Shown in pieces: positions 1 to 64,000 of a stretch of DNA of 64,000 bases (position 1 is its first letter; each line of letters begins with the position of its first letter). The stretch is taken from NCBI GenBank assembly GCA_017535725.1, contig JAFXTO010000025.1:83782-147781 (forward strand), written 5' to 3'. Source of the DNA: Bacteroidaceae bacterium (GTDB taxonomy: Bacteria; Bacteroidota; Bacteroidia; Bacteroidales; Bacteroidaceae). The position numbers were made by a program, and so were the translations under genes. The notes under the pieces were generated by a model. That model was given only the letters and a program-made list of their open reading frames with translations, did no database searches and was not told where the DNA came from.

Positions 1-290
1 TTTAGGTCAACGTCGATTAGCTCCGCACGGATGGCGTAGTCGTTTTCCTTCGTCTGCGGATTGTACTTTTCCAGCTCATCCATGACGGATATACGCTGAT
101 GACCCTGCACAATGGTTAGTCCAGTCTGCTTATTGAGCACAATGCCACCAAGGAGGCCATAACGCTTTATGCCACGCTTGATGTTTCTGCGCTCTTCCTC
201 CGATATTTCACGGGGATTGTAAGTCGCGAAGTGGACGGCAGACCTGTTGACCGTTACCACCTCGCCAGTGAAGTATTTACTCAAATCCAT
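1..290 (-). CDS. ParB-like nuclease-fold phage protein (C-terminus off the edge)
   Basis: The visible 96 codons begin at ATG 290 and run off the left edge. The translation has the layout of a ParB/sulfiredoxin-type domain: an early NPREI segment, a GLLGGIVLNKQTG strand-turn near residue 50, and IVQGHQRISVMDEL, which matches the GHxR-type ParB motif. It is the most downstream visible gene of a minus-strand set that also encodes a PAPS-reductase-like protein (559-1239). The same two families form the E. coli prophage-associated pair IbrA/IbrB, so a joint role, perhaps regulatory or in DNA modification, is inferred. The fold call is fairly safe; the function is not known. Confidence 0.75.
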   Translation of the reverse strand, partial: MDLSKYFTGEVVTVNRSAVHFATYNPREISEEERRNIKRGIKRYGLLGGIVLNKQTGLTIVQGHQRISVMDELEKYNPQTKENDYAIRAELIDVDL

Positions 291-325
291 TTGACTGCTC
301 ACTATTTTGTTGTTTCAAATCTGTA

Positions 326-553
326 TCATCCAGCGTTTAGACCCATATAGGTAGAGCGTGAAACCTTCCTGTCGAGAGATTTACCATACATAGGAACACC
401 TTGTGAAGCTAAAGGATTCAGCGCATTGTTGATGTTTCGACTATACCTGCGGGTCGCACTTGCCACCCGCTCTATTCTCGCCGCATTGCTCGTCTGCGAC
501 TGAATACGACGGTTCTGCTCCATAATATCATTAAGCGATTTTCTTCTTGCCAT
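326..553 (-). CDS. Small basic phage protein, function unknown
   Basis: A 75-residue protein, rich in Arg and Asn, starting MARRKSLND and ending YMGLNAG. It lies 5 bases downstream of the PAPS-reductase-like gene and 35 bases upstream of the ParB-like gene, so it is probably co-transcribed with both. Its ends resemble the 54-residue protein at 1243-1407, which starts MARPRT and ends AAMGLSTG, and both contain a Y-R-N-I segment. The two may be distant paralogues. I recognise no domain. Confidence 0.6.
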   Translation of the reverse strand: MARRKSLNDIMEQNRRIQSQTSNAARIERVASATRRYSRNINNALNPLASQGVPMYGKSLDRKVSRSTYMGLNAG

Positions 554-558
554 AATAA

Positions 559-1239
559 TTACTCCTTAGTTTGTTTTTGGTCGTACTCCCACAATATCCT
601 TTCAGACAGCGGGAATGTCTTGTATATCTTTTGAAGGTCTTGCGGGTAGTTCTTGCGCAGCCAAAGGAAACAATCGAGATTGAATCCCGTGCCGCTGCTG
701 GCCTTCAAGGAGTATCGCACTGGTTCGGGGATGCCATTCATCTTCATATAAGCCAATACGTCGCGCTGATTCCAGTCCGCGAGCGGGTATGCTTGAAGAT
801 TGTTGATGTACTCCGATTCCTCATACCCTTTCAGCATCAGACGGCGATTCATGCCGTCGGCTTTCTTCATGCCAAGGAACACGTAATCGATTCCCGTCTT
901 TAGCCGTATAGCCTTAACTACGTCCGCGAGCTTGATGAGCTTCACTTTCGGATTCGGCACGCAGTACAGACCACCGCGAAGGATATATGAGAGGTTCCAG
1001 TGTGGGACTTGCATAAACTCCACTTTCGGATAGCGGGTCTTGCACCAGTTCACCCAACGCTCGATGTGTTCAAGCTGGGGAACAAAATACATGAACACAC
1101 ACACAACACGCTCGAATTTGCCATACACCAAATCAAGCGTAACGAGGGAGTCTTTACCAAGCGAACAAAAGACGATGCAGCTGTCGGCATTGCTCCTAAC
1201 AGCCGCTATCGTCTTATGCGCTGATTCCATCTTCGTCAT
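559..1239 (-). CDS. PAPS reductase-family (IbrA-like) phage protein
   Basis: A 226-residue protein of the phosphoadenosine-phosphosulfate reductase/adenine nucleotide alpha-hydrolase fold. The nucleotide-binding PP-loop is SLGKDS near residue 27, followed by VTLDLV, as in the SGGKDS motif of this fold. A downstream segment (FLGMKKADGMNRR) has the usual position of the second substrate-binding region, and YPLADWNQRDVLAYMKMNGIP matches the family's conserved W-x-x-x-D-V-x-x-Y stretch. Such stand-alone phage copies are not assimilatory sulfate reductases; with the nearby ParB-like gene it forms an IbrA/IbrB-type pair. An alternative start is the Met three codons in (1230). Confidence 0.8.
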   Translation of the reverse strand: MTKMESAHKTIAAVRSNADSCIVFCSLGKDSLVTLDLVYGKFERVVCVFMYFVPQLEHIERWVNWCKTRYPKVEFMQVPHWNLSYILRGGLYCVPNPKVKLIKLADVVKAIRLKTGIDYVFLGMKKADGMNRRLMLKGYEESEYINNLQAYPLADWNQRDVLAYMKMNGIPEPVRYSLKASSGTGFNLDCFLWLRKNYPQDLQKIYKTFPLSERILWEYDQKQTKE

Positions 1240-1242
1240 CGC

Positions 1243-1407
1243 TTAACCAGTGGATAAGCCCATTGCGGCGCGGATGTTACGATATTGTCCTGCATGGTTG
1301 GTGAGGCGGTTGCCGCGTGCGTTGGTGTCGCGCTGACGGCCTCTGTTGCCAAGGTAAGTACCAGTAGCTCCACTGATACGCCCTAAGAGAGTTCTGGGTC
1401 GTGCCAT
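1243..1407 (-). CDS. Very small basic phage protein, function unknown
   Basis: A 54-codon frame from ATG 1407 to TAA 1243, ending 3 bases before the start of the PAPS-reductase-like gene. The product is rich in Arg, Gly, Asn and Thr (MARPRTLLGR at the start, AAMGLSTG at the end). Its start and end resemble those of the 75-residue protein at 326-553. Close packing in the same direction as its neighbours is the main support; no domain is recognised. Confidence 0.5.
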   Translation of the reverse strand: MARPRTLLGRISGATGTYLGNRGRQRDTNARGNRLTNHAGQYRNIRAAMGLSTG

Positions 1408-1431
1408 AGTAGTTTTAGCTTTTGGAGTTCT

Positions 1432-1803
1432 TTACTCTGTTCGACTTTTCACCGTATGATTTTTGATTCTACCGAGGTCATAAACAACACGCTCAACCAC
1501 CCAAAGCTGACCTCCGTACTCATATTCTATCGGCTGGCCGTTTTCGCCGAGCATGATTTCACAACGAGCATCCTTCACTTCGACTAAAGCGGTGTCGCCT
1601 GTCTCTTTGGACGTGAAGAGAATATCGTCATAGACGATGGGGAGGGCGTTTGCATTTTCATCCTCTATCTCAAAGCCGTCTTTGTCCAGTTGCAGGTACT
1701 TCTTGACGTTCTGAGGTCGGATTTCACGAAACTCTTGCACCTTTCGGCCATCCTTGATAGCTTCGAGGTATCTCTGTTTGATTGAAATGTTTAATGTTCT
1801 CAT
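1432..1803 (-). CDS. ASCH-domain-like phage protein
   Basis: I place the start at ATG 1803 (MRTLNISIKQRYLEAI) rather than 1833, because the family begins with the strand L-x-I-K-x-x-Y-x-x-A-I. The 123-residue product has the ASCH (PUA-like) pattern: IKQRYLEAIKDGRKVQEFREI at the N-terminus, then an acidic middle, then TALVEVKDARCEI and a final VVERVVYDLGRI strand. The 3454-3876 product shares the same plan (IKQVFFDQIINGTKLTEEREV, ALVEVKDITF, WIIEFHIGRI), so the prophage carries two diverged copies on opposite strands. ASCH domains are thought to bind RNA or modified nucleotides. A Bacteroidales -7 motif (TATCTTTG, 1831-1838) lies just upstream. Confidence 0.7.
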   Translation of the reverse strand: MRTLNISIKQRYLEAIKDGRKVQEFREIRPQNVKKYLQLDKDGFEIEDENANALPIVYDDILFTSKETGDTALVEVKDARCEIMLGENGQPIEYEYGGQLWVVERVVYDLGRIKNHTVKSRTE

Positions 1804-1903
1804 ATAGCTGTTTATTGCTGATATTTTGTGCAAAGATACTCATTTTGCACGTAATTATTAAGGAGTGATTTTGCAATTTAGTAACTTTAGGGCGTAAAGT
1901 AAC

Positions 1904-1941
1904 AAAATCGCTTGCATGGCGGGTGTTGTGCAAGCGATTTT
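1904..1941 (-). terminator. Perfect 13-bp inverted repeat, probable terminator
   Basis: Arms at 1904-1916 (AAAATCGCTTGCA) and 1929-1941 (TGCAAGCGATTTT) pair perfectly around a 12-base loop. The hairpin lies 28 bases past the stop of the minus-strand gene at 1969-2172 and before the next gene, so a bidirectional terminator fits. An operator for the 1432-1803 gene is the alternative. Confidence 0.55.
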
Positions 1942-1968
1942 ATTAAACGATGGATAGGTTCTGAGGCT

Positions 1969-2172
1969 TTAATCGTAATACTTTGCCCTTGACCAAATGC
2001 CCGCAAGCGTAAGAAACGCCGTGCGCATTTCGTCATCGTTCAGTGTGATTCGCCTCTCGCTGGCTCTCTCTTCAATGGCCGCGATGCCGTTTAGAACCGT
2101 CTGCGCTATGCCCTTGCATTTCATGTGCTGAAACGCTAAAAACGCCGTTTGAAAAATAATGAAGCTTCTCAT
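1969..2172 (-). CDS. Small phage protein, function unknown
   Basis: A 67-residue protein starting MRSFIIFQTAFLAF, with no domain I can name. It follows the 2179-2574 gene with a 6-base gap and precedes a strong hairpin. The sequence is mixed helical (TVLNGIAAIEERASERR, then DDEMRTAFLTLAGIW). The N-terminal hydrophobic stretch is too short and broken for a clear membrane segment. Confidence 0.5.
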   Translation of the reverse strand: MRSFIIFQTAFLAFQHMKCKGIAQTVLNGIAAIEERASERRITLNDDEMRTAFLTLAGIWSRAKYYD

Positions 2173-2178
2173 AGATAT

Positions 2179-2574
2179 TTACTTTTTAACCCAGTAACCG
2201 TATAAACTTTTTTGCCCGCTGTCCCATGTGTCGTAAAAGCGACCATCTACAACGGCTACTATATGATGCGCTACCCTTGCGATAAAAACGCCCTGCCTAT
2301 GTGCCAATGTGAATGAAGATACCGTCGGTCGTTTTGTGCCTCGCTTGTTAGATACACCAACATACTCATAGCCTCTTCTTTTCAAGAACTCTTCATAACA
2401 GGGTTTGCCATTTGGCATACACTGCAATTCTCTCGCAATAGGTGTAAGCTCATCGAATACATCGACCCATGACAAGTTTTCTGCCTTTGTCAATGCTCTT
2501 ATCACACAATCGCCAAAGGTGTCTTTTATGTCTTTGTCGTTTGGTTGATAATATGTAAAACACTTGCTTTTCAT
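2179..2574 (-). CDS. Papain-like cysteine-peptidase-fold phage protein
   Basis: A 131-residue protein with an N-terminal GDCVIRALTKA segment at residues 21-31 and a C-terminal VAHHIVAVVDGRFYDTWDSG. A Cys in an early helix followed by a His on a strand and a YDTWDS turn is the arrangement of small papain-like/C39-like phage proteins. The candidate catalytic pair is Cys23 with one of the two adjacent His residues near 103. Whether it cuts anything is unknown. It sits between two other short minus-strand genes and probably shares their transcript. Confidence 0.5.
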   Translation of the reverse strand: MKSKCFTYYQPNDKDIKDTFGDCVIRALTKAENLSWVDVFDELTPIARELQCMPNGKPCYEEFLKRRGYEYVGVSNKRGTKRPTVSSFTLAHRQGVFIARVAHHIVAVVDGRFYDTWDSGQKSLYGYWVKK

Positions 2575-2620
2575 TGCTTTATTGTTATGCAGGGTGATTG
2601 CTCACCCTGCCAGTTTGACT

Positions 2621-2929
2621 TTATGCTGCAAATCTCAAATCCTTAACCTTTGTGGGCTTGAAATACATATCACGCTCTACGGTGAGACCCCATCGACCGC
2701 GTAAGCCTTGCAGCTGTGAAAGGGTGAAGTAACCATATTCTTTGCAGTGACCTTCTACGATACCGAAGAACTCATAATCGGTGCCGTTCTGCTGTGCTTC
2801 GAGCACATACCATGTAAAACCCTGCAAGAAGAACTTGCACACTGCAACGGCCTCTTCGCCCTTGCCATCTTGTGAATACAACGGATACTTTGCCAGTTGA
2901 TTCTCGATTTGTTTTGTAATCAGTTTCAT
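2621..2929 (-). CDS. DUF2958 domain protein
   Basis: This 102-residue protein fits DUF2958 along its whole length: LAKYPLYSQDGKGEEAVAVCKFF, FTWYVLEAQQ, YEFFGIVEGHCKEYGYFTLSQL, and GLTVERDMYFKPTKVKDL. The family is common on Bacteroidetes mobile elements; no activity is established to my knowledge. It is the first gene after a Bacteroidales-type promoter at 2965-2996, with the start 36 bases downstream of the -7 box. Two copies of a 19-bp direct repeat flank that promoter, so it is probably controlled by a phage regulator. Confidence 0.8.
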   Translation of the reverse strand: MKLITKQIENQLAKYPLYSQDGKGEEAVAVCKFFLQGFTWYVLEAQQNGTDYEFFGIVEGHCKEYGYFTLSQLQGLRGRWGLTVERDMYFKPTKVKDLRFAA

Positions 2930-2937
2930 ACTTATTC

Positions 2938-3018
2938 TTTTTAGGTTGTTTCTTAAATCTGCTGCAAAGATATAGGCTTTATCTTAAACTACCAAATATT
3001 TTTTAGGTTTTTTCTTAA
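2938..3018. promoter_or_regulatory. Two direct repeats bracketing a promoter, candidate operator
   Basis: TTTTTAGGTTKTTTCTTAA occurs at 2938-2956 and 3000-3018 with one difference. One copy lies downstream of the predicted transcription start and the other just upstream of the -33 box of the leftward promoter, the placement expected for a repressor that blocks it. A related CTTAACTTT string recurs at 3083-3091, near the rightward promoter. Confidence 0.55.
2965..2996 (-). promoter_or_regulatory. Promoter for the 2929-leftward transcript
   Basis: On the minus strand the -7 box is TATCTTTG (2965-2972) and the -33 box is TTTG (2993-2996), separated by exactly 20 bases. This is the Bacteroidales housekeeping pattern TTTG-N20-TAnnTTTG. 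Confidence 0.8.
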
Positions 3019-3069
3019 CTTTATGCTGTAAAACATAATTTTAGGGTAAATCTTTATAAAATTACACTA

Positions 3070-3103
3070 TTTTAGCGTATAGACTTAACTTTTTACGCTA
3101 AAA
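3070..3103. promoter_or_regulatory. Inverted repeat next to the rightward promoter, candidate operator
   Basis: TTTTAGCGTA (3070-3079) and TACGCTAAAA (3094-3103) are perfect 10-base inverted arms with a 14-base spacer. The right arm ends one base before the -33 box of the promoter for 3176-3457, which encodes an HTH protein, so autoregulation is a plausible inference. Confidence 0.5.
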
Positions 3104-3104
3104 A

Positions 3105-3136
3105 TTTGCACGTTTGAAATATTTGCCATACCTTTG
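3105..3136 (+). promoter_or_regulatory. Promoter for the 3176-4834 operon
   Basis: TTTG (3105-3108), 20 bases, then TACCTTTG (3129-3136): a full match to the Bacteroidales promoter pattern, 40 bases before ATG 3176. It is divergent from the promoter at 2965-2996. Confidence 0.85.
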
Positions 3137-3175
3137 CAGCGCAAAACTTAATTTACACCTTAATATTAAATATGT

Positions 3176-3457
3176 ATGAACATTAAGAAAGTTATCAAAG
3201 AAAAGGGCTGGACGCTTGAAATGCTTGCAGCCAAAATGACTAAGACTGAAATCAAAGACGGTGTACCTACAACGGTGCAAGGCGTTTCGCAAGCTACCGT
3301 CTCGCAGATTCTCAACGGCAACCCCACGCTCGACAAACTTAAAGAGATTGCATCCATAATGGATATTAGCGTCTCAGAACTTGTGAGCGACGGCGAATTA
3401 GAAACAGCGATTCACTGCCCAAGGTGCGGTGAGAAGATAATCATCAAAGCAGAATGA
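3176..3457 (+). CDS. XRE-family HTH regulator with C-terminal zinc-ribbon-like tail
   Basis: A 93-residue protein. Residues 1-70 form an XRE-type helix-turn-helix domain: MNIKKVIKEKGWTLEMLAAKM, then VSQATVSQILNGNPTLDKLKEIASIMDISVSELV, with the usual recognition helix and C-terminal helix. The tail carries CPRCGEKIIIK, one CxxC pair like half of a zinc ribbon. It is first in a four-gene plus-strand operon with 4-base overlaps, against the direction of the surrounding phage genes. The strong promoter and 10-bp inverted repeat upstream suggest it controls its own operon and possibly the divergent one. It may be a second regulator beside the repressor candidate at 18525-18920. Confidence 0.85.
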   Translation: MNIKKVIKEKGWTLEMLAAKMTKTEIKDGVPTTVQGVSQATVSQILNGNPTLDKLKEIASIMDISVSELVSDGELETAIHCPRCGEKIIIKAE

Positions 3458-3876
3458 CAGCAACGAAAGAAAACACACTCTACCTCCCCATCAAACAGGT
3501 GTTCTTCGACCAAATCATCAACGGCACGAAGCTCACAGAAGAGAGAGAGGTTAAATTTGGTATCACCGCATCGCGCTACTTGATGCACGATGGTAACGGT
3601 GAGCTTGTTCTGAATCCGTCCTGCACCGAAGAGGACGAAGAGTATTATCTGGACGACTACAATGGTGGTAAGTTTCCATTTCTGCCCAAGCCGTTCAAGT
3701 TCTTGCAGCTGGCCGTCGGGTATCACAAAGTGCGCGACGAGGCACTGGTAGAAGTGAAGGACATCACATTTAAGACAGGGCGTGTCCTCGGACAGCCGCC
3801 AAAATTCGCATGGTGGATTATTGAGTTCCACATTGGTAGGATAATAAACGTTCAACGCAAAAGAGTACACCCATGA
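3454..3876 (+). CDS. ASCH-domain-like protein, paralogue of the 1432-1803 product
   Basis: A 140-residue protein overlapping the HTH gene by 4 bases (ATGA). The N-terminus (LPIKQVFFDQIINGTKLTEEREV) and C-terminal half (DEALVEVKDITF, then WWIIEFHIGRIINV) give the ASCH/PUA-like plan, with an acidic insert in the middle (TEEDEEYYLDDYNGG). The 1432-1803 product shares the key segments but not the insert. ASCH folds are associated with RNA or nucleotide handling; no partner is visible except the operon genes. Its place between a regulator and a TIGR02757 homologue is unusual. Confidence 0.65.
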   Translation: MTATKENTLYLPIKQVFFDQIINGTKLTEEREVKFGITASRYLMHDGNGELVLNPSCTEEDEEYYLDDYNGGKFPFLPKPFKFLQLAVGYHKVRDEALVEVKDITFKTGRVLGQPPKFAWWIIEFHIGRIINVQRKRVHP

Positions 3877-4106
3877 ACAAAGAACGCAGAAAAAGGCTCG
3901 ATGCAGTAATCAGCCAGCTCGAAGAATTACAGGCAGAGGTGGTTTCTGTGGCCGAAGAAGAGCGTGAGGCATACGATAACCTCCCCGATAGCCTCAATGA
4001 TACGGACAGGGCAAACCAGCTATGCGAGAACGCCGATGACCTCGAAAGCATCGACGGCGATTTTGAAAGCTTACTCGACACTCTAAGAGAAATCTCTGAA
4101 AGATGA
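3873..4106 (+). CDS. Acidic coiled-coil-like small protein, function unknown
   Basis: A 77-residue, strongly acidic protein. Residues 1-35 form a heptad-like helix (RKRLDAVISQLEELQAEVVSVAEEE) and a second helix covers residues 50-75. Start and stop overlap the neighbouring genes by 4 bases each, so translation is coupled. No family recognised. Confidence 0.65.
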   Translation: MNKERRKRLDAVISQLEELQAEVVSVAEEEREAYDNLPDSLNDTDRANQLCENADDLESIDGDFESLLDTLREISER

Positions 4107-4834
4107 TAGACATCAAAGGGCTTGCCAACTACGGCGAGAATATGACGTGTTTCGCGGACTCTTTCATTAAGGTGCTCCACGAATACGATGGCACGGCAAA
4201 GGACAAAGAAATGCTGGCCTTGTTTGCCTGTTGCCTTATGACCTCAGACGCGAAGAGCGACAAGAAGGACATCGAAAAGCTGCTGGCGATTATTCAAGAG
4301 CAGACTCCCAGCGTGTGGGATTACATAGACCGTGAACTATTCATGGTTGACTTCCACATGAGACCTGTGCGCACTCTCAGCTTTGCGGACGATATGCAGG
4401 TCTTCAAGGTCTTCGTCATCCTCCACGGTATCATCCTCACAACGCAGACGGTTGAGCGGTCTTTGAAGATTTCCTATAACTACAACGGGAATTATGAGGA
4501 TTTCTTTATCCGGCTATTTCGCAATGCTGGCGTAAAGGATATTTTCAGCAATGACCCATCAGACTCGCAAGAACGAATTTGGACGTTCCTTCGCTTGATG
4601 GTGAGAAAGTCGCCTGTTGACCTCGGTTCGTGGGATTGGATTCCACCGTCCATTTTACAAGTTCCAATCAACGAGGATTTGGTTTGGTCGGCCAATAAAA
4701 TAGGTCTCATCAAAGGCGGGGCGAATACCGCACAAACTCGCGCAGTTATAACAGACGCTTTCCGTGAGCACTTCCCCGAAGACCCAGCAAAGGGGTATTT
4801 TGCTCTTCATGCCTACCTCTCCGAGATGAGCTGA
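4103..4834 (+). CDS. TIGR02757/DUF2400-family protein carried by the prophage
   Basis: A 243-residue protein, close to the length of chromosomal TIGR02757 (DUF2400) proteins. The C-terminal half holds the family signature: RIWTFLRLMVRKSPVDLGSW, then IPPSILQVPINEDLVWSANKIGLI, and finally DPAKGYFALHAYL. The N-terminal part is less conserved. The biochemical role of this family is not established to my knowledge; its helical fold recalls helix-hairpin-helix DNA-binding proteins. It is last in the plus-strand operon, and its end overlaps the stop of the minus-strand gene at 4813. A phage-borne copy with a regulator looks like accessory cargo. Confidence 0.75.
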   Translation: MIDIKGLANYGENMTCFADSFIKVLHEYDGTAKDKEMLALFACCLMTSDAKSDKKDIEKLLAIIQEQTPSVWDYIDRELFMVDFHMRPVRTLSFADDMQVFKVFVILHGIILTTQTVERSLKISYNYNGNYEDFFIRLFRNAGVKDIFSNDPSDSQERIWTFLRLMVRKSPVDLGSWDWIPPSILQVPINEDLVWSANKIGLIKGGANTAQTRAVITDAFREHFPEDPAKGYFALHAYLSEMS

Positions 4835-5202
4835 AAAATCCTCTCAGCCTCATTCCTAAACCCTATGTGATTAAGGAATAATGATTTTGCATCGCCAAAG
4901 TACCTTGTAACTGCGGGCTTGCGCACACCAAGGACTTTGGCGATTTCGTTTCTGACCCCATTCCGACGTATCGCGCCGCTTATTATCGATGATGGGCTGT
5001 ACATATAGATGACGATGAAAACAAAGATGCGGCTGTTGTCCTTGTATTTTGGATTAGCAACCTCCTTGAATCTTTGACATATCGAGGCTATTTCTGCGCA
5101 ATCTGTTTTCATCGGACGCAATGCTTCTCGCTCCTGCCTTGCCAGTATGTTCTTTTTGGCGTGCAAGGCTCTAATCTGATTGATATTCTCCTTGATGCTC
5201 AT
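4813..5202 (-). CDS. Phage HTH protein, possible transcription activator
   Basis: I use ATG 5202 (MSIKENINQIRAL) because the longer start at 5226 would run into the upstream 48-residue gene. The 129-residue protein has an N-terminal helical region and a C-terminal helix-turn-helix: RRNGVRNEIAKVLGVRKPAVTRYF, where KPAVTRYF has the look of a recognition helix. A central hydrophobic stretch (IFVFIVIYMYSP) probably packs in the core. Proteins of this layout near the end of the early region often control late genes, but that is inference. Confidence 0.6.
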   Translation of the reverse strand: MSIKENINQIRALHAKKNILARQEREALRPMKTDCAEIASICQRFKEVANPKYKDNSRIFVFIVIYMYSPSSIISGAIRRNGVRNEIAKVLGVRKPAVTRYFGDAKSLFLNHIGFRNEAERIFQLISER

Positions 5203-5212
5203 TGTCTGATAC

Positions 5213-5359
5213 TTATTGATAAACAAAATTTACTCTTTCGTATTCGTCGGACATAAGGCTTTCGCGATGCTTGTCTATGTCCTCCACAAAGATAACATCA
5301 TCTGAGACTTTCTTCTTTCCATTTGTGAAGACGTACATTGTTCTTGTAATCTTGTACAT
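5213..5359 (-). CDS. 48-residue phage protein, function unknown
   Basis: A frame from ATG 5359 to TAA 5213 giving MYKITRTMYVFTNGKKK followed by an acidic C-terminal half. It fills the gap between the 5373-5561 gene and the HTH gene at 4813-5202 in the same direction. The alternating hydrophobic start suggests a small beta-rich protein. Support is positional only. Confidence 0.45.
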   Translation of the reverse strand: MYKITRTMYVFTNGKKKVSDDVIFVEDIDKHRESLMSDEYERVNFVYQ

Positions 5360-5372
5360 AAGTTATCGATTT

Positions 5373-5561
5373 TTATGATTTGTGCCTAATTTGAATGAAT
5401 CCCCTCCTTGCCGTCTCTTCAAGAAGCGGCATATCCTCTTCTTTGATTTCCGCTTCCCTTTCCCCGTTGAGGGTCATCCCGCGTGGAATGTTGAAGCGGT
5501 CTCGGATTTTGTTCTTGATGTCGGGGTCGTTGGTTGCCCAATAGATTGTTACGTGTACCAT
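5373..5561 (-). CDS. 62-residue phage protein, function unknown
   Basis: Start placed at ATG 5561 (MVHVTIYWATNDPD); the longer frame to 5600 adds a poorly coding stretch. The product is small and charged, with an RFNIPRGMTL segment and a helical end (PLLEETARRGFIQI). Same direction and tight spacing as its neighbours. No family recognised. Confidence 0.5.
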   Translation of the reverse strand: MVHVTIYWATNDPDIKNKIRDRFNIPRGMTLNGEREAEIKEEDMPLLEETARRGFIQIRHKS

Positions 5562-5611
5562 AAGAAAAGGGAGAGGCGACGTGTTGGAACACGCCGCCAT
5601 GAGGTGAAAGG

Positions 5612-6289
5612 TTAAAGGTTAAATGCTGCCACTGGCCGAACAACGTCACTGTAGTACTGGCTGAAGGTGTTGACGTAACCAGAGCCAAAATTCACGATCC
5701 ATGCGTTGTTGCTGTAGAACTCAGTAACACTCCAGTAGTAGCTATCCATGTCGAAGGGCTGACCGCCGACGAACTCCAAGGCTTCATTCAGCCCCTTGTC
5801 AGCCCAATAGCACATAGCCACGACCATCGGAAGGGCTGGGATATACTCGCTGTCGTTGAGTTTGATGTCGGTTCCAAGCTCTTGAATCCGCTTTGTGCGC
5901 TCGATACATTCCCAGTCATTGAGGGCATCGCACTCGCGAGGTACATAGAAGTCGCTTTCGTCTTCGCACTCGACATCTTCCTTGATGAGTGGGAATTGCC
6001 CAAGGTCACGGAGTGCAACGCAGAAAGCGTGGCCTGTATGCACTATGCCGATGTATTTCACACCACTTGCAAGGCTCTTGCCCATGCCGGAGGTGAACGG
6101 GGTATAATGGCCAGTCTCATAGACAAGGTATATTCCATCGGACACCTGTTTGTCTGTCGGCGTTACTGGCGCGGCAGCTTCCTTGTCTTCTGTTAGGAAC
6201 TTGTAGGCTTCACGGCAGAAGCTGATGGGGTTTTCAACACAACTAAACTCTTGGAGTAGCTGCATTTTGAGTTTTTGATTCTCGTTCAT
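5612..6289 (-). CDS. DUF1566/C-type-lectin-like phage protein, possible variable protein
   Basis: A 225-residue protein. The last 45 residues have the DUF1566 ending: YYWSVTEFYSNNAWIVNF, then a Gly/Ser/Asn/Tyr-rich stretch, then VVRPVAAF. This C-type-lectin-like fold is used as the diversified target of many gut-phage diversity-generating retroelements, where Asn- and Tyr-type codons vary before a fixed 3' end. The last codons here are rich in AAC, TAC and AGC, and are followed by a GC-rich conserved end, which would fit. No reverse transcriptase or template repeat is visible in the window, so this is only a possibility. It overlaps the start of the neighbouring HNH gene region by 4 bases. 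Confidence 0.65.
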   Translation of the reverse strand: MNENQKLKMQLLQEFSCVENPISFCREAYKFLTEDKEAAAPVTPTDKQVSDGIYLVYETGHYTPFTSGMGKSLASGVKYIGIVHTGHAFCVALRDLGQFPLIKEDVECEDESDFYVPRECDALNDWECIERTKRIQELGTDIKLNDSEYIPALPMVVAMCYWADKGLNEALEFVGGQPFDMDSYYWSVTEFYSNNAWIVNFGSGYVNTFSQYYSDVVRPVAAFNL

Positions 6290-6633
6290 AATTCTGTAAA
6301 ATTAAAGGTTGGTGAATTGTTTTTGAGGGCTTTTGTTTTTGCTCGCGTCTCGGCTCTATGCTTTGCGTCGTATCTGTTATGACACCGCTGGCATAAGGCT
6401 CTAAGGTTGGAGGGGTCGCAGTTTTCGGGCGTATGGTCGAGATGTGCGATGGTGAGGACTACTTTGTACATCTTCTCACCCTGTGCATTTTCTTTTTCAC
6501 GCCATACAAGGGAATGATTCTCTACGCCGCAGAACTCGCATCGATTGCCAGCGCGTTCAAGTATATGCGCGCGTATCTCCTTCCAGTCGGGAGGGTATCG
6601 CTTTCGGTTTTCGGGTCTTATCGGCATGGTCAT
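6286..6633 (-). CDS. HNH endonuclease
   Basis: Start taken at ATG 6633 (MTMPIRPENRKRYPPDW), which overlaps the upstream gene's stop by 4 bases. The 115-residue protein has the HNH plan: RCEFCG near residue 33, AHLDHTPENCDPSNLRALCQRCHNRYD around residues 64-90. The two Cys pairs (CxxC and CxxC) are the structural zinc ligands, and the His in AHLDH and the Asn before CQRCH complete the active-site motif. It could help terminase packaging or act as a homing-type nuclease; the family alone does not decide. Confidence 0.85.
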   Translation of the reverse strand: MTMPIRPENRKRYPPDWKEIRAHILERAGNRCEFCGVENHSLVWREKENAQGEKMYKVVLTIAHLDHTPENCDPSNLRALCQRCHNRYDAKHRAETRAKTKALKNNSPTFNFTEL

Positions 6634-6788
6634 GTGTATTTGATGTAACCGTCTCTCGTTTCCACGTCGCAGTGTTCCATCCACCGCCAATCGCCATTAG
6701 GCAGTCTTCTACCTTCGACGTATCGGCTGCAATTAGCTTTCATTCCGCAACGTGTACCGAGGCAGTAGGTAAAGAAATCATTAGCCAT
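6630..6788 (-). CDS. Small Cys-rich phage protein
   Basis: A 52-residue protein using ATG 6788, whose start overlaps the stop of the upstream gene. Four cysteines (YCLGTRCGMKANCSRY and EHCDVE) and the phrase GDWRWMEHC suggest a small metal-binding fold. It directly precedes the HNH gene with a 4-base overlap. Function unknown. Confidence 0.55.
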   Translation of the reverse strand: MANDFFTYCLGTRCGMKANCSRYVEGRRLPNGDWRWMEHCDVETRDGYIKYT

Positions 6789-7008
6789 TGTTTTCTGAAA
6801 GTTTTGATGTGACAAACTTATATATTTCTCCCGTTTCCCATGAGGAATATTTGCAATTTGGGATGAGCTGTGACTTTCCTCTGAGTATCATTCTGTGAAT
6901 GTCGGTTAGAAACCTCTCATAAAAATCTATCTTGCCCTGCATTTCCGCGACAAGCAAGACCTCATTTGTCTTTAGGCGTTTGACCTTGGTTTTCTTTCGG
7001 TGTCTCAT
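6781..7008 (-). CDS. 75-residue basic phage protein
   Basis: ATG 7008 (MRHRKKTKVKRLKTNEVLL) fits better than the frame's first Met at 7074, which lies inside the upstream gene. The N-terminus is very basic; a helix (EMQGKIDFYERFLTDIHRMIL) follows. The basic tail could bind nucleic acid. No family recognised. Confidence 0.5.
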   Translation of the reverse strand: MRHRKKTKVKRLKTNEVLLVAEMQGKIDFYERFLTDIHRMILRGKSQLIPNCKYSSWETGEIYKFVTSKLSENNG

Positions 7009-7012
7009 ATTG

Positions 7013-7222
7013 CTAAATATTTTGTTGGACGTATTCTTTCCAGTTAGGAGGGATGACTTCACAAACGTCTTCATTCGGATGTCTCTCTTGCCATAGTCTT
7101 GCCTCGCGCATCATTTCATTGGCGACCTTCACGGGAGTATTGAACCCGCGCTTTCTGCCAAATGTGTCGATGAGGTCTGAGCAGTCTGGTATCGTGGCGA
7201 CATCATCAAACAATCCGCTCAT
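7013..7222 (-). CDS. 69-residue phage protein, function unknown
   Basis: Starts MSGLFDDVATIPDC and ends PPNWKEYVQQNI. It overlaps the MazG-like gene by 4 bases upstream and sits 4 bases before the next start. No recognised domain; support is coupling with its neighbours. Confidence 0.55.
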   Translation of the reverse strand: MSGLFDDVATIPDCSDLIDTFGRKRGFNTPVKVANEMMREARLWQERHPNEDVCEVIPPNWKEYVQQNI

Positions 7223-7506
7223 GTTTCATCCCCTTTCTCCAATAGTCTTTCCTGTAACCTTTCGAGCTTTCGCACCTTCTCGGCAAGATATTCATCCCAG
7301 CCGTAGAAAAAGGCCATTTGCTCGACCATGATACTCACATCTGCAAGCTCTGTGATGATTTCGGGGATGGTTACGCGGCTACGGTTGCTTTTCGCAAGGA
7401 CATTCAGAAGCTCGCCGCACTCTTCCATGACCATGAACTTCTGATTTCTGATGCCATACCTTTTGATGGCCTCATTGTAGATTTTCTTTCTTTCCTGTTT
7501 ATTCAT
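7219..7506 (-). CDS. MazG-like nucleotide pyrophosphohydrolase
   Basis: A 95-residue all-helical protein with the MazG metal-binding pattern: EECGELLNVLAK near residues 28-39 (ExxE) and ITELADVSIMVEQM near 52-65 (ExxD). These acidic residues bind Mg2+ for cleavage of NTPs to NMP and pyrophosphate. Phage copies are thought to tune nucleotide pools or alarmone levels in the infected cell. It overlaps genes on both sides. Confidence 0.8.
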   Translation of the reverse strand: MNKQERKKIYNEAIKRYGIRNQKFMVMEECGELLNVLAKSNRSRVTIPEIITELADVSIMVEQMAFFYGWDEYLAEKVRKLERLQERLLEKGDET

Positions 7507-7813
7507 ATAGCGGAATGTTTATTGCTTTACCGATACTTTCTGACGCTTCCAGCAGTTCCTTGTGATTCACGCCCACCTTGGCCACTGCTATTTGAAAGGA
7601 GTGCTGTTGCGCCCATTCGTCGCCAGCTTCACATATTCTGCGAACAAGGCTCATAACGTATTCCTCATTCTCGCCTCTCACATAGACGTGACGCGCGACA
7701 ATGCTTGATAGGATTTGGATTGCGACATCCTCGGCTTCGTCGATTGTCGCATCCTTTAACACATGGCTAACACGCTCGAAGAGTGTCATTTCAGATAACT
7801 TTTTCCTTCCCAT
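7499..7813 (-). CDS. 104-residue helical phage protein, function unknown
   Basis: Start set to ATG 7813 (MGRKKLSEMTLFERV), the second Met of the frame; the first at 7819 overlaps the upstream gene's stop. The protein appears fully helical, with a core of ATIDEAEDVAIQILSSIVARH and a central Arg/Glu-rich helix. It overlaps the MazG-like gene by 8 bases. Confidence 0.55.
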   Translation of the reverse strand: MGRKKLSEMTLFERVSHVLKDATIDEAEDVAIQILSSIVARHVYVRGENEEYVMSLVRRICEAGDEWAQQHSFQIAVAKVGVNHKELLEASESIGKAINIPLYE

Positions 7814-7815
7814 AT

Positions 7816-7971
7816 TCAAAGTAGCGTGATGACTATTTCCTTTGTCTTACCCACGCCAAGGGATTCAAGGTTCTCGATAGTTTCCTCTATCTGCTTTCTT
7901 GTTGGCCATTCTTTTGCACGGCTCAATTTCCATTGTCCGTACTGGCACTTGAATGTAACAAATTCTTTCAT
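7816..7971 (-). CDS. 51-residue phage protein
   Basis: The open frame extends to 8118, but that part lies inside the methyltransferase; ATG 7971 (MKEFVTFKCQYGQWKL) starts right after the methyltransferase stop at 7973. Product: a short beta-like N-terminus, a helix (RKQIEETIENLESL) and a TKEIVITLL strand. Function unknown. Confidence 0.5.
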   Translation of the reverse strand: MKEFVTFKCQYGQWKLSRAKEWPTRKQIEETIENLESLGVGKTKEIVITLL

Positions 7972-7972
7972 A

Positions 7973-8728
7973 TCATTGGAATAATTGAGGTTGAATAAAT
8001 CGCAAGACGCGCTCTTTTGCGGCCTTGTAGAAGTCTTTTTTAATCTCGAAGCCGTAAGCCCTGCGATGGAGGTTTGCGGCTGCAAGTAGTGTTGAGCCAC
8101 TGCCAGCGCACGGGTCAATCACTACGTCGTTATTATCCGTGAAGATGCCGACAAGTCTCTCTAAGAGGGGAACGGGCTTTTGCGTCGGGTGTACCTTCGG
8201 CGTGCTATTGTCTATTGGCCAGTCGAAGCAGTTGAATATCATCTGACCGTCATTGTTGAACTTCGGGAGCTTTTCACGGTATAGCAGTAGGCCATACTCG
8301 CAGTTTCCCACGATTTTCATGTTGGCCTTTAGAACCTGCGCGCTGAACTTCTTACGGAAGACCAACGGGATATAATGCTTGAAGCCATACCTGTCGCCCA
8401 GCTCGATGTAATAATGCAGCTGTTCAAAGGCGCAGAAGATAATCATACATGGAGCCTTGCCGCTTTCCCGTGGTTCCTTGACAAGCATCTGACTGCAAAA
8501 GTGCATGAACTCAGCTGGTTTGAAATTCTTGTCGGTATCGAAAAACTCCTTTCCTGCAAGCTCGCTCTCACCGTTTTTATTGTCGCCGTCCTTGTACCAT
8601 GCCGGATTACTTGCGTAGGCATTTACACCAAGGTTATAGGGAGGGTCTGCTATTATCAGCTGCGCTTTCGGAATCTGATAGACCTTGAAATTTTGGAAGT
8701 GGTCATTGAATAGCTCTATCCTGTTCAT
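7973..8728 (-). CDS. DNA methyltransferase (adenine-N6 or cytosine-N4), DPPY type
   Basis: A 251-residue protein. The catalytic motif IV is DPPYNLG at residues 28-34. The AdoMet-binding motif I comes late (DPCAGSGSTLLAA, near residues 205-217), and HPTQKPVPLLERLV just before it is the usual X motif. Motif IV before motif I is the beta-class order of N6-adenine and N4-cytosine enzymes. A target-recognition segment would lie between about residues 60 and 170. No restriction enzyme is next to it, so it is probably an orphan phage methylase protecting or marking phage DNA. Confidence 0.9.
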   Translation of the reverse strand: MNRIELFNDHFQNFKVYQIPKAQLIIADPPYNLGVNAYASNPAWYKDGDNKNGESELAGKEFFDTDKNFKPAEFMHFCSQMLVKEPRESGKAPCMIIFCAFEQLHYYIELGDRYGFKHYIPLVFRKKFSAQVLKANMKIVGNCEYGLLLYREKLPKFNNDGQMIFNCFDWPIDNSTPKVHPTQKPVPLLERLVGIFTDNNDVVIDPCAGSGSTLLAAANLHRRAYGFEIKKDFYKAAKERVLRFIQPQLFQ

Positions 8729-9416
8729 ATTGTTCTATGAATTTTTGAGGCGTACAGCCGTATTTCTTTTCAAATAGTCGTATGTACTGGTTCTTTGTGC
8801 TTTCGTCTGCCAGCGGGTCGGTAAGCAGCATCCGAGCGGTGTGCAGTATGCTCTCTCGCGGTTCCGTGGGTTCCACCTGTTTCGTGGCGGGTGTGCGCTC
8901 TAATGGGTGCGTGGTGTCCTTGGGCTTGTAAATGGCGACGTATTCTTCCCATGTGATGCAGCCCTTTCGGCTCTCTGTCCTCTGTTTTTCGCGCTCTTCA
9001 CGTTCTCGCTTGTCGTAGGCTGCAAAACGCTCTTTTACGAACTCATGCAGGAAGGTCATAATCTTCAACGGGTCAACGCTGCCGTACAGATGACCATATC
9101 GACCCGCCTTGACGCGATGGAGGAAAAGCATTATCTCTGATATTTTGAGGTAATAGTATTCGCTGGTGATGACAAATGCGCACTCTTCCAGTACGTCCCC
9201 TTCCAGCTTATCCCTGCATCCGCAATAGTTGGATAGATTGTCGAGCTGGGGCATAAGCCACATGATAGGGAAGTTCTCGCCGTAGGCTTTTATGTCTGCC
9301 AACGTGGGAAAGTCGCCGAAGAAGCAAACGTCCGACGCTGTGCAAATCTCGCGCTGGTATGAAGGATTGAACGTCGTTAGAAACTGCGCTCTTTCGCCAA
9401 ATCTACGCACCAGCAT
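8703..9416 (-). CDS. Conserved phage protein of unknown function near replication genes
   Basis: I choose ATG 9416 (MLVRRFGERAQFL), which overlaps the end of the 9403-10305 gene by 14 bases; the longer start at 9509 would overlap by 107. The 237-residue protein has a conserved-looking core (VCFFGDFPTLADIKAYGENFPIMW, then SNYCGCRDKLEGDVLEECA), a helical segment (YLKISEIMLFLHRVKAGRYG) and a charged linker. The end (NQYIRLFEKKYGCTPQKFIEQY) forms helices. It recalls a family I know only from Bacteroidales phages; a role in replication loading is a guess from position. Confidence 0.6.
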   Translation of the reverse strand: MLVRRFGERAQFLTTFNPSYQREICTASDVCFFGDFPTLADIKAYGENFPIMWLMPQLDNLSNYCGCRDKLEGDVLEECAFVITSEYYYLKISEIMLFLHRVKAGRYGHLYGSVDPLKIMTFLHEFVKERFAAYDKREREEREKQRTESRKGCITWEEYVAIYKPKDTTHPLERTPATKQVEPTEPRESILHTARMLLTDPLADESTKNQYIRLFEKKYGCTPQKFIEQYEQDRAIQ

Positions 9417-10305
9417 CGTCTTCCGCTGAGAGTCGGGCAATGCGGCTCGCGATGTCGAGCTGTCTTCTTTGGCGTTCACTTTCGGAATTAGTTGTCCTAT
9501 TGAGTCCATTTTGCTTGCTGTTTAACTCGGCTTGCGCCTTGGCGCAAATCTCGTTGTATTTCGATGTGAGTGTAGAAACGCTGAAATTCTCAAATATCCA
9601 CCCGTCTTGAATACTGGAGAGGAAAGCTTTTAACGCTGCCATCATGCTCGGTGTGTCTATGGGCAGATTTCTTTGACTTCTCGCAAATCGAATCTTTTGG
9701 AGTAGCTTTGACATTAGCCCTGCGTCCTTTGCAGTCCAGTAATATTCAGTTTCAAAAACTTCGCGATAATGCGTCTCAAAGACCTTTCGAGCCATTGAAT
9801 TTTCGGCTTTTGAGCCTTCAACGCACGTGCTCGCGCCCGTAGTACCAACATCTTCCGTTAAGGAAGATGAACCCCGCGTTAGCGGTTTTTCTTGGGGGAT
9901 AATAGGGGGATTATCTTCTTTAGGGGGTGTGGGGGAGCTTTCTTCTAAGGGGGAAGAAAGGGGGAGTTCTTTTTGTAGATTTGATTGTTTTTTGTTTTCG
10001 GTTTGATTGTTTTTTGATTGTTTTTTGATTGTTTTTTGATTGTTTTTTGATTGTTCCTTTCTGGCGTTCTGATTACCTGTCGGCGCACCAGCTTTGCCGT
10101 TGGCCTTATTCCTTGATTTTCTGAGCTGGGGATATACTAACTTCCATATCATCAACTCAATACCGTTAAGGGCTGGCTCTTTTCCATATAGTGCATACTC
10201 ATTTATCGCTCGCATGACACGTCCGTATTGGGCGTTGGAAAGTTCACTCATCGCATCATGGAAGCTCTCTTGAAATGTGTAGCCGTTTCTTACTATCTCT
10301 TCCAT
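9403..10305 (-). CDS. DUF6291-like phage replication-region protein with slippery repeat
   Basis: A 300-residue protein. Residues 1-75 match the DUF6291-type N-terminus (YTFQESFHDAM, then QYGRVMRAINEYALYGKEP and MIWKLVYPQLRKSR, followed by GKAGAPTGNQNA). A Lys/Asn/Gln/Ser repeat linker follows at about residues 83-105, then a Pro/Ser-rich stretch, and a C-terminal helical domain (FETHYREVFETEYYWTAKDAGLMSKLLQKI). This plan, with an N-terminal domain plus linker plus helical tail, is typical of phage replication-initiation proteins. The linker DNA is an 11-bp tandem repeat that is not a multiple of three. Confidence 0.7.
   Translation of the reverse strand: MEEIVRNGYTFQESFHDAMSELSNAQYGRVMRAINEYALYGKEPALNGIELMIWKLVYPQLRKSRNKANGKAGAPTGNQNARKEQSKNNQKTIKKQSKNNQTENKKQSNLQKELPLSSPLEESSPTPPKEDNPPIIPQEKPLTRGSSSLTEDVGTTGASTCVEGSKAENSMARKVFETHYREVFETEYYWTAKDAGLMSKLLQKIRFARSQRNLPIDTPSMMAALKAFLSSIQDGWIFENFSVSTLTSKYNEICAKAQAELNSKQNGLNRTTNSESERQRRQLDIASRIARLSAEDDAGA
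10005..10055. repeat. 11-bp tandem repeat inside a coding region
   Basis: GATTGTTTTTT (plus strand) repeats at 10005, 10016, 10027 and 10038, then a partial unit from 10049; an imperfect copy lies at 9983. Because 11 is not a multiple of three, gain or loss of one unit would shift the reading frame of the 9403-10305 gene; three units restore it. Confidence 0.9.
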
Positions 10306-11468
10306 CAGAATAAAACATTTGTGAGCTGTCGCCCGTTAGATTGTACCTGCCACATATTCGGCCTTGGTTCGACAAGAACGAGGTCTTGCACCTTACCGAA
10401 ACGATTGATATTGCCGCACAGGTCAACGACCCATCCCTTTTCCTTCATCGGGCTTGGGCGTATCGCCCTGCCGACTATCTGATACCACAGGGCGAGGGAT
10501 TTTGTCGGCCTTGCCATAATGATAGTGTCTAATTCGGGATAGTCGAAGCCCGTAGTCAGTACACCGACATTCACGACCACTGGAATAGTACCTTTCTTAA
10601 ACCCTTCAAGGATTCTCTCGCGCTCGCATTTTGGAGTATCGCCCGACACCATCGTACATCCGTCTATCTCTCGCGCAAGCCTTGACGCTTCTTTTAGAAA
10701 GCGGGTGAATACAAGTATTCCGTTTCTTTTCTTCCCGCTCTTCGGACACATGACGCGCTTGACTATCTGAACAAGCCACGAATAGAAGTCTATGCGCTCA
10801 TATTCCTTCTGCACGGACTTGTCTGTGTAGTCTGCGCCAGTAGAGTTGTCCTTTAGGTTTCTCTCATCGTACAGCGGCGCGGGGGTATAGTAATAGTCAA
10901 GCTCTGCAAGGAAGCCCAAATTGAGAAGCGTCTGAATCTGCACTTGGTAGATGACCTTCGAGAATATCCTTGGGCTTGTCCGCGTGAGGAACTTCAACAT
11001 AGACCCAAAGCTGTTTGATGACAGCCTGTATGGTGTGGCCGTCAAGCCCAGCACCTTGCAGCCAATGGCACGGATGAACTCTTCATACTGCCCGCCTTTT
11101 GAATCTACCTTGTGGCACTCATCGACTATGATTTGATTGAAGTGTCGGAACTGGTCTATATGGTGTATTGCGCTGCCGATGGTCGCAAAGGTAATGCGGC
11201 TTATCCGCTTCGAGTTGAACGATGCGGAGTAGATAGAGACATCCAACACGCCATAGCTGCACATCTTCTTGAAGTTCTGTTCAAGAATCTCTTTCGACGG
11301 CTGGAATACAAGCGTATGACCTTCGAGACGGTTGGCAATGTCAGCAATGACTAAGCTCTTGCCGCTTCCCGTTGGCAAAACCTCGATGGCGTTCATCGTT
11401 GTCTTGCTCTGGAAGAACTCTACCGCCTTGTCGGATGCCTGTTTTTGGTATTCTCTCAGTTCATACAT
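10305..11468 (-). CDS. Superfamily 2 DEAD/DEAH-type helicase
   Basis: A 387-residue helicase with all main SF2 motifs: Q-like start (LREYQKQASDKAV), Walker A LPTGSGKS near residue 32, DECH box IIVDECHKV near residue 115, motif III LTATP, motif IV region ILVFTRF, motif V VLTTGFDYPELDTI and motif VI QIVGRAIRPSP. It resembles the compact SSL2-like helicases that phages use in place of a DnaB helicase or for recombination. It immediately precedes the DUF6291-like gene (shared base 10305) and follows the 11524 gene, so it belongs to the replication set. Confidence 0.9.
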   Translation of the reverse strand: MYELREYQKQASDKAVEFFQSKTTMNAIEVLPTGSGKSLVIADIANRLEGHTLVFQPSKEILEQNFKKMCSYGVLDVSIYSASFNSKRISRITFATIGSAIHHIDQFRHFNQIIVDECHKVDSKGGQYEEFIRAIGCKVLGLTATPYRLSSNSFGSMLKFLTRTSPRIFSKVIYQVQIQTLLNLGFLAELDYYYTPAPLYDERNLKDNSTGADYTDKSVQKEYERIDFYSWLVQIVKRVMCPKSGKKRNGILVFTRFLKEASRLAREIDGCTMVSGDTPKCERERILEGFKKGTIPVVVNVGVLTTGFDYPELDTIIMARPTKSLALWYQIVGRAIRPSPMKEKGWVVDLCGNINRFGKVQDLVLVEPRPNMWQVQSNGRQLTNVLF

Positions 11469-11523
11469 AGTGGAATTGTTTTAAGGAGGTGGGGCGTGCC
11501 GGATTGACACGCCCGCACGATGG

Positions 11524-12252
11524 TTACTGCTCAATGATGGCGATGTCGGGAGCGATTGGGCGAATCTTCTCTATCACATCGTCGATGACGGTGGCCTTGG
11601 TGTTCTCTATCACGTCGTTTGCGCCCGCAGACTGGAGGCTGATGGTAACGTCCATGCCGTCGATGGTGGCATAGGTCTCAATCTCTATCTCTTGGGCTTC
11701 GCCGCCGCTGAAAATGGGAAGCTTCATATTGAACTTCTCTGGGATGTTTGAATCGACGGCCTGCTTGAAGGATGCTGTGCGATTTCCTTTCTCGTTAGTC
11801 TCTCTGTCTATCTTCTGAGTGACGTTGCCGTCGAACTTCTTTAGGGCGTTGACGATGCTCATACCCTCTTCGCGAACGGTAAAGAAGAAACGATTGAGCT
11901 TCAAGAACTGCCCAAGCTGTTCGGGAGACCAACGTTTGCCCATGTTGATTCCAAGCTTCTCGAAAATCTCAGAGTAAGAGAGCTTACCGAGAACCTTGCC
12001 GCGAGTATAAGCATCGTCCTCATTGATAATAAGGACGATTTGCAGCTTGTCGCGGTTCACGAGGATATGCGCCTTGTGCTGGTCGATTTCGCCCACCCGC
12101 TTCTCTAAGAAGTTGAGCGGCGCGAAGATTACGCCCGTAATGTCAATCTTGATGGGGGCTTGCTGGTCTAACTGCGCAGGAGCTTTGCCCTGCAAGATGT
12201 TTAGTGTGTTCTGTCCGTCGGGCAGATTCACGATGATTGGTTGTTCGTTCAT
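11524..12252 (-). CDS. Phage protein, possibly DUF2303-like
   Basis: A 242-residue protein. The N-terminal half is beta-rich (IIVNLPDGQNTLNILQGK, then APLNFLEKR and ILVNRDKLQIVLIIN); the middle has LSYSEIFEKLGI and a helix near QLGQFLKLNRFFF. The C-terminus (PEKFNMKLPIFSGGEAQEIEIET) resembles the ending of DUF2303/YfdQ phage proteins, which contain a final beta domain. That link is tentative. It lies between the helicase and small coiled-coil proteins. Confidence 0.55.
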   Translation of the reverse strand: MNEQPIIVNLPDGQNTLNILQGKAPAQLDQQAPIKIDITGVIFAPLNFLEKRVGEIDQHKAHILVNRDKLQIVLIINEDDAYTRGKVLGKLSYSEIFEKLGINMGKRWSPEQLGQFLKLNRFFFTVREEGMSIVNALKKFDGNVTQKIDRETNEKGNRTASFKQAVDSNIPEKFNMKLPIFSGGEAQEIEIETYATIDGMDVTISLQSAGANDVIENTKATVIDDVIEKIRPIAPDIAIIEQ

Positions 12253-12264
12253 GTGGTTTGATTT

Positions 12265-12615
12265 TTAATTGTTGTTAGTACCTGTTTTTCTAATTTCCAT
12301 AAAAATGGATTTCTGCATTTCGTTGGGGAACGCTGGGCGAGAGCTGACAAGGTTTCCTTCTCTGTTGTAGAAGCCTACCATGTTGTCCTCTTCAAAGAGG
12401 AACTTGAAACATTCCTCGGTGACGGTCTTGGATTTGCTTCTGAGGTTTTCGATGGCCTCGTTTCGCTCGGTCTGCAAGGGCTTCAATTTTTCCTTGAAGC
12501 TTTCCATGACCTGTTTCTTCTCTTCCTCGATGTCCGCTATCCTTATGGACACGTCGGTAAGGGTCTCACGCTGCTTTGCCAGCTCTTCGGGGCTGAATAC
12601 GCGGGAGTAGGTCAC
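12265..12615 (-). CDS. Coiled-coil phage protein with uncertain start
   Basis: With the first standard start (GTG 12615) the product has 116 residues: a long helix (RETLTDVSIRIADIEEEKKQ and onward to residue 60) and a C-terminal domain with MVGFYNREGNLV and PNEMQKSIF. The same frame stays open upstream to about 12715 without ATG, GTG or TTG, and its translation (EKELGKTVAIEEREEFLRNNC, then DAVEQ) reads like real protein. Since neighbouring genes abut, true initiation at ATT 12699 next to the upstream stop (12702) is likely. The longer product would have 144 residues. Confidence 0.6.
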   Translation of the reverse strand: MTYSRVFSPEELAKQRETLTDVSIRIADIEEEKKQVMESFKEKLKPLQTERNEAIENLRSKSKTVTEECFKFLFEEDNMVGFYNREGNLVSSRPAFPNEMQKSIFMEIRKTGTNNN

Positions 12616-12701
12616 TTGCTCTACCGCGTCGCAGTTGTTGCGGAGGAACTCTTCTCTTTCCTCTATCGCAACGGTTTTACCTAATTCTTTTTCTACAATG
12701 A

Positions 12702-12962
12702 TTATTTTGATTTTTGAAGTTGTGCCAGCTCATTGCGGAGGCTGGCGATTGTCTGTTTCTGTTGAGCTATCACCCTTTGCATGGTGATGAATGAGTCCGT
12801 AGAGATGTTGGCGATACGCTTGTACTTCTCTACTTCAAGACGGAGCCACCTGTTTTCGCTAACGGCCTTATCGCGTGCCGCTCGGTCTTCTGTCGCGAAC
12901 CGTCCTCTTCTGTCTCGGTGTCTGACCTTAAATATTGGGTCGTTTGCGAATAGGTCATTCAT
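12702..12962 (-). CDS. Basic then coiled-coil small phage protein
   Basis: An 86-residue protein with an Arg-rich N-terminal third (KVRHRDRRGRFATEDRAARD) and a long C-terminal helix (NRWLRLEVEKYKRIANI, then QRVIAQQKQTIASLRNELAQL) that should form a coiled coil. It overlaps the NinG-like gene by 4 bases. Function unknown; a DNA-binding accessory role is possible. Confidence 0.6.
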   Translation of the reverse strand: MNDLFANDPIFKVRHRDRRGRFATEDRAARDKAVSENRWLRLEVEKYKRIANISTDSFITMQRVIAQQKQTIASLRNELAQLQKSK

Positions 12963-13414
12963 AGTGATATTCCTTTCTCTTTGGATAGTTTCTGAACGAG
13001 TGCGCGGTAATACTTGATGAGCTGTTCAAGCTCGAAGTGCGACCATTTACGCGACTGGTGCGCCTTGGCTTCAAGGAGAATAAAGCGTTGTTCGCCTATC
13101 TTCTTGATGAGGTTGGCACGGTAGCCTATGATATGGTCTGCGCTGAACCTGTTGCAGTACCGACATTCCGCGTGGCAGTTGTCTTCATCAAATCGGGTAC
13201 TCATGTGGATTCTCGAATGGAAGTGTCCGCAGTCGGCTTGACTGATGGGCTTAATCTGACCGCAGGAGATACAGCGGAAGAAACCACTGGGCATTGCGTC
13301 TCTCAGTCTGACGTACTTCGAGAACACCGTATCGAGCTTGTCAACGAGCGATGACAGCGTGGGAGCTTTCTTCTGCTTCCTTTCGCTGGATTTCTTTTTC
13401 ATGTAGTAGGGCAT
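12959..13414 (-). CDS. NinG/Rap-family recombination protein
   Basis: A 151-residue protein that follows lambda NinG along its length: LVDKLDTVFSKYVRLRDA, the first zinc pair CISCG, DCGHFHSRIHMSTRFDEDNCH, the second pair CRYCN, and a helical C-terminus (IGYRANLIKKIGEQRFILLE). NinG (Rap) is a structure-specific endonuclease that acts on branched recombination intermediates. The start could also be Met5 at 13402. The frame overlaps the upstream small gene (13341-13568) by 60-75 bases, which is unusual here and suggests a later start in one of the two. Confidence 0.85.
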   Translation of the reverse strand: MPYYMKKKSSERKQKKAPTLSSLVDKLDTVFSKYVRLRDAMPSGFFRCISCGQIKPISQADCGHFHSRIHMSTRFDEDNCHAECRYCNRFSADHIIGYRANLIKKIGEQRFILLEAKAHQSRKWSHFELEQLIKYYRALVQKLSKEKGISL

Positions 13415-13568
13415 GACGTATGTTTTTATCGTAGTTTTCTAATGCCTCGCATAATCTCTTGTGCCGCTGGAGCTGGACTTTTCCATCCTTGCCCATAAGC
13501 CTTGCAACCATGTAATAGCCTAAAGAGTGCGCGACGGCATCTTTTAGTTTTTCTCTGCGTTCCTTCAT
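13341..13568 (-). CDS. 75-residue phage protein, function unknown
   Basis: ATG 13568 (MKERREKLKDAVAHSLGYY) is preferred over 13619. The product is highly charged and helical, with KVQLQRHKRLCEALENYDK in the centre. Its 3' end overlaps the NinG-like gene. No domain recognised; real but weakly supported. Confidence 0.45.
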   Translation of the reverse strand: MKERREKLKDAVAHSLGYYMVARLMGKDGKVQLQRHKRLCEALENYDKNIRHALLHEKEIQRKEAEESSHAVIAR

Positions 13569-13678
13569 TTGTTTTGTTGTTATGCCCCGTGGCCGTATTA
13601 CCACGGGGCGGGTGAACATGACTTACCATAGCGGGTTTTGAAGACCTTGGGTAATATCTCACATGGCAGACAAGATGT

Positions 13679-13757
13679 GCAGAAGGATGGAATCGAACCA
13701 CCACAAAAGGCCAAGACTTTATACCGCGCATCGTTCCATCTATACGCTTTCTTCTGC
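13679..13757 (-). tRNA. tRNA-like gene, degenerate, anticodon not assigned
   Basis: On the minus strand a 79-base stretch has a perfect 7-bp acceptor stem (GCAGAAG with CTTCTGC) and a good T arm (GGTGG, loop TTCGATT, CCATC). The D arm can form GCG/CGC. The anticodon arm is poor: the best fit is a 4-bp AAAG/CTTT stem around TCTTGGC, which lacks the invariant T33. It lies in a 190-base gap between phage genes and may be a decaying phage tRNA. Confidence 0.5.
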
Positions 13758-13810
13758 ATTTACCCCACTATCTTCACAGACGGCAGGGAAGGAATAGAAT
13801 AAGTATGAAT

Positions 13811-14251
13811 TTAATAGAGGTATGTCTGATAGCGTTCCACCTCTATTTGCATAGCCGCGATTTCGGCCTCGTTGACCGCTTCGGGCAAATAGATTCCAGC
13901 TTCAGAAGCAGACCAATTACGGAACCGCTCTATCGAGAGGTTCATTTCGTCCGTTCTGAGGTCGGCAGAGCTTCGCACGTACTTGACACGTCCAAGGAAC
14001 TGGTCTTGTTTCTCACCTATGAAGAGGTCGGGATTGCACAGCTTCTTGTAATATTGCTGCTTCACCCATTCGAGGGTGTTGCCCGTCTGAGAAGCAAAAT
14101 AGCCTAACAGGAGGTGAAGATATGCGTTTTGGTTCAACGTGCGCTTGGCCTTCTTCTCTGTAATCTCGACCGTACAGCCGCGCTTGATAAGGAGTTCAAG
14201 CCTTGTCCGCGCGTTCTGTACGTCGAGGGGATTGGAAAGTGAATATAGCAT
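13811..14251 (-). CDS. NinB-like recombination protein
   Basis: A 146-residue protein. KKAKRTLNQNAYLHLLLGYFA at residues 33-53 matches the (R/K)RT-x-x-Q-N-x-x-x-H/W helix of NinB/Orf-type recombination mediators, and the C-terminal part (TDEMNLSIERFRNWSASEAGIYLPEA) has the expected helix-loop. Lambda Orf (NinB) binds single-stranded DNA and SSB and helps RecA or annealing proteins to load. Its place among SSB, exonuclease, ERF and NinG-like genes supports this. The match is by motif, so moderate confidence. Confidence 0.65.
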   Translation of the reverse strand: MLYSLSNPLDVQNARTRLELLIKRGCTVEITEKKAKRTLNQNAYLHLLLGYFASQTGNTLEWVKQQYYKKLCNPDLFIGEKQDQFLGRVKYVRSSADLRTDEMNLSIERFRNWSASEAGIYLPEAVNEAEIAAMQIEVERYQTYLY

Positions 14252-14254
14252 ACG

Positions 14255-14758
14255 TTAGAATGGTAGTCCCGTTTGCGGGTCAATACCTTGCTGCGGGAAT
14301 GGTTGTTGTGGCTGTGGTTGATAGCCCTGTTGGTAGCCTTGTTGCTGGTAGCCCTGTTGTGGGTAGCCCTGTTGTGGGTATTGTGGTGGAGGTGCTTGCT
14401 GCATCATGGGCTGTACTTGCTGCTGCTGTTGCTGCGGCATCACGAACAGGTCTATCTTGAAAGCACGAAGGGAGTTGAAGTAACGCTCACCGTTAGACTG
14501 CCTATCCGCGTATTTCGTGCCGGATATATCGAATACAACCTTTACCCTGTCACCGAGCTTGAATCGGTCTAACAACTCACAGCCCTTGTCCTTGAAGTCG
14601 AAAGACGGGAAGTTAGGCTCATATTCGACGTATGTATTCGGGTCGATTCGCCGCTGTTTGAGGACGAGCTGGCGGCGTAGGAATGTGCCGCCGTTTTTCT
14701 TTTGTATGGTTTCGGGTGCGCCTATCATGTACACCTCACCAATGATTTCAAATGCCAT
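14255..14758 (-). CDS. Single-stranded DNA-binding protein, DUF3127 type
   Basis: A 167-residue protein. Residues 1-107 form a DUF3127 OB-fold-like domain (MAFEIIGEVYMIGAPETI, FLRRQLVLK, YEPNFPSFDFKDKGC, LGDRVKVVFDISG). The rest is a Gln/Pro/Gly/Tyr linker with repeated QQGY units, ending in a short tip GIDPQTGLPF. A disordered linker plus conserved tip is how SSB proteins recruit partners. The tip is less acidic than in E. coli SSB. The stop is 3 bases before the NinB-like start, and the start overlaps the exonuclease stop. Confidence 0.8.
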   Translation of the reverse strand: MAFEIIGEVYMIGAPETIQKKNGGTFLRRQLVLKQRRIDPNTYVEYEPNFPSFDFKDKGCELLDRFKLGDRVKVVFDISGTKYADRQSNGERYFNSLRAFKIDLFVMPQQQQQQVQPMMQQAPPPQYPQQGYPQQGYQQQGYQQGYQPQPQQPFPQQGIDPQTGLPF

Positions 14759-15648
14759 TATCGTAGTGTGATTTTAAGTGTTTCTTTAACCTTGGAAGTC
14801 TTGATATACTGACCATACAGGTCTGCATGGTCACTCTTGAATTTCTTGCTGTCGAAAGATTCGCGCTCTTGTGCGGGAACGACCGTTATCAATACATTGC
14901 CCGTGTCGAAGCTCTTGTCTTTGTGAGCCAACATCTGAGCAAGGATTTCGGCCTTGATAGCGTCGTATTCTTCGGACAGCTCTTTTATGCGTCGCGCAAG
15001 GCTGGCCAGTGCTGCCTCATTCTCGGCGATGTATTCGGGGAAAGCAGGGGAATACTCATACTCTTCACCGTTCATGTCGGCTTCGATGAGACGTTCAACT
15101 TCACCCTTGCAGCGTCTTTCCACCTCGATGAGCTGGGCAATGTCACCTTTGAGCCAAATGCCAAAGAGCTTGCGCACCTTGATATGGGGATTGTTCTTTT
15201 CGAGGAAGTGGGCGCAGATGGAAAGCTGCCATGATACGCTCTCTTTGTCGAATTTGTATGTAGTCTTGAAGTCGGCCAAGTCCACGACATTATCCTCAAC
15301 GTCATAGATGACATCGATATTGGTGGCGTAGTGTTCGAGGTCGCTGACGGTGTGCTCACTTGTGAGGAACTTCAAACCGTGTGCCTCTTTGAGCTTGCAG
15401 TAACCGCGCCCCTCTTCGGTGCTCGGATTGATGCCGATGGTCTCGATAAGCTCAATCTCTTCGTGAATGTTAGTGCCTCGTTGTGCGGCGTTCTTCAAGA
15501 TGCGCTCTGGTATGCCGTCGTACTTGTTGGGAAATACTCTCTTCAAGAGGGTGGACGTGATGCCTTGCAGCATCGCGCCCGTCTCTGTGTTGGTATAGGT
15601 GTGCGCTTCTTGGTTGAAGAGCACGGGAATAGTTCTTAATTCTGTCAT
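14758..15648 (-). CDS. YqaJ/RecB-like PD-(D/E)XK exonuclease
   Basis: A 296-residue protein. The nuclease core is VVDLADFKTTYKF near residues 120-132, giving the D...(E/D)xK pattern (LADFKTT), with an earlier acidic helix (GTNIHEEIELIET) that supplies the first metal ligand and a later Q (SWQLSICAHFL) as in RecB-type nucleases. The end (ESFDSKKFKSDHADLYGQY) matches the YqaJ/phage-exonuclease tail. With the ERF annealase next to it, it makes a two-component recombination system of the lambda Exo/Beta kind. Confidence 0.85.
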   Translation of the reverse strand: MTELRTIPVLFNQEAHTYTNTETGAMLQGITSTLLKRVFPNKYDGIPERILKNAAQRGTNIHEEIELIETIGINPSTEEGRGYCKLKEAHGLKFLTSEHTVSDLEHYATNIDVIYDVEDNVVDLADFKTTYKFDKESVSWQLSICAHFLEKNNPHIKVRKLFGIWLKGDIAQLIEVERRCKGEVERLIEADMNGEEYEYSPAFPEYIAENEAALASLARRIKELSEEYDAIKAEILAQMLAHKDKSFDTGNVLITVVPAQERESFDSKKFKSDHADLYGQYIKTSKVKETLKITLR

Positions 15649-15660
15649 TGTTGTAGATTT

Positions 15661-16263
15661 TTATACGCCTAATGCCTTACGTCTTGCTGTCAGTGCAGAA
15701 AGGAAGTCTGCGTGCTGCTGTAAGTCGGGATAACCTTCATAGATACGCTTCAAGTCCTCTTTCGTGAGTGCTTGCTGTATTGCGGGGAGTGCGTAGCCTT
15801 GCAGGATGTCGCTTGGTGTCAGCTCTTCGGACTGCTGCTGTTGTGGCGGGAATGGTGCTTGTGGCTGTTGTGTGTACTGCGGATTGCTGTTGAGCGTGTC
15901 CGCGTCCTTGTTGTCATCGATAGCGAAGAGGCCGTTAAGGGCATACTTTCGTGCGTAGGAACTGGCCGCGCCTGTTACCTGCGAGCCGTCCATGCCTTTC
16001 TTCGTCTCTTCTTCACGGGCGTATGCGGTAGTGACTTCTTTCTCACCGCTGCCGTTAGTGAGCGTCGCCGTAGCCTTGATATAGATGCGATTGCCGACCA
16101 GCACCACGTCATCGCTGATGGTGAGCGTGCATCCATTCTGAGTAAGTAGGGGTTTTACGGCTTTAAGTATATCCTCGCAGGAGCGATAATTATACTTGCC
16201 GAAACTGTTGTACTGCCCTTTTGGGGCGTTCAACGTCGATTGGATTGTGATTAGTTCTTTCAT
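15661..16263 (-). CDS. ERF-family single-strand annealing protein
   Basis: A 200-residue protein with the ERF pattern: an N-terminal helix, YNSFGKYNYRSCEDILKAVKP, a strand pair (GCTLTISDDVVLVGNRIYIKA), EKEVTTAYAREEETKKGMDG and SQVTGAASSYARKYALNGLFAI, which holds the family's conserved G-x-x-x-S-Y-x-R-K-Y-x-L. A Gln/Pro linker and a small helical tail follow. ERF proteins anneal complementary single strands for phage recombination and circularisation. It is directly upstream of the exonuclease gene. Confidence 0.9.
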   Translation of the reverse strand: MKELITIQSTLNAPKGQYNSFGKYNYRSCEDILKAVKPLLTQNGCTLTISDDVVLVGNRIYIKATATLTNGSGEKEVTTAYAREEETKKGMDGSQVTGAASSYARKYALNGLFAIDDNKDADTLNSNPQYTQQPQAPFPPQQQQSEELTPSDILQGYALPAIQQALTKEDLKRIYEGYPDLQQHADFLSALTARRKALGV

Positions 16264-16284
16264 ACAGATTCTATTTAGGAGTTA

Positions 16285-16506
16285 TTACTTGCGCTTGTTG
16301 CGCCATTTCTGATACCGTCTAAGCCTGTCGAAGTCTTCGAGTAGCGAGCATCCCATTGCTGCGGCTATCGCACCCACGGGAACCATCCATAATGCGCCGC
16401 CGTGTGCTGTCAGCCAGCACAGCCAAAGGCATAGGGCGACGAGTGCCGCACCTGCGATAAAGTCAACGGCCATTATCAATCGCACAGGGTTCTTAAATGC
16501 TTTCAT
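16285..16506 (-). CDS. Small membrane protein with two hydrophobic segments
   Basis: A 73-residue protein with hydrophobic stretches at about residues 10-32 (LIMAVDFIAGAALVALCLWL) and 40-55 (LWMVPVGAIAAAMGC), then a basic C-terminus (RLRRYQKWRNKRK). Two membrane helices with the basic tail in the cytoplasm fit. It overlaps the HTH gene by 14 bases. Too small and too early for a typical holin; superinfection exclusion is possible but unproven. Confidence 0.55.
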   Translation of the reverse strand: MKAFKNPVRLIMAVDFIAGAALVALCLWLCWLTAHGGALWMVPVGAIAAAMGCSLLEDFDRLRRYQKWRNKRK

Positions 16507-16795
16507 TGCAGATTCTTTTGAGTTTGATGGAACTGATTAACTTCTTGATGTCGGCAAGGGAATACCATAATGGAGCATTTTGCGACTTACCGTTTTTCAC
16601 AGGATGAAGAAGATTCGCGTCCGTCCACTTTTGGAGCATGACGGGCTGGAATCCTACACGCTTGACGTACCGCTCTGCCTCACTGCGCTTGATGCGGTCG
16701 CCGTCGGGGTCTATGCCTCTCTGATAGCTCTGTATGCCCGCGTCCACGGCGTAGGATATGAGCTGCTGGAGGTCTTGGAGCGTCACGTTTACCAT
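16493..16795 (-). CDS. Excisionase/MerR-like HTH protein
   Basis: A 100-residue protein. After an N-terminal helix, IKRSEAERYVKRVGFQPVMLQKWTDANLLHPVKNGKSQNAPLWY reads as a helix_turn_helix_17-like winged HTH: a first helix, a turn, a recognition helix and the wing. Such proteins in Bacteroidales elements control excision or early genes. Distance from the visible attachment site (about 3 kb) neither supports nor excludes an excisionase role. Confidence 0.6.
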   Translation of the reverse strand: MVNVTLQDLQQLISYAVDAGIQSYQRGIDPDGDRIKRSEAERYVKRVGFQPVMLQKWTDANLLHPVKNGKSQNAPLWYSLADIKKLISSIKLKRICNESI

Positions 16796-16796
16796 G

Positions 16797-17021
16797 TCAG
16801 CCGTTTCTCATTATTCGTATCGTGTTCTGAAATCTGTCAGTGCCGATGCTGAACTTCGGGAAGCCAGCCGCCGTGTTGAGTTCGCCCGCACGGGTGCGCA
16901 GGGATGATTCATTTACCTCACCTCGCGGGAACTCGCGAATATCACCTACCGCGAGACCTTCAAAGTATTCTCTCAGCGAGCCTTTGCGGGGAGGTCTTCT
17001 TAATAGTGTCTTACGTTTCAT
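16797..17021 (-). CDS. 74-residue phage protein, function unknown
   Basis: Very basic N-terminus (MKRKTLLRRPPRKGSLREYF), then a compact segment (VGDIREFPRGEVNESSLRTRA) that may be a small DNA-binding fold, and RFQNTIRIMRNG at the end. It follows the tRNA-like gene by 28 bases. No family recognised. Confidence 0.5.
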   Translation of the reverse strand: MKRKTLLRRPPRKGSLREYFEGLAVGDIREFPRGEVNESSLRTRAGELNTAAGFPKFSIGTDRFQNTIRIMRNG

Positions 17022-17049
17022 GTCTTTTGAATTTTTTTGGGGTTATTGG

Positions 17050-17120
17050 GGTGCAAGCTGGATTCAAACCAGCGAAAAACCATCACGAATGACGGCGCGT
17101 GTGCCTCTCGCCTTTGCACC
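17050..17120 (-). tRNA. tRNA-like gene, anticodon loop irregular
   Basis: 71 bases on the minus strand with a perfect 7-bp acceptor stem (GGTGCAA/TTGCACC), a T arm GCTGG-TTTGAAT-CCAGC and a 3-bp D stem GCG/CGC. The anticodon stem CCGTC/GATGG leaves a 6-base loop (ATTCGT) instead of seven, and T-loop position 56 is T, not C. If the loop is read as starting one base earlier, TCG (Arg) would be the anticodon. Possibly a specialised or decaying phage tRNA. Confidence 0.5.
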
Positions 17121-17282
17121 TAAACACTTTGACGATAGAATTTGCCTCTGAATCCGTCCTTCGGATTCTCTCTCTAATAAGTCAAAGAACGTCTTTCGTT
17201 GAGGTAGGCAGAACAGCCGCCCACGCTATTTTCATTATTCGTTTAGGCTTGCGCCTTGGACTCTACGACCGCTCAACGTTGT

Positions 17283-17355
17283 ACGCCCTACGGGAATCGA
17301 ACCCGTGACCCACGGATTAAAAATCCGTTGCTCTGGCCGTCTGAGCTAAGGGCGT
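17283..17355 (-). tRNA. tRNA-Lys (anticodon TTT)
   Basis: A full cloverleaf on the minus strand: acceptor ACGCCCT/AGGGCGT, D stem GCTC/GAGC, anticodon stem ACGGA/TCCGT with loop TTTTTAA (anticodon TTT, T33 present), and T arm ACGGG-TTCGATT-CCCGT. No CCA is encoded. It lies within the phage early region, so it is phage cargo that could supply Lys-AAA decoding, fitting the more A-rich phage genes. Confidence 0.9.
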
Positions 17356-17413
17356 GAAATGCTCGTCTGTCCGAGCCGTCAAGCGTCTATCCGCTTTGTC
17401 GTGGCGAGGGGTG

Positions 17414-17632
17414 TTATTCGCGGTTGAGCTGTGCAAGCAGCTCTTCACGGCTGGCGAAGCATCGGGATTCGTCGTAAGACATATAGTCCTTTGAACGGAG
17501 TACGACTTCTTGGCCTTGTTCTGTGGCGTTCACGCTGATGCCTGTCACTTCAAATTCGACGATTTGCATCTTCATTGTGTTCACGGTGGCGACCTTATCG
17601 CCGAGGTTGAATTTTGATTCTTTGAATTGCAT
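17414..17632 (-). CDS. 72-residue phage protein, small beta-barrel-like
   Basis: Alternating hydrophobic pattern (FNLGDKVATVNTMKMQIVEFEVTGISV) then a helix at the end (SREELLAQLNRE). The LGDKVATV opening recalls small SH3-like phage proteins, without a firm family. It is the last gene before the tRNA-Lys in this transcript. Confidence 0.5.
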   Translation of the reverse strand: MQFKESKFNLGDKVATVNTMKMQIVEFEVTGISVNATEQGQEVVLRSKDYMSYDESRCFASREELLAQLNRE

Positions 17633-17654
17633 AGTAGTAAATGTTTAGGGGTTA

Positions 17655-17987
17655 TTATGCTGCGTTTAGATATTCTTCGGCCTCTTTCTCGCTTTCGCGG
17701 TCAATGTAGCACTTTTCGCTGTCTTCTTTTTCGGGGTCATAGACCCATGCTTCAAGCTCGATGGTAGCGTTGCGCCATGTTTCGACCCAGCCGCCCGTGC
17801 CGTTCATGTAGCCGCACCGCTCATCATCTTCGACGTAACCGTCTATTTCAATGTAGCCTTTGCCCTCGATGGTGAGAACATCGTCTATCTCTGCGCTGAA
17901 ATCAAATGCACCGCGCTCGTTCTTGATGCTTGCGAGTTCGCTCAATAGCTTCTCTCGCTGTGTATCTGTTAGGGTGTAGGTATTCAT
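17655..17987 (-). CDS. 110-residue acidic phage protein
   Basis: Strongly acidic. N-terminal helix (LTDTQREKLLSELASIKN), then a beta-rich middle (DDVLTIEGKGYIEIDGYVEDD, then WRNATIELEAWVYDPE) and an acidic helical tail. Same transcript as its neighbours. The fold may mimic DNA, as many acidic phage proteins do, but nothing identifies it. Confidence 0.5.
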   Translation of the reverse strand: MNTYTLTDTQREKLLSELASIKNERGAFDFSAEIDDVLTIEGKGYIEIDGYVEDDERCGYMNGTGGWVETWRNATIELEAWVYDPEKEDSEKCYIDRESEKEAEEYLNAA

Positions 17988-18000
17988 ATTATATAATGTG

Positions 18001-18330
18001 TTACGCGATTCTTAAAAGGTTTGCTTTTTTGAAGCACCGCCATTCTTGTTTCTCTGTATCGAAATAGGTCTGTACGGTATCGTTCTTTCTGCGATTGTCA
18101 CCGCCTACCAGAGCAGGCACTAAATCGCTTTTCAATGTGCCGTAGGCTTCACGGATTGAACCATCGACCTTTTGAAAGTAGAACTTTACGATGCGCAGGG
18201 TCATCGCCATTTTTACCTTGATATTCAGCCAAGCGATTTTCAATGCCTCGCTCATGCTGTAACCGTTCTTGCGAACAAACTGCCATGCTAACGTCATTAC
18301 GTTGTGCAGCTTCTCTCTTTTGTCTTTCAT
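18001..18330 (-). CDS. SH3 beta-barrel-fold-like early phage protein
   Basis: A 109-residue protein matching a protein type common in Bacteroidales elements: MTLAWQFVRKNGYSMSEALKIAWLNIKVKMAM, then GIVKFYFQKVDGS-like segment (RIVKFYFQKVDGSIREAYGTL) and a C-terminal strand (QTYFDTEKQEWRCFKKANLL). It is first in the leftward early operon, just across from the repressor candidate. Function unknown. Confidence 0.6.
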   Translation of the reverse strand: MKDKREKLHNVMTLAWQFVRKNGYSMSEALKIAWLNIKVKMAMTLRIVKFYFQKVDGSIREAYGTLKSDLVPALVGGDNRRKNDTVQTYFDTEKQEWRCFKKANLLRIA

Positions 18331-18394
18331 ACCTTATTCTATTAAATGTTCTTAAAATGTTTACTTATATTTGCTTTTGTACTTTATTATATGT

Positions 18395-18410
18395 ACTTTT
18401 GCAAAAGTAT
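18395..18410. promoter_or_regulatory. Perfect 16-bp palindrome, candidate repressor operator
   Basis: TACTTTTGCAAAAGTA reads the same on both strands and contains a minus-strand TACTTTTG (TAnnTTTG) -7-type box. It lies between the leftward early operon (start 18330) and the rightward repressor gene (18525). A second minus-strand -7 box, TACCTTTG, lies at 18428-18435. This is the expected place for a lysis/lysogeny switch. Confidence 0.6.
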
Positions 18411-18524
18411 AACGCTTAATTCGAGGGCAAAGGTAAGAACTATTTTTCTTATAACAATAACTTTCGCCCAAAAATGTTATTATATTAAGAACTTTTAACA
18501 GATTTGATAAGAATAAGTAAGAAT

Positions 18525-18920
18525 GTGAATAAGAAAGAACGTATAAACGCTGCGTTTGGCTATCTGCGCGAAAACGGGATAGTACGCACACAAAAAGAGC
18601 TGGCCGACAAAATCGGCTCTACCTCCCCAAATGTATCAAGTGCATTGAAGGGTGTAGAGAGCGTTTTGACAGACAGCTTCCTAAGAAGATTCTATGCTGC
18701 GTTCAGCACATCGTTTAACGAAGAGTGGATAATGGAAGGGGTGGGCGATATGCTCAAATCTCAGCCTCGAACGGAACAGGATGAGATTAGCCGTATGTTA
18801 TCACTGCTGGAATCTGCGCAAGAAACAATAAGGAAGCGTGATGAGCAAATCGACCGCCTTCTAACTCTTCTTGAAAAAGAAACGGAACGCACGGAAACAA
18901 TCGTCCGTCGTGCCGTATAA
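18525..18920 (+). CDS. Probable phage repressor (HTH plus coiled coil)
   Basis: I prefer GTG 18525 (MNKKERINAAFGYLREN) over TTG 18504. The 131-residue protein has an N-terminal helix-turn-helix: RTQKELADKIGSTSPNVSSALKGVESVLTDSFLRRFYAAFS, and INEEWIMEG-type tail of the domain (FNEEWIMEGVGDML). Residues 90-128 form a coiled coil with heptads (LLESAQETIRKRDEQIDRLLTLLEKE), so it should oligomerise. No LexA-like peptidase domain is present, so induction would not be by self-cleavage. It is divergent from the early operon, with a 16-bp palindrome between them. Confidence 0.8.
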   Translation: MNKKERINAAFGYLRENGIVRTQKELADKIGSTSPNVSSALKGVESVLTDSFLRRFYAAFSTSFNEEWIMEGVGDMLKSQPRTEQDEISRMLSLLESAQETIRKRDEQIDRLLTLLEKETERTETIVRRAV

Positions 18921-18936
18921 TCAAACTGGAATACGC

Positions 18937-19653
18937 ATGAAAAAGGTACTTCTTTGCATTGTGGTGGTTCTTGCCTCCTGCGGCGGCGCAACAAACAATG
19001 CAGCTAAGGACGCTGAACATAAAGCCTATTTAGACAGCCTCCGAAGGGATAGCATATCGAAGGTGCAGGCTATTGAAGATACATTAGCTCTTATCGCTTG
19101 GGGTGACACCCGTTTCGGTATGTCAAAACAGGAGGTGATGGAGTCAAGGGCTTTTGGAGGCGGTCAAAAGGAGACCGTCTCTGAGAGCGGATGGGATTCC
19201 TTTAGGATGAACAGCGAAAAGAGATTTGAGTTTGAACGACAGAACGGGTTAAGGGAGTTGATGTATATTACCGCCCATTTTGAGGAAAACGAACTCTTCA
19301 AGGTTTCGCTCGAATCGCTTGAGAGAAACGCATCATATCTTGATGACATGATACACGACTGCAATGTTTTAATTGACAGATTGACGAAACGATACGGCGA
19401 GCCATATAAAAGGATGGAAGATGTGTCTATAATCGACATCGGCGAAAACCCAACATTGCACATTGCCAGTTTTTCAATAGGTAGAAAGAGTATTTTAGTC
19501 ACACTCCTTAGAAAAGAACATACATATAAATACGAAGTCAACATCGCAAATTTCTCCTTCCCGAAGAAAAAACATAAACCAACAAAGGAAGAGATTGAAA
19601 TAATGAAGCAAGAGGATGCTCTGCGAAACGAAGTAAGGGAAAATTCCTTCTGA
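18937..19653 (+). CDS. Prophage-encoded lipoprotein (probable lysogenic conversion gene)
   Basis: Start at ATG 18937 gives MKKVLLCIVVVLASC, a signal peptide with lipobox VLASC and lipidated Cys15, followed by GGATNNAAKDAE. The mature part (about 220 residues) is mostly charged, with a repeated helix-strand plan (FGMSKQEVMESRAFGG, LDDMIHDCNVLIDRL, HIASFSIGRKSILVTLL). It lies 17 bases after the repressor gene in the same direction and next to the attachment site, so it can be expressed in the lysogen. A surface role such as superinfection exclusion is inference. Confidence 0.75.
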   Translation: MKKVLLCIVVVLASCGGATNNAAKDAEHKAYLDSLRRDSISKVQAIEDTLALIAWGDTRFGMSKQEVMESRAFGGGQKETVSESGWDSFRMNSEKRFEFERQNGLRELMYITAHFEENELFKVSLESLERNASYLDDMIHDCNVLIDRLTKRYGEPYKRMEDVSIIDIGENPTLHIASFSIGRKSILVTLLRKEHTYKYEVNIANFSFPKKKHKPTKEEIEIMKQEDALRNEVRENSF

Positions 19654-19740
19654 TTTCCGCACAATTTCCGCAAACCCCAAAACCCAGCAACCCCAAAACC
19701 CGCATAAATACTAACATCGCGCGCATTTTCACACCTCCGC

Positions 19741-19785
19741 TTCCGGTTCTGAAGGTCTTGGGTTTGAATCCCAACGGAGTCACCA
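19741..19785 (+). other. Prophage attachment site: 3' fragment of tRNA-Arg(CCG)
   Basis: The 45 bases match the 3' part of a tRNA: loop TTCCGGT (T33, anticodon CCG, G37), half stem TCTGA, variable loop AGGTC, T arm TTGGG-TTTGAAT-CCCAA, acceptor strand CGGAGTC and encoded ACCA. Bases before 19741 (CTCCGC) cannot pair with TCTGA, and there is no D arm. A tRNA whose identity begins in the anticodon loop is the usual right-end scar of tyrosine-integrase insertion. The intact tRNA should be at the other end, left of the window. Confidence 0.8.
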
Positions 19786-19953
19786 ACACACAAAAACCTC
19801 CACACTCTGGGGTCATACGAAGGAAACTCCCCATTCTGGAGTAACACAAACGAAGAAAACTCCCCCCCCGGAGTATTGCGCGCGAGGAAAAGAAAGCCCC
19901 GCGCGCTTCGATTTCCACCACTCTAATCCTCAATTATTTTTGAATACCGCCCT
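19786..19953. other. Host flank with short hairpins, no gene
   Basis: Two short hairpins of the form ACTCC...GGAGT (near 19828 and 19860) and one GCGCGC...GCGCGC hairpin (near 19878-19907) follow the tRNA fragment. They may be the original terminator of the tRNA. No open frame is convincing. Confidence 0.4.
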
Positions 19954-20484
19954 ATGACCCTGAACGACATCGCTGCCCACCGCCGCAGCATCCGCAAGTA
20001 CAACGGACAACCCATCAGCCGCGAAGAGCTGGAGACACTTATCCGCTTCGCCCAGGAAGCTCCCAGTTGGAAGAACATGCAGACGTCCCGCTATCACATC
20101 GTCTGCTCGCTGGAGACCATCGCCGCCGCACGCCAATGCCTCGGAGGCAGTAACCCCCAGAAGACTGAAAACACAGCAGCACTAATCGTAACCACCTTCA
20201 AGCACGACATCGTGGGGCACACCAACGGCATACCCGACAACGAAGGGGGCAACGGATGGGGATGGTACGACCTGGGATTGCAGAACGCCTACCTGCTCCT
20301 GAAAGCCGCCGAAATGAATCTGGACACCCTCGTCATCGGCATACGCCACGCCAACCAGCTCCGCGCCCTCCTGCAGATTCCGGAGGACGAGACCATAGGA
20401 GCCGTCATCGCCGTGGGACACCGTGTTGAGGACGCCAAGCGACCGCCCCGCAAGGAGCTGGACGACATCGCAAGATTCTACTAA
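19954..20484 (+). CDS. Nitroreductase-family FMN protein
   Basis: A 176-residue protein of the nitroreductase fold: RRSIRKYNGQPISREELETLIRFAQEAPSWKNMQTSRY holds the RRSxRxY FMN-phosphate segment and the conserved A-P-S-x-x-N-x-Q-x loop. The middle (YDLGLQNAYLLLKAAEMNLDTLVIG) is the dimer-core helix and GAVIAVGHRVE the final FMN strand. Such NAD(P)H-dependent enzymes reduce nitro compounds or quinones; the natural substrate is not evident. First host gene after the prophage scar. Confidence 0.9.
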   Translation: MTLNDIAAHRRSIRKYNGQPISREELETLIRFAQEAPSWKNMQTSRYHIVCSLETIAAARQCLGGSNPQKTENTAALIVTTFKHDIVGHTNGIPDNEGGNGWGWYDLGLQNAYLLLKAAEMNLDTLVIGIRHANQLRALLQIPEDETIGAVIAVGHRVEDAKRPPRKELDDIARFY

Positions 20485-20534
20485 CTATGAGTAAGGAAGG
20501 TACTCGTTGAGCTGGCGAGAAGCCGTTGCGCCTG

Positions 20535-21491
20535 TTATTTCAGCAGCTTCGCGCTGAGCTTTTCGAGCATGTCTCGCGTCATGGCAGCAAGTCCGTAGTT
20601 CGGTCGCCAGCCCCATTCCTCGCGGGCAGCGCTATCGTCGAGGCTATCAGGCCAGCTCTCTGCGATAGCCTGCTTCAGGGGATTAACGTCGTAGACCATC
20701 TCAAAGTCAGGACAACGCTTGCGGATTTCAGCGTAGATTTTCTCCGGCGGGAAGCTCATGGCCGTGACGTTAAAGCCGTTGCGGTGGATGAGTTTGTCGG
20801 GGTTGGCCTCCATCAGTTCCATGGCTGCACGCAATCCATCGGGCATATACATCATGTCCATGCGGGTGCCCTCCTTGATGGGGCAGACGAATCGTTCACC
20901 TCGCACGGCGGCATAGAAGATGTCTACGGCATAGTCCGTGGTGCCGCCACCGGGAGGGGTGACGTAACTGATGAGTCCGGGGAAGCGGACGCTGCGGGTG
21001 TCCACCCCGTATTTCAGGTAGTAGTAGTCAGAGAGCAGTTCCGTGGTGACCTTGCTGACACCATAAATAGTACGGGGTCGCTGGATGGTGTCCTGCGGAG
21101 TAAGCTCGTGCGGCGTGTTGGGACCGAAGGAACCGATACTGGAGGGTGTGAAGACCGCACAACCATTCTCGCGGGCCACTTCGAGCACGTTCCACAAACC
21201 ATCGATGCCGATACGCCACGCCAGCCGGGGTTTCTGCTCGGCCACCACACTCAGCAATGCGGCCAAGTTGTAGATGCAATCGATGTGGTATTGCTGGACG
21301 ACCGATTGCAGCTGTTCGCCACTGGTGACGTCGGCGATGGCAGAGGGACCGCCCTCGGCCAACTCGCCCTTGGGCTCTGCACCAGGGATGTAGCCTGCGA
21401 CTACGTGGTCGCCACCATAACGTTTTCTCAATTCTGCAGTAAGCTCAGAGCCTATCTGCCCCGTGGATCCGATAACCAGGATATTCTTCAT
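20535..21491 (-). CDS. tdh: L-threonine 3-dehydrogenase, short-chain (epimerase-like) type
   Basis: A 318-residue extended short-chain dehydrogenase. The NAD-binding GSTGQIGSEL is at residues 8-17, the catalytic YGVSK (Tyr and Lys) near residue 143, and FRFPG-type motif is VRFPGLISY. The sequence TPPGGGTTDYAVDIFYAAVRG and MDMMYMPDGLRAAMELM match the UDP-galactose-4-epimerase-like threonine dehydrogenases. It lies divergently beside kbl, which uses its product 2-amino-3-ketobutyrate, so the pair converts threonine to glycine and acetyl-CoA. Confidence 0.9.
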   Translation of the reverse strand: MKNILVIGSTGQIGSELTAELRKRYGGDHVVAGYIPGAEPKGELAEGGPSAIADVTSGEQLQSVVQQYHIDCIYNLAALLSVVAEQKPRLAWRIGIDGLWNVLEVARENGCAVFTPSSIGSFGPNTPHELTPQDTIQRPRTIYGVSKVTTELLSDYYYLKYGVDTRSVRFPGLISYVTPPGGGTTDYAVDIFYAAVRGERFVCPIKEGTRMDMMYMPDGLRAAMELMEANPDKLIHRNGFNVTAMSFPPEKIYAEIRKRCPDFEMVYDVNPLKQAIAESWPDSLDDSAAREEWGWRPNYGLAAMTRDMLEKLSAKLLK

Positions 21492-21651
21492 CGTAGATAG
21501 TTGTTAGTTTAAGATGATTTTTCTTTGTTTTCGGGTGCAAAGATAAGGAAAAGTTGGAAGTTTGAAGTAGGGAAGAAGGAACTTTTTCATCCAGAACGGG
21601 AAATAAATGATTTTTTCACCTATTTGTTTACTTTCATGTTCAAAAATTCAT

Positions 21652-21659
21652 TATATTTG
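21652..21659 (+). promoter_or_regulatory. -7 box of the kbl promoter
   Basis: TATATTTG at 21652-21659 fits the Bacteroidales -7 consensus and is followed by CACC. A clear -33 TTTG at the normal distance is not seen; the nearest is 21623-21626. Confidence 0.5.
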
Positions 21660-21700
21660 CACCGATTTTCAACGCAAGACCTTATAGACATTAACATATT

Positions 21701-21800
21701 AACTTATAAACCCAGAAACTTATAAACTCAAAAGCTCAAAACTTATCTACTCATAAACTTATAAACTCATAAACTCAAAATCTTATCAACTCAAAAACTC
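21701..21800 (+). repeat. Degenerate tandem repeats in the kbl leader
   Basis: Units built on ACTTATAAACTCA occur about seven times between 21701 and 21800, right up to ATG 21809. The leader is A-rich and has almost no G, so it should stay unfolded. The repeats may help initiation in a group that rarely uses Shine-Dalgarno pairing. Confidence 0.6.
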
Positions 21801-21808
21801 ACTAACCC

Positions 21809-22996
21809 ATGTACGGAAAAATGCAAGAACATCTTCAGCAGACGCTGAATGAGATTCGCGAGGCTGGCCTCTACAAGGAGGAACGCCTCATCCAGAGCCC
21901 CCAGGCCGCCGCTATCGAGGTGGCCGGCAAGGAAGTGCTGAATTTCTGCGCCAACAACTACCTTGGCCTGAGCAACCATCCGCGCCTCATCGAGGGTGCC
22001 AAGAAGATGATGGACCGCCGCGGCTACGGCATGTCCAGCGTGCGCTTCATCTGTGGTACTCAAGACATTCACAAGGAGTTGGAGGCAGCCATCAGCCGCT
22101 TCTTCCACACCGAAGACACTATCCTCTATGCTGCCTGCTTCGATGCCAACGGTGGTGTCTTCGAGCCCCTGCTAACCGAGGAGGACGCCATCATCAGCGA
22201 TGCCTTGAACCACGCCAGCATCATCGACGGAGTGCGCCTCTGCAAAGCCAAGCGCTATCGCTACGCCAACGCCGATATGGAAGACCTGGAGCGCCAGCTG
22301 CAGGCCGCCCAGGAACAGCGCTTCCGCATCGTGGTCACCGACGGCGTGTTCTCCATGGACGGCAACGTCGCCCCGATGGACAAGATCTGTGACCTCGCCG
22401 AGAAGTACGATGCAATGGTGATGGTGGACGAGAGCCACTCAGCAGGTGTCGTCGGAAAGACCGGCCGCGGAGTAAGTGAATTCTACAACACCTACGGCCG
22501 CGTGGATATCTACACCGGCACGCTGGGCAAGGCCTTCGGTGGCGCCATGGGCGGCTTCACCACGGGTCGCAAGGAAATCATCGACCTGTTGCGCCAGCGC
22601 TCACGCCCGTACCTCTTCTCCAACTCGTTGGCTCCTGGTATCATCGGTGCCTCGCTGGAAGTCTTCAAGATGCTGGACGAGTCGAACGAACTACACGACC
22701 GCCTGGTGGAGAACGTCACCTACTTCCGCGACAAGATGATGGCCAGCGGCTTCGATATCAAGCCCACGCAGAGTGCCATCTGTGCCGTGATGCTCTACGA
22801 TGCTCCCCTCAGCCAGCGCTTCGCCGCCCGCCTGCAGGACGAAGGAATCTATGTCACGGGCTTCTACTACCCCGTGGTGCCGAAGGGTCAGGCCCGCATC
22901 CGCGTGCAGATCTCCGCAGGCCACAACCGTGAACAGCTCGACAAGTGCATTGCCGCCTTCATCAAGGTGGGCAAGGAGCTCGGAGTGCTGAAATGA
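21809..22996 (+). CDS. kbl: Glycine C-acetyltransferase (2-amino-3-ketobutyrate CoA ligase)
   Basis: A 395-residue PLP enzyme of the alpha-oxoamine synthase family at the usual length. Seen in the sequence: VLNFCANNYLGLSNHP near residues 46-61, GMSSVRFICGTQDIHKELE, the PLP-pocket Asp in MVMVDESHSAGVVG near 210-223, and the Schiff-base Lys in TGTLGKAFGGAMGG near 242. It splits 2-amino-3-ketobutyrate with CoA to glycine and acetyl-CoA. The divergent neighbour is the matching dehydrogenase. A clear terminator follows. Confidence 0.97.
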   Translation: MYGKMQEHLQQTLNEIREAGLYKEERLIQSPQAAAIEVAGKEVLNFCANNYLGLSNHPRLIEGAKKMMDRRGYGMSSVRFICGTQDIHKELEAAISRFFHTEDTILYAACFDANGGVFEPLLTEEDAIISDALNHASIIDGVRLCKAKRYRYANADMEDLERQLQAAQEQRFRIVVTDGVFSMDGNVAPMDKICDLAEKYDAMVMVDESHSAGVVGKTGRGVSEFYNTYGRVDIYTGTLGKAFGGAMGGFTTGRKEIIDLLRQRSRPYLFSNSLAPGIIGASLEVFKMLDESNELHDRLVENVTYFRDKMMASGFDIKPTQSAICAVMLYDAPLSQRFAARLQDEGIYVTGFYYPVVPKGQARIRVQISAGHNREQLDKCIAAFIKVGKELGVLK

Positions 22997-23037
22997 TGGA
23001 TGGAGAACTGCAACGCGTTGCAGCAATCGAAAGAACA

Positions 23038-23067
23038 GGGGGGCTCATGGCCCCCCTTCTTCTTTCT
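23038..23067 (+). terminator. Rho-independent terminator after kbl
   Basis: GGGGGGC, 5-base loop TCATG, GCCCCCC, then TTCTTCTTTCT: a 7-bp GC stem followed by a T-rich tract, 42 bases after the kbl stop. Confidence 0.8.
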
Positions 23068-23096
23068 ATATGGAATAATAGTCTACGTATGGAATA

Positions 23097-25610
23097 TTAG
23101 TCTACGTAGTAGATGCGTTTCACGCGGGGCGAGACACCAGTGAGGATTTCGTAGGGGATGGTGTCGATGATATCAGCCAGCACGGTGGGAGGAAGATCGG
23201 GACCGAAGATGACGGCGGTGTCACCCTCCTGGCAGGGGATGTCCGTAACGTCTATCATGCAGACATCCATACAGATGTTACCCACGTAAGGAGCCTTCTG
23301 CCCATTGACCAGGCAGTAGCCATTTCCGCGTCCGAGGTGGCGGTCGAGGCCATCGGCATAACCGATGGGCAAGGCGGCTATGCGGCTATCGCGGGTGAGA
23401 TGCCCCTTTCGGCTGTAGCCCACCGTCTCATTTGCAGGCACCTCGTGAATCTGCAGGATGGTGGTCTTCAGCGTGGAGATGGGGACGAGGCGTCGGTTCC
23501 CGGCGGCTTCCCCATCGGGCTTATTCCCTCTGGGATCCACCCCATACAACCCCAGCCCCAGACGCACCATGTCGCAATGCCTTTCTGGGAAGTGCTCGAT
23601 GCCCGCCGAGTTACAGATATGACGCAAGATGTGGTTGGAGAAGGCGGCTTGCAGCTCGTCGGCAGCCCCACAGAAAAGTTCCCACTGCTGGCGCGAGAAG
23701 TTGTCGAAGTCATCGCTATCCGAACCGACGAAGTGGCTGAATACGCTTCTGGGAATCAACGCCTTCTGCGACCGCAGCCGCTGGATGAGCTCCGATATCT
23801 CCCGCCTGGGGTCGAAGCCAAGCCGGTGCATACCCGTGTCCAACTTAATGTGGATGGGGAAGTTGGTAATACCCTCGCGCCGAGCTGTGTGTGAGAGGGC
23901 ATCCAGCAGACGGAAGCTGTAGACCTCCGGCTCCAGGTGGTATTCAAAGAGCGTGTGGAATGAGGACATCTCAGGGTTCATCACCATGATATTCGCCGTA
24001 ATGCCTGCCCGACGCAACTCCACACCCTCGTCGGCCACTGCCACGGCGAGGTAGTCCACACGGTGGTCTTGCAACGATCGAGCTATTTCCACGGCTCCGG
24101 CTCCGTAGGCCGATGCCTTGACCATGCAAATCATCTTTGTCTCCGGACGCATGAACGAACGGTAGTAGTTCAGGTTCTGAGCCACCGCCGAGAGGTTCAC
24201 CTCGAGGATCGTCTCGTGAACCTTCTGGACGAGGGCGTCCGTGATGCGGTCGAAGCGAGCCGAACGGGCTCCCTTGATGAGGACGATGCGGTCGCTGAGC
24301 GAGGCAAAGGCAGGCGAGGCGAGGAAAGCATCTACAGAAGGGAAAAGCAACATACGTACGGCCGTTTCCGGACCTTCTGGTCTCGCCTTCCCCAAAGCCG
24401 AAGGACTCTCCTCCCCCTTCGGGGTGGATTCAATAGTGGAACTGGGTGTTCCCGTTGAGTAACTTGGAAGGGGGCTATTCGCCATCCCCGCACTCACTTC
24501 CGGACCGATGCCTATAAATTCATCGACGCCGTAACGCTCCACGAATTCCGCCACCTGCCCGTAGAGTTCCGTCAGGGTGAGACCCGACTGCTGAATATCC
24601 GAGAGGATGAGCGTGCGGCGGCGACCTGCTGCCTCCGGACGACGGCGCATAAAGTCCAGCGCTATCTCCAGCGAGCCGAGGTCGCTGTTGCAAGTGTCGG
24701 TGATGAGGGTGTTACCCGCCCTGCCTTCCTTGACTTCCAGACGCATGGCCACTGGCTCCAACCGTTTCACCCGCTCCCGGATAACCTCTTCAGGAAGACC
24801 TAAGTAGCGACAGACGCAAATACAATGGATCGCGTCCTCCTGACTGGCGGCATCGAGGAAGGGCACCTCAAAATCTGCTTGATGCCAGCCAATGAGCGTT
24901 CCTTGGAAGCCACTCCTACGGATGCAGTCGTTGATGATTTCGTCGTCGGCATTATAAATAAGTACGCGCGCGTTGTGGAACAGGCGCAGCTTTTCGCGGC
25001 ACTTTTCCTCGCGGTCGGCAAAATTCTCGTCGTGAGCCGATCCGAGATGCGTCATGACTCCTATGGTGGGCTGGATGATGCTCTCCAGGGCATCCATCTC
25101 CCCCGACTCGCTGATACCTGCCTCGAAGATGCCCAGCTGAGTCTGTTCGGAGAGACGCCAGACGCTGAGCGGGACTCCTATCTGCGAGTTCCACGAACGC
25201 GGAGAGCGAGTGATATTGAAGTCGGGCGAGAGTAGCTGGTACAGCCACTCCTTGACGATGGTCTTGCCGTTGGAACCCGTGATGCCCACGACGGGGATGT
25301 TGAATTCCTCGCGATGGCGTTCAGCCAACCGCTGCATGGCTTTCAGCGGAGAGGGCACAATCAGGTAGTTGGCATCGGGCTCAGGCATCTCGGGTGCCTG
25401 GCTGACGACAAAGGCACGGACGCCTCGGCGGTAGAGCTCTGGGATGTAGCGGTGCCCGTCGTTCTTCTGTGTACGGATGGCAAAGAACAGGGATTCCTCG
25501 GGGAAGGTGAGCGAACGGCTGTCGGTCAGCAGCCAGTCGATGCGTGTGTCGGCACTACCCACGCGGTGGGCACCTATGAGAGTAGCGATTGTTTCGATTG
25601 AGTAGGTCAT
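23097..25610 (-). CDS. murF-alr: Bifunctional UDP-MurNAc-tripeptide D-Ala-D-Ala ligase / alanine racemase
   Basis: An 837-residue fusion typical of Bacteroidetes. Residues 1-370 are MurF: P-loop GITGSNGKT near 113, SWNSQIGVPLSVW, and GISESGEM. Residues 460-837 are alanine racemase: PLP Lys in MVKASAYGAGAVE near 498, HIKLDTGMHRLGF, the catalytic Tyr in VGYSRKG near 730, and YVGNICMDVCMIDVTDIP. It makes D-alanine and adds D-Ala-D-Ala to the peptidoglycan precursor. The linker (residues 377-413) has an unusual Ser/Pro/Gly-rich stretch (STPKGEESPSALGKARPEG) whose DNA resembles the GC-rich repeats in other genes here. It follows the GSCFA gene by 39 bases. Confidence 0.95.
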   Translation of the reverse strand: MTYSIETIATLIGAHRVGSADTRIDWLLTDSRSLTFPEESLFFAIRTQKNDGHRYIPELYRRGVRAFVVSQAPEMPEPDANYLIVPSPLKAMQRLAERHREEFNIPVVGITGSNGKTIVKEWLYQLLSPDFNITRSPRSWNSQIGVPLSVWRLSEQTQLGIFEAGISESGEMDALESIIQPTIGVMTHLGSAHDENFADREEKCREKLRLFHNARVLIYNADDEIINDCIRRSGFQGTLIGWHQADFEVPFLDAASQEDAIHCICVCRYLGLPEEVIRERVKRLEPVAMRLEVKEGRAGNTLITDTCNSDLGSLEIALDFMRRRPEAAGRRRTLILSDIQQSGLTLTELYGQVAEFVERYGVDEFIGIGPEVSAGMANSPLPSYSTGTPSSTIESTPKGEESPSALGKARPEGPETAVRMLLFPSVDAFLASPAFASLSDRIVLIKGARSARFDRITDALVQKVHETILEVNLSAVAQNLNYYRSFMRPETKMICMVKASAYGAGAVEIARSLQDHRVDYLAVAVADEGVELRRAGITANIMVMNPEMSSFHTLFEYHLEPEVYSFRLLDALSHTARREGITNFPIHIKLDTGMHRLGFDPRREISELIQRLRSQKALIPRSVFSHFVGSDSDDFDNFSRQQWELFCGAADELQAAFSNHILRHICNSAGIEHFPERHCDMVRLGLGLYGVDPRGNKPDGEAAGNRRLVPISTLKTTILQIHEVPANETVGYSRKGHLTRDSRIAALPIGYADGLDRHLGRGNGYCLVNGQKAPYVGNICMDVCMIDVTDIPCQEGDTAVIFGPDLPPTVLADIIDTIPYEILTGVSPRVKRIYYVD

Positions 25611-25649
25611 GGAGGATTTCCCCGACGGATGGACCGTCGGGCACAGGGA

Positions 25650-26705
25650 TTAAAGTTCGATGTTGTATTTAGAGATGATTTCGCTCAGCCGCTGGTGGGT
25701 TTGCTCATGAAAGCGGACGGCGGCAGGGGACTCCGGATTCGTGGGGCGGTGCATAAGAGCCTTGCGGATTGGCTCGTAGTCGCTGAGGAAACGGTGAGCC
25801 TCGGAGTCCAGGAAACGGGCGGAGAAGCGCTCCCAGATGTACTCTATCGCCTGAGACGAGGGATGCAGCATGTCCTCCGCATAGAAGCGGTAATCGCGCA
25901 GTTCGTCCAGCTGAATCTCGTAGGCGGGGAAGTAGCTCACCTGCTCCGGACGCTTCCGCTGGATGGCATCTACTGCTAATAATAGTGCAGCCTTCGAGAG
26001 GCGGCTCTCATGGAAGCCATACTTCTGATAACGATAAGGAGAGACCGTCAGAATGACCCGCGCCCGAGGGAAGAGCATGCAGATGCTTTCAAGGATAGTA
26101 ACCATTTGTTCCACAGTTAATTCCTTTTCAGCAAACAAGGTCTGAGGACGCTTGTGGCAGTTGCCTACCACGAGGGGGGAGGGAGAGGGGGAACTGGAAG
26201 AGGGGGACAAGGGAGAGCTCGAAGAGGGAGAACTGGAAGGTGAGGGGGAACTGGAAGGTGAGGGGGAACTGGAAGGTGAGGGGGCTCCGGCGGACGAACC
26301 GCCGGAAACGGGGAGGGGGATTAGCTCATAGTAGCGGTTGGTGCCTAAAGTGATGATGACGACATCCGGATTCCAGTCGAACAGCCTACCGCGGGCCGAG
26401 AGGATTCCAGCCTTGCAAGCTGCCTGCGAGGAAGCGTTCTTCGAACTATCCGTGAGCCAGCAATGCCACAGATGGTCTTCGTCCTCAAAGTACAGGTTAT
26501 CGTTCAAGGGGTTCTGAGTCAGCGCCTGCAGGATGCTTAGCGGGTTGTAGAGCACACCGAAGGGGTTGACCAACGCAGGCAATCCGCTCTGCCTCATGCG
26601 CATACCTATGTTCTCAGCGAAGCACGAACCGAGGAACGCAATCCTATTACGGAGTCCTATCAATTGTTCGGGACTTGAAATCTCAATGGTTGTTTGCAAT
26701 TTCAT
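25650..26705 (-). CDS. GSCFA-domain protein with repeat insert
   Basis: A 351-residue GSCFA protein: the signature LGSCFAENIG is at residues 27-36, followed by NPFGVLYNPLSILQAL, VVIITLGTNRYYEL and MLHPSSQAIEYIW, with the Ser/Asp-His layout of SGNH-like esterases. The central part (about residues 140-178) is a Ser/Pro tandem repeat (SPSPSSSPSPSS) that interrupts the domain between a strand and LVVGNCHKRPQTLF. It is upstream of murF-alr in the same direction, suggesting a role on cell-wall or exported glycans. Its leader contains a group II intron remnant. Confidence 0.85.
   Translation of the reverse strand: MKLQTTIEISSPEQLIGLRNRIAFLGSCFAENIGMRMRQSGLPALVNPFGVLYNPLSILQALTQNPLNDNLYFEDEDHLWHCWLTDSSKNASSQAACKAGILSARGRLFDWNPDVVIITLGTNRYYELIPLPVSGGSSAGAPSPSSSPSPSSSPSPSSSPSSSSPLSPSSSSPSPSPLVVGNCHKRPQTLFAEKELTVEQMVTILESICMLFPRARVILTVSPYRYQKYGFHESRLSKAALLLAVDAIQRKRPEQVSYFPAYEIQLDELRDYRFYAEDMLHPSSQAIEYIWERFSARFLDSEAHRFLSDYEPIRKALMHRPTNPESPAAVRFHEQTHQRLSEIISKYNIEL
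26172..26286. repeat. In-frame tandem repeat in the GSCFA gene
   Basis: The plus strand shows repeated GAACTGGAAGGTGAGGGG units of 18 bases (three near-perfect copies at the right end) and diverged copies to the left. The unit is a multiple of three, so the Ser/Pro-rich peptide can expand without a frameshift. Confidence 0.85.
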
Positions 26706-26984
26706 TATAGGTCTGCGAGGTGTCCCCCGCCCTCCCCATTAAGAACCGTGCAAGCGTCTTTCACCGCACACGGCTCGTATAATTCTATTTTTTTCATTTT
26801 ATTCATTAACCGACTCTTAGGTGCCTTTGGGCACTGCGTTTGAGTGGACAACAGACATTAGTCAACAGCCGTGAGCTAATTCTCTGTCACGATGATTCCG
26901 ACAACGGTTACTTCACGTTGTTCATGATGGAACTAGAGGTTCTTTATTCAAAGAACTATTATCTATACGACTTCACGTCGCAAT
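26706..26984 (-). ncRNA. Group II intron remnant with domain V
   Basis: The minus strand at 26776-26743 is exactly 34 bases and reads as group II intron domain V: GAGCCGTGTGC (AGC triad), GAAA tetraloop, and a closing GCACGGTTC arm. One G-A mismatch sits in the distal stem. Before it (26984-26780) are further hairpins, such as GTTCTTT-GAAT-AAAGAAC and GTGCC-CAAA-GGCAC, that fit remains of other intron domains. About 37 bases after domain V comes ATG 26705 of the GSCFA gene. No intron-encoded protein is present and the total is only about 280 bases, so it is a deleted relic. The outer limits are uncertain. Confidence 0.65.
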
Positions 26985-26991
26985 CATGCTG

Positions 26992-26999
26992 CAAAGATA
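26992..26999 (-). promoter_or_regulatory. -7 box of the GSCFA/murF-alr promoter
   Basis: Minus-strand TATCTTTG at 26992-26999, with TCTG (one mismatch to TTTG) 20 bases upstream at 27020-27023. Transcription would start near 26985, so the intron remnant would form the 5' leader of the GSCFA message. Confidence 0.6.
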
Positions 27000-27128
27000 A
27001 GCATTTTTTCTGTGGGAAGCAGAACTTTTCTGGTTTAAAGTTTATTTCCAAGGCAGAAAAAGCATCAAAAAGCAGGCTTGCAACCAAAAAACTACAAACT
27101 CGAAACCATAAACACTAAACTTTTTCCG

Positions 27129-27136
27129 TACCTTTG
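27129..27136 (+). promoter_or_regulatory. -7 box of the dxs promoter
   Basis: TACCTTTG at 27129-27136, 21 bases before ATG 27157. The -33 region is not a clear match. Confidence 0.6.
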
Positions 27137-27156
27137 TCGCCGAAAAGAACATACGC

Positions 27157-29058
27157 ATGAACGAAACAAGCGAACAGAACTATTCTCTGTTACAAAACAT
27201 ACAGGTTCCTGCCGACCTCCGACAGTTGCCCTTGGAGCAACTGCCCGAAGTGTGCCGTCAACTACGCGACGACATCATCCGCGAGCTGTCTGGAAACCCT
27301 GGACACTTCGCCTCCAGCCTCGGAGTAGTGGAACTGACCGTAGCCCTGCATTACGTCTACAACACCCCTTACGACCGCATCGTCTGGGACGTGGGGCATC
27401 AGGCCTACGGACATAAGATTCTAACTGGTCGCCGCGAAGCCTTCCGCACCAACCGCCACTTCCACGGAATCAAGCCCTTCCCTTCACCCGAGGAAAGCGA
27501 GTACGATGCCTTTACTGCGGGTCACGCATCCAACAGCATCAGCGCAGCACTCGGAATGGCACTTGCGGCCAAGGCGAAGGGAGAGCAGCGACACATCGTT
27601 GCCGTAATCGGCGACGGAGCCATGAGCGGAGGGCTCGCCTACGAAGGACTGAACAATGCAGCCAACACGCCCAACGACGTACTCATCATACTCAACGACA
27701 ACAACATGAGTATCGACCACAGCGTAGGAGGCATGAAGGACCTGCTCCACCGACTGCAGACAAGCTCCACCTACAACCGATGGCGCGACCGAGCTGCTCG
27801 CAAGATGGTCTCCTGGGGATGGATCAATGAGGAGCGGAAGAAAGGTATCATCCGCTTCAACAACTCGCTCAAGAGCTTCATCACCCGCCAGCAGAACATC
27901 TTCGAGGGCATGAACATCCGCTACTTCGGTCCTTCCGACGGACACGACGTCATCGAGCTGGTGCGTACCCTGCGCGCCATCAAGGAGATGAAGGGACCCA
28001 AGTTGCTGCACATCCACACCATCAAGGGCAAGGGCTTTGAGCCAGCCGAACAAGGAGGTGCCGTGTGGCACGCTCCAGGCCGCTTCGACCCCCGGACGGG
28101 CGAACTCATCAAGACCAACGAGGAAGGACTACCGCCCAAGTTCCAAGATGTTTTTGGGCACACCTTATTAGAACTCGCGCGCGCGAATGAGAAAATTGTT
28201 GGCGTAACCCCAGCCATGCCCACAGGTTGCTCATTGAACATCATGATGGAAGCTATGCCTAACCGCGCCTACGACGTAGGCATCGCCGAGGGCCACGCTG
28301 TGACCTTCTCCGCTGGTATGGCCAAAGACGGGCTACTGCCCTTCTGCAACATTTATTCCAGCTTCGTCCAGCGCGCTTACGACAACATCATCCACGATGT
28401 CTGCATCTCGCGTCTGAACGTCGTGCTATGCCTGGACAGAGCAGGACTCGTCGGTGAGGACGGCCCCACGCACCACGGCGCCTTCGACCTCGCTTTCCTG
28501 CGCCCTATCCCAAACCTAACCGTCTGTTCACCCATGGACGAACAGGAACTACGCCACCTCATGTACACCGCCCAGCTGCCCGACCGCGGCCCCTTCGTCA
28601 TCCGTTACCCGCGAGGACGCGGAAGCTGCCCCGACTGGGAATGTCCCATGAAGGAGATTCCCGTAGGACGCGGACGTCTCCTGAAGGAAGGCACGGACGT
28701 AGCCTTGCTCACCCTCGGTCCTATCGGCGTGGAAGCCGTGAAGGCGGTGCGCGAGGCCGAGGAAGAACATCCCGGCTTCTCTGTTGCACACTACGATATG
28801 CGCTTCCTTCGTCCTTTGGACGAACGCCTGCTGACGGAGGTAGCTGCACACTTCCGCCGGGTGGTCACCGTCGAGGACGGGGTGCGCTGCGGAGGCTTCG
28901 GAACTGCCGTACTTGAATGGATGGAAGACCACGGAGCCACTTGTCGAGTTACCCGTCTGGGACTACCCGACGCCTTCGTAGAACACGGCTCCATTGCAGA
29001 ACTCCGACAGCTCTGCGGCATCGACCACGAAGGCATCAAGCGGGCTCTACTCAGTTGA
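27157..29058 (+). CDS. dxs: 1-deoxy-D-xylulose-5-phosphate synthase
   Basis: A 633-residue thiamine-diphosphate enzyme of normal length. Motifs: [16 protein letters not shown]-type segment ([15 protein letters not shown]) near residue 79, the ThDP-binding [17 protein letters not shown] near 152-168, LNDNNMSID, the central [15 protein letters not shown], and [23 protein letters not shown], the transketolase-type second domain. It condenses pyruvate and glyceraldehyde 3-phosphate, the first step of the non-mevalonate isoprenoid pathway. trkA follows 46 bases later in the same direction. Confidence 0.98.
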
Positions 29059-29104
29059 TAAACCCTATGGCCCTCCCTATAAGCCCCATTAACTCCCGCC
29101 CATT

Positions 29105-30484
29105 ATGAAAATCATCATCGCCGGAGCAGGCGCCGTAGGCAGCCACCTCGCCGCCCTCCTCTCGAAAGAGAATCACGACATCGTTGTCCTCGATCCAGAT
29201 ATCGAGAAACTCTCCAAGGCTACCGACGGACTGGACGTGATGACCCTGGGCGTCTCGCCCACGAGTATCAGCGGACTGAAGGAAGCGGGCACACCGCAGG
29301 CAGACCTGTTCATCGCCGTCACGCCCTCCGAGACACGCAACATGACTTGCTGCATCCTCGCCCATTCCCTGGGAGCGAAGAAGACTGTAGCGAGAATCGA
29401 CAACGCAGAATACATCGAAGAACGCAACCTCGAATTCTTCCGGCAGATGGGAATTGGCTCCCTCATCTATCCAGAAATGCTGGCCGCACAGGAAATTGTC
29501 AACGGAGTGCGTCGCTCCTGGGTTCGTCAGTGGTGGGAAGTTCACGAAGGAGCACTCATCATCCTGGGTATCAAGCTACGAGAGGAAGCTACCGCACTCT
29601 ATGACCAGCAGCTACGAGACCTCTGTCCACCTGACTCACCCTACCATATCGTTGCCATCAAGCGCGACGAAGCCACCATCATACCTGGCGGTTTCGATGA
29701 CCTCCGACTCGGAGACATCGCCTACTTCATGACCACCAAGAAATTCGTTCCCAACATCCGTCAATTGGTGGGTAAGGAAAACTACGCCGACGTCAAACGT
29801 TTGATGATCATGGGCGGAGGACGCATCAGCGTGCAGACATGCCATCTGCTACCCGACTATATGGAAGCCAAGCTCATCGAGCAAGACCTCTCACGGTGCC
29901 ACCAGCTGGCTGACCTGTTGGATAATGACGACATCATGGTCATTAATGGTGACGGACGCGATATGGCGCTGCTTACGGAGGAAGGAATCCGCCAGACACA
30001 GGCGTTCTGTGCACTCACCGATGATACCGAGGAGAATATCCTCGCCTGCCTCGCCGCCAAGCGGATGGGAGTCCGCAAGACCGTAGCACTCGTGGAAAAC
30101 ACCGAATATATCACGATGGCAGAAAAGCTGGATATCGGAACCATCATCAACAAGAAAGCCATCGCCGCAAGCCATATCTACCAGATGATGCTGGCCGCAG
30201 ACGTCGCAAGCGTCAAGAGTCTCACGATTGCAGATGCTGACGTCGCGGAGTTCGTGGCTGTAGAAGGGAGCCTTGTCACCAGCTGTCCCGTCATGAAACT
30301 GGGATTACCCAAGGGAATTACCATCGGAGGTCTCGTGCGCAACGGAGTAGGGCAGCTCGTGAATGGACGCACCCAAATCCTACCCGGCGATCACGTCGTG
30401 GTCTTCTCCCGCACAGCACTCTTCAAAGAATTGGATCACCTCTTCGGGAAACCCAAAGGCGGACTTTTCTCCATCTTCCATTAG
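29105..30484 (+). CDS. trkA: Trk potassium uptake regulator TrkA
   Basis: A 459-residue protein with two RCK repeats. The first nucleotide-binding motif is GAGAVGSHLAALL at residues 6-18, with Asp at the end of strand two (VVLDPD); the second begins MIMGGGRISVQTCHLL near residue 237. Each is followed by a TrkA-C domain (IILGIKLREEATA; SCPVMKLGLPKGITIGGLVR). TrkA gates the TrkH potassium channel in response to NAD(H). The dxs-trkA order is common in Bacteroidetes, but trkH does not follow here; a TonB receptor does. Confidence 0.95.
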   Translation: MKIIIAGAGAVGSHLAALLSKENHDIVVLDPDIEKLSKATDGLDVMTLGVSPTSISGLKEAGTPQADLFIAVTPSETRNMTCCILAHSLGAKKTVARIDNAEYIEERNLEFFRQMGIGSLIYPEMLAAQEIVNGVRRSWVRQWWEVHEGALIILGIKLREEATALYDQQLRDLCPPDSPYHIVAIKRDEATIIPGGFDDLRLGDIAYFMTTKKFVPNIRQLVGKENYADVKRLMIMGGGRISVQTCHLLPDYMEAKLIEQDLSRCHQLADLLDNDDIMVINGDGRDMALLTEEGIRQTQAFCALTDDTEENILACLAAKRMGVRKTVALVENTEYITMAEKLDIGTIINKKAIAASHIYQMMLAADVASVKSLTIADADVAEFVAVEGSLVTSCPVMKLGLPKGITIGGLVRNGVGQLVNGRTQILPGDHVVVFSRTALFKELDHLFGKPKGGLFSIFH

Positions 30485-30494
30485 AAGCCCCGTC

Positions 30495-30517
30495 ACCCTC
30501 CCAATGAGGGAGGGAGT
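30495..30517. repeat. Short palindrome between trkA and the receptor gene
   Basis: ACCCTCCCAATGAGGGAGGG, a short GC palindrome lying 10 bases after the trkA stop. It is an intergenic copy of the same kind of repeat that is found inside the receptor, RND and helicase genes. Confidence 0.6.
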
Positions 30518-30560
30518 GGTCACCATGCCTATTCACAAACTTAATTATACCTTTAATATT

Positions 30561-32867
30561 ATGAAAAGAAAGCATTCCTCAAGTGTATTTCTACCACACG
30601 GCGCTTGCAACGCTTCTTCGAGCGTCCGCGAGTCAGGAAAAGGAGGAGTGAGGCGAAAGGTTATCTTCCATCGGTTCTGCCGTAAGGGCTATGCTGCCTT
30701 TGCCAGCATGCACCGCGAAGTGTGCATCGGAGTCCTCGCAATTTCCATGCTCTCCAGCGTAAACCTCCCGAAAGTCAAAGCTGCTCAGCCCACTTCCTCT
30801 ACTCCTTCCGACTCCACCTCCGTAGCCTCCGACGAAGAACTCAGCGAGGTCATCGTCGCAGGCTCCCTGTCCCCGCTGACCGCCCTGCAGTCCGCCCGCA
30901 TCGTTGAGGTCATCAACCGCCAGCAAATAGAATCAGCGGCGGTGCAAACCGTCAACGACCTCCTGAAATTAGCCGTCGGCGTGGACGTCCGACAACGCGG
31001 CGGCTTTGGTATTCAAACGGACATTTCCATCGATGGCGGCACGTTCGACCAAATCACCCTCCTGCTGAACGGTGTCAACATCACCTCCCCCCACACAGGC
31101 CATCTCTCCGCTGACTTCCCCGTCAGCCTCAGCGACATCGAGCGCATCGAAATCCTCGAGGGCGCCGCCTCCCGCGTGTATGGTGCCAGCGCCTTCGGAG
31201 GGGCTATAAATGTGGTGACAAAGAAAACAGACTCTCCCCCCGCTATCCCCAAAGACTCTCCCCCCGCCCTCCCTGTTAGGGAGGGAGCAAATACCAATGA
31301 CCGTAGATTTTCTGTTGAAGGCGGCGTTATGGGCGGGATGTATGGAACAGTGGGAGCCGATGCCCACATTTCCTTTTGGAAAAAAATATCAGACTCCAAA
31401 GTATCCGCTCCCTCCCTAACAGGGAGGGCGGGGGGAGAGTCTTTTCCCTCCTTATCAGTGAGGTTGGGGGGAGAGTCCGTCCGTTCTGACGGTGCAACCC
31501 AGAACTCTGACTTCCAGCGCGGCAATGTCTTCTTCCGCAGCGAACTGGATGCCAACGACTTCCGCATGGAAGCCCAGGCCGGATTCAGCTTCAAGTCCTA
31601 CGGAGCCAATACCTTCTATTCCGCAGCCTACCCCAACCAGTACGAACGTAACCGCCGCACCATCATCAGTCTCGCCGCCGAGACCAAAGGGCGCATCCAC
31701 CTGCGACCCGAAGTCTATTGGCATCGCCTCATAGACAACTTCGAGCTCATCCGAGGCACCACAACCGGCGAAAACTTCCATCGTACAGACGTCCACGGAG
31801 CACGAGTCACAGCAGACCTGCGCTGGATAGCCGGACGCACAGCCGTCGGAGCAGAAGTGCGCGAGGAAGGCATCTACAGCACCTCTCTCGGGCAGCCCAT
31901 TACCTCTACCGCCCACCACATCGCAGGTGAGGGAGACCTCTTCTACACAAGGCACGATGCACGTACCAACCTCAGCCTCAACGCAGAACACACCCTGCTC
32001 CTACCCCACTTCACCGCCAGTGTGGGCGTCCTCGCCAATATGAACACCCGCTTCGATGACCACCTGCGTTTCTATCCAGGCATAGATCTCGCCTACACCC
32101 TCTCCTCCAACTGGCGCCTCTTCGCCTCCTACAACCAGGGCTTCCGCCTCCCCACCTTCACAGACCTCTATTACAAATCGCCCACCCACGAAGGAAACCA
32201 GGGAATGCGTGCAGAGGAGAGCCACAGCTTCCAAATCGGCGTAAAGGGCTCTTTCAATATTTCCGCTCGACCTTGGTCGCTCCATACTTGGAGAACTTTT
32301 CAATTTTTCAATTTTTCAACGAAGCTCTTCTACCACCGAGGCACCGACTTGATTGACTGGGTGATGTACTCCCCCGACGACGTCTTCCACAGCGCCAACT
32401 TCGACCTCGACAACATGGGCTTTCAAGCTACAGCAGCCCTCCAACTCTCACAACTGTTCAACAATCCAGATGCCGTGCTCCAACGTCTACAGGCAGGCTA
32501 TACCTACCTCTACCAGAACCGCCGCGATGACACCTATATCTATAAATCCAACTATGCCATGGAATACCTGCGCCACAAGCTGGTATGCTCTCTGGACCTC
32601 CGCATCGTGTCGCACCTCTCTGCCTCGTGGACACTACGCTGGCAGAACCGCATGGGCAGTTACATTCTCTATGAGAACGCCCAGTCCACTGGTCAACTGG
32701 TGCCTTACGACCCCTACGCCACACTGGACCTGCGCCTGCGCTGGACGGCACGCCACTACGAACTCTGGGCGGACGCCACCAATCTCCTGAATCACCGCTA
32801 CTACGACCTTGGCAATATTCCTCAGCCAGGAATCGTTGTCCTCGCTGGAGTACGTGTACGATTATGA
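30561..32867 (+). CDS. TonB-dependent outer-membrane receptor, BtuB-like, with repeat inserts
   Basis: Start placed at ATG 30561 (MKRKHSSSVFLPHGAC), giving 768 residues. An extended N-terminus (HRFCRKGYAAFASMHREVCIG, then a hydrophobic stretch to VKAAQ near residue 79) is the long signal-peptide type seen in Bacteroidetes cobalamin-receptor-like proteins. The plug follows (LSEVIVAGSL, then QTVNDLLKLAVGVDVRQRG, DIERIEILEGAASRVYGASAFGGAINVVT), and then the 22-strand barrel ending NHRYYDLGNIPQPG. Three loops hold peptides coded by dispersed repeats, near residues 223-242, 282-305 and 568-580. The likely cargo is a cobalamin-type compound, but only by resemblance. Confidence 0.9.
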   Translation: MKRKHSSSVFLPHGACNASSSVRESGKGGVRRKVIFHRFCRKGYAAFASMHREVCIGVLAISMLSSVNLPKVKAAQPTSSTPSDSTSVASDEELSEVIVAGSLSPLTALQSARIVEVINRQQIESAAVQTVNDLLKLAVGVDVRQRGGFGIQTDISIDGGTFDQITLLLNGVNITSPHTGHLSADFPVSLSDIERIEILEGAASRVYGASAFGGAINVVTKKTDSPPAIPKDSPPALPVREGANTNDRRFSVEGGVMGGMYGTVGADAHISFWKKISDSKVSAPSLTGRAGGESFPSLSVRLGGESVRSDGATQNSDFQRGNVFFRSELDANDFRMEAQAGFSFKSYGANTFYSAAYPNQYERNRRTIISLAAETKGRIHLRPEVYWHRLIDNFELIRGTTTGENFHRTDVHGARVTADLRWIAGRTAVGAEVREEGIYSTSLGQPITSTAHHIAGEGDLFYTRHDARTNLSLNAEHTLLLPHFTASVGVLANMNTRFDDHLRFYPGIDLAYTLSSNWRLFASYNQGFRLPTFTDLYYKSPTHEGNQGMRAEESHSFQIGVKGSFNISARPWSLHTWRTFQFFNFSTKLFYHRGTDLIDWVMYSPDDVFHSANFDLDNMGFQATAALQLSQLFNNPDAVLQRLQAGYTYLYQNRRDDTYIYKSNYAMEYLRHKLVCSLDLRIVSHLSASWTLRWQNRMGSYILYENAQSTGQLVPYDPYATLDLRLRWTARHYELWADATNLLNHRYYDLGNIPQPGIVVLAGVRVRL
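31230..31288. repeat. In-frame GC-palindrome insert, receptor copy 1
   Basis: GACTCTCCCCCC occurs at 31230-31241 and 31254-31265. The second is followed by GCCCTCCCTGTTAGGGAGGGAGC, so 31254-31288 is a 35-base unit. It codes DSPPALPVREGAN in the receptor. Its exact reverse complement is at 31407-31441. Confidence 0.9.
31407..31477. repeat. In-frame GC-palindrome insert, receptor copy 2 (inverted)
   Basis: 31407-31441 is the perfect 35-base reverse complement of 31254-31288; a further GGGGGGAGAGTC ends at 31477, pairing with the first GACTCTCCCCCC at 31230. It codes [13 protein letters not shown]. The true receptor strand between the two copies (RFSVEGGVMGGMYGTVGADA) is intact. Confidence 0.9.
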
Positions 32868-32938
32868 ACGCCGCAAAGAATAGCCGAGCCTTTACCTATC
32901 GCGAAATCCACTTGATAAACTTTTTCAAATGGACCCAG

Positions 32939-35900
32939 TTATTCTGTAAGTGTTATGGTTCCTTGCTGCGTCACTGCGACATCAGCGAAGGTGAGGACGC
33001 GGCTGCGGGTGGAATCATAGTATTTCAAGGTAACATGCTCACCTTCTTTGCGGCCGAAGACGGTGAGAACCGCATCCAATTGTCCATTATCCATTACCCA
33101 TGTACCCCGGCACTCGTCACCGACGAAGGCCGCCACCCTATCCCCTGCAGCGGGTACGATGCCTGCCTTGGCTATGGGCGTGACATCCAGTGCCTGGGCG
33201 AAGAAGCACAGTTCATCGATGTGACCCTTCAGCCATTGCCGTGTATCGGTGGTCAACACGTGGCCTTCGTCGTTCACCCTGTCCATGAGGGCAGCACCGA
33301 TGAGCGGGTGTCCGCCGCTGATGCCGCCCAGGCTGTCGGCGGCGAAGGTCGTGCGCAATTCCTGATCCACATAGATGTTGACCACGTTGAACGCACGGTT
33401 CACCGTCATGGCGTAGTGGTGCCATTGTCCGTCGCTGTAGTTGCCGGGAACCTCCACGTCCATACCGTTCGACCGGTACATCAGTTTCCCGGTCTCAAAA
33501 CCGATGTTGAACAGGTTCTCGGCGCCCACCTCGTTCTTACTACCTGCGCCGTTGCTCACCAGCACGCCGCGCCCCTCATCGTCGGTCTTGAACCAGAACA
33601 TCAGCGTGTAGTCCTGCTCCGCCGTGCGGTTCAGGGCATTCTGGGTCAGTGCCAGTCCGGGTTCTTCCCCGTCCAGGTGCAGCGCCAGTCCGTGTGGCAT
33701 GGCCCACGAGGCTCCCATCAGCCGGGCGTTGGCGCCCTGCGTGTGGTCCATGACATACTGGCCGCTGCCCTCGTTCATCGGGTAGTAATCCACCAGCCCC
33801 ATTTCATAGCCCGTCAGTCGCTTGCTGCCGTAGGTGGTGCCTATCTGTGCGCCCGTCAGCGCGCGGTACCACAGGCGGGCTTCCATCATGCGGCCCTGGT
33901 AGTAGTGGCTCTTCGAACGGTCCGTCTCATTGGTGCGGCCAAAGATGAGCGTACCCGTCCCGTTGTAGGGTTCTGTCAGTTCAAACATGCCAATCTCCTT
34001 GCCGCCGTTGTAGAAGGCCAGCGTGCCGTCCTCCTGACTGATGCTCATGGCCACCTGCGTGAAGCAGTCTTTCTCTATGGGCTCGGTCGAGGTGAACGTC
34101 TGGTCATCCACCACGCCCTTCAACCGCAGGTCGTCGGTCAGCCACAGCTGTAGCTTCTTGCCGTTGGTGCCGTGCGAGAACAGGGGCATCTCGCGCCCCG
34201 TCTCGTCGGGCCGCACCATCAGGTCGATGGTCAGGTCCTTGCCGCTGAAGTTGCGCTGGGCCTCGCTCTCCACGCTGGCCTGCTCCATGAACTGCACACT
34301 CACGGTCTCCACCACGTTGTCGTTGTTCACTTCCCCCTTCACCTCAAAGTTGGTGATGGCGTTCAGGTAGTTGTATTCTATATCCTCCGAGAAGTTGAAG
34401 ACGATGTCCTCGCCCTGCTTCACAATGCCGCTCACGGGGTCAGGCGATCCAAACAGCTGCGGGCGGCGCGTGTCCTTCACGCCGCTGATGACCTTCGAGG
34501 CCGAGGTGAGCAGCGAGTTGCCGTCCCTGCAGCAGAGCACAGCCCGGAGGTCGTAGGATTTCTCCATCACGGTGCCCTCGCCGTAGAACTGGGTGTTGAT
34601 GTTGCCGTTCTCGGGAATCATCTCGCGCACGCCATTAGCCTGTGCCATCAGCGTGGAGTCGGCATAGAAGGAGCAGAGGTTGGTCCAGTACTCTTCGCCG
34701 CGCTGTGACTCCTTGTACTGGAACTCGATGTGGTCGAAGTTCTTCTGGTGCTTGTCGAAGCCGTCGATGGTGATGGGCAGGAACCAGCCGAGCCTGTCGT
34801 TCCAGGGCGCATCGGTGTTCATGATCCACTTGTCGCCGGGCGATGCGATGTTCACCGCCCCCGCCATGCGCAGGTAGTGGACGTCGAACGAGACCACGTC
34901 ATACACATGGGCCCTGTCATTGGGCGAGTATAAAGCCAGTTGCAGACCCTCATAGTCGAATTCGTCGCCGGCATACACCTCGATGGTCTTCTGCACCACC
35001 TGACCCGGATTCAGGTACACATGGATGCCTGCGCTGCCCAGCGGCGTTCCGTCCACATAGATTTTTGCGCCATGGGGGTTGCTGCCCTCTTCCAGGAACA
35101 GGTTATACAAGCACAGGCTGCCTGTGGATGCCTCGGGCAGCTCGCTGTCGTTGGCCAGATAGACCTTGAAGCGGGCTGGGTCGCCTACCGCCACTCCGCT
35201 CACGCTCTGACGGTCCAGCGTTATCTTCGGGTTCTGTATCTTCTTCGTGCGCTCATCCAGGATGCGACCCTCGTCGTAGAACAGCGTCCGCCGCTCGTCT
35301 TCCCACGGGTTGCAGGTGGCACCGCCACGCGTGCGATAGACGTAGCCCCGGCTGTAGCGGATATCGGGCAGCGAGTTGCCACGCCGCAGGTGCTCTTCCA
35401 CGTACTCCACACCGTCATAGAAGTTCTGGTTGGTGAACACATCGAGCAGACCAGCCGCCTGCACGCTGGCCGCATCGGTCTGCACCCGGTAGAGGTCGAA
35501 GTTCAGGTGGCTCCTCTTGTCCATGACGATACTGAAGCTCTCCTTACGGCTGAAGGACTTCGATTCGCCGGACAGGTCTTTCACGCTATATTCCATAACG
35601 GGCAGCAGGCTGAACTTGAACGTACTGCCACAGAAATTCACTGCCGTCTCGAAGCCTCCCTGGCTCTCCGGGTCGGCCGACGTCCCAGACGTGGTGGTGG
35701 ATTCGTTGACATGATTATGATAGATGGCATTGAGGATGAACTGCACGACCTTGACACCCACGATGGAGGTGGCCGTGATGGCCATGTCCTTACCCGATTC
35801 ATCGAAGTACGTGGCAGCCAGGATGCCCGGCAGATAGTAGTAGTTCGAGAGGGTATAGTCGCTCCCGAAGGCTTCGCTATACGTCACCCGCGTACCGCCA

Positions 35901-38900
35901 TCCACGTCGTAGTTCGTCACCAGCTCTGTGGCATTCAGCTTCTCGTGTTCGTTCTGAGCCACCATCTGCACCCAGGCGAAGATAATCTGATGGATTTCAC
36001 CGGCCTCGTCGCTGAAGTCCGTTGTGACGCCAGTGGGCTTCACCATCTCGTAGTCCACGCCAAACTGCTCATTGTCAGCATCCACCTTCGACCAATAGAC
36101 GGGCCTGCCCGTGGCGTCGGCCCTGCGCTGGGCCTCGTCCCTGGTGCCTGTGAACATCAGGTTGCGCAGTTCCCTCACCTTTTCGGGAATCAGTTGTGTC
36201 AGGATATACTTCTGCGAATGGACGAACTGTGATTCCACCTTCGGACCATAGCCTATCGACTCGTCCCGCACCAGATGGAACTTGTTGCCGGCCGCGTCAC
36301 GCCCCTCGGCGATTTCCACCAGCGTACCGTATTCCGAATGGATGCCTGCTGTCTGACCGCCACCCAGTCGGCCCAGCATCTGCCGATACAGGCTGTCGGG
36401 AATGGCGCGGATGGTGGACATCGGGGTCACCACCATGTTCTGCACCATACCGATATACAAGTCGGCATCCGCACCCACCATCGTCGCTTCGTTGCTCGTG
36501 GTGATGTCCTGATTGACGTTCATCGTGTAGGAGAAAGCGCGATGGCCCTCCATGTTGAAGGCGTATTCGAAGTCTATCAGCTCCTGGTTGTCGTTGCTGT
36601 TGATGATGCCGGCCACAGAGCCTGCACCTGCAGCAGTGGCCACTGTACCCTGGAAGTTGTCCAGCTTGGAACCCGTGACGATGTTCAGATGCAAGCCGGC
36701 ACGCAGTTTCATGTCCAGGGTATAGGTGTATTTCAACGTCGAGCCCTTCGACAGGGTGGCACTGCTGCTGCCGCCTGGCGGGTCACGCAGGATGTCGATG
36801 AGCAGGGGTTGTCCGTTCACCAGCACGTCCTTGGAGCCGCCAGTGGCAAACATATTCAGGATGTAGCCCTTCAGGGGCTGAGCCTCGTAGGTCGTTCCGT
36901 CCTGCTCCAAGGTCATGGTCACCGTGCGCAGCGCATCTTCGCCCGTCAGCAGTCGCGTGGTCTGTTCAGCTTCGAGGATGAAGCGACCCTCGCCCACGCT
37001 GTCGAGCTGCACCGTCTCCTGATGCAGACCGTTCTTCATGCCGTTGTGGACGATGACCTTCCCACCGCCAATCCTCACCACGTCCGCCTTCGCACTGCCC
37101 TTCACGCCGTTCCACGGATAGCGTTCCACCACGGAAAGCTGAATCGCATACCGGCGCTCCAGGCTGAACACGGGATAACCGAACGTGTAGCACACCGTGT
37201 CGCCGCTCTGGTAAACCAAGGGCACCTCGGCCCGGTCACCGCCTACGGTCTGCGCCACGTAGCTCTTGTCGCCGAAATAGTCGAAGGTGTCGTAGCCAGC
37301 CTGGCGGTAGGTGATCTCCACGGGCGCATGGTAGATGCGGTCGTAGCGATAGTGATAGGTTTCCTGAGGCTGATAGACGCTGTGACCCTCAGCATCGGTG
37401 AAGGTGCCTTCATACGCCACGGTATCAGGAACGAGGCACTCGCTGAGGTCGATGACCTCACTCACCTGACCGTCCTGGAACAGCGTGGCGTAGCCCTCGC
37501 AATATATTTGTTGCACCTTCCATCGTGCAGGCGGCAGCATCAGCACATACTCGCCTGTCACGGAGTCGGGTTTCACCACCATGCGCTTGCGCTGCACCTC
37601 GACCGCAGTCTTGTGGTCACCGCCGCCCGGGTGCTGGAACGTAAGGTTGCGCGTCGTCAGCGCGGGGTTCACATTGTCATACACCAACCACGACGTGTTG
37701 TCGCCCTCTAAGGTGAGCACCATCGTCAGGTCGTCGCCCAGATTGTTCTTCGACAGGTTGTTGTCCAATGGCAGGTTGCCTTGGTCATTGCCGCCAACCA
37801 CACGACCGGTCAGTTTCACCAGCGTAGCATCGTAGAAGTAGGCCCGACCCACCTTGTCGGTCAGCACCACGCCGTCCGGACTCTTGTACCAGCCGCCGTC
37901 CACGAAGGTGTGACCTTCCATCTCGGTCTGTATCCTGCTGCGCGTGTTGTTCATCACGTAGAACTGGACATGCCCCTCGAAGTCGGTCTCCACATATTCG
38001 CCCTTGGCGTTGTGCAGCAGTTGGCCGTTCACGCGGAAGCGCACACCCTTCACGGGGATACTCGTACCGTCGTACATCACGTAGGCGTTGAACTGCAGGC
38101 CGTTGGTGATGGTGAACTCGTGGACGACCACATGGTTCGAGTGGTCGTTGAAGCTGACGGCATACTGTTCGCACTCCAGCGCGATGCCGCCCGTGGCGGC
38201 GGGTGTCACGGTGTAGGTGATGCTCCTCTGTCCGTTGTACGATAGTTCATCGGCCACGAAGTAGCCGCTCTCGTCGGTGGTCACCGTCACCTTGGTGTCG
38301 CCCGAGGCAATTTCCACATCTATGCCGCATACGCCTGTGCCGTCGTTGAAGCGCACATAGCCCTCCAGGAGTCCTGTGTGCTTGCAGGCACCCTCCACCA
38401 CATTCGTCTCGGTGTAGCTCACGCCCTCGCAGTCGTTGGTGGCCCGCACCTTGTATTCATAGTCTTCCAGGGGCGATACGGTCTTGTCCTCATAGCTCAA
38501 CTGGTCAATGTCGGTTTCCACGGGAATCCAGTCCTCGTCGCTGCCGCCCTTCACTCTCCTCAGTACGGTGAAGTAGTCGATGGGGTTACCGTCGGTAGTC
38601 CACGTCAGCAGTACGCTGCTTTGGCGAGTCGCCGTCTTCAGCGTCTTGTCAATCTTGCCCGTGCTCTCGTGATAGAAGTTGGGCAGCGTGGGCGGGGGAT
38701 AGGTGGCAGCAGCGTAGCTGAACATCGGGGTCAAAGGGATGATCGTATCGTTCTCCTCCTTCCAACCACCGCCCAGGGTGGCCAGAAGCGACTCGACAGA
38801 CAATTCCTGCAGCACGTCGGTGGCCATGACTGGAACTGCCTTGCCGTCCTTCAGTTCCCATTGGCTGCCCAACAGCTCAACGGCAACGGCCTGGTCTGTC

Positions 38901-41818
38901 AGGTTCCTGTTGGCATCAGTAGCCATCTCACCCCATCCGTGGGCAGAATAGTTCGATGCGTTACCACCCCATGCGGAATAGCCGCTGCGAAAACACATAC
39001 CAAAATGGTTCATACCCGGTGCAGTGCCGTTCTCATAATTTCTTTCAAGTATCCATTCACCACTGCCATATCCGATGAAGGCGCCGCAATAGGGTTGATA
39101 AAAGCTCTCGGCGCTGAATTGTCCGTCGAAAAGGCAGTCTGTGATATAGAGTTGTGAGGTACTGTAGGAACATCCGACGAAGCCGCCTACATAATAGGAA
39201 ATCCCCGAAGCTTTTACAGATGCTGAAACCCGGCAGTTCTTGATGTAATTCGTTGTGCTTCCACTCACATAGCCAACCAAACCTCCTGATTCCTTGTAAC
39301 CCGTGATGGTACCCGTGACGTGCAGGTTCTGGAAAGTAGCTCCAGCTATAGCAGAGAACACCCCTCCATAGAGATAATTCCTGGTATCGATGTTGATATG
39401 TAACGTATGGCCGTTGCCGTCGAAAGTGCCTCGGTATGGTTTGTTTTTCGTACCTACACATCTATTGGTAGTGATGCTGATATCGTTATACAGCACGGCA
39501 TTTACATCTCTTTTGCCATCGGCTGTATACACCGCCTCGCAAAAGAAGTCCCAGTCTGCAGCGTTGCTGATGATGATACAATTGTCTCCTCCCCAGCCGT
39601 AGAAGCTCCAGTTGTTCCTGTTGCTGCCGCTGTTGTTGTAGGCTATGCCCTTCCCGCTGCCGCTCTTGTCATCGACGTAGCATAGGTCTATATTTGCAAT
39701 GCCCTGGTAGCTTCCTTTCTCCAAACAGTTGGTGATGCAGTTCTCGTTTTCACCATCTTCCCAACCGACGATGACACCTCCGTAAGCATCGGAAGCGGTA
39801 CTTGTGAGCTTGCCGTCGAAGAGGCTGTTGGTAATGTCATGATTGGCACTGTGACCATGACCGATGAGGCCGCCCACGTATCTGTCGCTACAGTTCACCG
39901 TGGCAGAGATACGGCAGCCTGTGATGGTGTTGCGATGACCATTGGTGGCATGGCTGTGTGCCACCAGTCCGGCGGAGTGTATGCCGCCAGAGACAGTACC
40001 CGTCACCCGCAGGTTCCGAATGGTATAGTCTTTGGCATAGCGGAAGGGAGCTTCGAAGCTGTTGGACGAATGAATATCCATCTGGAGCGTATGGCCGTTG
40101 CCGTCAAAGATGCCCCGGAAGGGATAGGTGTCACCTCCCGCACTGACAGCGGTGCTCACGTCGGCATAGAGGCGGACATTGACGTCATACCGTCCCTGGG
40201 CATCCTTCACCTTTTGGCAGAAGGCCTGCCAGTCTGCCTCGCTGCGGATGGGGAAATAGTAGGACTCCAGTTCCTCCCAGAGGCGTATGGGTGAAGTGCC
40301 ACGCTCCACGTACAGTTCCACCTTATAATCTACGCAGGGTCGCGTGAGGTTCACCACCTTTTGGCGGGCGTCGCGCTCGTCGGCCGTGAGCGTGTAGATG
40401 AGTGAATCCACCGTCTCGCCCTGGCGATTGGTCATGGTGATGCGCAGTTTCATCGCTGCGCCAGTGGTCCACACGGCATTAGATTCATCGGCATAGTCCC
40501 ACGAGACACGTACGGTGTAGGCCCGTTCGTCCTCCCACTGTGCCGTGTAACGGGCAATGCGCAGCAGGTGCAGGTCATCCACCACGCATGAGGCCGTGGC
40601 GGCAGCGGGATTGCCACTCCACCCCCAGTTTTGGCTGCACATGCGGCGCACACGATAGGTGAGGTTGGGCAGCGTGCCGCCACCCTCAAGCTGTGCTTCG
40701 CTGATGGCATCGACCAGGGTGCTGTCGATATATGTATAGGACATTTTGTCCGGGTTGAGTACAAAAGCTTCCACACCGATGGACACGAAGTCCTCCTCCC
40801 GGCCTGTCAGCGAGCGCTGTATCTCGAAGAAGTCGGTCTCTAACATATCCTCTGTGCCTGGATACTGGATGTTCCATGCCAACTGCACCTTCGCCTTGTT
40901 GCCTCCTAACGGCATGGCGGTGAAGCCCATCGGGGCGTGAATCATCTTCAGGTTCTGGGTCTTCGAAGAAATATTATCGATGGAGTAGCTCCCGTCCTGA
41001 TAGCTCACGATGACGTGGAAATTGTTGTGAGGCACGGTGGCATCTAAATAGATGGTACCACTGTTCTCGTTGGCAGGTAGGGTCTGACTGACGACATGAC
41101 CGTCAGCGTCCGTGTACTCATAGCGCGCCGCCGTCAGCTTGGTGGTGCCGATGAACCAAGGTATCTCCAGCATACCCTGCTCACTGTAGGCGATGGTGGC
41201 CATCGTCACCTGCGGGAACACCACGTCGGCAGCCGCTGGTACGGAAAGGGTCACGTCACTGAGTCCCGGCACTTTCTCCTTGTAGCGACTGTTGCCGTCG
41301 CGCTCCACGTCCCACGTGAACTTCAGCGTCTTGCCCAGCATGTCGTAGGGCAGTGTCCACACGGCATAGACGTTGTAGGTCTTGCCGTCGGTGTTACGAT
41401 ATACCAGGCGCTCCTGTTCACCGCCCCCTTGCGTCAGGGTGAAATGATTGGTCGAATTGCCTTGCGTCACATCGAAACTGCCTCCCACCGAGGTTAAGAA
41501 GTGAACGTAAATGTCCTTGCTGCTCTGGTCGGTTTCACCATTGCGCCACCAGCGGAACGCCGTCGTTGAACGCGAAGTACCGGAATCATCGGTCCACGAC
41601 ACATTGAGTTTACCATCGCTCACCCAGCAGTCGGCACCTGCCTGGTCATAGACAGGCACCTGGATGCGGATGGTGTTTGAACCGTTGAGCATCACCATGT
41701 AATTATAGGCCTGGTCAACATGAGTAGCTGCCGCCATTTCTGGCATCAGCCACACCAGCAGGGCCACCGGGAGCCAAGTGAGCCACGACGGTCCTCGCAA
41801 GATTTGATTTCTGGTCAT
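32939..41818 (-). CDS. Giant secreted multidomain surface protein (2959 residues)
   Basis: Begins with a signal peptide (TWLPVALLVWLMPEMAAA, cleavage near residue 31). In order I see: a fibronectin-III-like region near 310; two blocks of GLUG-type repeats near 560-700 and 790-930 (FDGNGHTL, GGLIGHG, GGLVGYVSG, GGFVGCS); another Fn-III-like domain near 1070 (VLLTWTTDGNPIDYFTVLRRV); a carboxypeptidase-regulatory-like domain near 1150 (LLEGYVRFNDGTGVCGIDVEIA); long beta-rich stretches; and two LamG-like domains near 2530-2650 and 2730-2880. The end (VTLKYYDSTRSRVLTFADV) shows no clear type IX sorting tail. It should be a cell-surface or extracellular adhesin or scaffold; the ligand is unknown. 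No other genes seem linked to it. Confidence 0.85.
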   Translation of the reverse strand: MTRNQILRGPSWLTWLPVALLVWLMPEMAAATHVDQAYNYMVMLNGSNTIRIQVPVYDQAGADCWVSDGKLNVSWTDDSGTSRSTTAFRWWRNGETDQSSKDIYVHFLTSVGGSFDVTQGNSTNHFTLTQGGGEQERLVYRNTDGKTYNVYAVWTLPYDMLGKTLKFTWDVERDGNSRYKEKVPGLSDVTLSVPAAADVVFPQVTMATIAYSEQGMLEIPWFIGTTKLTAARYEYTDADGHVVSQTLPANENSGTIYLDATVPHNNFHVIVSYQDGSYSIDNISSKTQNLKMIHAPMGFTAMPLGGNKAKVQLAWNIQYPGTEDMLETDFFEIQRSLTGREEDFVSIGVEAFVLNPDKMSYTYIDSTLVDAISEAQLEGGGTLPNLTYRVRRMCSQNWGWSGNPAAATASCVVDDLHLLRIARYTAQWEDERAYTVRVSWDYADESNAVWTTGAAMKLRITMTNRQGETVDSLIYTLTADERDARQKVVNLTRPCVDYKVELYVERGTSPIRLWEELESYYFPIRSEADWQAFCQKVKDAQGRYDVNVRLYADVSTAVSAGGDTYPFRGIFDGNGHTLQMDIHSSNSFEAPFRYAKDYTIRNLRVTGTVSGGIHSAGLVAHSHATNGHRNTITGCRISATVNCSDRYVGGLIGHGHSANHDITNSLFDGKLTSTASDAYGGVIVGWEDGENENCITNCLEKGSYQGIANIDLCYVDDKSGSGKGIAYNNSGSNRNNWSFYGWGGDNCIIISNAADWDFFCEAVYTADGKRDVNAVLYNDISITTNRCVGTKNKPYRGTFDGNGHTLHINIDTRNYLYGGVFSAIAGATFQNLHVTGTITGYKESGGLVGYVSGSTTNYIKNCRVSASVKASGISYYVGGFVGCSYSTSQLYITDCLFDGQFSAESFYQPYCGAFIGYGSGEWILERNYENGTAPGMNHFGMCFRSGYSAWGGNASNYSAHGWGEMATDANRNLTDQAVAVELLGSQWELKDGKAVPVMATDVLQELSVESLLATLGGGWKEENDTIIPLTPMFSYAAATYPPPTLPNFYHESTGKIDKTLKTATRQSSVLLTWTTDGNPIDYFTVLRRVKGGSDEDWIPVETDIDQLSYEDKTVSPLEDYEYKVRATNDCEGVSYTETNVVEGACKHTGLLEGYVRFNDGTGVCGIDVEIASGDTKVTVTTDESGYFVADELSYNGQRSITYTVTPAATGGIALECEQYAVSFNDHSNHVVVHEFTITNGLQFNAYVMYDGTSIPVKGVRFRVNGQLLHNAKGEYVETDFEGHVQFYVMNNTRSRIQTEMEGHTFVDGGWYKSPDGVVLTDKVGRAYFYDATLVKLTGRVVGGNDQGNLPLDNNLSKNNLGDDLTMVLTLEGDNTSWLVYDNVNPALTTRNLTFQHPGGGDHKTAVEVQRKRMVVKPDSVTGEYVLMLPPARWKVQQIYCEGYATLFQDGQVSEVIDLSECLVPDTVAYEGTFTDAEGHSVYQPQETYHYRYDRIYHAPVEITYRQAGYDTFDYFGDKSYVAQTVGGDRAEVPLVYQSGDTVCYTFGYPVFSLERRYAIQLSVVERYPWNGVKGSAKADVVRIGGGKVIVHNGMKNGLHQETVQLDSVGEGRFILEAEQTTRLLTGEDALRTVTMTLEQDGTTYEAQPLKGYILNMFATGGSKDVLVNGQPLLIDILRDPPGGSSSATLSKGSTLKYTYTLDMKLRAGLHLNIVTGSKLDNFQGTVATAAGAGSVAGIINSNDNQELIDFEYAFNMEGHRAFSYTMNVNQDITTSNEATMVGADADLYIGMVQNMVVTPMSTIRAIPDSLYRQMLGRLGGGQTAGIHSEYGTLVEIAEGRDAAGNKFHLVRDESIGYGPKVESQFVHSQKYILTQLIPEKVRELRNLMFTGTRDEAQRRADATGRPVYWSKVDADNEQFGVDYEMVKPTGVTTDFSDEAGEIHQIIFAWVQMVAQNEHEKLNATELVTNYDVDGGTRVTYSEAFGSDYTLSNYYYLPGILAATYFDESGKDMAITATSIVGVKVVQFILNAIYHNHVNESTTTSGTSADPESQGGFETAVNFCGSTFKFSLLPVMEYSVKDLSGESKSFSRKESFSIVMDKRSHLNFDLYRVQTDAASVQAAGLLDVFTNQNFYDGVEYVEEHLRRGNSLPDIRYSRGYVYRTRGGATCNPWEDERRTLFYDEGRILDERTKKIQNPKITLDRQSVSGVAVGDPARFKVYLANDSELPEASTGSLCLYNLFLEEGSNPHGAKIYVDGTPLGSAGIHVYLNPGQVVQKTIEVYAGDEFDYEGLQLALYSPNDRAHVYDVVSFDVHYLRMAGAVNIASPGDKWIMNTDAPWNDRLGWFLPITIDGFDKHQKNFDHIEFQYKESQRGEEYWTNLCSFYADSTLMAQANGVREMIPENGNINTQFYGEGTVMEKSYDLRAVLCCRDGNSLLTSASKVISGVKDTRRPQLFGSPDPVSGIVKQGEDIVFNFSEDIEYNYLNAITNFEVKGEVNNDNVVETVSVQFMEQASVESEAQRNFSGKDLTIDLMVRPDETGREMPLFSHGTNGKKLQLWLTDDLRLKGVVDDQTFTSTEPIEKDCFTQVAMSISQEDGTLAFYNGGKEIGMFELTEPYNGTGTLIFGRTNETDRSKSHYYQGRMMEARLWYRALTGAQIGTTYGSKRLTGYEMGLVDYYPMNEGSGQYVMDHTQGANARLMGASWAMPHGLALHLDGEEPGLALTQNALNRTAEQDYTLMFWFKTDDEGRGVLVSNGAGSKNEVGAENLFNIGFETGKLMYRSNGMDVEVPGNYSDGQWHHYAMTVNRAFNVVNIYVDQELRTTFAADSLGGISGGHPLIGAALMDRVNDEGHVLTTDTRQWLKGHIDELCFFAQALDVTPIAKAGIVPAAGDRVAAFVGDECRGTWVMDNGQLDAVLTVFGRKEGEHVTLKYYDSTRSRVLTFADVAVTQQGTITLTE

Positions 41819-42119
41819 CTGATGGATAGTTTATTGGTTTATTTTTGTGATTTCTCCCGCAAAGATATGATATTAAATTGTAAATGAGACCTTAATAATC
41901 GAAAAATATTCAGAAAAGGACGTTTTTTTTGGAAAAAACTCATAAATACACTTAATTCTTCGCCCGCGAGGTCAGAGACATGAGTTTTTTTGCAACCTTT
42001 GCCATGAATTTGATGATATCTTCATCTGTTCCAGCGAACGATATACGGTTATGTCATTCAACTTTCGACAACTCAGCTTCATAAATCCGTCTTTGCCTTT
42101 TCGCATATCTGTCTTTTAT

Positions 42120-42490
42120 TATAATGTTTTTGAAAAATAGATATAGATATGCAGACCGTTTGACCTCTGTCAAACGCTTTACTCGTCCATACGTGTTTAT
42201 GGTTTCGTCCGTACGTGTTTGCGGTTTCGTCCATACGTGTTTGCGGTTTCGTCCGTACGTGTTTGTGGTTTCGTACTTACGTGTTCGATGAAACAATAGG
42301 GATGTTCTCAAACATCTCTCGCGCTCATACGCGCGCGGGCACGAGAGGAAAGAAAATCCCGTCATTTCGTCACAAATAGAGATTTACGCAAACATACTGA
42401 TTGATTATTGGTCGCTTATAAGTGTGACGAAAGGTGTGACGAAGGTGATAAATCTGTGACGAAGTGACGATTTGATGTCTTTCCTAATTT
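42120..42490 (+). repeat. Dispersed non-coding element, copy A (hairpin plus five 22-bp units)
   Basis: Within the 720-base gap after the giant gene. Order: hairpin CGTTTGAC-CTCT-GTCAAACG (42157-42176); five 22-bp units starting at 42184, 42206, 42228, 42250 and 42272, built on CGTCCRTACGTGTTTGYGGT; a GC-rich CTCTCG...CGAGAG hairpin with CGCGCG inside; then several GTGACGAA repeats to about 42475. Copy B at 62240-62600 has the same order. The reading frames across it shift with every 22-base unit, so coding is unlikely. Upstream 41819-42119 shows no other signal. Confidence 0.85.
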
Positions 42491-42538
42491 CAGTTGACAT
42501 TTTTTGATGATGAGTTACGGAGTGACAACCGTTACAGA

Positions 42539-45500
42539 TTATTTCACCATGACCTTTCTGCCACCGACGATGTACACTCCCTTGGGCAGTGGCGATGGGC
42601 TGGAGGACAAGCGGGTGGCGATGGGACGTCCGACGAGGTCGAAGACTGCGCTTGCCCATTTTTCACCTTTCACTTCGTCACTTTTCACTTCCTTCACACC
42701 CACGGGGTCGTAGGTGGTGTCGCGCAGTAATCTCACGGCACGGACGCGGAACTCCTGCTGGGCGGCGGTGGTGAGGTCAGCGTTCCAGCCCAGGCAGAGC
42801 TCGGTAGGCGAAGACAAGGTGAAGGTGATTCCGTAGAAATCGCTGCTGGCGGGCGTGCCTGGCAGAGCGTAGTAGGCGAGAGCTGAGGTGAGGGTTTGGC
42901 TGGCGGTGAGGGGGAGAGGGGGTGAAGAAGCTGAGGAACCCGACAGCTCACCGTCGGGCACTACGGTGGAAGCAAACATATAGGCGCTGCTGAGGTTGTA
43001 GCAGGCTTCATAGCTGGCACAGAAGTAATAGCGCCCAGCGGGCAGCGTCACCTGGCGATAGATGCGGGCATCGGCGAGGGAGAAACCCGTTGGTGACCCG
43101 TCGGAAATTGCGGCGGAGGCATCGTCCCAGACACCGAGCGAGAGGCAGTCATAACCAGGGTAACGGTCGATGCCTGCCTTGGTGCCGTCGTTACCTTGGG
43201 GGATGCAGAAGTCTGCGACCTGCCAGTGGGTGGGGTGTCCAAAGCGGACGTACGAGCGGTCACAGCGCTGTATGTTCTGGTAGTTGCCGAGGTAGGTGGC
43301 AGAGAGATCCTGGCCAGCGCTGTTCTTCAGGCGTATGGCGGTGACACGGAAGGCGTGGTTACCCTCGTTCTGCGGAAGGTTCAGCACCCATCCGATGGTG
43401 AGCACCGCAGGTTCGTCGAGGTGGAATTTACAAACATCGTATTCGCCCGAATAGTCTGTCTTCGTCATATCGAAGCTGGCGAGCAGGTCAGCGCTCTTCT
43501 CGCCCTTGTTGGGTAGTCGGTTGCCGCGCGCCACCTTCAGGATGCAGCCGCTGTTGCCAAGGCCCGAGCGGCAGGTGACGGAGATGTGGAGGTAGTAGTC
43601 TCCTGCGGGCACGGGCTGAGAGGTGGTCTGGTAGATTTTGTCATTCACCATGGCAGGTTCGCCGCCGTCCCATTTCTCTACGGAGATGGCGCGTCCGCCC
43701 TCGAAGCTGTCGAAACCGCCGTGCGAGCCGTTATCCTGGTTGATGATGTTCTCGGTGACCTGCCAGGGCTCTGCGAGGAGGCCGAAGCGGGTGGTAGGCT
43801 CGCTGTCGCCGTCGTCATCGCGGCTGAAGTTGCGGGGTTCCACGAGGTATTCGCGGGTGATGTCCTCCATCTTGGAGGTGATAGTGATGAGGCCTCCTTC
43901 GGCGTGTCCGTACTCCTCGAAGTTGCTGTAGGCGACAAGGAGCTGGAGGTAAGCGCTGTAGAGCTCGGCATTGGTGCCTTGGGCGTCAAGGACGTTGCTG
44001 CACAACAGGGCGGCCTTACTGAGTTCCTTGACGGCGTCCTTGCGGAAGTCGCCCGAATTGTCGCCGATGCGCTGCTCGGCCACCTCGAGCAGGGACTGGG
44101 ATTGCTGGATCAGGGTGGAGAGGTCATCGGGGGTGAAACCCGAAGGTGCCCCTTCAGGGACTGAGGCAGAGTCTGTGGGCTGCAGGATGAGGACACAGCC
44201 GCCGCGCGGGAGACAGTCGATGTGGAACTGGCTGTCGCGGGACAGCGTGTGGGTGGAGAACTGGAACTTACGCGCTTCCGTACCGTCAGCGATGCAGGAT
44301 ACATGATGTGTTCCAGGCCTGAGGAAACTCAGCGGGATGTCGTAGCTGGCAGCCTTGTTGGTGCCGTTGAGGGCTGCGACGTACCAGCAGTCGCCCTTGC
44401 GGCGGGCGATGATGAATGACTTTTCGGGATAGCCATCGACGAAGCGTGTCTCGTCCCATGCCACAGGTACTTGCATCATGTGGCGCCTGGCCATCAGCGG
44501 CAGGGCATAGAAACCCTCGGGACGGTCTGCCCAATGCTGGATGCCTGATTCGAACGCCACGGAGAGGGCCAGTTCGTGGGCGAAAGTCGTAGTGTGCGGG
44601 TGCTGCGAATCGGTGAATGCCACGGGAGTGTAGTCCATGGGACCCACCACGTTACGGGTGTAAGGCAGCAGGCAGTTGATGCGAGCTCCCTGGGTGGTCA
44701 TGGTGCCGCCGTTGTTATATTGCTCTGCACCGAAGACCGCCTCCTGCGACATCAGATGCGGGTACGTGCGGCTCCAACCTCGGGGGATGGTGCAACCGTG
44801 GAAGTTCACCATAATCTGGTACTTGGCTGCATCCTCGAGGATGTCGGCGAAGTACTGCATGGTGTGCTGCTTGTCGCTCTCGAAGAAGTCTATCTTCACT
44901 CCCTTCACGCCGATGCGCTTTAGCCAGGCGAATTCCGAGCGGCGCTGGCTGGTGTTCTGCATCTTGGCGTCGTTGCTGTGATACCAGAGCAGGGGCTTCA
45001 CGCCCCGTTTGGTGGCGTAGCGAACGGCATCCTCAATGCCCCCGCCGTTGCTCATCTGTTCCCATTCCCAGTCTATAAGCACGTACTCCCACCCCATTTT
45101 CACGGCGAGGTCCACATATTGCGTGCATATCTGATAATCCTTGGAACTATGGTTGTACGCCCAGTAAATCCAGGCGGCGCGTCCAGGCTGCACGAAGTCG
45201 GTGTTCGCGATGGCGCAGGGCTCGGAGACATCCTCCACAAGGGTGGATTCCACTACGGTGGCTAGGCTACCGATAATCATCACGCGCCAAGGCGACGTCC
45301 AGGGACCGGTACACGTAGGGTTCGTGGCACCTTTGTTATAACCCTCGTAGTCGAAGGGATAGCTGACCTGATACTGTCCGCCGCTGGCACTGTTGTCGAG
45401 ATGCGTGGAGCTGTAGTTGCGCCCGATGTTCGCCTCAGTGATGAGGGTGAAGGTGCCGTCGGCTTCGAAAAGGGCAGGATATCCCCAGGTGCCCGTCCGC

Positions 45501-46039
45501 CCGCCGGAAGCCTGATAGGGAAAGTCCGCCTCGTAGCTAGTGTTGAAAGGCTGCAGCCAACGGTGCGCCTTGGTAGGTATCTGATAGTTGGTGGCCTCGG
45601 ATGAGAAGCTGATTTTCTCTCTGGGCTCCGCGTCGAGCTTGTAGCGGAACACCACGCCGTCCTCATACGCGCGAACCTCTATCTTCAATTGTTGTTCCGA
45701 ACTGTTGGCGACTGTCACCTCGGCACTGTTGGCTGTGTTGTTGACCGACGACCGTTTGCCGTGGAGAGCCACGTAGCTCTCTTCGACGACCTCGGGTTCG
45801 GTGGCACTGACGAAGGTCAGTCCCGTGGCGAGGTTTGCCGTGGAGGTCTTCACCCCCAGCCGCACCTTCGCCACCTGTTTTCCTGCGGCATCGCGAACGA
45901 TGAGGTAAGGAACTTTCGAAGTGATGGTGAACTCCGCTGTCAGTCCCGACGTGGGGCTGTTCAGCGTCAGATACGATTCTGCCCAGAGGGGCAAGGCTGT
46001 CAGCACGAGGCAGGCGAGCAAAGACAAAAACTTCTTCAT
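42539..46039 (-). CDS. GH97 family glycoside hydrolase with long C-terminal extension
   Basis: Start at ATG 46039 (MKKFLSLLACLVLTALPLWA, a signal peptide). Residues 20-270 fit the GH97 N-terminal domain, and 290-640 the catalytic barrel: WYWAYNH-type segment (AAWIYWAYNHSSKDY), WEYVLIDWEWEQM, and GVKGVKIDFFESDKQ near 381, whose Asp is the nucleophile position of retaining GH97 enzymes. FHGCTIPRGWSRTYPHLMSQEAVFGAE follows. A helical FIVAR-like part (643-720), two beta-sandwich-like domains and a type IX secretion-like tail (AVFDLVGRPIATRL, LPKGVYIVGGRKVMVK) bring it to 1166 residues, far above the usual 650-700. Substrate probably an alpha-galactoside or alpha-glucoside. Minus-strand -7 box TATCTTTG at 46080-46087. 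Confidence 0.92.
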   Translation of the reverse strand: MKKFLSLLACLVLTALPLWAESYLTLNSPTSGLTAEFTITSKVPYLIVRDAAGKQVAKVRLGVKTSTANLATGLTFVSATEPEVVEESYVALHGKRSSVNNTANSAEVTVANSSEQQLKIEVRAYEDGVVFRYKLDAEPREKISFSSEATNYQIPTKAHRWLQPFNTSYEADFPYQASGGRTGTWGYPALFEADGTFTLITEANIGRNYSSTHLDNSASGGQYQVSYPFDYEGYNKGATNPTCTGPWTSPWRVMIIGSLATVVESTLVEDVSEPCAIANTDFVQPGRAAWIYWAYNHSSKDYQICTQYVDLAVKMGWEYVLIDWEWEQMSNGGGIEDAVRYATKRGVKPLLWYHSNDAKMQNTSQRRSEFAWLKRIGVKGVKIDFFESDKQHTMQYFADILEDAAKYQIMVNFHGCTIPRGWSRTYPHLMSQEAVFGAEQYNNGGTMTTQGARINCLLPYTRNVVGPMDYTPVAFTDSQHPHTTTFAHELALSVAFESGIQHWADRPEGFYALPLMARRHMMQVPVAWDETRFVDGYPEKSFIIARRKGDCWYVAALNGTNKAASYDIPLSFLRPGTHHVSCIADGTEARKFQFSTHTLSRDSQFHIDCLPRGGCVLILQPTDSASVPEGAPSGFTPDDLSTLIQQSQSLLEVAEQRIGDNSGDFRKDAVKELSKAALLCSNVLDAQGTNAELYSAYLQLLVAYSNFEEYGHAEGGLITITSKMEDITREYLVEPRNFSRDDDGDSEPTTRFGLLAEPWQVTENIINQDNGSHGGFDSFEGGRAISVEKWDGGEPAMVNDKIYQTTSQPVPAGDYYLHISVTCRSGLGNSGCILKVARGNRLPNKGEKSADLLASFDMTKTDYSGEYDVCKFHLDEPAVLTIGWVLNLPQNEGNHAFRVTAIRLKNSAGQDLSATYLGNYQNIQRCDRSYVRFGHPTHWQVADFCIPQGNDGTKAGIDRYPGYDCLSLGVWDDASAAISDGSPTGFSLADARIYRQVTLPAGRYYFCASYEACYNLSSAYMFASTVVPDGELSGSSASSPPLPLTASQTLTSALAYYALPGTPASSDFYGITFTLSSPTELCLGWNADLTTAAQQEFRVRAVRLLRDTTYDPVGVKEVKSDEVKGEKWASAVFDLVGRPIATRLSSSPSPLPKGVYIVGGRKVMVK

Positions 46040-46434
46040 TTGGAAACGTTCTATGGGACAATTGTTGACTTTACGGCGGCAAAGATAGAGATTTTTCGCC
46101 AAATACCAGAACTCTTTCCTATATAAATATACAAAGCCCTGCAAAACGGCTCCCTTTTGTCCCGCTGAGTCTTTGTCACCACTTCTGGACTTCCGCATCG
46201 CATCGCCAAATGCTTCGTGGCTGCTTGTGAGGATGCGGTCTCCTGAACGCAGACCACAGATGACTTCATTGTGTTCTGTGTTCTGCCGTGGTCATTGGCG
46301 TGTAAACCATCCCGTGCGTGACAATCGGGATCATTGTTTTTGCACGTTTCTGGGCTCAAAGATGAATATTTAGGCGTAAAAAGAGGGGGAAAAGAAGAAA
46401 AATAGGGGGAAGAATGAAAATATTTATAAAATAA
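46040..46434. other. Intergenic region with the GH97 promoter, no gene
   Basis: Contains the GH97 minus-strand -7 box TATCTTTG (46080-46087), with TCTG (46107-46110) near the -33 position. The rest shows neither a convincing frame nor a clear repeat. Confidence 0.5.
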
Positions 46435-46466
46435 TTTGGTTTATAAAATAAACCTATCTACCTTTG
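46435..46466 (+). promoter_or_regulatory. Promoter for the 46642-47619 pair
   Basis: TTTG (46435-46438), exactly 20 bases, TACCTTTG (46459-46466): a full Bacteroidales consensus promoter. The leader to ATG 46642 is about 170 bases and ends in an A-rich stretch. Confidence 0.85.
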
Positions 46467-46641
46467 CACTCGCAAACCGGTAATGCAGCGCCAAATCCGC
46501 CCTTACTGCAGGAGGAAAGAGGAGGCGAAACAGTTCTTCAAACGTTCGCTCTACCTTATCAATTGATACATCAAGAGAACTCGCATGGTGCTGAGCGGAC
46601 AATTCAAAAACAAATTATTAACATTTAAAATTACAATTGAA

Positions 46642-47322
46642 ATGGAAGCAAACAACAACATGACTGCAGAACGCAGTTTGGAGATCATTACCACACAGAT
46701 TGCACAGAGCCGCAAGGACGTATCGAAGGACGTAGGACTATCGCTCTACATTGCAGGACTTTGCACGATGGGCACTGCACTGGTAATCGGTATCTGTACA
46801 TTCTTTACCAACAACAGCGCCTTCTACTTGCTATATTTCGCACTACCACTTATTATATATGGTTTCACGCGCTACGCGAAGCGGAACCAGCCGCCCACCC
46901 CAAGCAGTCTCTTTGGCACGATGGTGGCAAAGACGTGGCTCACCTTCGCCATCTTCGCACTTTCGTTTTTCGTCTTTGCCAACTTATTCGACTTTCTGGT
47001 GGCTCGTACAGAGTCCCCTGATGTCGCCGTCAGACTCATGATTCAGCCTTTCCGAACCATCCTGTTGCTGATGGGCATGTGTGTGACCATTACGGGTTAT
47101 ATCCTCAAGAGCCGTTGGCTGGTCTGGTGCGGCATCATTGGGGGCATCGGAGGCTTCATCTGGGAAACCTTCAACGTGACAGGGACGCTGTTTGCCTACA
47201 TTGCCGCCGACATTTCCAACTATTGCGGAGTGGTGCAAGGATTGATTCCTGGAATCATCGTCGCCCTCTTCGCATTCATCGGCCTGACGCTCCCAGGCCT
47301 GATGCTCAAACGTCAGAAATAG
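46642..47322 (+). CDS. Polytopic membrane protein, function unknown
   Basis: ATG 46642 (MEANNNMTAERSLEIITTQIAQ) is chosen over 46585 because the family-like soluble helix begins there and the extra 19 residues are leader-like. The 226-residue protein has a short N-terminal amphipathic helix and about six membrane segments (for example LYIAGLCTMGTALVIGICTF, LTFAIFALSFFVFANLFDF, CGVVQGLIPGIIVALFAFIG). Its stop is 3 bases before a winged-helix regulator; such pairs in Bacteroidetes are co-regulated, with the regulator controlling the pair. Confidence 0.8.
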   Translation: MEANNNMTAERSLEIITTQIAQSRKDVSKDVGLSLYIAGLCTMGTALVIGICTFFTNNSAFYLLYFALPLIIYGFTRYAKRNQPPTPSSLFGTMVAKTWLTFAIFALSFFVFANLFDFLVARTESPDVAVRLMIQPFRTILLLMGMCVTITGYILKSRWLVWCGIIGGIGGFIWETFNVTGTLFAYIAADISNYCGVVQGLIPGIIVALFAFIGLTLPGLMLKRQK

Positions 47323-47325
47323 CCT

Positions 47326-47619
47326 ATGTTCCAGCCATTAGATCCACTATTGCACTCCGAGCTGCGACTGGCCATTATGTCGCTTCTCATCAGCGCTGAC
47401 GAGGCCGAGTTCCCGTACATCAAGGAGCAGACGGGAGCTACGGCAGGCAACCTCAGCGTGCAAGTGGAGAAGCTATCGGCGGCAGGTTACATCACCGTCG
47501 AGAAGACTTTTAAGAGCAAACGTCCCTGCACCATCTGCCGCATAACGCCCGCAGGTCTCAAAGCTTTTGAGACCTATGTGCAAGCGTTGAAGAGCTACTT
47601 GGAAGTGGGCAAAGCGTAA
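47326..47619 (+). CDS. Winged-helix transcriptional regulator (PF13601-like)
   Basis: A 97-residue protein entirely made of a winged-helix domain: LHSELRLAIMSLLISADEAEFPYIKEQTGATAGNLSVQVEKLSAAGYITVEKTFKSKRPCTICRITPAGLKAFETYVQAL. The recognition helix is TAGNLSVQVEKL and the wing is KTFKSKRPCTICRIT. This is the MarR/ArsR-like type found next to membrane-protein genes. It is coupled to the upstream membrane gene. Confidence 0.9.
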   Translation: MFQPLDPLLHSELRLAIMSLLISADEAEFPYIKEQTGATAGNLSVQVEKLSAAGYITVEKTFKSKRPCTICRITPAGLKAFETYVQALKSYLEVGKA

Positions 47620-47648
47620 TCCCTTCCACAACCACCCAAGACATGAAT

Positions 47649-47680
47649 CACCCCTGTATCCAACTGCGATACAGTGGGTG
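47649..47680. terminator. Hairpin between converging genes
   Basis: CACCCCTGTATC (47649-47660), loop CAACTGC, GATACAGTGGGTG (47668-47680): 12 pairs with one mismatch. It lies between the winged-helix gene and the converging RND gene; the T tract is weak. Confidence 0.6.
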
Positions 47681-47692
47681 GTTGCAATCATA

Positions 47693-50600
47693 CTATTCTC
47701 TAATCCTCCACGTTTCCTCCAGGGTTTGAAACACGACGAAGAGGGAGGGGACGAAGAGCAAGAGGGCGATAGTGCCTATGAGCATACCGCCCACGGTACC
47801 CACGCCGAGCGAGATGTTACCGTTCGCTCCAGCACCCGTAGCAAACATCATGGGCAACAGTCCGAAAATCATCGTCAGCGAAGTCATCAGGATGGGACGC
47901 AGACGCACCTGAGCAGCAGAGAGGGCCGCCTGAACGATGGTCATCCCCGCACGACGACGCTCACTGGCGTACTCCGTGAGTAGGATAGCGGTCTTGGAGA
48001 GCAGGCCGATAAGCATGATAACACCCGTCTGCATGTAGATATTGTTCTCTAATCCAAACCACTGGGCGAAGAGGAACGAACCCATCAGTCCGAAAGGGAC
48101 GCTAAGGATAACAGCAAGGGGGATGAGCAGGCTCTCGTACAAGGCGCAGAGTATGAGATAAATGAAGACAATGCAAGCGGCGAAGACGTAGATGGTGTTC
48201 TGTCCTGCCGAAGCCTCCTCGCGACTCATACCTGCAAATTCGTAGCCGTAGCCCTCGGGCAGGATGCGCGCCGCCTCCTCACGAACGGCTTGCAGGGCCT
48301 GACCAGAGCTGTAGCCCTTCTCCGGCATACCACTAACCTGAATGGCAGGGAAGAGGTTGAAGCGGGTGAGGTTTGCAGTTCCCAAGATGGGTTTAAGCTG
48401 TACGAAGCCGGACAGGGGAGCCATTGTTCCAGATGCGGTACGCACATACATATTATTCAAGGCCTGTACGTCCATCCGAGCATTGACCTCTGCCTGCACC
48501 ATGACGCGGTACAGCTTGGAGAACTTGTTCATATTCGAAGAGTAACTGCCGCCGATATATCCAGAGAGGCAGGCGAGGACATCGGAGGGCGAGACGCCAG
48601 ACTGCTTGCAGCGGGCCGCATCCACCGTGAGGCGGTACTGCGGATAGCGGTTGTCGAAGGAGGTCTGCGAGCGCGCTATTTCCGGACGCGCCTGCAGGGC
48701 AGCAATGAGGCGCTGGGTATGCAGCAGGAGCGAATCCACGGAACCGCCCTGATGATCCTGCACCTGCAGCTCGAAGCCATTCGTGGCGCCGTAGCCGCTA
48801 ATCATCGGCTGTGTGAACGCCATGATTTTCGCCTCGTGGATTGCAGCGACGCGGCGGTTGACTTCCGCCATGACACTCTTGAGGTCGTCGCCCTTGCCCT
48901 TGCGCTCATCCCAATTTTTCAGTCGCAGGAGGAACATACCATTATTGGAGCTCTGTCCAGCCATACGGCTGACACCCACGCTCTTGCTGTAAGCCTTGAT
49001 TTGCGGAAGGTCCTTGATGAGCTGTTCCACGCGGTTCATCATCAAGTGTGTTTCCGCCTTCGTGCTTCCGGGTTGTGTCTGAACGGTCACGTAGATGACA
49101 CCCATATCCTCATCCGGAACCAGCGCCGTCTTGGTAGTCCGCAGGAAGTAGGCGAAAGCAGCAAGGGCGGCGAGAACAGACACTCCCACCAACCATTTCC
49201 TGTTTATGAGCCATCTCACAGCGCTGTTGTAAACAATGTATGCTCTATTAATCCCATCAGTCCCATTGCCCCCATTAGACCCATTGACCCCATTAGACCC
49301 ATTTTCCCCATTAGTCCCATTGACCCCATTAGACCCATTTTCCCCATTAGACCCATTTTCCCCATTAGTCCCATTGACCCCATCAGTCCCATTGACCCCA
49401 TCAGTCCCATTGACCCCATTAGACCCATTTTCCCCATTAGCCCCACTTCCCCCATTAGTCCCATTATCCCCATTAGTCCCATTGACCCCATTAGACCCAT
49501 TTTCCCCATTAGCCCGATTACTCCCCTGAGCTTTCTTGGATCTTCTTAGCAGCCTCGCACAGAGAGCAGGACTCAGCGTCAACGCATTAATCATCGATAT
49601 CAGGACAGCGACAGCCATCGTCAGACCAAACTGCGTGTAGAAGATACCGCTCGTTCCACCCATGAAGCAGACGGGGATGAACACAGCCATAAAGACCAAC
49701 GTGGAGGTGATGAGGGCGGTGGTTATTTCGTGCATGGCGGAGAGGGTTGCAGACCCACCCCCCGCCCGCCCTGTGAGGGAGGGAGTAGAATGAGTCAGAC
49801 GGGCAGCATTCTCCTCAACAGTCAGTGGTGACTGCTCCCCTCCTTCACAGGGAGGGGTCAGGGGGTGGGTCCGATCTAATTTCGACTGCACCGCCTCCGC
49901 CACCACGATAGCGTCGTCCACTACCGTTCCTATCACCAGGACGAGGGCGAACAACGTCAAGGTGTTCAGCGAGAAGCCTGCGATATAAAGAAAACCAAAG
50001 GTACCTACCAGCGAAACAATAATGGCTACCAGCGGCACCAGCGTGGCACGCCACGAGCGCAGAAACAGCAATACCACCAAGACCACGAGGACAGCCGCTT
50101 CCAGCAAGGTTCGTTCCACACTGCTGATGCTGGCGTCCAGGAAGTCCTTGGTGGACATCAGGTCGATGAGTTCCATATCTGCTGGCAGATCCTTACGGAT
50201 TTCCTCCACCAATTTGTCTATGGCGATAATGATTTCGTTGGCGTTGGAGCCCGGCGTCTGCGAAATCATACAGCTGGCACCGGGATGCCCATTGATCTCA
50301 CCTTCGATGGCGTAGCCCTGCAAACCCATCTCCACACGCGCCACGTCTTTCAGGCGGAGTACCGTGCCGTCAGGGTCTGCGCGGATAACTAAGTTCTCGT
50401 AGTCCACTTCCTCCTCATAGCGACCACGATATTTCAGGACGTACTGAAACGTGTTGTCACTTTCCTCACCCAACGTTCCTGCCGGACTCTCCACATTCTG
50501 CTCTGCCAATACCGCCGTGATGTCCGAGGGCATCAGTCGTTGTTGTGCCATCTTTGCCGGATCAAGCCAGATGCGCATGGAATAGTTGCTTCCGTAAACA

Positions 50601-51130
50601 TCCACTTCGCCCACCCCCGGCACGCGACTCAAACGCGGTTCGATGTTGATTTTGAAATAGTTGTTGAGGAAGGCGAGGTCGTAGGTTCCATTGGGACTGT
50701 AGAGGCCAAGTGATTTCAGCGTGGAAGTCTGGCGACGCATGACGGTGACACCTGTTCGGGTGACTTCGGCCGGCAGCAGTCCCTGCGCCTGAGCCACGCG
50801 GTTCTGGACATTCACCGTAGCCATATCCGGGTCTGTGCCCTGCTTGAAGAAGATGTTGATACGTGCCGAGCCGTTGTTGGAGGCATTGGAAGTCATGTAG
50901 AGCATATTCTCCACGCCATTGATGGCTTCCTCTAAAGGAACCACCACGGATTTCTGCACCGTCTCCGCATTGGCTCCCGTGTAGTTGGCCCCAACGCTGA
51001 CCGTCGGTGGCGCAATATCAGGGAATTGCTCGATGGGCAATTGCGTGAGGCCAATGGCACCCACGATAACAATCATGATAGAAATCACTCCCGCCAAAAT
51101 GGGACGTTCTATGAAGGTTCTAATGTTCAT
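47693..51130 (-). CDS. RND efflux pump (AcrB/MexB-like inner-membrane protein) with two inserts
   Basis: A 1145-residue RND transporter: N-terminal [21 protein letters not shown], porter segments, the proton-relay Asp pair in [17 protein letters not shown] near 407-408, and the second-half Lys in [17 protein letters not shown] near 1045. Family members have about 1030-1050 residues; the excess comes from two inserts. One (about residues 420-459) replaces the cytoplasmic loop after the Asp helix and is coded by an inverted GC repeat. The other (about 537-627) is a Gly-x-Asn repeat in the loop between the two halves. No membrane-fusion or outer-membrane partner gene is next to it. Drug or detergent efflux is the family role; activity with these inserts is unproven. 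Confidence 0.92.
49250..49518. repeat. In-frame 9-bp-based tandem repeat coding Gly-x-Asn triplets
   Basis: On the minus strand the unit is a 9-base AAT-GGG-NNN pattern repeated about 30 times, giving [14 protein letters not shown] and variants. Every third residue is Gly, so it resembles a collagen-like repeat, but in a predicted cytoplasmic loop. The copies differ mainly at the variable codon (GAA, AGC, GTC, ACT, GAT). Confidence 0.9.
49752..49871. repeat. In-frame inverted GC-repeat insert in the RND gene
   Basis: Outer arms GACCCACCCCC (49752-49762) and GGGGGTGGGTC (49861-49871) pair perfectly. Inside lie CCCTGTGAGGGAGGGAG and its near-inverse CTCCCCTCCTTCACAGGG. The insert is 120 bases, 40 codons, and codes PPCEGGEQ and [12 protein letters not shown]; the second resembles the receptor's [11 protein letters not shown]. 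Confidence 0.9.
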
Positions 51131-51311
51131 TTTGTGTCATTTTGCCTGCAAAGATAAGGAAAAGTTTATAGTTTAAAGTTTAAAGTCTTGAGTAATTTGA
51201 CTATTTATCCCTATTTTTACTGTTTTTTCTGCCTCAAATGGATTTTTCACGAAACTTTACTCCAGAAACATTAAACTTTTTATTACCTTCGCACCCAAAA
51301 ACATCGAAGTC

Positions 51312-53435
51312 ATGGCAGAAAGTCCAATCACAATCCTCCAACGGCAGCGTGCGCTGCTGCAAACGGAATATGCCTACGAGAAGGAAGAATTTCAGCGGCT
51401 GACCGAAGCCACGGGCGTGAAACGCAAAGTGGAACGTGGCATGGCGTGGTTTCCGCTGACCCTGGGCCGCAGCTACCACAACTCGCTGGACCAGCTGGTT
51501 GTCGAGGTTTCTCGTTCCGATGCCGCCGAGACGACTTCGGAACGAGAAGACCCGTCTCTCTTCGAACCCGGCAAACCTGTCTGCTTCTTCTCCGAGGATG
51601 CATCGGGCGACTTCCACGGAACGGGAGGCCTCCTACATTATTATAAGTTCGTGGCGCAGGTGAGCTACGTGGAGGACGACCGAATGGTCATCGCACTACC
51701 CTCGCCCGATGCGCTGGAACAGCTACACGAAGCCTACCGCTTAGGAGTTCAGCTCTATTTGGATGAACAGACCTACCACCTGATGTTCGAGGCGCTGGAT
51801 GACGTCATCACCGCCAAGACAGGTCGTCTGGCGGAACTGCGTGAAATCTTCCATTCCACCCTGCCTTGTGGAAAATTCACTTTCGACCCCGTCCGTTTTC
51901 CTTGGTTGAACACGAGCCAGCAGGCGGCGGTGAACGAGGTGCTCTGGGCAAAGGACGTGGCAGTAGTACACGGGCCTCCGGGAACAGGAAAGACAACCAC
52001 ACTCGTAGAAGCCATCTACGAGACGCTACGTCGTGAGAACCAGGTGTTGGTCTGTGCACAATCGAATATGGCTGTAGACTGGATTGCGGAGAAGCTGGTG
52101 GATCGCGGCGTCAGCGTACTGCGCATCGGCAACCCCACTCGTGTAACGGACAAGATGCTCTCCTTCACCTACGAACGACGTTTCGAGAGCCACCCTTCCT
52201 ACCAGGATTTGTGGGCCATCCGTCGAACCATCCGACAACTCTACGACAGCAACAGCGGCAGCCGTGAGAACCGCCATCAGAAGATTGCACGGCTGAAGGA
52301 CCGCGCCACGGACATCGAATACACCATCAACCAAGCCCTGTTCGCCGACGCCAAGGTCATCGCCTGCACCCTCGCCGGCAGTGCCAATCGCCTGCTTATG
52401 GGTATGAAATTCGGTACCCTTTTCATTGACGAGGCAGCACAGGCTTTGGAAGCGGCCTGCTGGATAGCCATCCGCAAGGCACACCGCATCATCTTTGCTG
52501 GCGACCACCGTCAACTGCCACCGACCATCAAATCACCAGAAGCCATGCACGGAGGACTGGACAAGACACTGATGCAATATATCGTCGAGCAGAAACCGCA
52601 GGCCGTCTCACTCCTCACGGTGCAGTACCGTATGTGCGATGCCATCATGCAGTTCCCCAACCGCGAGTTCTACGGCGGACAACTCACCAGCGCCCCGGAG
52701 GTGAAGTACCGAGGTATTTTGGATTGGGATACGGCCATTGAATGGGTGGACAGTAGACCCACCTCCCTGCCCCTCCCTGTGAGGGAGGGGAGTAATTACC
52801 CTACAGGGTATGCACAAAGCTCAAAGCTAAGGGACAAGGCGGATGCCCACTCAAGTCATCTTACTCCCCTCCCTAACGAAGTGCCCAGGGTAGCGAGGAT
52901 AGTGGAGGTTGACTTGATGTCAAGCTCCCCGAGCGACCGAGGATTCGCTCGACCTTGGTCGCTTGACACTTCAAGAACTCCTAATCTGAGGGCGGAAATG
53001 CAGGGGAGTGGGTCTTCATGGTTTAATGTCGCCGAGGCCCAGCTGACCCTCGCCACCCTACAACGCTATTTTGAGAAAATAGGAAAGGAACGCCTGCTGG
53101 AGGAACGCGTGGACGTAGGTGTCATCTCGCCTTACAAAGGACAGGTGAACCTGCTACGCCGCATGTTGCGCCAGGACAGCTATTGGAAGCCATTCCGCTC
53201 GCTCATCACGGTGAATACCGTCGATGGCTTCCAGGGTCAGGAGCGCGATGTCATCGTCATCAGCCTCGTCCGAAGCAACGACCAGGGCGACATCGGATTC
53301 CTCCGCGACCTGCGCCGCATGAACGTAGCCATCACCCGCGCCCGCATGAAACTCATCATTCTCGGCGACAAGAACACTATCTGCCGCATGCCATTCTACA
53401 AGCGACTTGCGGACTACATTGATGAGACTTATTAG
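51312..53435 (+). CDS. SF1 (IGHMBP2/UPF1-like) helicase with repeat insert
   Basis: A 707-residue SF1B helicase. Motifs in order: Walker A VHGPPGTGKTTTLVEAI near 221, motif Ia QSNMAVDWIAEKL, motif II LFIDEAAQALEAA near 372, motif III FAGDHRQLPPTIKS, motif IV LLTVQYRMCDAIMQFPN, motif V VDGFQGQERDVIVISLVRSN and motif VI MNVAITRARMKLIILGD near 670. An ordinary relative has about 620 residues; the extra 86 (about 481-567) lie between WVDS and SSWFNVAEAQ and are coded by dispersed repeats. A weak promoter TACCTTCG lies just before the start. DNA or RNA repair role not resolved. Confidence 0.92.
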   Translation: MAESPITILQRQRALLQTEYAYEKEEFQRLTEATGVKRKVERGMAWFPLTLGRSYHNSLDQLVVEVSRSDAAETTSEREDPSLFEPGKPVCFFSEDASGDFHGTGGLLHYYKFVAQVSYVEDDRMVIALPSPDALEQLHEAYRLGVQLYLDEQTYHLMFEALDDVITAKTGRLAELREIFHSTLPCGKFTFDPVRFPWLNTSQQAAVNEVLWAKDVAVVHGPPGTGKTTTLVEAIYETLRRENQVLVCAQSNMAVDWIAEKLVDRGVSVLRIGNPTRVTDKMLSFTYERRFESHPSYQDLWAIRRTIRQLYDSNSGSRENRHQKIARLKDRATDIEYTINQALFADAKVIACTLAGSANRLLMGMKFGTLFIDEAAQALEAACWIAIRKAHRIIFAGDHRQLPPTIKSPEAMHGGLDKTLMQYIVEQKPQAVSLLTVQYRMCDAIMQFPNREFYGGQLTSAPEVKYRGILDWDTAIEWVDSRPTSLPLPVREGSNYPTGYAQSSKLRDKADAHSSHLTPLPNEVPRVARIVEVDLMSSSPSDRGFARPWSLDTSRTPNLRAEMQGSGSSWFNVAEAQLTLATLQRYFEKIGKERLLEERVDVGVISPYKGQVNLLRRMLRQDSYWKPFRSLITVNTVDGFQGQERDVIVISLVRSNDQGDIGFLRDLRRMNVAITRARMKLIILGDKNTICRMPFYKRLADYIDETY
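52756..53014. repeat. In-frame composite repeat insert in the helicase gene
   Basis: Outer arms GACCCACCTCCCTGC (52756-52770) and GCAGGGGAGTGGGTC (53000-53014) are near-perfect inverses. Inside: a palindrome CCCTCCCTGTGAGGGAGGGG coding LPVREGSN, then a stretch (52946-52977) with CGCTCGACCTTGGTCGCT and GCTTGACACTTCAAGAA that also occur elsewhere in the window. Confidence 0.9.
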
Positions 53436-53462
53436 AATAAGTAGGTATTCAAAAAACTAATT

Positions 53463-55856
53463 ATGAACACCTACTTATATAGAAGACTTATAGCAACTGT
53501 CAGACGCTTTTGCGTCGGCTTTTGCATCGGTTTCTGCCTCCTCCCCCTCCCCTCCCTCGCCCAAAGCGAGATAGACTGGGACGAATTGATGCAGCAAATG
53601 GCAGAAGAGCTGATGAACGACGACGAGGCGCAGCAATGGGAGGCGCAGCAGGAGCGACTGGCAGAACTGCACGAGCACCCCCTGGATATCAACAGTTGCT
53701 CGCGCGAGCAACTGCTGGCCCTGCCCTTCCTGAGCGAACAAGCTGTGGACGAAATCATAGACTACAGAACACGCAACGGTTTCTTGCGAACTCTGGGCGA
53801 ACTGATGCTGATGCGAAACCTAAGCCCCCTCGAACGGAAATGGCTGCACCTGTTCGTCCACGTTCCAGAGGGAACACCGCCGAACGAGAAAGTGACCAAG
53901 CAGATGCGCTCAAAGAACGATACGACTTGGTGGGGAAAAGCCAAGCACGAAGCCCTCGCGCGCGTGGACGTTCCTTTATATAATCGGGCCGGCTGGCCAT
54001 GGAAGCAGGGCATCGCCAACCGTTGGCGCTATACCTGGCAGCAGGGACGCCACCTGGAAGCTGGACTGCGAGCAGAGACCGACGCGGGCGAGGCGATGAT
54101 GAACCGCGACACCCCACTATGGGACAGCTACGGAGGATACGTACAGCTGAAGGAGGCTGGAGTCCTGAGAACGGTCATCCTCGGCGACTACAAGGCTGGA
54201 TTCGGCGAAGGACTGGTGATAAACAATGGACTACGCTTCGGCAAGCAGTCCATGGGGCTATGGCGGACAGGTTCCGGAATCCGTCCACATCGCTCGACCG
54301 ATGAGGTCAACTTCCTGCACGGAGCTGCCGCACAGCTGGGATTCGGTCGCTCGTGGCAGCTGACAGCCCTTTATTCCTACCGCAAGCTCGACGCTACCGT
54401 GGCCGAAGACAACAGCGTGCAATCTATCAATACCACGGGGTTGCACCGCACGGCAGGAGAACTGCGCCGGCGTGGTAGCCTTGGCAGTCAGGTCACAGCG
54501 TTGCATATCTCCCAGGAAGTGCCTTTCAACGTCGATGCCCACGGTTATCGTCCTACCAAACTGCGGTGGGGAGCCACTGGGATGTTTCAATACTACAACC
54601 ACCAGTTCCGCCAGGGGACTCCGCTCTACCGCCAGATTCTGCCCGAGGGCTATCAGATGGGAGCGATGGGCGTGGACTACGGCATACAAGCCATCCGCTG
54701 GCTGTTCTGCGGCGAGACGGCGCGCAGTTTCTCGCAGAATGCGCGTGGCGACAAGGGCGGTTGGGCTACATTGAACAAGGCGGTGTGGCGTATCTCCACA
54801 AACACACAGCTCGCTGTCATCCAGCGCTTCTACTCTCAGAAATATTACTCGCCCTACGCCTCGGCCTTCGGCGAGAACAGCCGTGTGCAGAACGAGAGCG
54901 GCATCGCCCTGCAAGTAGAAGCAGATCATGTGCTGGGCATGTCCCTGCGTGCCTTCCTGGATTATTTCTACTCCCCCTGGCCACGCTATACGATGACCCG
55001 TTCATCAGATGGATGGGAAGCCATGCTACAAAGCACCTACGCTCCCCACCGCGGTCGCAGCCTCGTCCTCCGCTACAGCGTCAAGAGCAAGGAACAGAGC
55101 GACCAGCGGCGCTACAGCCACCACCTCCGCGCCACCTACGCCCACACCTTCTCCCCCCACTGGTCCGCCCAAATCGCCGCCTTCCTCCACCACAATCGGG
55201 TTCTCCCCTCCTCCTCCCTTTCCTCTTCCCCTTCCTCTTCCTCCCTTTCCTCTTCCTCCCTTTCCTCGGGCAACTCCTCTTCCACCACCTCCCCTTCCTC
55301 CACCACCTCCTCTTCTACCACCTCCTCTTCCTCGGCCAACTCCACTTCCACCACCTCCCCTTCCTCGGCCAACTCCTCTTCCACCACCTCCCCTTCCTCG
55401 GCCAACTCCTCTTCTACCACCTCCCCTTCCTCGGCCAACTCCTCTTCTACCACCTCCTCTTCCTCGGCCACAGTGGCCGACACATCAGTGTCGGCTTCCA
55501 CCTCTGTTCGCAGCACCGGTTTCGCCCTCGCCCCCCGCGCGGACTTCACCTCCCGCTCGCAGCTCCTTCGCCTTTCCCTCTTCGGCGTCCTTTTCCGCAC
55601 CACAGACTTCGACAGCCGCATCTACCTCTACGAACCCTCGTTGCTGCAAACCTTCGGGATGCAACAGCTCTACGGAAGCGGCCTGCGCTTGGGCACCACA
55701 CTCCGCCTGCGTACCAAAGATCACCGCTGGACGGCACAATTAAAGGTCGGCGTAACTCATTACACCGACCGTGATACGATTTCTTCCGGCTTCCTCCAGA
55801 TCGACTCATCCTGGAAGGCGGATGTACAGATACTTGTAAGGATGCAACTGAGATGA
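53463..55856 (+). CDS. Helix-hairpin-helix outer-membrane-like protein with Ser/Thr repeat
   Basis: A 797-residue protein with a signal peptide (FCVGFCIGFCLLPLPSLAQ). Residues 70-145 form a helix-hairpin-helix domain of the ComEA type (DINSCSREQLLALPFLSEQAVDEIIDYRTRNGFLRTLGELMLM). The rest is beta-rich with alternating hydrophobic strands typical of outer-membrane barrels (YVQLKEAGVLRTVILGDYKAGFGEGLVINNGLRFG), ending in LQIDSSWKADVQILVRMQLR. A Ser/Thr-rich tandem-repeat stretch occupies about residues 581-670. A role in DNA contact at the surface is suggested by the first domain only. It follows the helicase by 27 bases. Confidence 0.8.
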   Translation: MNTYLYRRLIATVRRFCVGFCIGFCLLPLPSLAQSEIDWDELMQQMAEELMNDDEAQQWEAQQERLAELHEHPLDINSCSREQLLALPFLSEQAVDEIIDYRTRNGFLRTLGELMLMRNLSPLERKWLHLFVHVPEGTPPNEKVTKQMRSKNDTTWWGKAKHEALARVDVPLYNRAGWPWKQGIANRWRYTWQQGRHLEAGLRAETDAGEAMMNRDTPLWDSYGGYVQLKEAGVLRTVILGDYKAGFGEGLVINNGLRFGKQSMGLWRTGSGIRPHRSTDEVNFLHGAAAQLGFGRSWQLTALYSYRKLDATVAEDNSVQSINTTGLHRTAGELRRRGSLGSQVTALHISQEVPFNVDAHGYRPTKLRWGATGMFQYYNHQFRQGTPLYRQILPEGYQMGAMGVDYGIQAIRWLFCGETARSFSQNARGDKGGWATLNKAVWRISTNTQLAVIQRFYSQKYYSPYASAFGENSRVQNESGIALQVEADHVLGMSLRAFLDYFYSPWPRYTMTRSSDGWEAMLQSTYAPHRGRSLVLRYSVKSKEQSDQRRYSHHLRATYAHTFSPHWSAQIAAFLHHNRVLPSSSLSSSPSSSSLSSSSLSSGNSSSTTSPSSTTSSSTTSSSSANSTSTTSPSSANSSSTTSPSSANSSSTTSPSSANSSSTTSSSSATVADTSVSASTSVRSTGFALAPRADFTSRSQLLRLSLFGVLFRTTDFDSRIYLYEPSLLQTFGMQQLYGSGLRLGTTLRLRTKDHRWTAQLKVGVTHYTDRDTISSGFLQIDSSWKADVQILVRMQLR
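55205..55472. repeat. In-frame 30-bp tandem repeat coding Ser/Thr/Ala/Asn stretch
   Basis: Plus-strand units such as TCCTCTTCCACCACCTCCCC followed by TTCCTCGGCCAAC repeat four to five times, with shorter TCC/TCT runs before. Unit length is a multiple of three and yields SPSSANSSSTT. Antisense frames give an acidic Glu/Val repeat, which is a shadow. Confidence 0.85.
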
Positions 55857-55885
55857 CATCTCGCTGCATCCTTGTGTTTGCTTTT
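55839..55885 (+). terminator. Hairpin at the end of the helix-hairpin-helix gene
   Basis: AGGATGCA (55839-55846) pairs with TGCATCCT (55865-55872), with an inner GAGAT/ATCTC stem; TGTGTTTGCTTTTGCC follows. The arms include the gene's stop codon. Probably a terminator shared with the converging gene at 55888. Confidence 0.65.
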
Positions 55886-55887
55886 GC

Positions 55888-57021
55888 CTATAATTCCTTG
55901 CAGAAACAGCGGCGGCGCTTGACAAACTGGGGGTTGAGGACCTTCCACTGCGAGAGCACACGGACGTTCTCTTCCAACTGCGGCCCCGTCTCGGCCCAGT
56001 GGATGCCCATCTGGTTATAGATGGGAATGAGGTCGTCGAAGAACATGGCATTGACACCCCAACCCTGATAATCAGGACGCACGGCAATGAGCAACATCTC
56101 CACACTGTCCTCACGGTTCTGGCGCAGGGCACGCAACAGATGCCACCAGCCGAGAGGTAGCAGACGGCCACGGCTCTGCTGCAAGGCGTGGGTCATACTC
56201 TGCATGGTAATCGCCACGCCCACAATCTCGCCTTCGGGATTCTCCACCACGGGCACCAGCCGCAGGTCAACGAGCGAGATGTACTTCTTCAAGAACTCAC
56301 GCACCTGTCCGGGCGTGAACTCCGAGAATTCGAAGAGGGGTGAATAGGCCTCATTCAAAAGCTGGAACACACGCTGCCCATCTTCTCCGAGTACTTCCTT
56401 TCTTTTCATTTTGCGTACACGCAAGCCCTTCTGCTCGCGGGCGTATTGAGCCACGCGCTGGAAGCGAGCCGGAATCTCTGTAGGCACCTGAATGCGCACC
56501 TGCAGCCAGTCCACCGCCTTGCGGTATCCCAGTGTCTCTAAATGGCGGGGGTAGTACGGATGGTTATAGATGGCAGTCATGGAACCCACGAGGTCGAAGT
56601 CCTCCACCAACATTCCTTCTTTGTCGAAGTCGGTGATGCCCAACGGCCCCTGGATAAGTGTCATCCCGCGGTCGCGACCCCATTGCTCCACGGTCGAGAG
56701 CAGGGCCTCGGCCACCAGCACGTCGTCCTCGAACTCGATGAATCCGAAGCGGACACAAGCCTCCTGCCATTTCTTGTTGGCATGATGGTTGATGATGGCG
56801 GTAATGCGACCCACAGGCAGACCGTCGCGATAGGCCACGAAAGGCTGCACCTCGCAAAATTTCAGACCCGCATTATGCCCCGGACGGAACGTGTTGCGCA
56901 CGTCCAAATCCAAATCCGGCACGTACTGCTCGCAGTGGGCGTACAACCTCCTGGGCAGTGCGATGAAATCCCGCATCTGCTTTCTTGTCCGCACAGGGCA
57001 AACTTCTATCTTTCCTTTCAT
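55888..57021 (-). CDS. GNAT-like N-acyltransferase
   Basis: A 377-residue protein. The C-terminal half holds a GNAT domain: VGVAITMQSMTHAL strand, MLLIAVRPDYQGWGVNAMFFDDLI, whose RPxYQGxGV is the acyl-CoA pyrophosphate loop, and IHWAETGPQLEENVRV. The N-terminal half (LPRRLYAHCEQYVPDLDLDVRNTF, GRITAIINHHANKKW, GPLGITDFDKEGMLVEDFD) is the partner domain seen in YghO-like proteins. Substrate unknown. It converges with the helix-hairpin-helix gene. Confidence 0.8.
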   Translation of the reverse strand: MKGKIEVCPVRTRKQMRDFIALPRRLYAHCEQYVPDLDLDVRNTFRPGHNAGLKFCEVQPFVAYRDGLPVGRITAIINHHANKKWQEACVRFGFIEFEDDVLVAEALLSTVEQWGRDRGMTLIQGPLGITDFDKEGMLVEDFDLVGSMTAIYNHPYYPRHLETLGYRKAVDWLQVRIQVPTEIPARFQRVAQYAREQKGLRVRKMKRKEVLGEDGQRVFQLLNEAYSPLFEFSEFTPGQVREFLKKYISLVDLRLVPVVENPEGEIVGVAITMQSMTHALQQSRGRLLPLGWWHLLRALRQNREDSVEMLLIAVRPDYQGWGVNAMFFDDLIPIYNQMGIHWAETGPQLEENVRVLSQWKVLNPQFVKRRRCFCKEL

Positions 57022-57059
57022 TCGAATGACACTTTTTCAAAAACGGGCTCAAAGAAGTA

Positions 57060-58586
57060 TTATGCCACCTTCTCCAAACGCTTCATCATGGCAAACATGA
57101 AGAGAGCCGAGAGGAGGCAGAGACCGGCGAAGACGAGCCACACGGTGGTCAGCGAGAGGCCACCCCAGAGGATGCCGCCCACGGAAACGAGGAGGTTGCC
57201 GATAGCCGTAGCCACGAACCAGCCGCCCATCATCATACCTTTATACTTCGGAGGAGCTACCTTGGAGACGAACGAGATGCCCATGGGAGAGAGCAGCAAC
57301 TCGCCAAAGGTGAGGACGAGGTAGACGCTGATGAGCCAGTAGGGCGAAGCGGGATAGGTTGCCGTGCCTGCTTCGATGGCAGCCTTCTGCTCGTTGGGAG
57401 TCAACAATCCTTGCGAAGCAAAAATCATCAGACAGAAGGCCACGGCGGCAACAATCATACCGTAGGCTATCTTGCGCGGTGCCTTCGGCTCCTTACCCTT
57501 GGCGGCAAGGGAACCGAAAATGGCCATCGACACAGGCGTCAGAGCCACCACGTAGAAGGGGTTGAACTGCTGGAAAATGGGAGCACTGATGTCCACAGAA
57601 CCAGTAGCCTGGGTGTACTGATAACCCAAGAAACAGCAAGCGGCGGCAATCACGACGGCGGCAATGCCCTTGCCCTTGGTGGTTTTCGACTGGAAAACAG
57701 AGAAGAGGCCGTAGACGATGAAGATGATAGCCACGAGGTTCCATACATTGAACGGCATCGTGTGGACGCCATCTGCTGTCTTCTGGGTGAACTGATTAGC
57801 GAAGTAGGTCAGCGAGAGGCCGTTCTGGTGGAAGGCCATCCAGAAGAAGATTACAACGGCGAAGACGAGGATGAGTGCAGTAATGCGCTGGCGGGTCTCC
57901 TCGGGAGTAAGTTCTTCGACAGCAGAAGCACCGGCGGCGGCATCCTTCTTCTTGTCGCCTTCCACGTGGCGGAACGTGCTGCGGAAGGCATAGTAGATAG
58001 CGATGGAGAGAATCAGCGACACACAGGCCACGGCGAAGGCAAAGTGGTAGGAGTCAGCGTGGCTGAAGCCCAGTTCCTCCTGTGCCCACTTCATGATTTC
58101 CACGGCTGCCGTAGGTGCAAACAGGGCGCCGATGTTGATGGCCATGTAGAAGATGGAGAAGCCCGAATCGCGGCGGGAGGCATACTGCGCCTCGTCGTAC
58201 AGGTTGCCAACCATCACCTGCAGGTTGCCCTTGAACAGACCCGTTCCGAACGAGATGAGCAACAGGGCGGCGAACATTCCAGCCAGCGCTACGCCGCCAC
58301 CGCCAAGAGGTACTGCCAGCAACAGGTAGCCAAAGAACATAATCAGGATTCCAATCGTTACCATCTTGCCAAAACCGTACTTGTCAGCCAGGATACCGCC
58401 CACGAGCGGCAGGAAATAGACAAGGCCGAGGAAGGAACCGTAGATGATACCCGAAAGGGATTCCGAGAGACCGAAATTCTCGCCGAGGAAGAGAGCGAAG
58501 ACGGCTATCATCGTGTAGTAGCCGAAGCGTTCGCCGGTGTTGGCCAGAGCAAGTGCATACAGGCCTTTTGGTTGATTTTCGAACAT
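57060..58586 (-). CDS. Peptide MFS transporter (POT/PTR family)
   Basis: A 508-residue transporter with about 14 membrane segments, the length of POT proteins. The signature ANTGERFGYYTMIAVFALFL at residues 15-34 holds the E-x-x-E/R-F-x-Y-Y motif of proton-coupled peptide carriers. Further matches: GGILADKYGFGKMVTIGILIM, FKGNLQVMVGNLYDE and the C-terminal ELLLSPMGISFVSKVAPPKYKGMMMGGWF. Imports di- or tripeptides with protons. Minus-strand -7 box (TATCTTTG) at about 58618-58625. Confidence 0.95.
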   Translation of the reverse strand: MFENQPKGLYALALANTGERFGYYTMIAVFALFLGENFGLSESLSGIIYGSFLGLVYFLPLVGGILADKYGFGKMVTIGILIMFFGYLLLAVPLGGGGVALAGMFAALLLISFGTGLFKGNLQVMVGNLYDEAQYASRRDSGFSIFYMAINIGALFAPTAAVEIMKWAQEELGFSHADSYHFAFAVACVSLILSIAIYYAFRSTFRHVEGDKKKDAAAGASAVEELTPEETRQRITALILVFAVVIFFWMAFHQNGLSLTYFANQFTQKTADGVHTMPFNVWNLVAIIFIVYGLFSVFQSKTTKGKGIAAVVIAAACCFLGYQYTQATGSVDISAPIFQQFNPFYVVALTPVSMAIFGSLAAKGKEPKAPRKIAYGMIVAAVAFCLMIFASQGLLTPNEQKAAIEAGTATYPASPYWLISVYLVLTFGELLLSPMGISFVSKVAPPKYKGMMMGGWFVATAIGNLLVSVGGILWGGLSLTTVWLVFAGLCLLSALFMFAMMKRLEKVA

Positions 58587-58789
58587 AGTTTATTGGGTTA
58601 AAGTTTGTTTTCAGGGGGCAAAGATAGTGAATAAATCAAGAAAGTGTACACATTTTGTCTGATTTTCTTGCTTGCACTTCCGAAAAACAGCATTTCGAAG
58701 TACCTTTGCACCCGAATTTAGCAATGTTTTCCCATTTTCATCTCCATTAATCCATTAATTCGTCTATCCATCAATCCGATAATTCGTCT

Positions 58790-60493
58790 ATGAAGCCATC
58801 AATTATAAGCAGTCTCAAAGGCTACAACAAGGAAACATTCACGAAGGACCTCCTCTCTGGTATCATCGTGGGCATCGTCGCCCTGCCGCTGGCCATCGCC
58901 TTCGGTATCGCCTCGGGCGTCACTCCAGAGCAGGGTATCATCACCGCTATCGTGGCAGGCCTCATCATCTCACTCCTCGGCGGTTCCAAGGTGCAGATAG
59001 GCGGTCCCACGGGTGCCTTTATCGTCATCATCGCTGGCATTATCGGGCAGTACGGTACCGCCGGCCTGGCCGTGGCCACCGTCCTTGCAGGCGCACTCCT
59101 TATATTATTAGGTGCATTCCGCCTCGGCACTATCATCAAGTACATCCCCTACCCCATTGTCGTGGGGTTCACCAGCGGTATCGCGCTGACCATCTTCACC
59201 ACACAGGTGAAGGACTTGCTGGGTCTCACCGTCGAGGGCTCCATTCCCGCTGACTTCGTCTCCAAGTGGGTGTGCTATGCTGAGAACATCTCGAGCATTG
59301 ACCCGTGGAGCACTGCTGTGGGATTGGGCAGCGTGGCCCTCATCGCCTGCTGGCCGATGCTCAACCGCATCAAGTACGTGGGCGGCAAGGCGTCGGCGCT
59401 GAACAAGATTCCAGGCTCACTCGTGGCCATTATTGTGATGACCGTGGGCATACTTATCCTGAAGAGCTACGGTCTGGCAGAACACGTGGATACCATCGGC
59501 GACCGCTTCCGCATCAATGCCTCACTGCCCTCGCCCGAAGTGCCTGCCCTGTCGTGGGAGGTCATTCGCCAACTGTTTGCTCCCGCCCTCACGATTGCCG
59601 TCCTGGGTGCCATCGAGTCCCTACTTTCCGCCACCGTTGCCGACGGTGTCATCGGCGACCGCCACGACAGCAACCAAGAACTCATCGCGCAGGGCGTGGC
59701 CAACCTCCTCTGCCCCCTCTTCGGAGGCATCCCCGCCACGGGAGCCATCGCACGCACCATGACGAATATCAACAACGGAGGCCATACACCCATCGCAGGC
59801 ATCATCCACGCCGTCGTCCTCCTGCTCATCTTCCTGCTGCTGATGCCCTACGCGCAGTACATCCCCATGGCTTGCCTGGCCGGAGTCCTCGTGATTGTGG
59901 CTTACAACATGAGCGGTTGGCGCACCTTCCGCCAGCTGCTGAAGAATCCCAAGTCGGACATCTCCGTACTGCTCATCACCTTCCTCCTTACTGTCATCTT
60001 CGACCTCACCGTAGCCATCGAAGTCGGACTGATGCTCGCCTGCCTGCTCTGCATGCGCCGCATGGCAGAGACCACGCAGGTCAGCGTCCTCACCGACGAG
60101 ATAGACCCCGCCACGGAAGTGGACTTCGAAGCCACCAACCTCGAGCACTTCAAGATTCCCGATGGTTGCGAGGTCTATGAAATCAACGGTCCCTTCTTCT
60201 TCGGCATCGCCAACCGCTTTGAGGAAATCATGGGACGCATGGGACGCCGACCCAAGGTGCGTATCATCCGCATGCGTAAGGTGCCCTTCGTGGACTCAAC
60301 GGGTATGCACAACCTCGAAAACCTTATCCAGATGTCCCGTCAGGACGGCATCCACGTCATCCTCTCCGGTGTCACGCCCAAGGTACATGAAGTCCTCATG
60401 CGCAACGGCTTCGGCCAGCTTCTGGGTGAAGACAACATCCAGCCCCACATTAACCTCGCACTCCAGCGCGCCAAGGAGGTACTTGGTAAGTAA
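58790..60493 (+). CDS. SulP-family anion transporter with STAS domain
   Basis: A 567-residue SulP protein. N-terminal membrane domain: DLLSGIIVGIVALPLAIAFGIASGVTPEQGIITAIVAGLI, the conserved QIGGPTGAFIVII, then GFTSGIALTIFTTQVKDLLG; the later block GGIPATGAIARTMTNINNGGHTPIAG is the SulP signature. The C-terminus (about 440-560) is a STAS domain: VYEINGPFFFGIANRFEEIM and VPFVDSTGMHNLENL. Transports sulfate or bicarbonate-type anions. The -7 box TACCTTTG at 58701-58708 and a low-G leader of repeated TCCATTAATCC-like units precede it. Confidence 0.95.
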   Translation: MKPSIISSLKGYNKETFTKDLLSGIIVGIVALPLAIAFGIASGVTPEQGIITAIVAGLIISLLGGSKVQIGGPTGAFIVIIAGIIGQYGTAGLAVATVLAGALLILLGAFRLGTIIKYIPYPIVVGFTSGIALTIFTTQVKDLLGLTVEGSIPADFVSKWVCYAENISSIDPWSTAVGLGSVALIACWPMLNRIKYVGGKASALNKIPGSLVAIIVMTVGILILKSYGLAEHVDTIGDRFRINASLPSPEVPALSWEVIRQLFAPALTIAVLGAIESLLSATVADGVIGDRHDSNQELIAQGVANLLCPLFGGIPATGAIARTMTNINNGGHTPIAGIIHAVVLLLIFLLLMPYAQYIPMACLAGVLVIVAYNMSGWRTFRQLLKNPKSDISVLLITFLLTVIFDLTVAIEVGLMLACLLCMRRMAETTQVSVLTDEIDPATEVDFEATNLEHFKIPDGCEVYEINGPFFFGIANRFEEIMGRMGRRPKVRIIRMRKVPFVDSTGMHNLENLIQMSRQDGIHVILSGVTPKVHEVLMRNGFGQLLGEDNIQPHINLALQRAKEVLGK

Positions 60494-60688
60494 GTATTAT
60501 AGAAGGAGAGGAAGAAGGCGAATGGGCTGGAATTTGTGGGTCGGGGAAGCGATGGCTGCTTGACATAAGATAATAATAAGAAAAAAAGTTTTTGCGAGGA
60601 ACAACTTTTTTCCTGTGGTTCGCGGTGTTCTCGCAGAAAAGGTTGTAACTTTGCAGCTGCAAAGAAATCACTTTACTCTGTTCAGCCT

Positions 60689-62137
60689 ATGGGCGGTTTT
60701 TTTGGAACCATCAGCACGCAGCGGTGCATCACCGATTTGTTCTACGGCACCGACTACAACAGTCATCTTGGCACCAAACGCGGTGGCCTCGCCACTTTCT
60801 CTACGGAGAAAGGCTTCTACCGCAGCATCCACAACCTCGAAAATCAGTACTTCCGCACACGCTTCGAAGCGGAACTCCAGAAGTTCCCCGGCGAAAGCGG
60901 CATTGGAGTCATCAGCGACACCGACCCGCAGCCCATCGTCATCAACTCACATTTGGGTAAGATGGCCGTGGTCACCGTGGCGAAAATCAACAACTTAGAG
61001 GAGCTCACCCGCGAACTGCTGGACGAGGGTGACCATTTCAGCGAGATGTCCAGCGGAAAGACGAACCCCACGGAGCTGGTGACATTGCTCATCGCCCGAG
61101 GACACACGTTCGTGGAAGGGATTGAGCTCGTTTTCGAGAAGATCAAGGGCTCCTGTTCCATGCTCATTCTCACCGAGAACGGCATCATCGCTGCCCGCGA
61201 CAAGCTCGGACGTACCCCTATCGTCATCGGGCGTAAGGAGGGTGCCTGGGCCGCCACCAGCGAGACAACCGCTTTCCCAAACCTCGGATTCGAGGTGGAA
61301 CACTACGTGGGGCCCGGCGAGATCGTGAGACTCACCGCCAACGGCATGGAACAGCTACGCAAGCCCAACGAGGAAATGCAGGTATGTTCCTTCCTTTGGG
61401 TCTACTACGGTTTCCCCACCAGCAGCTACGAAGGTCGCAACGTCGAAGCCATGCGCCACACCTGCGGAGTGCTCATGGGACAGCAGGACCAAACGGAGGT
61501 GGACAGCGTCAGTGGCATACCGGACAGCGGACTGGGAATGGCTACGGGCTACGCCGAGGGAATCGGAGCACCCTACCGCCGTGCCGTCTCGAAGTACACG
61601 CCCACGTGGCCTCGTTCCTTCATGCCTGGCAACCAGCTCACGCGTGACCTCGTGGCCAAGATGAAGCTGATTCCCAATAAGGCAGCACTGGAGGGCAAGC
61701 GTTGCCTCTTCTGCGACGACAGCATCGTGCGAGGCACACAGTTGCATGACAACGTGCGAGGACTCTTTGAATTGGGAGCCAAGGAAGTACACATGCGCAT
61801 CGCCTGCCCACCACTCATCTATGGATGCCCGTTCATCAACTTCTCTGCATCCAAGAGCGACATGGAACTGCTGACCCGACAAGTTATCCACGACCTCGAA
61901 GATGACCACGACAAGACACCCGGCGGCATCGGAGGAGAGGCCAGCACACCCCACGAAATCCTGCAAGAATATGCCAGGACGAACTCCGAGAAGTATCGCG
62001 CCATGGTGGAGGAGATGGGACGCAGGCTCGGATTGACTTCTCTGAAGTTCAACACCTTGGAAATCCTTATTCAGGCAATCGGACTTCCAAAGTGCAAAGT
62101 CTGCACCCACTGCTTCGACGGCAGCAGTCACTTCTGA
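60689..62137 (+). CDS. purF: Amidophosphoribosyltransferase-like protein lacking the glutaminase Cys
   Basis: A 482-residue PurF-type protein. Phosphoribosyltransferase domain: PRPP loop LFCDDSIVRGTQL near 341, and CPPLIYGCPFI and CKVCTHCFDG that could hold an iron-sulfur cluster as in B. subtilis PurF. The N-terminal half has the class II amidotransferase layout (HLGTKRGGLATFS, INSHLGKMAVVTVAKI, IKGSCSMLILTENGIIAARDKLGRTPIV), but it begins MGGFFG, so the catalytic Cys that follows Met in normal enzymes is Gly. It may use ammonia or another donor, or have another role. A -7 box TAACTTTG is at 60646-60653. The symbol is by family only. Confidence 0.85.
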   Translation: MGGFFGTISTQRCITDLFYGTDYNSHLGTKRGGLATFSTEKGFYRSIHNLENQYFRTRFEAELQKFPGESGIGVISDTDPQPIVINSHLGKMAVVTVAKINNLEELTRELLDEGDHFSEMSSGKTNPTELVTLLIARGHTFVEGIELVFEKIKGSCSMLILTENGIIAARDKLGRTPIVIGRKEGAWAATSETTAFPNLGFEVEHYVGPGEIVRLTANGMEQLRKPNEEMQVCSFLWVYYGFPTSSYEGRNVEAMRHTCGVLMGQQDQTEVDSVSGIPDSGLGMATGYAEGIGAPYRRAVSKYTPTWPRSFMPGNQLTRDLVAKMKLIPNKAALEGKRCLFCDDSIVRGTQLHDNVRGLFELGAKEVHMRIACPPLIYGCPFINFSASKSDMELLTRQVIHDLEDDHDKTPGGIGGEASTPHEILQEYARTNSEKYRAMVEEMGRRLGLTSLKFNTLEILIQAIGLPKCKVCTHCFDGSSHF

Positions 62138-62239
62138 TTCCTGATCCCATTCAGGTTCGGGAGCTATGTTAGCAACATAGAAGAATCTATACATTTGCTT
62201 TGGCGCGCTTGGCAAAGCATGTAACGGAATCAATCAAGT

Positions 62240-62600
62240 CACTTTGAATAATGGACATAGACGAGTGGACCGTTTGACACCTGTCAAACGATTCACTCGT
62301 CCGTACGTATTTACTACCTCGTCCGTACGTGTTTGTGTTTTCGTCCATACGTGTTTGCTGTTACATCCATACGAGTTTGCGATTACAGACTTATGTGTTC
62401 GGTGAAAGTTGGGATTTGCCCAGTCATCTCTCACGCGCGTATATACGCGCGCGGGCACGAAAGATAGAAAAATCCCGTCACTTCGTCACAAACGGTGATT
62501 TACATGCATCTAATTCTTGATTATTATACACTTATAAGTGTGACGAGAGGTGTGACGAAGGTGATAAATCCGTGATGAAGTGACGAAAACGCCCAAATTT
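62240..62600 (+). repeat. Dispersed non-coding element, copy B (hairpin plus five 22-bp units)
   Basis: Same order as copy A at 42120-42490: hairpin CGTTTGAC-ACCT-GTCAAACG (62271-62290) with a changed loop and unchanged stem; five 22-bp units from 62298, 62320, 62342, 62364 and 62386; a GC-rich CGCGCG block; then GTGACGA repeats. The fifth unit is degenerate in both copies in the same way (CTTAYGTGTTCG). Confidence 0.85.
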
Positions 62601-62620
62601 ATGATAAATTCATGGTTAAA

Positions 62621-62779
62621 TTCTTGAAGTGTCAAGCGTCTCTTCGAGCCGAGCGCATGATAAATTCGTGTAAAGATGAATCATTCCCACCAACAACTTA
62701 GCAGCTCTGCAGCAATTATTCTCTTCTCACATAAATTTCCCATGCACTCGGCTCGAAGAGACGCTTGACACTTCAAGAA
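62621..62779. repeat. Large inverted repeat with 39-bp arms
   Basis: Arms at 62621-62659 and 62741-62779 are exact inverses except for one base; the arm reads TTCTTGAAGTGTCAAGCGTC then TCTTCGAGCCGAG. The 81-base spacer has no gene. GCTTGACACTTCAAGAA from the arm recurs in the helicase gene at 52961-52977. The rest of the gap to 63244 has more GTGACGAA-type repeats and a CGCGCGCG run near 62960, but no gene that I can see. Confidence 0.85.
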
Positions 62780-63244
62780 TCAATTCACGAATTTCCCATG
62801 AATTATTGCTGCACAAAGTCGATAAGAGCCACCTAAATTGGGGCGATTCGTCACTTCGTCACACCTCGTCACGCTCTTCGTCACACATTATTTCATTGGA
62901 ATACAATAAATTATATTAGGATGTGACGAAATGACGTAATTTTCAGCCCTTTCGTGCACGCGCGCGCGAAAACATTTATGAGATGGATAAGAAGGATTCT
63001 TCTCTCCAAATTACCTTCTTATCGGAATGTATCGGAATGATCGGATAGTTTTTGCGTCAACTTTTTTTCATTTCTTCGATACTCGCATGGTATTATTAAA
63101 CCTCACGCAGAGTGAATGGCCACACACCTTATTTCATGAGTCATTTGTGGAGTCATTCGTAATAAATTTGTGTAAAAAATCACTTTTTAGTCCCTCTGGA
63201 TACATTATTTATTGCCTTTTTGCTTCTGTTTCATAGAAACTCCC

Positions 63245-63252
63245 TATATTTG
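63245..63252 (+). promoter_or_regulatory. -7 box upstream of the Rpn-family gene
   Basis: TATATTTG at 63245-63252; TTTG at 63219-63222 is 22 bases upstream, slightly longer than the usual spacing. The leader to ATG 63327 is about 75 bases. Confidence 0.55.
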
Positions 63253-63326
63253 CAGCGGATTTCTCCATCATGAGGAGTCCCTGCTGACAGCGGTCGGCAC
63301 ATCTTATCGAATTAAAACGAAGCGTT

Positions 63327-64000
63327 ATGTCAGAAGGAAGTGAAAGATACATAAACCCATATACCGATTTCGGCTTCAAAAAGCTGTTCGGCACGGAGAT
63401 GAACAAGGACTTGCTCATCAGTTTCCTCAATGCCCTATTCAACAACAGCGAAAACGAGATTCTGGACATTCAGTATCTCAATAGCGAGAACCTCGGTGAG
63501 GGTTATGCCGACCGGCGTTCCGTCTTCGATGTCTATTGCAGGACGCAAGACGGCAGCCGCTTCATCGTTGAGATGCAAAAGGCTGAACAGGAATATTTCA
63601 AGGACCGCAGCGTCTATTACGCCACGACGCCCATCCGCCAGCAAGCCGTACGGGGCAAATGGGACTATCACTTGGAGAACGTCTATACGATAGGCATCCT
63701 TAACTTCGTATTCCCAGATGGTGAATACCCCGCAGACAGCTACCGCCACGAAATCAAACTGAAGGACGTGGAGGATAATCACGTTTTTTACGACAAACTG
63801 ACATTCGTGTATCTTGAGATGCCGAAGTTCAACAAGACGGAGGACGAGCTGGAGACGATGTTTGACAAATGGATGTTTGTCCTTCAGAATCTCTATCGTC
63901 TTTTGGAACGTCCGAAGGCACTTCAGGACCGCATCTTCAAGAAGCTGTTCGAGCAGGCCGAGATAGCAAGATATTCAGAAGCAGAGCGCTGGGAATATGA
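63327..64000 (+). CDS. Rpn-family PD-(D/E)XK nuclease (putative transposase), 3' end off window
   Basis: The visible 224 codons start MSEGSERYINPYTDFGFKKLFG, the usual opening of the Rpn/PD-(D/E)XK transposase family, followed by DLLISFLNALF, and the nuclease core SVFDVYCRTQDGSRFIVEMQKAEQEYFKDRSVYY, whose D...E-x-Q forms the metal site. Next comes NVYTIGILNFVFP and KDVEDNHVFYDKLTFVYLEMPKF. Rpn proteins promote RecA-independent recombination; they are often multicopy. It lies directly after the repeat-rich region 62.2-63.2 kb. The C-terminal helical part is cut by the window edge. Confidence 0.9.
   Translation, partial: MSEGSERYINPYTDFGFKKLFGTEMNKDLLISFLNALFNNSENEILDIQYLNSENLGEGYADRRSVFDVYCRTQDGSRFIVEMQKAEQEYFKDRSVYYATTPIRQQAVRGKWDYHLENVYTIGILNFVFPDGEYPADSYRHEIKLKDVEDNHVFYDKLTFVYLEMPKFNKTEDELETMFDKWMFVLQNLYRLLERPKALQDRIFKKLFEQAEIARYSEAERWEY

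Follow-up and report, generated by a model that had tools for sequence, protein, structure and literature searches.

The GC-rich palindromes in the window (the whole stretch of 64,000 nucleotides analysed here) belong to a high-copy family of repeat units, each built from two inverted hairpin modules. Units lie in frame inside unrelated protein genes, are missing from some of the same sites in related genomes, and in three cases enclose a gene for a putative DUF559 nuclease. Cores that are almost identical turn up in unrelated genes, and two species carry the core in opposite orientations at one orthologous site. It is somewhat better than an even bet (probability about 0.55) that the family is a mobile element that has a long form bearing DUF559 and short forms resembling MITEs, and that is retained where it remains in frame.

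The sequence-only reading had placed palindromes in a TonB-dependent receptor, an RND pump and a helicase, with an intergenic copy at 30495. A module profile recovers all four, and the peptides LPVREG (receptor and helicase) and PSLTGRAGG (receptor and pump) are shared as claimed. A further copy suspected in murF-alr did not hold up: the stretch 24403-24417 (GGACTCTCCTCCCCC) is absent from the window matches of the module model, listed up to E 10. The family is larger than had been noted; its unit is a hairpin doublet, many extragenic copies are in frame with the next gene, and some carry the DUF559 gene.

The core pattern matches 5 times in the window, compared with a mean of 0.05 (maximum 1) over 100 dinucleotide simulations. 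Across the whole genome (2.905 Mb in 72 contigs, 76% complete, the window included), a search for a 19-mer, allowing up to 2 mismatches, finds 112 matches forward and 110 in reverse, totals that overlap since many palindromes are scored on both strands; the same pattern has 0 matches in the reversed genome. The profile, built from 70 module sequences and searched with nhmmer, finds 131 non-overlapping modules at E < 0.1 (118 at E < 1e-3) within 803 kb of own sequence, which comprises the window and 40 further stretches, nearly all picked for containing pattern matches. The reversed 803 kb returns 5 matches, every one at E > 5. These modules form 51 inverted pairs and 29 singles, and 39 stretches of two relatives, G043 and G040, add 42 pairs and 28 singles, giving 93 units from three genomes. 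A looser pattern has at least one match in 36 of 81 genomes (the own one counted), 35 of them from the genus (0 to 110 matches per genome) and one from another family, and a longer pattern matches in 29 of 399 family genomes, spread over 7 of 30 genera. Among the best 80 of 410 matches, the closest named relatives of the RND pump come mainly from assemblies of Bacteroidaceae, Prevotellaceae or Bacteroidales that were sampled in the rumen or elsewhere in the ruminant gut.

Each unit comprises two modules of ~45 nt in inverted orientation flanking a core, and the module consensus is GAC[TC]C[TA]CCCCCCG-CCCTCCCTnnnnAGGGAGGG-AG... Among neighbouring modules at most 500 nt apart in the own 803 kb, the +- arrangement occurs 51 times, -- 6 times, and -+ and ++ twice each; in G043 and G040, 42 of 53 neighbours are +-. 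The outer arms are matched in type (GACTCT paired with AGAGTC, or GACCCA with TGGGTC) for 52 of the 56 units with both arms typed (over all 93 units, 43 and 9 concordant, 4 mixed and 37 with an untyped arm; Fisher p 2.7e-7). The inner arms are usually asymmetric, one being a-type (GCGGTTACC-like) and the other b-type (TCAAATACATTCTGC-like). Five units folded as RNA reach -75 to -99 kcal/mol with z of -6 to -13. By eye, GAC[TC]C forms the unit end in most of the 51 own pairs, and no direct repeat that would mark a target duplication was seen at these pair ends; the empty sites are too diverged to fix the exact ends. Two short repeats (GGTTCGAAGNCGGAACTATTAAGTGTTCC and CTTGAAGGGTCAAGCGTCTCTTCGAG, in seven and four copies) are nested inside the module hairpin at fixed points and read open in frame in the coding hosts observed.

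Table 1. Repeat copies, host genes and associated features (window positions unless a locus is named)
Feature	Position	Strand	Evidence or remark
Receptor module pair	left 31254-31298; right 31398-31441	left +; right -	nhmmer E 4.2e-14, 8.8e-15; in-frame ORF
Host beta-barrel segment between receptor modules, not element core	31299..31397 (limits approximate)	+	aligns with insert-free receptors, e.g. L156, L160, L163
Decayed module directly after receptor pair (FPSLSVRLGGES)	31445..31477	-	nhmmer E 0.0012; also in G043 (L320)
Partial extra outer arm (DSPPAIP)	31226..31250	+	inverted repeat
Single decayed intergenic module	30493..30526	+	nhmmer E 8.6e-6
Complete unit within RND efflux permease gene	49752..49871	-	two modules, E 1.5e-9 and 5.3e-5
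Decayed unit in IGHMBP2-family helicase gene	52756..53014 (left module 52756-52800; right end 53003-53014)	+	left module E 2.8e-5
Host ORF, TonB-dependent receptor	30363..32867	+	Pfam PF00593, PF07715
Host ORF, RND efflux permease	47693..51130	-	Pfam PF00873
Host ORF, IGHMBP2-family helicase	51312..53435	+	TIGR00376, 385.4 bits (cut-off 348.9)
DUF559 (PF04480) genes	L040:6971-7333; L040:11548-11910; L313:4714-5076		E 5e-34, 2.3e-32, 3.5e-33
Nested short repeats	L040, L041, L045, L050, L057, L060, L066, L068, L071, L339		

In the window (Table 1), the reading of the receptor pair begins DSPPALPVREGANTND, and the same module arrangement recurs in G043 (L152, L320). The intergenic module lies between an ORF at 29105-30484, TrkA-like by eye, and the receptor gene, and the true start of the receptor ORF is probably downstream of 30526. 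The RND unit folds as RNA at -74.9 kcal/mol (z -6.27). The pump gene also holds a long in-frame collagen-like repeat at 49193-49584, none of which was seen in 22 aligned homologues. Two other repeats were observed: a ~340-nt sequence at 42129-42470 and 62243-62586, ~80% identical and unrelated to the module family, and an AT-rich tandem repeat with an 8-nt period at 21685-21823, ahead of an ORF.

Palindromic repeats in frame within unrelated protein-coding genes are a feature by which Rickettsia palindromic elements are recognised, and 42 of the 93 units lie within frames of at least 200 aa. Stop-free frames of this length contain 22 of the 51 own pairs and 15 of the 29 own singles, compared with 688 of 1020 pair-sized segments placed at random; in G043 and G040 they contain 20 of the 42 pairs and 11 of the 28 singles, compared with 611 of 840. 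These rates below random indicate that genes are avoided, yet far from excluded. One reading phase (DSPPALPVREG...) is shared by 33 of the 42 coding units, and the first base of the unit falls at codon position 1 in 18 of 22 own and 15 of 20 relatives' copies. Units in host proteins are 107-314 nt long, mostly 113-190 nt. A length of 2 mod 3 is found in 34 of 42 coding units compared with 12 of 51 others (p 3e-8), a bias that is partly circular because the coding class demands an intact frame. The hosts include CTP synthase, DapF, MutS2, Mfd, DsbD, TamB, a UvrA-like protein, GH127, GH43 and an altronate-dehydratase-family enzyme, in addition to the receptor, permease and helicase of the window. 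Judged from sequence, the inserts are presumably translated in the cell.

Most of the genomes are metagenome assemblies, and the own one is 76% complete, so that assembly artefacts or pseudogenes might be suspected as the source of the interrupted genes. This explanation has next to no probability. The pattern repeats in independent assemblies and other genomes, among them a 97%-complete relative; the frames are open in core enzymes and show the phase bias; and of 20 host frames scanned, 19 have a Pfam match, many being core enzymes.

Copies outside genes are also related to reading frames. Of the 51 units outside frames, 36 run, in the same phase as the coding copies, into a following frame of at least 120 codons (38 of 54 sides, a count that omits frames closed within 8 codons, a filter disfavouring one phase). 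Unfiltered, with frames of at least 200 codons, phase 2 accounts for 33 of 57 sides, phase 1 for 18 and phase 0 for 6 (p 1.2e-4); with frames of at least 120 codons, phase 2 is found on 36 of 69 sides. Some of the sides counted may be antisense open frames. This phase test is better frame evidence than the mod-3 bias. No Met occurs within the first 25 residues past the unit in 22 of the 33 phase-2 frames, nor in 16 of 24 other-phase frames. One resulting N-terminal extension reads MNTSSQIHSAPSQKGRAGGES, and homology among 30 genes with a unit-borne extension is limited to two pairs. Of the 24 frames on the upstream side, 13 arrive in a phase that often stops at once (p 0.03). Deleting the 51 non-spanned units creates a joined long frame in 41 cases, compared with 152 of 300 random segments, and under a strict test in 24 of 51, compared with 75 of 300.

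Alignment of the host proteins with homologues reveals loops that are empty, or filled with a different insert, in relatives. Of the 22 aligned RND homologues, 18 lack the insert; other inserts occupy the site in L074, L076 and L086, and another short insertion is found in L082. The helicase loop is variable: L182 has a clean unit there and L188 lacks one. Empty sites were also found for the receptor and for a glycosyltransferase. In CTP synthase, the loop between RRML and DFVITE has few residues in many of 30 loci (the L277 and L283 rows are wrong frames) and holds the module family in the own genome. Other insert sequences occupy it in L265, L267, L271, L266, L269, L272 and L288. The inserts of L265, L267 and L271 belong to another family with inverted GTTGAC/GTCAAC-rich ends, reading VDELTSGQVDK...STRQLVNSLTE. 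The MutS2 loop, in a survey where 14 of 30 loci were unmatched by the anchors used, contains the module family in the own genome and, in a more or less decayed state, in L344, L345, L347, L349 and L353; L342, L346, L354 and further loci have other sequences there.

The DNA between two modules is of two kinds. In the receptor it is a host beta-strand, a second CTP synthase pair brackets conserved host sequence, and host DNA was recognised by eye between the modules in Mfd, a TrmB-like gene and signal-peptide genes. Simple insertion of a unit does not account for these pairs because the inter-module DNA is host sequence, and independent single insertions could explain part of them. At L063:18939-19160 and L303:5526-5747, in both species, a pair brackets the start and first ~25 codons of a gene that resembles trmB by eye. 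The idea that all cores are host DNA was dropped, as many are element cores.

Element cores recur at unrelated places. One altronate-dehydratase-family gene contains three units with near-identical cores and different flanks, and such cores are common to PyrG and DapF, and to TamB and an FGGY sugar kinase. For 76 of the 87 units of at most 260 nt, a nearest neighbour in core sequence exists at a score of at least 0, and in 67 of these 76 it belongs to the same class, in frame or not (permutation p 0.0002), an agreement for which the class difference in core G+C (0.474 and 0.33) may account in part.

At the glycosyltransferase site, the modules are the same in G040 and G043 and the right flanks agree at 55 of 60 positions, but the core of 89 nt lies in opposite orientations: once flipped, it is identical at 83 of 89 positions, with an alignment score of 77 compared with -4.5. 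Both core orientations read open; in G043 an extra partial arm precedes the left module. This site, together with the arm order that is opposite by eye between relatives at the MutS2 and RND sites, would suit a protein-diversifying switch, in which the core flips between the inverted modules and recodes surface loops in the manner of a recoding inverton. Such a switch is very improbable as the general explanation: 18 of 32 coding units stay open when flipped, compared with 14.2 expected from codon shuffles, which is no clear enrichment and no clear sign of maintained reversibility.

Three long units (488, 483 and 546 nt) enclose a 121-aa DUF559 gene between their modules. The proteins score 116.9, 111.5 and 114.2 bits against PF04480, above the curated cut-off of 20.6, and match the endonuclease-like protein 3hrl at E 1.5e-17 and, weakly, the mobile intron protein 3r3p at E 0.045. 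The gene is separated from the module by 17 nt on one side and by 16, 22 and 78 nt on the other, and all three units carry a- and b-type arms at their ends with the same asymmetry. The DUF559 stop codon and the start codon of the frame behind it overlap as ATGA, and blastp shows no homology among the three genes that follow. The two copies in the own genome are separated by 10 non-synonymous and 20 synonymous changes (dN/dS 0.115); between these and the G043 copy the numbers are 28 and 59, and 31.3 and 57.7, with synonymous sites saturated. The gene is under purifying selection.

By tblastn at E 1e-4 in the sequence set gathered around modules, these three are the only DUF559 matches from the genus, and one more match lies on a Prevotella contig (L139) with no module nearby. 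No DUF559 match was found in 640 kb of own sequence (13 modules), which fits an association and is a weak control; its stretches come from contigs with few or no pattern matches and are hence module-poor by choice. None was found either in the 117,660 bases searched of G040, which has 107 pattern matches. Because sampling was module-centred, the association of DUF559 with modules is suggestive, not proof.

In the mobile-element reading that we prefer, the long forms carry the nuclease gene between their arms, the short forms have a small core, and the short forms would descend from the long ones. The putative DUF559 nuclease may mobilise the family, spreading it by cutting and repair-copying and not as a classical transposase does. 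Units in or at genes tend to keep an open frame; a unit inside a protein would add a loop, and one before a gene could supply a start codon and an N-terminal extension. A stronger version is tentative, and we would sooner doubt it than accept it: a new kind of autonomous element, in which a DUF559 gene between hairpin ends inserts itself in frame, couples through ATGA to the start of a host gene, leaves MITE-like loops or N-terminal extensions behind, and flips its core to recode the site.

The presence of different cores at the same sites in related species (MutS2, RND), the composite modules with the same nested insert at 7 places and the lack of a gene in nearly all copies are also what would be expected of a selfish sequence like the Rickettsia palindromic elements, spread by recombination or gene conversion with no dedicated enzyme, DUF559 being a chance capture. 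We regard this as quite unlikely, given three DUF559 genes between the same asymmetric ends, before non-homologous genes and conserved between species.

An enzyme acting in trans was also considered. The inverted-doublet architecture resembles that of REPINs (PMC3116915), which raises the prospect of a REPIN-type family mobilised by a REP-associated tyrosine transposase (RAYT), with DUF559 as passenger. The own genome encodes a 468-aa RAYT-like protein (NF047646, 50.4 bits, below the cut-off of 80), besides an IS200-like protein. Relatives of the RAYT-like protein occur in 33 of 51 genus genomes and in 14 of the 15 genomes with at least 24 copies (copy number being higher where they are present; Mann-Whitney p 0.002, 49 genomes), a moderate association that may reflect phylogeny and assembly completeness. 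Against it, 9 of 17 genomes with no RAYT match still hold 1-27 copies, and none of 55 Y1/RAYT loci, some overlapping, has a module in its ~1.5-kb flanks (best E in the repeat search, 1.8). The palindrome in the RAYT gene (TCTGCGG..CCGCAGA) is a different sequence, found once in 803 kb, and GTAG and CGTC tags are absent by eye from the unit ends of the 51 own pairs. RAYT mobilisation is unlikely, though it stays a rival. The form TCTGCGG(N)5CCGCAGA was observed at L234:2301, L235:928 and L236:1954, in or near the three closest RAYT-like genes.

In open-licence PMC papers, no description of the module family in Bacteroidales and no paper on the insert peptide strings was found. To our knowledge, palindromic elements inserted in frame have been described chiefly in Rickettsia. 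The rumen Bacteroidales studied here show such insertion at high copy number, with CTP synthase and MutS2 among the enzymes concerned. A given site can be empty, filled or differently filled from one related genome to another, which allows the origin of protein loops from selfish DNA to be tested directly, and if DUF559 drives the spread, a domain of unknown function would gain a role.

Several known systems share parts of this organisation. Intragenic (recoding) invertons have inverted repeats within a gene around a segment readable in both orientations; here, by contrast, the repeats are a mobile family and flipping is known between species only. The DUF559 protein is presumably akin to Vsr-like/EDxHD homing endonucleases, unlike which the putative nuclease sits between hairpin modules and not in an intron. 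Rickettsia palindromic elements are described in a review as ~150 bp long, forming several families and lying in frame in unrelated protein genes (PMC10969869). In-frame insertion is the shared property, and the likeness drawn by the sequence-only reading stands as an analogy. The present family differs in its phylum, its two-hairpin doublet with asymmetric arms, the nuclease gene in some copies, the copies before gene starts and the inversion of the core. REPINs are described as inverted doublets that form a hairpin, with changes matched on both sides and singlets alongside (PMC3116915). Two inverted palindromic modules as the replicating unit are likewise found here; REPINs, however, are extragenic, whereas 42 of the 93 units lie inside frames and 36 of the rest are in frame into the next gene, no GTAG tag is present, and RAYT loci are not flanked by modules. 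The palindrome in or near the RAYT-like genes recalls the tnpA_REP genes of subclass 2.4 from Bacteroidetes and cyanobacteria, which are reported to contain REP sequences themselves (PMC6006769); that insertion is in the transposase gene, and the palindrome of the RAYT-like genes here is another family. The strongest additions to the sequence-only reading are the organisation as a doublet, the presence of copies ahead of genes, the inversion of a core and the units that bear DUF559. By analogy, the family appears to work like the Rickettsia palindromic elements and to be built like a REPIN.
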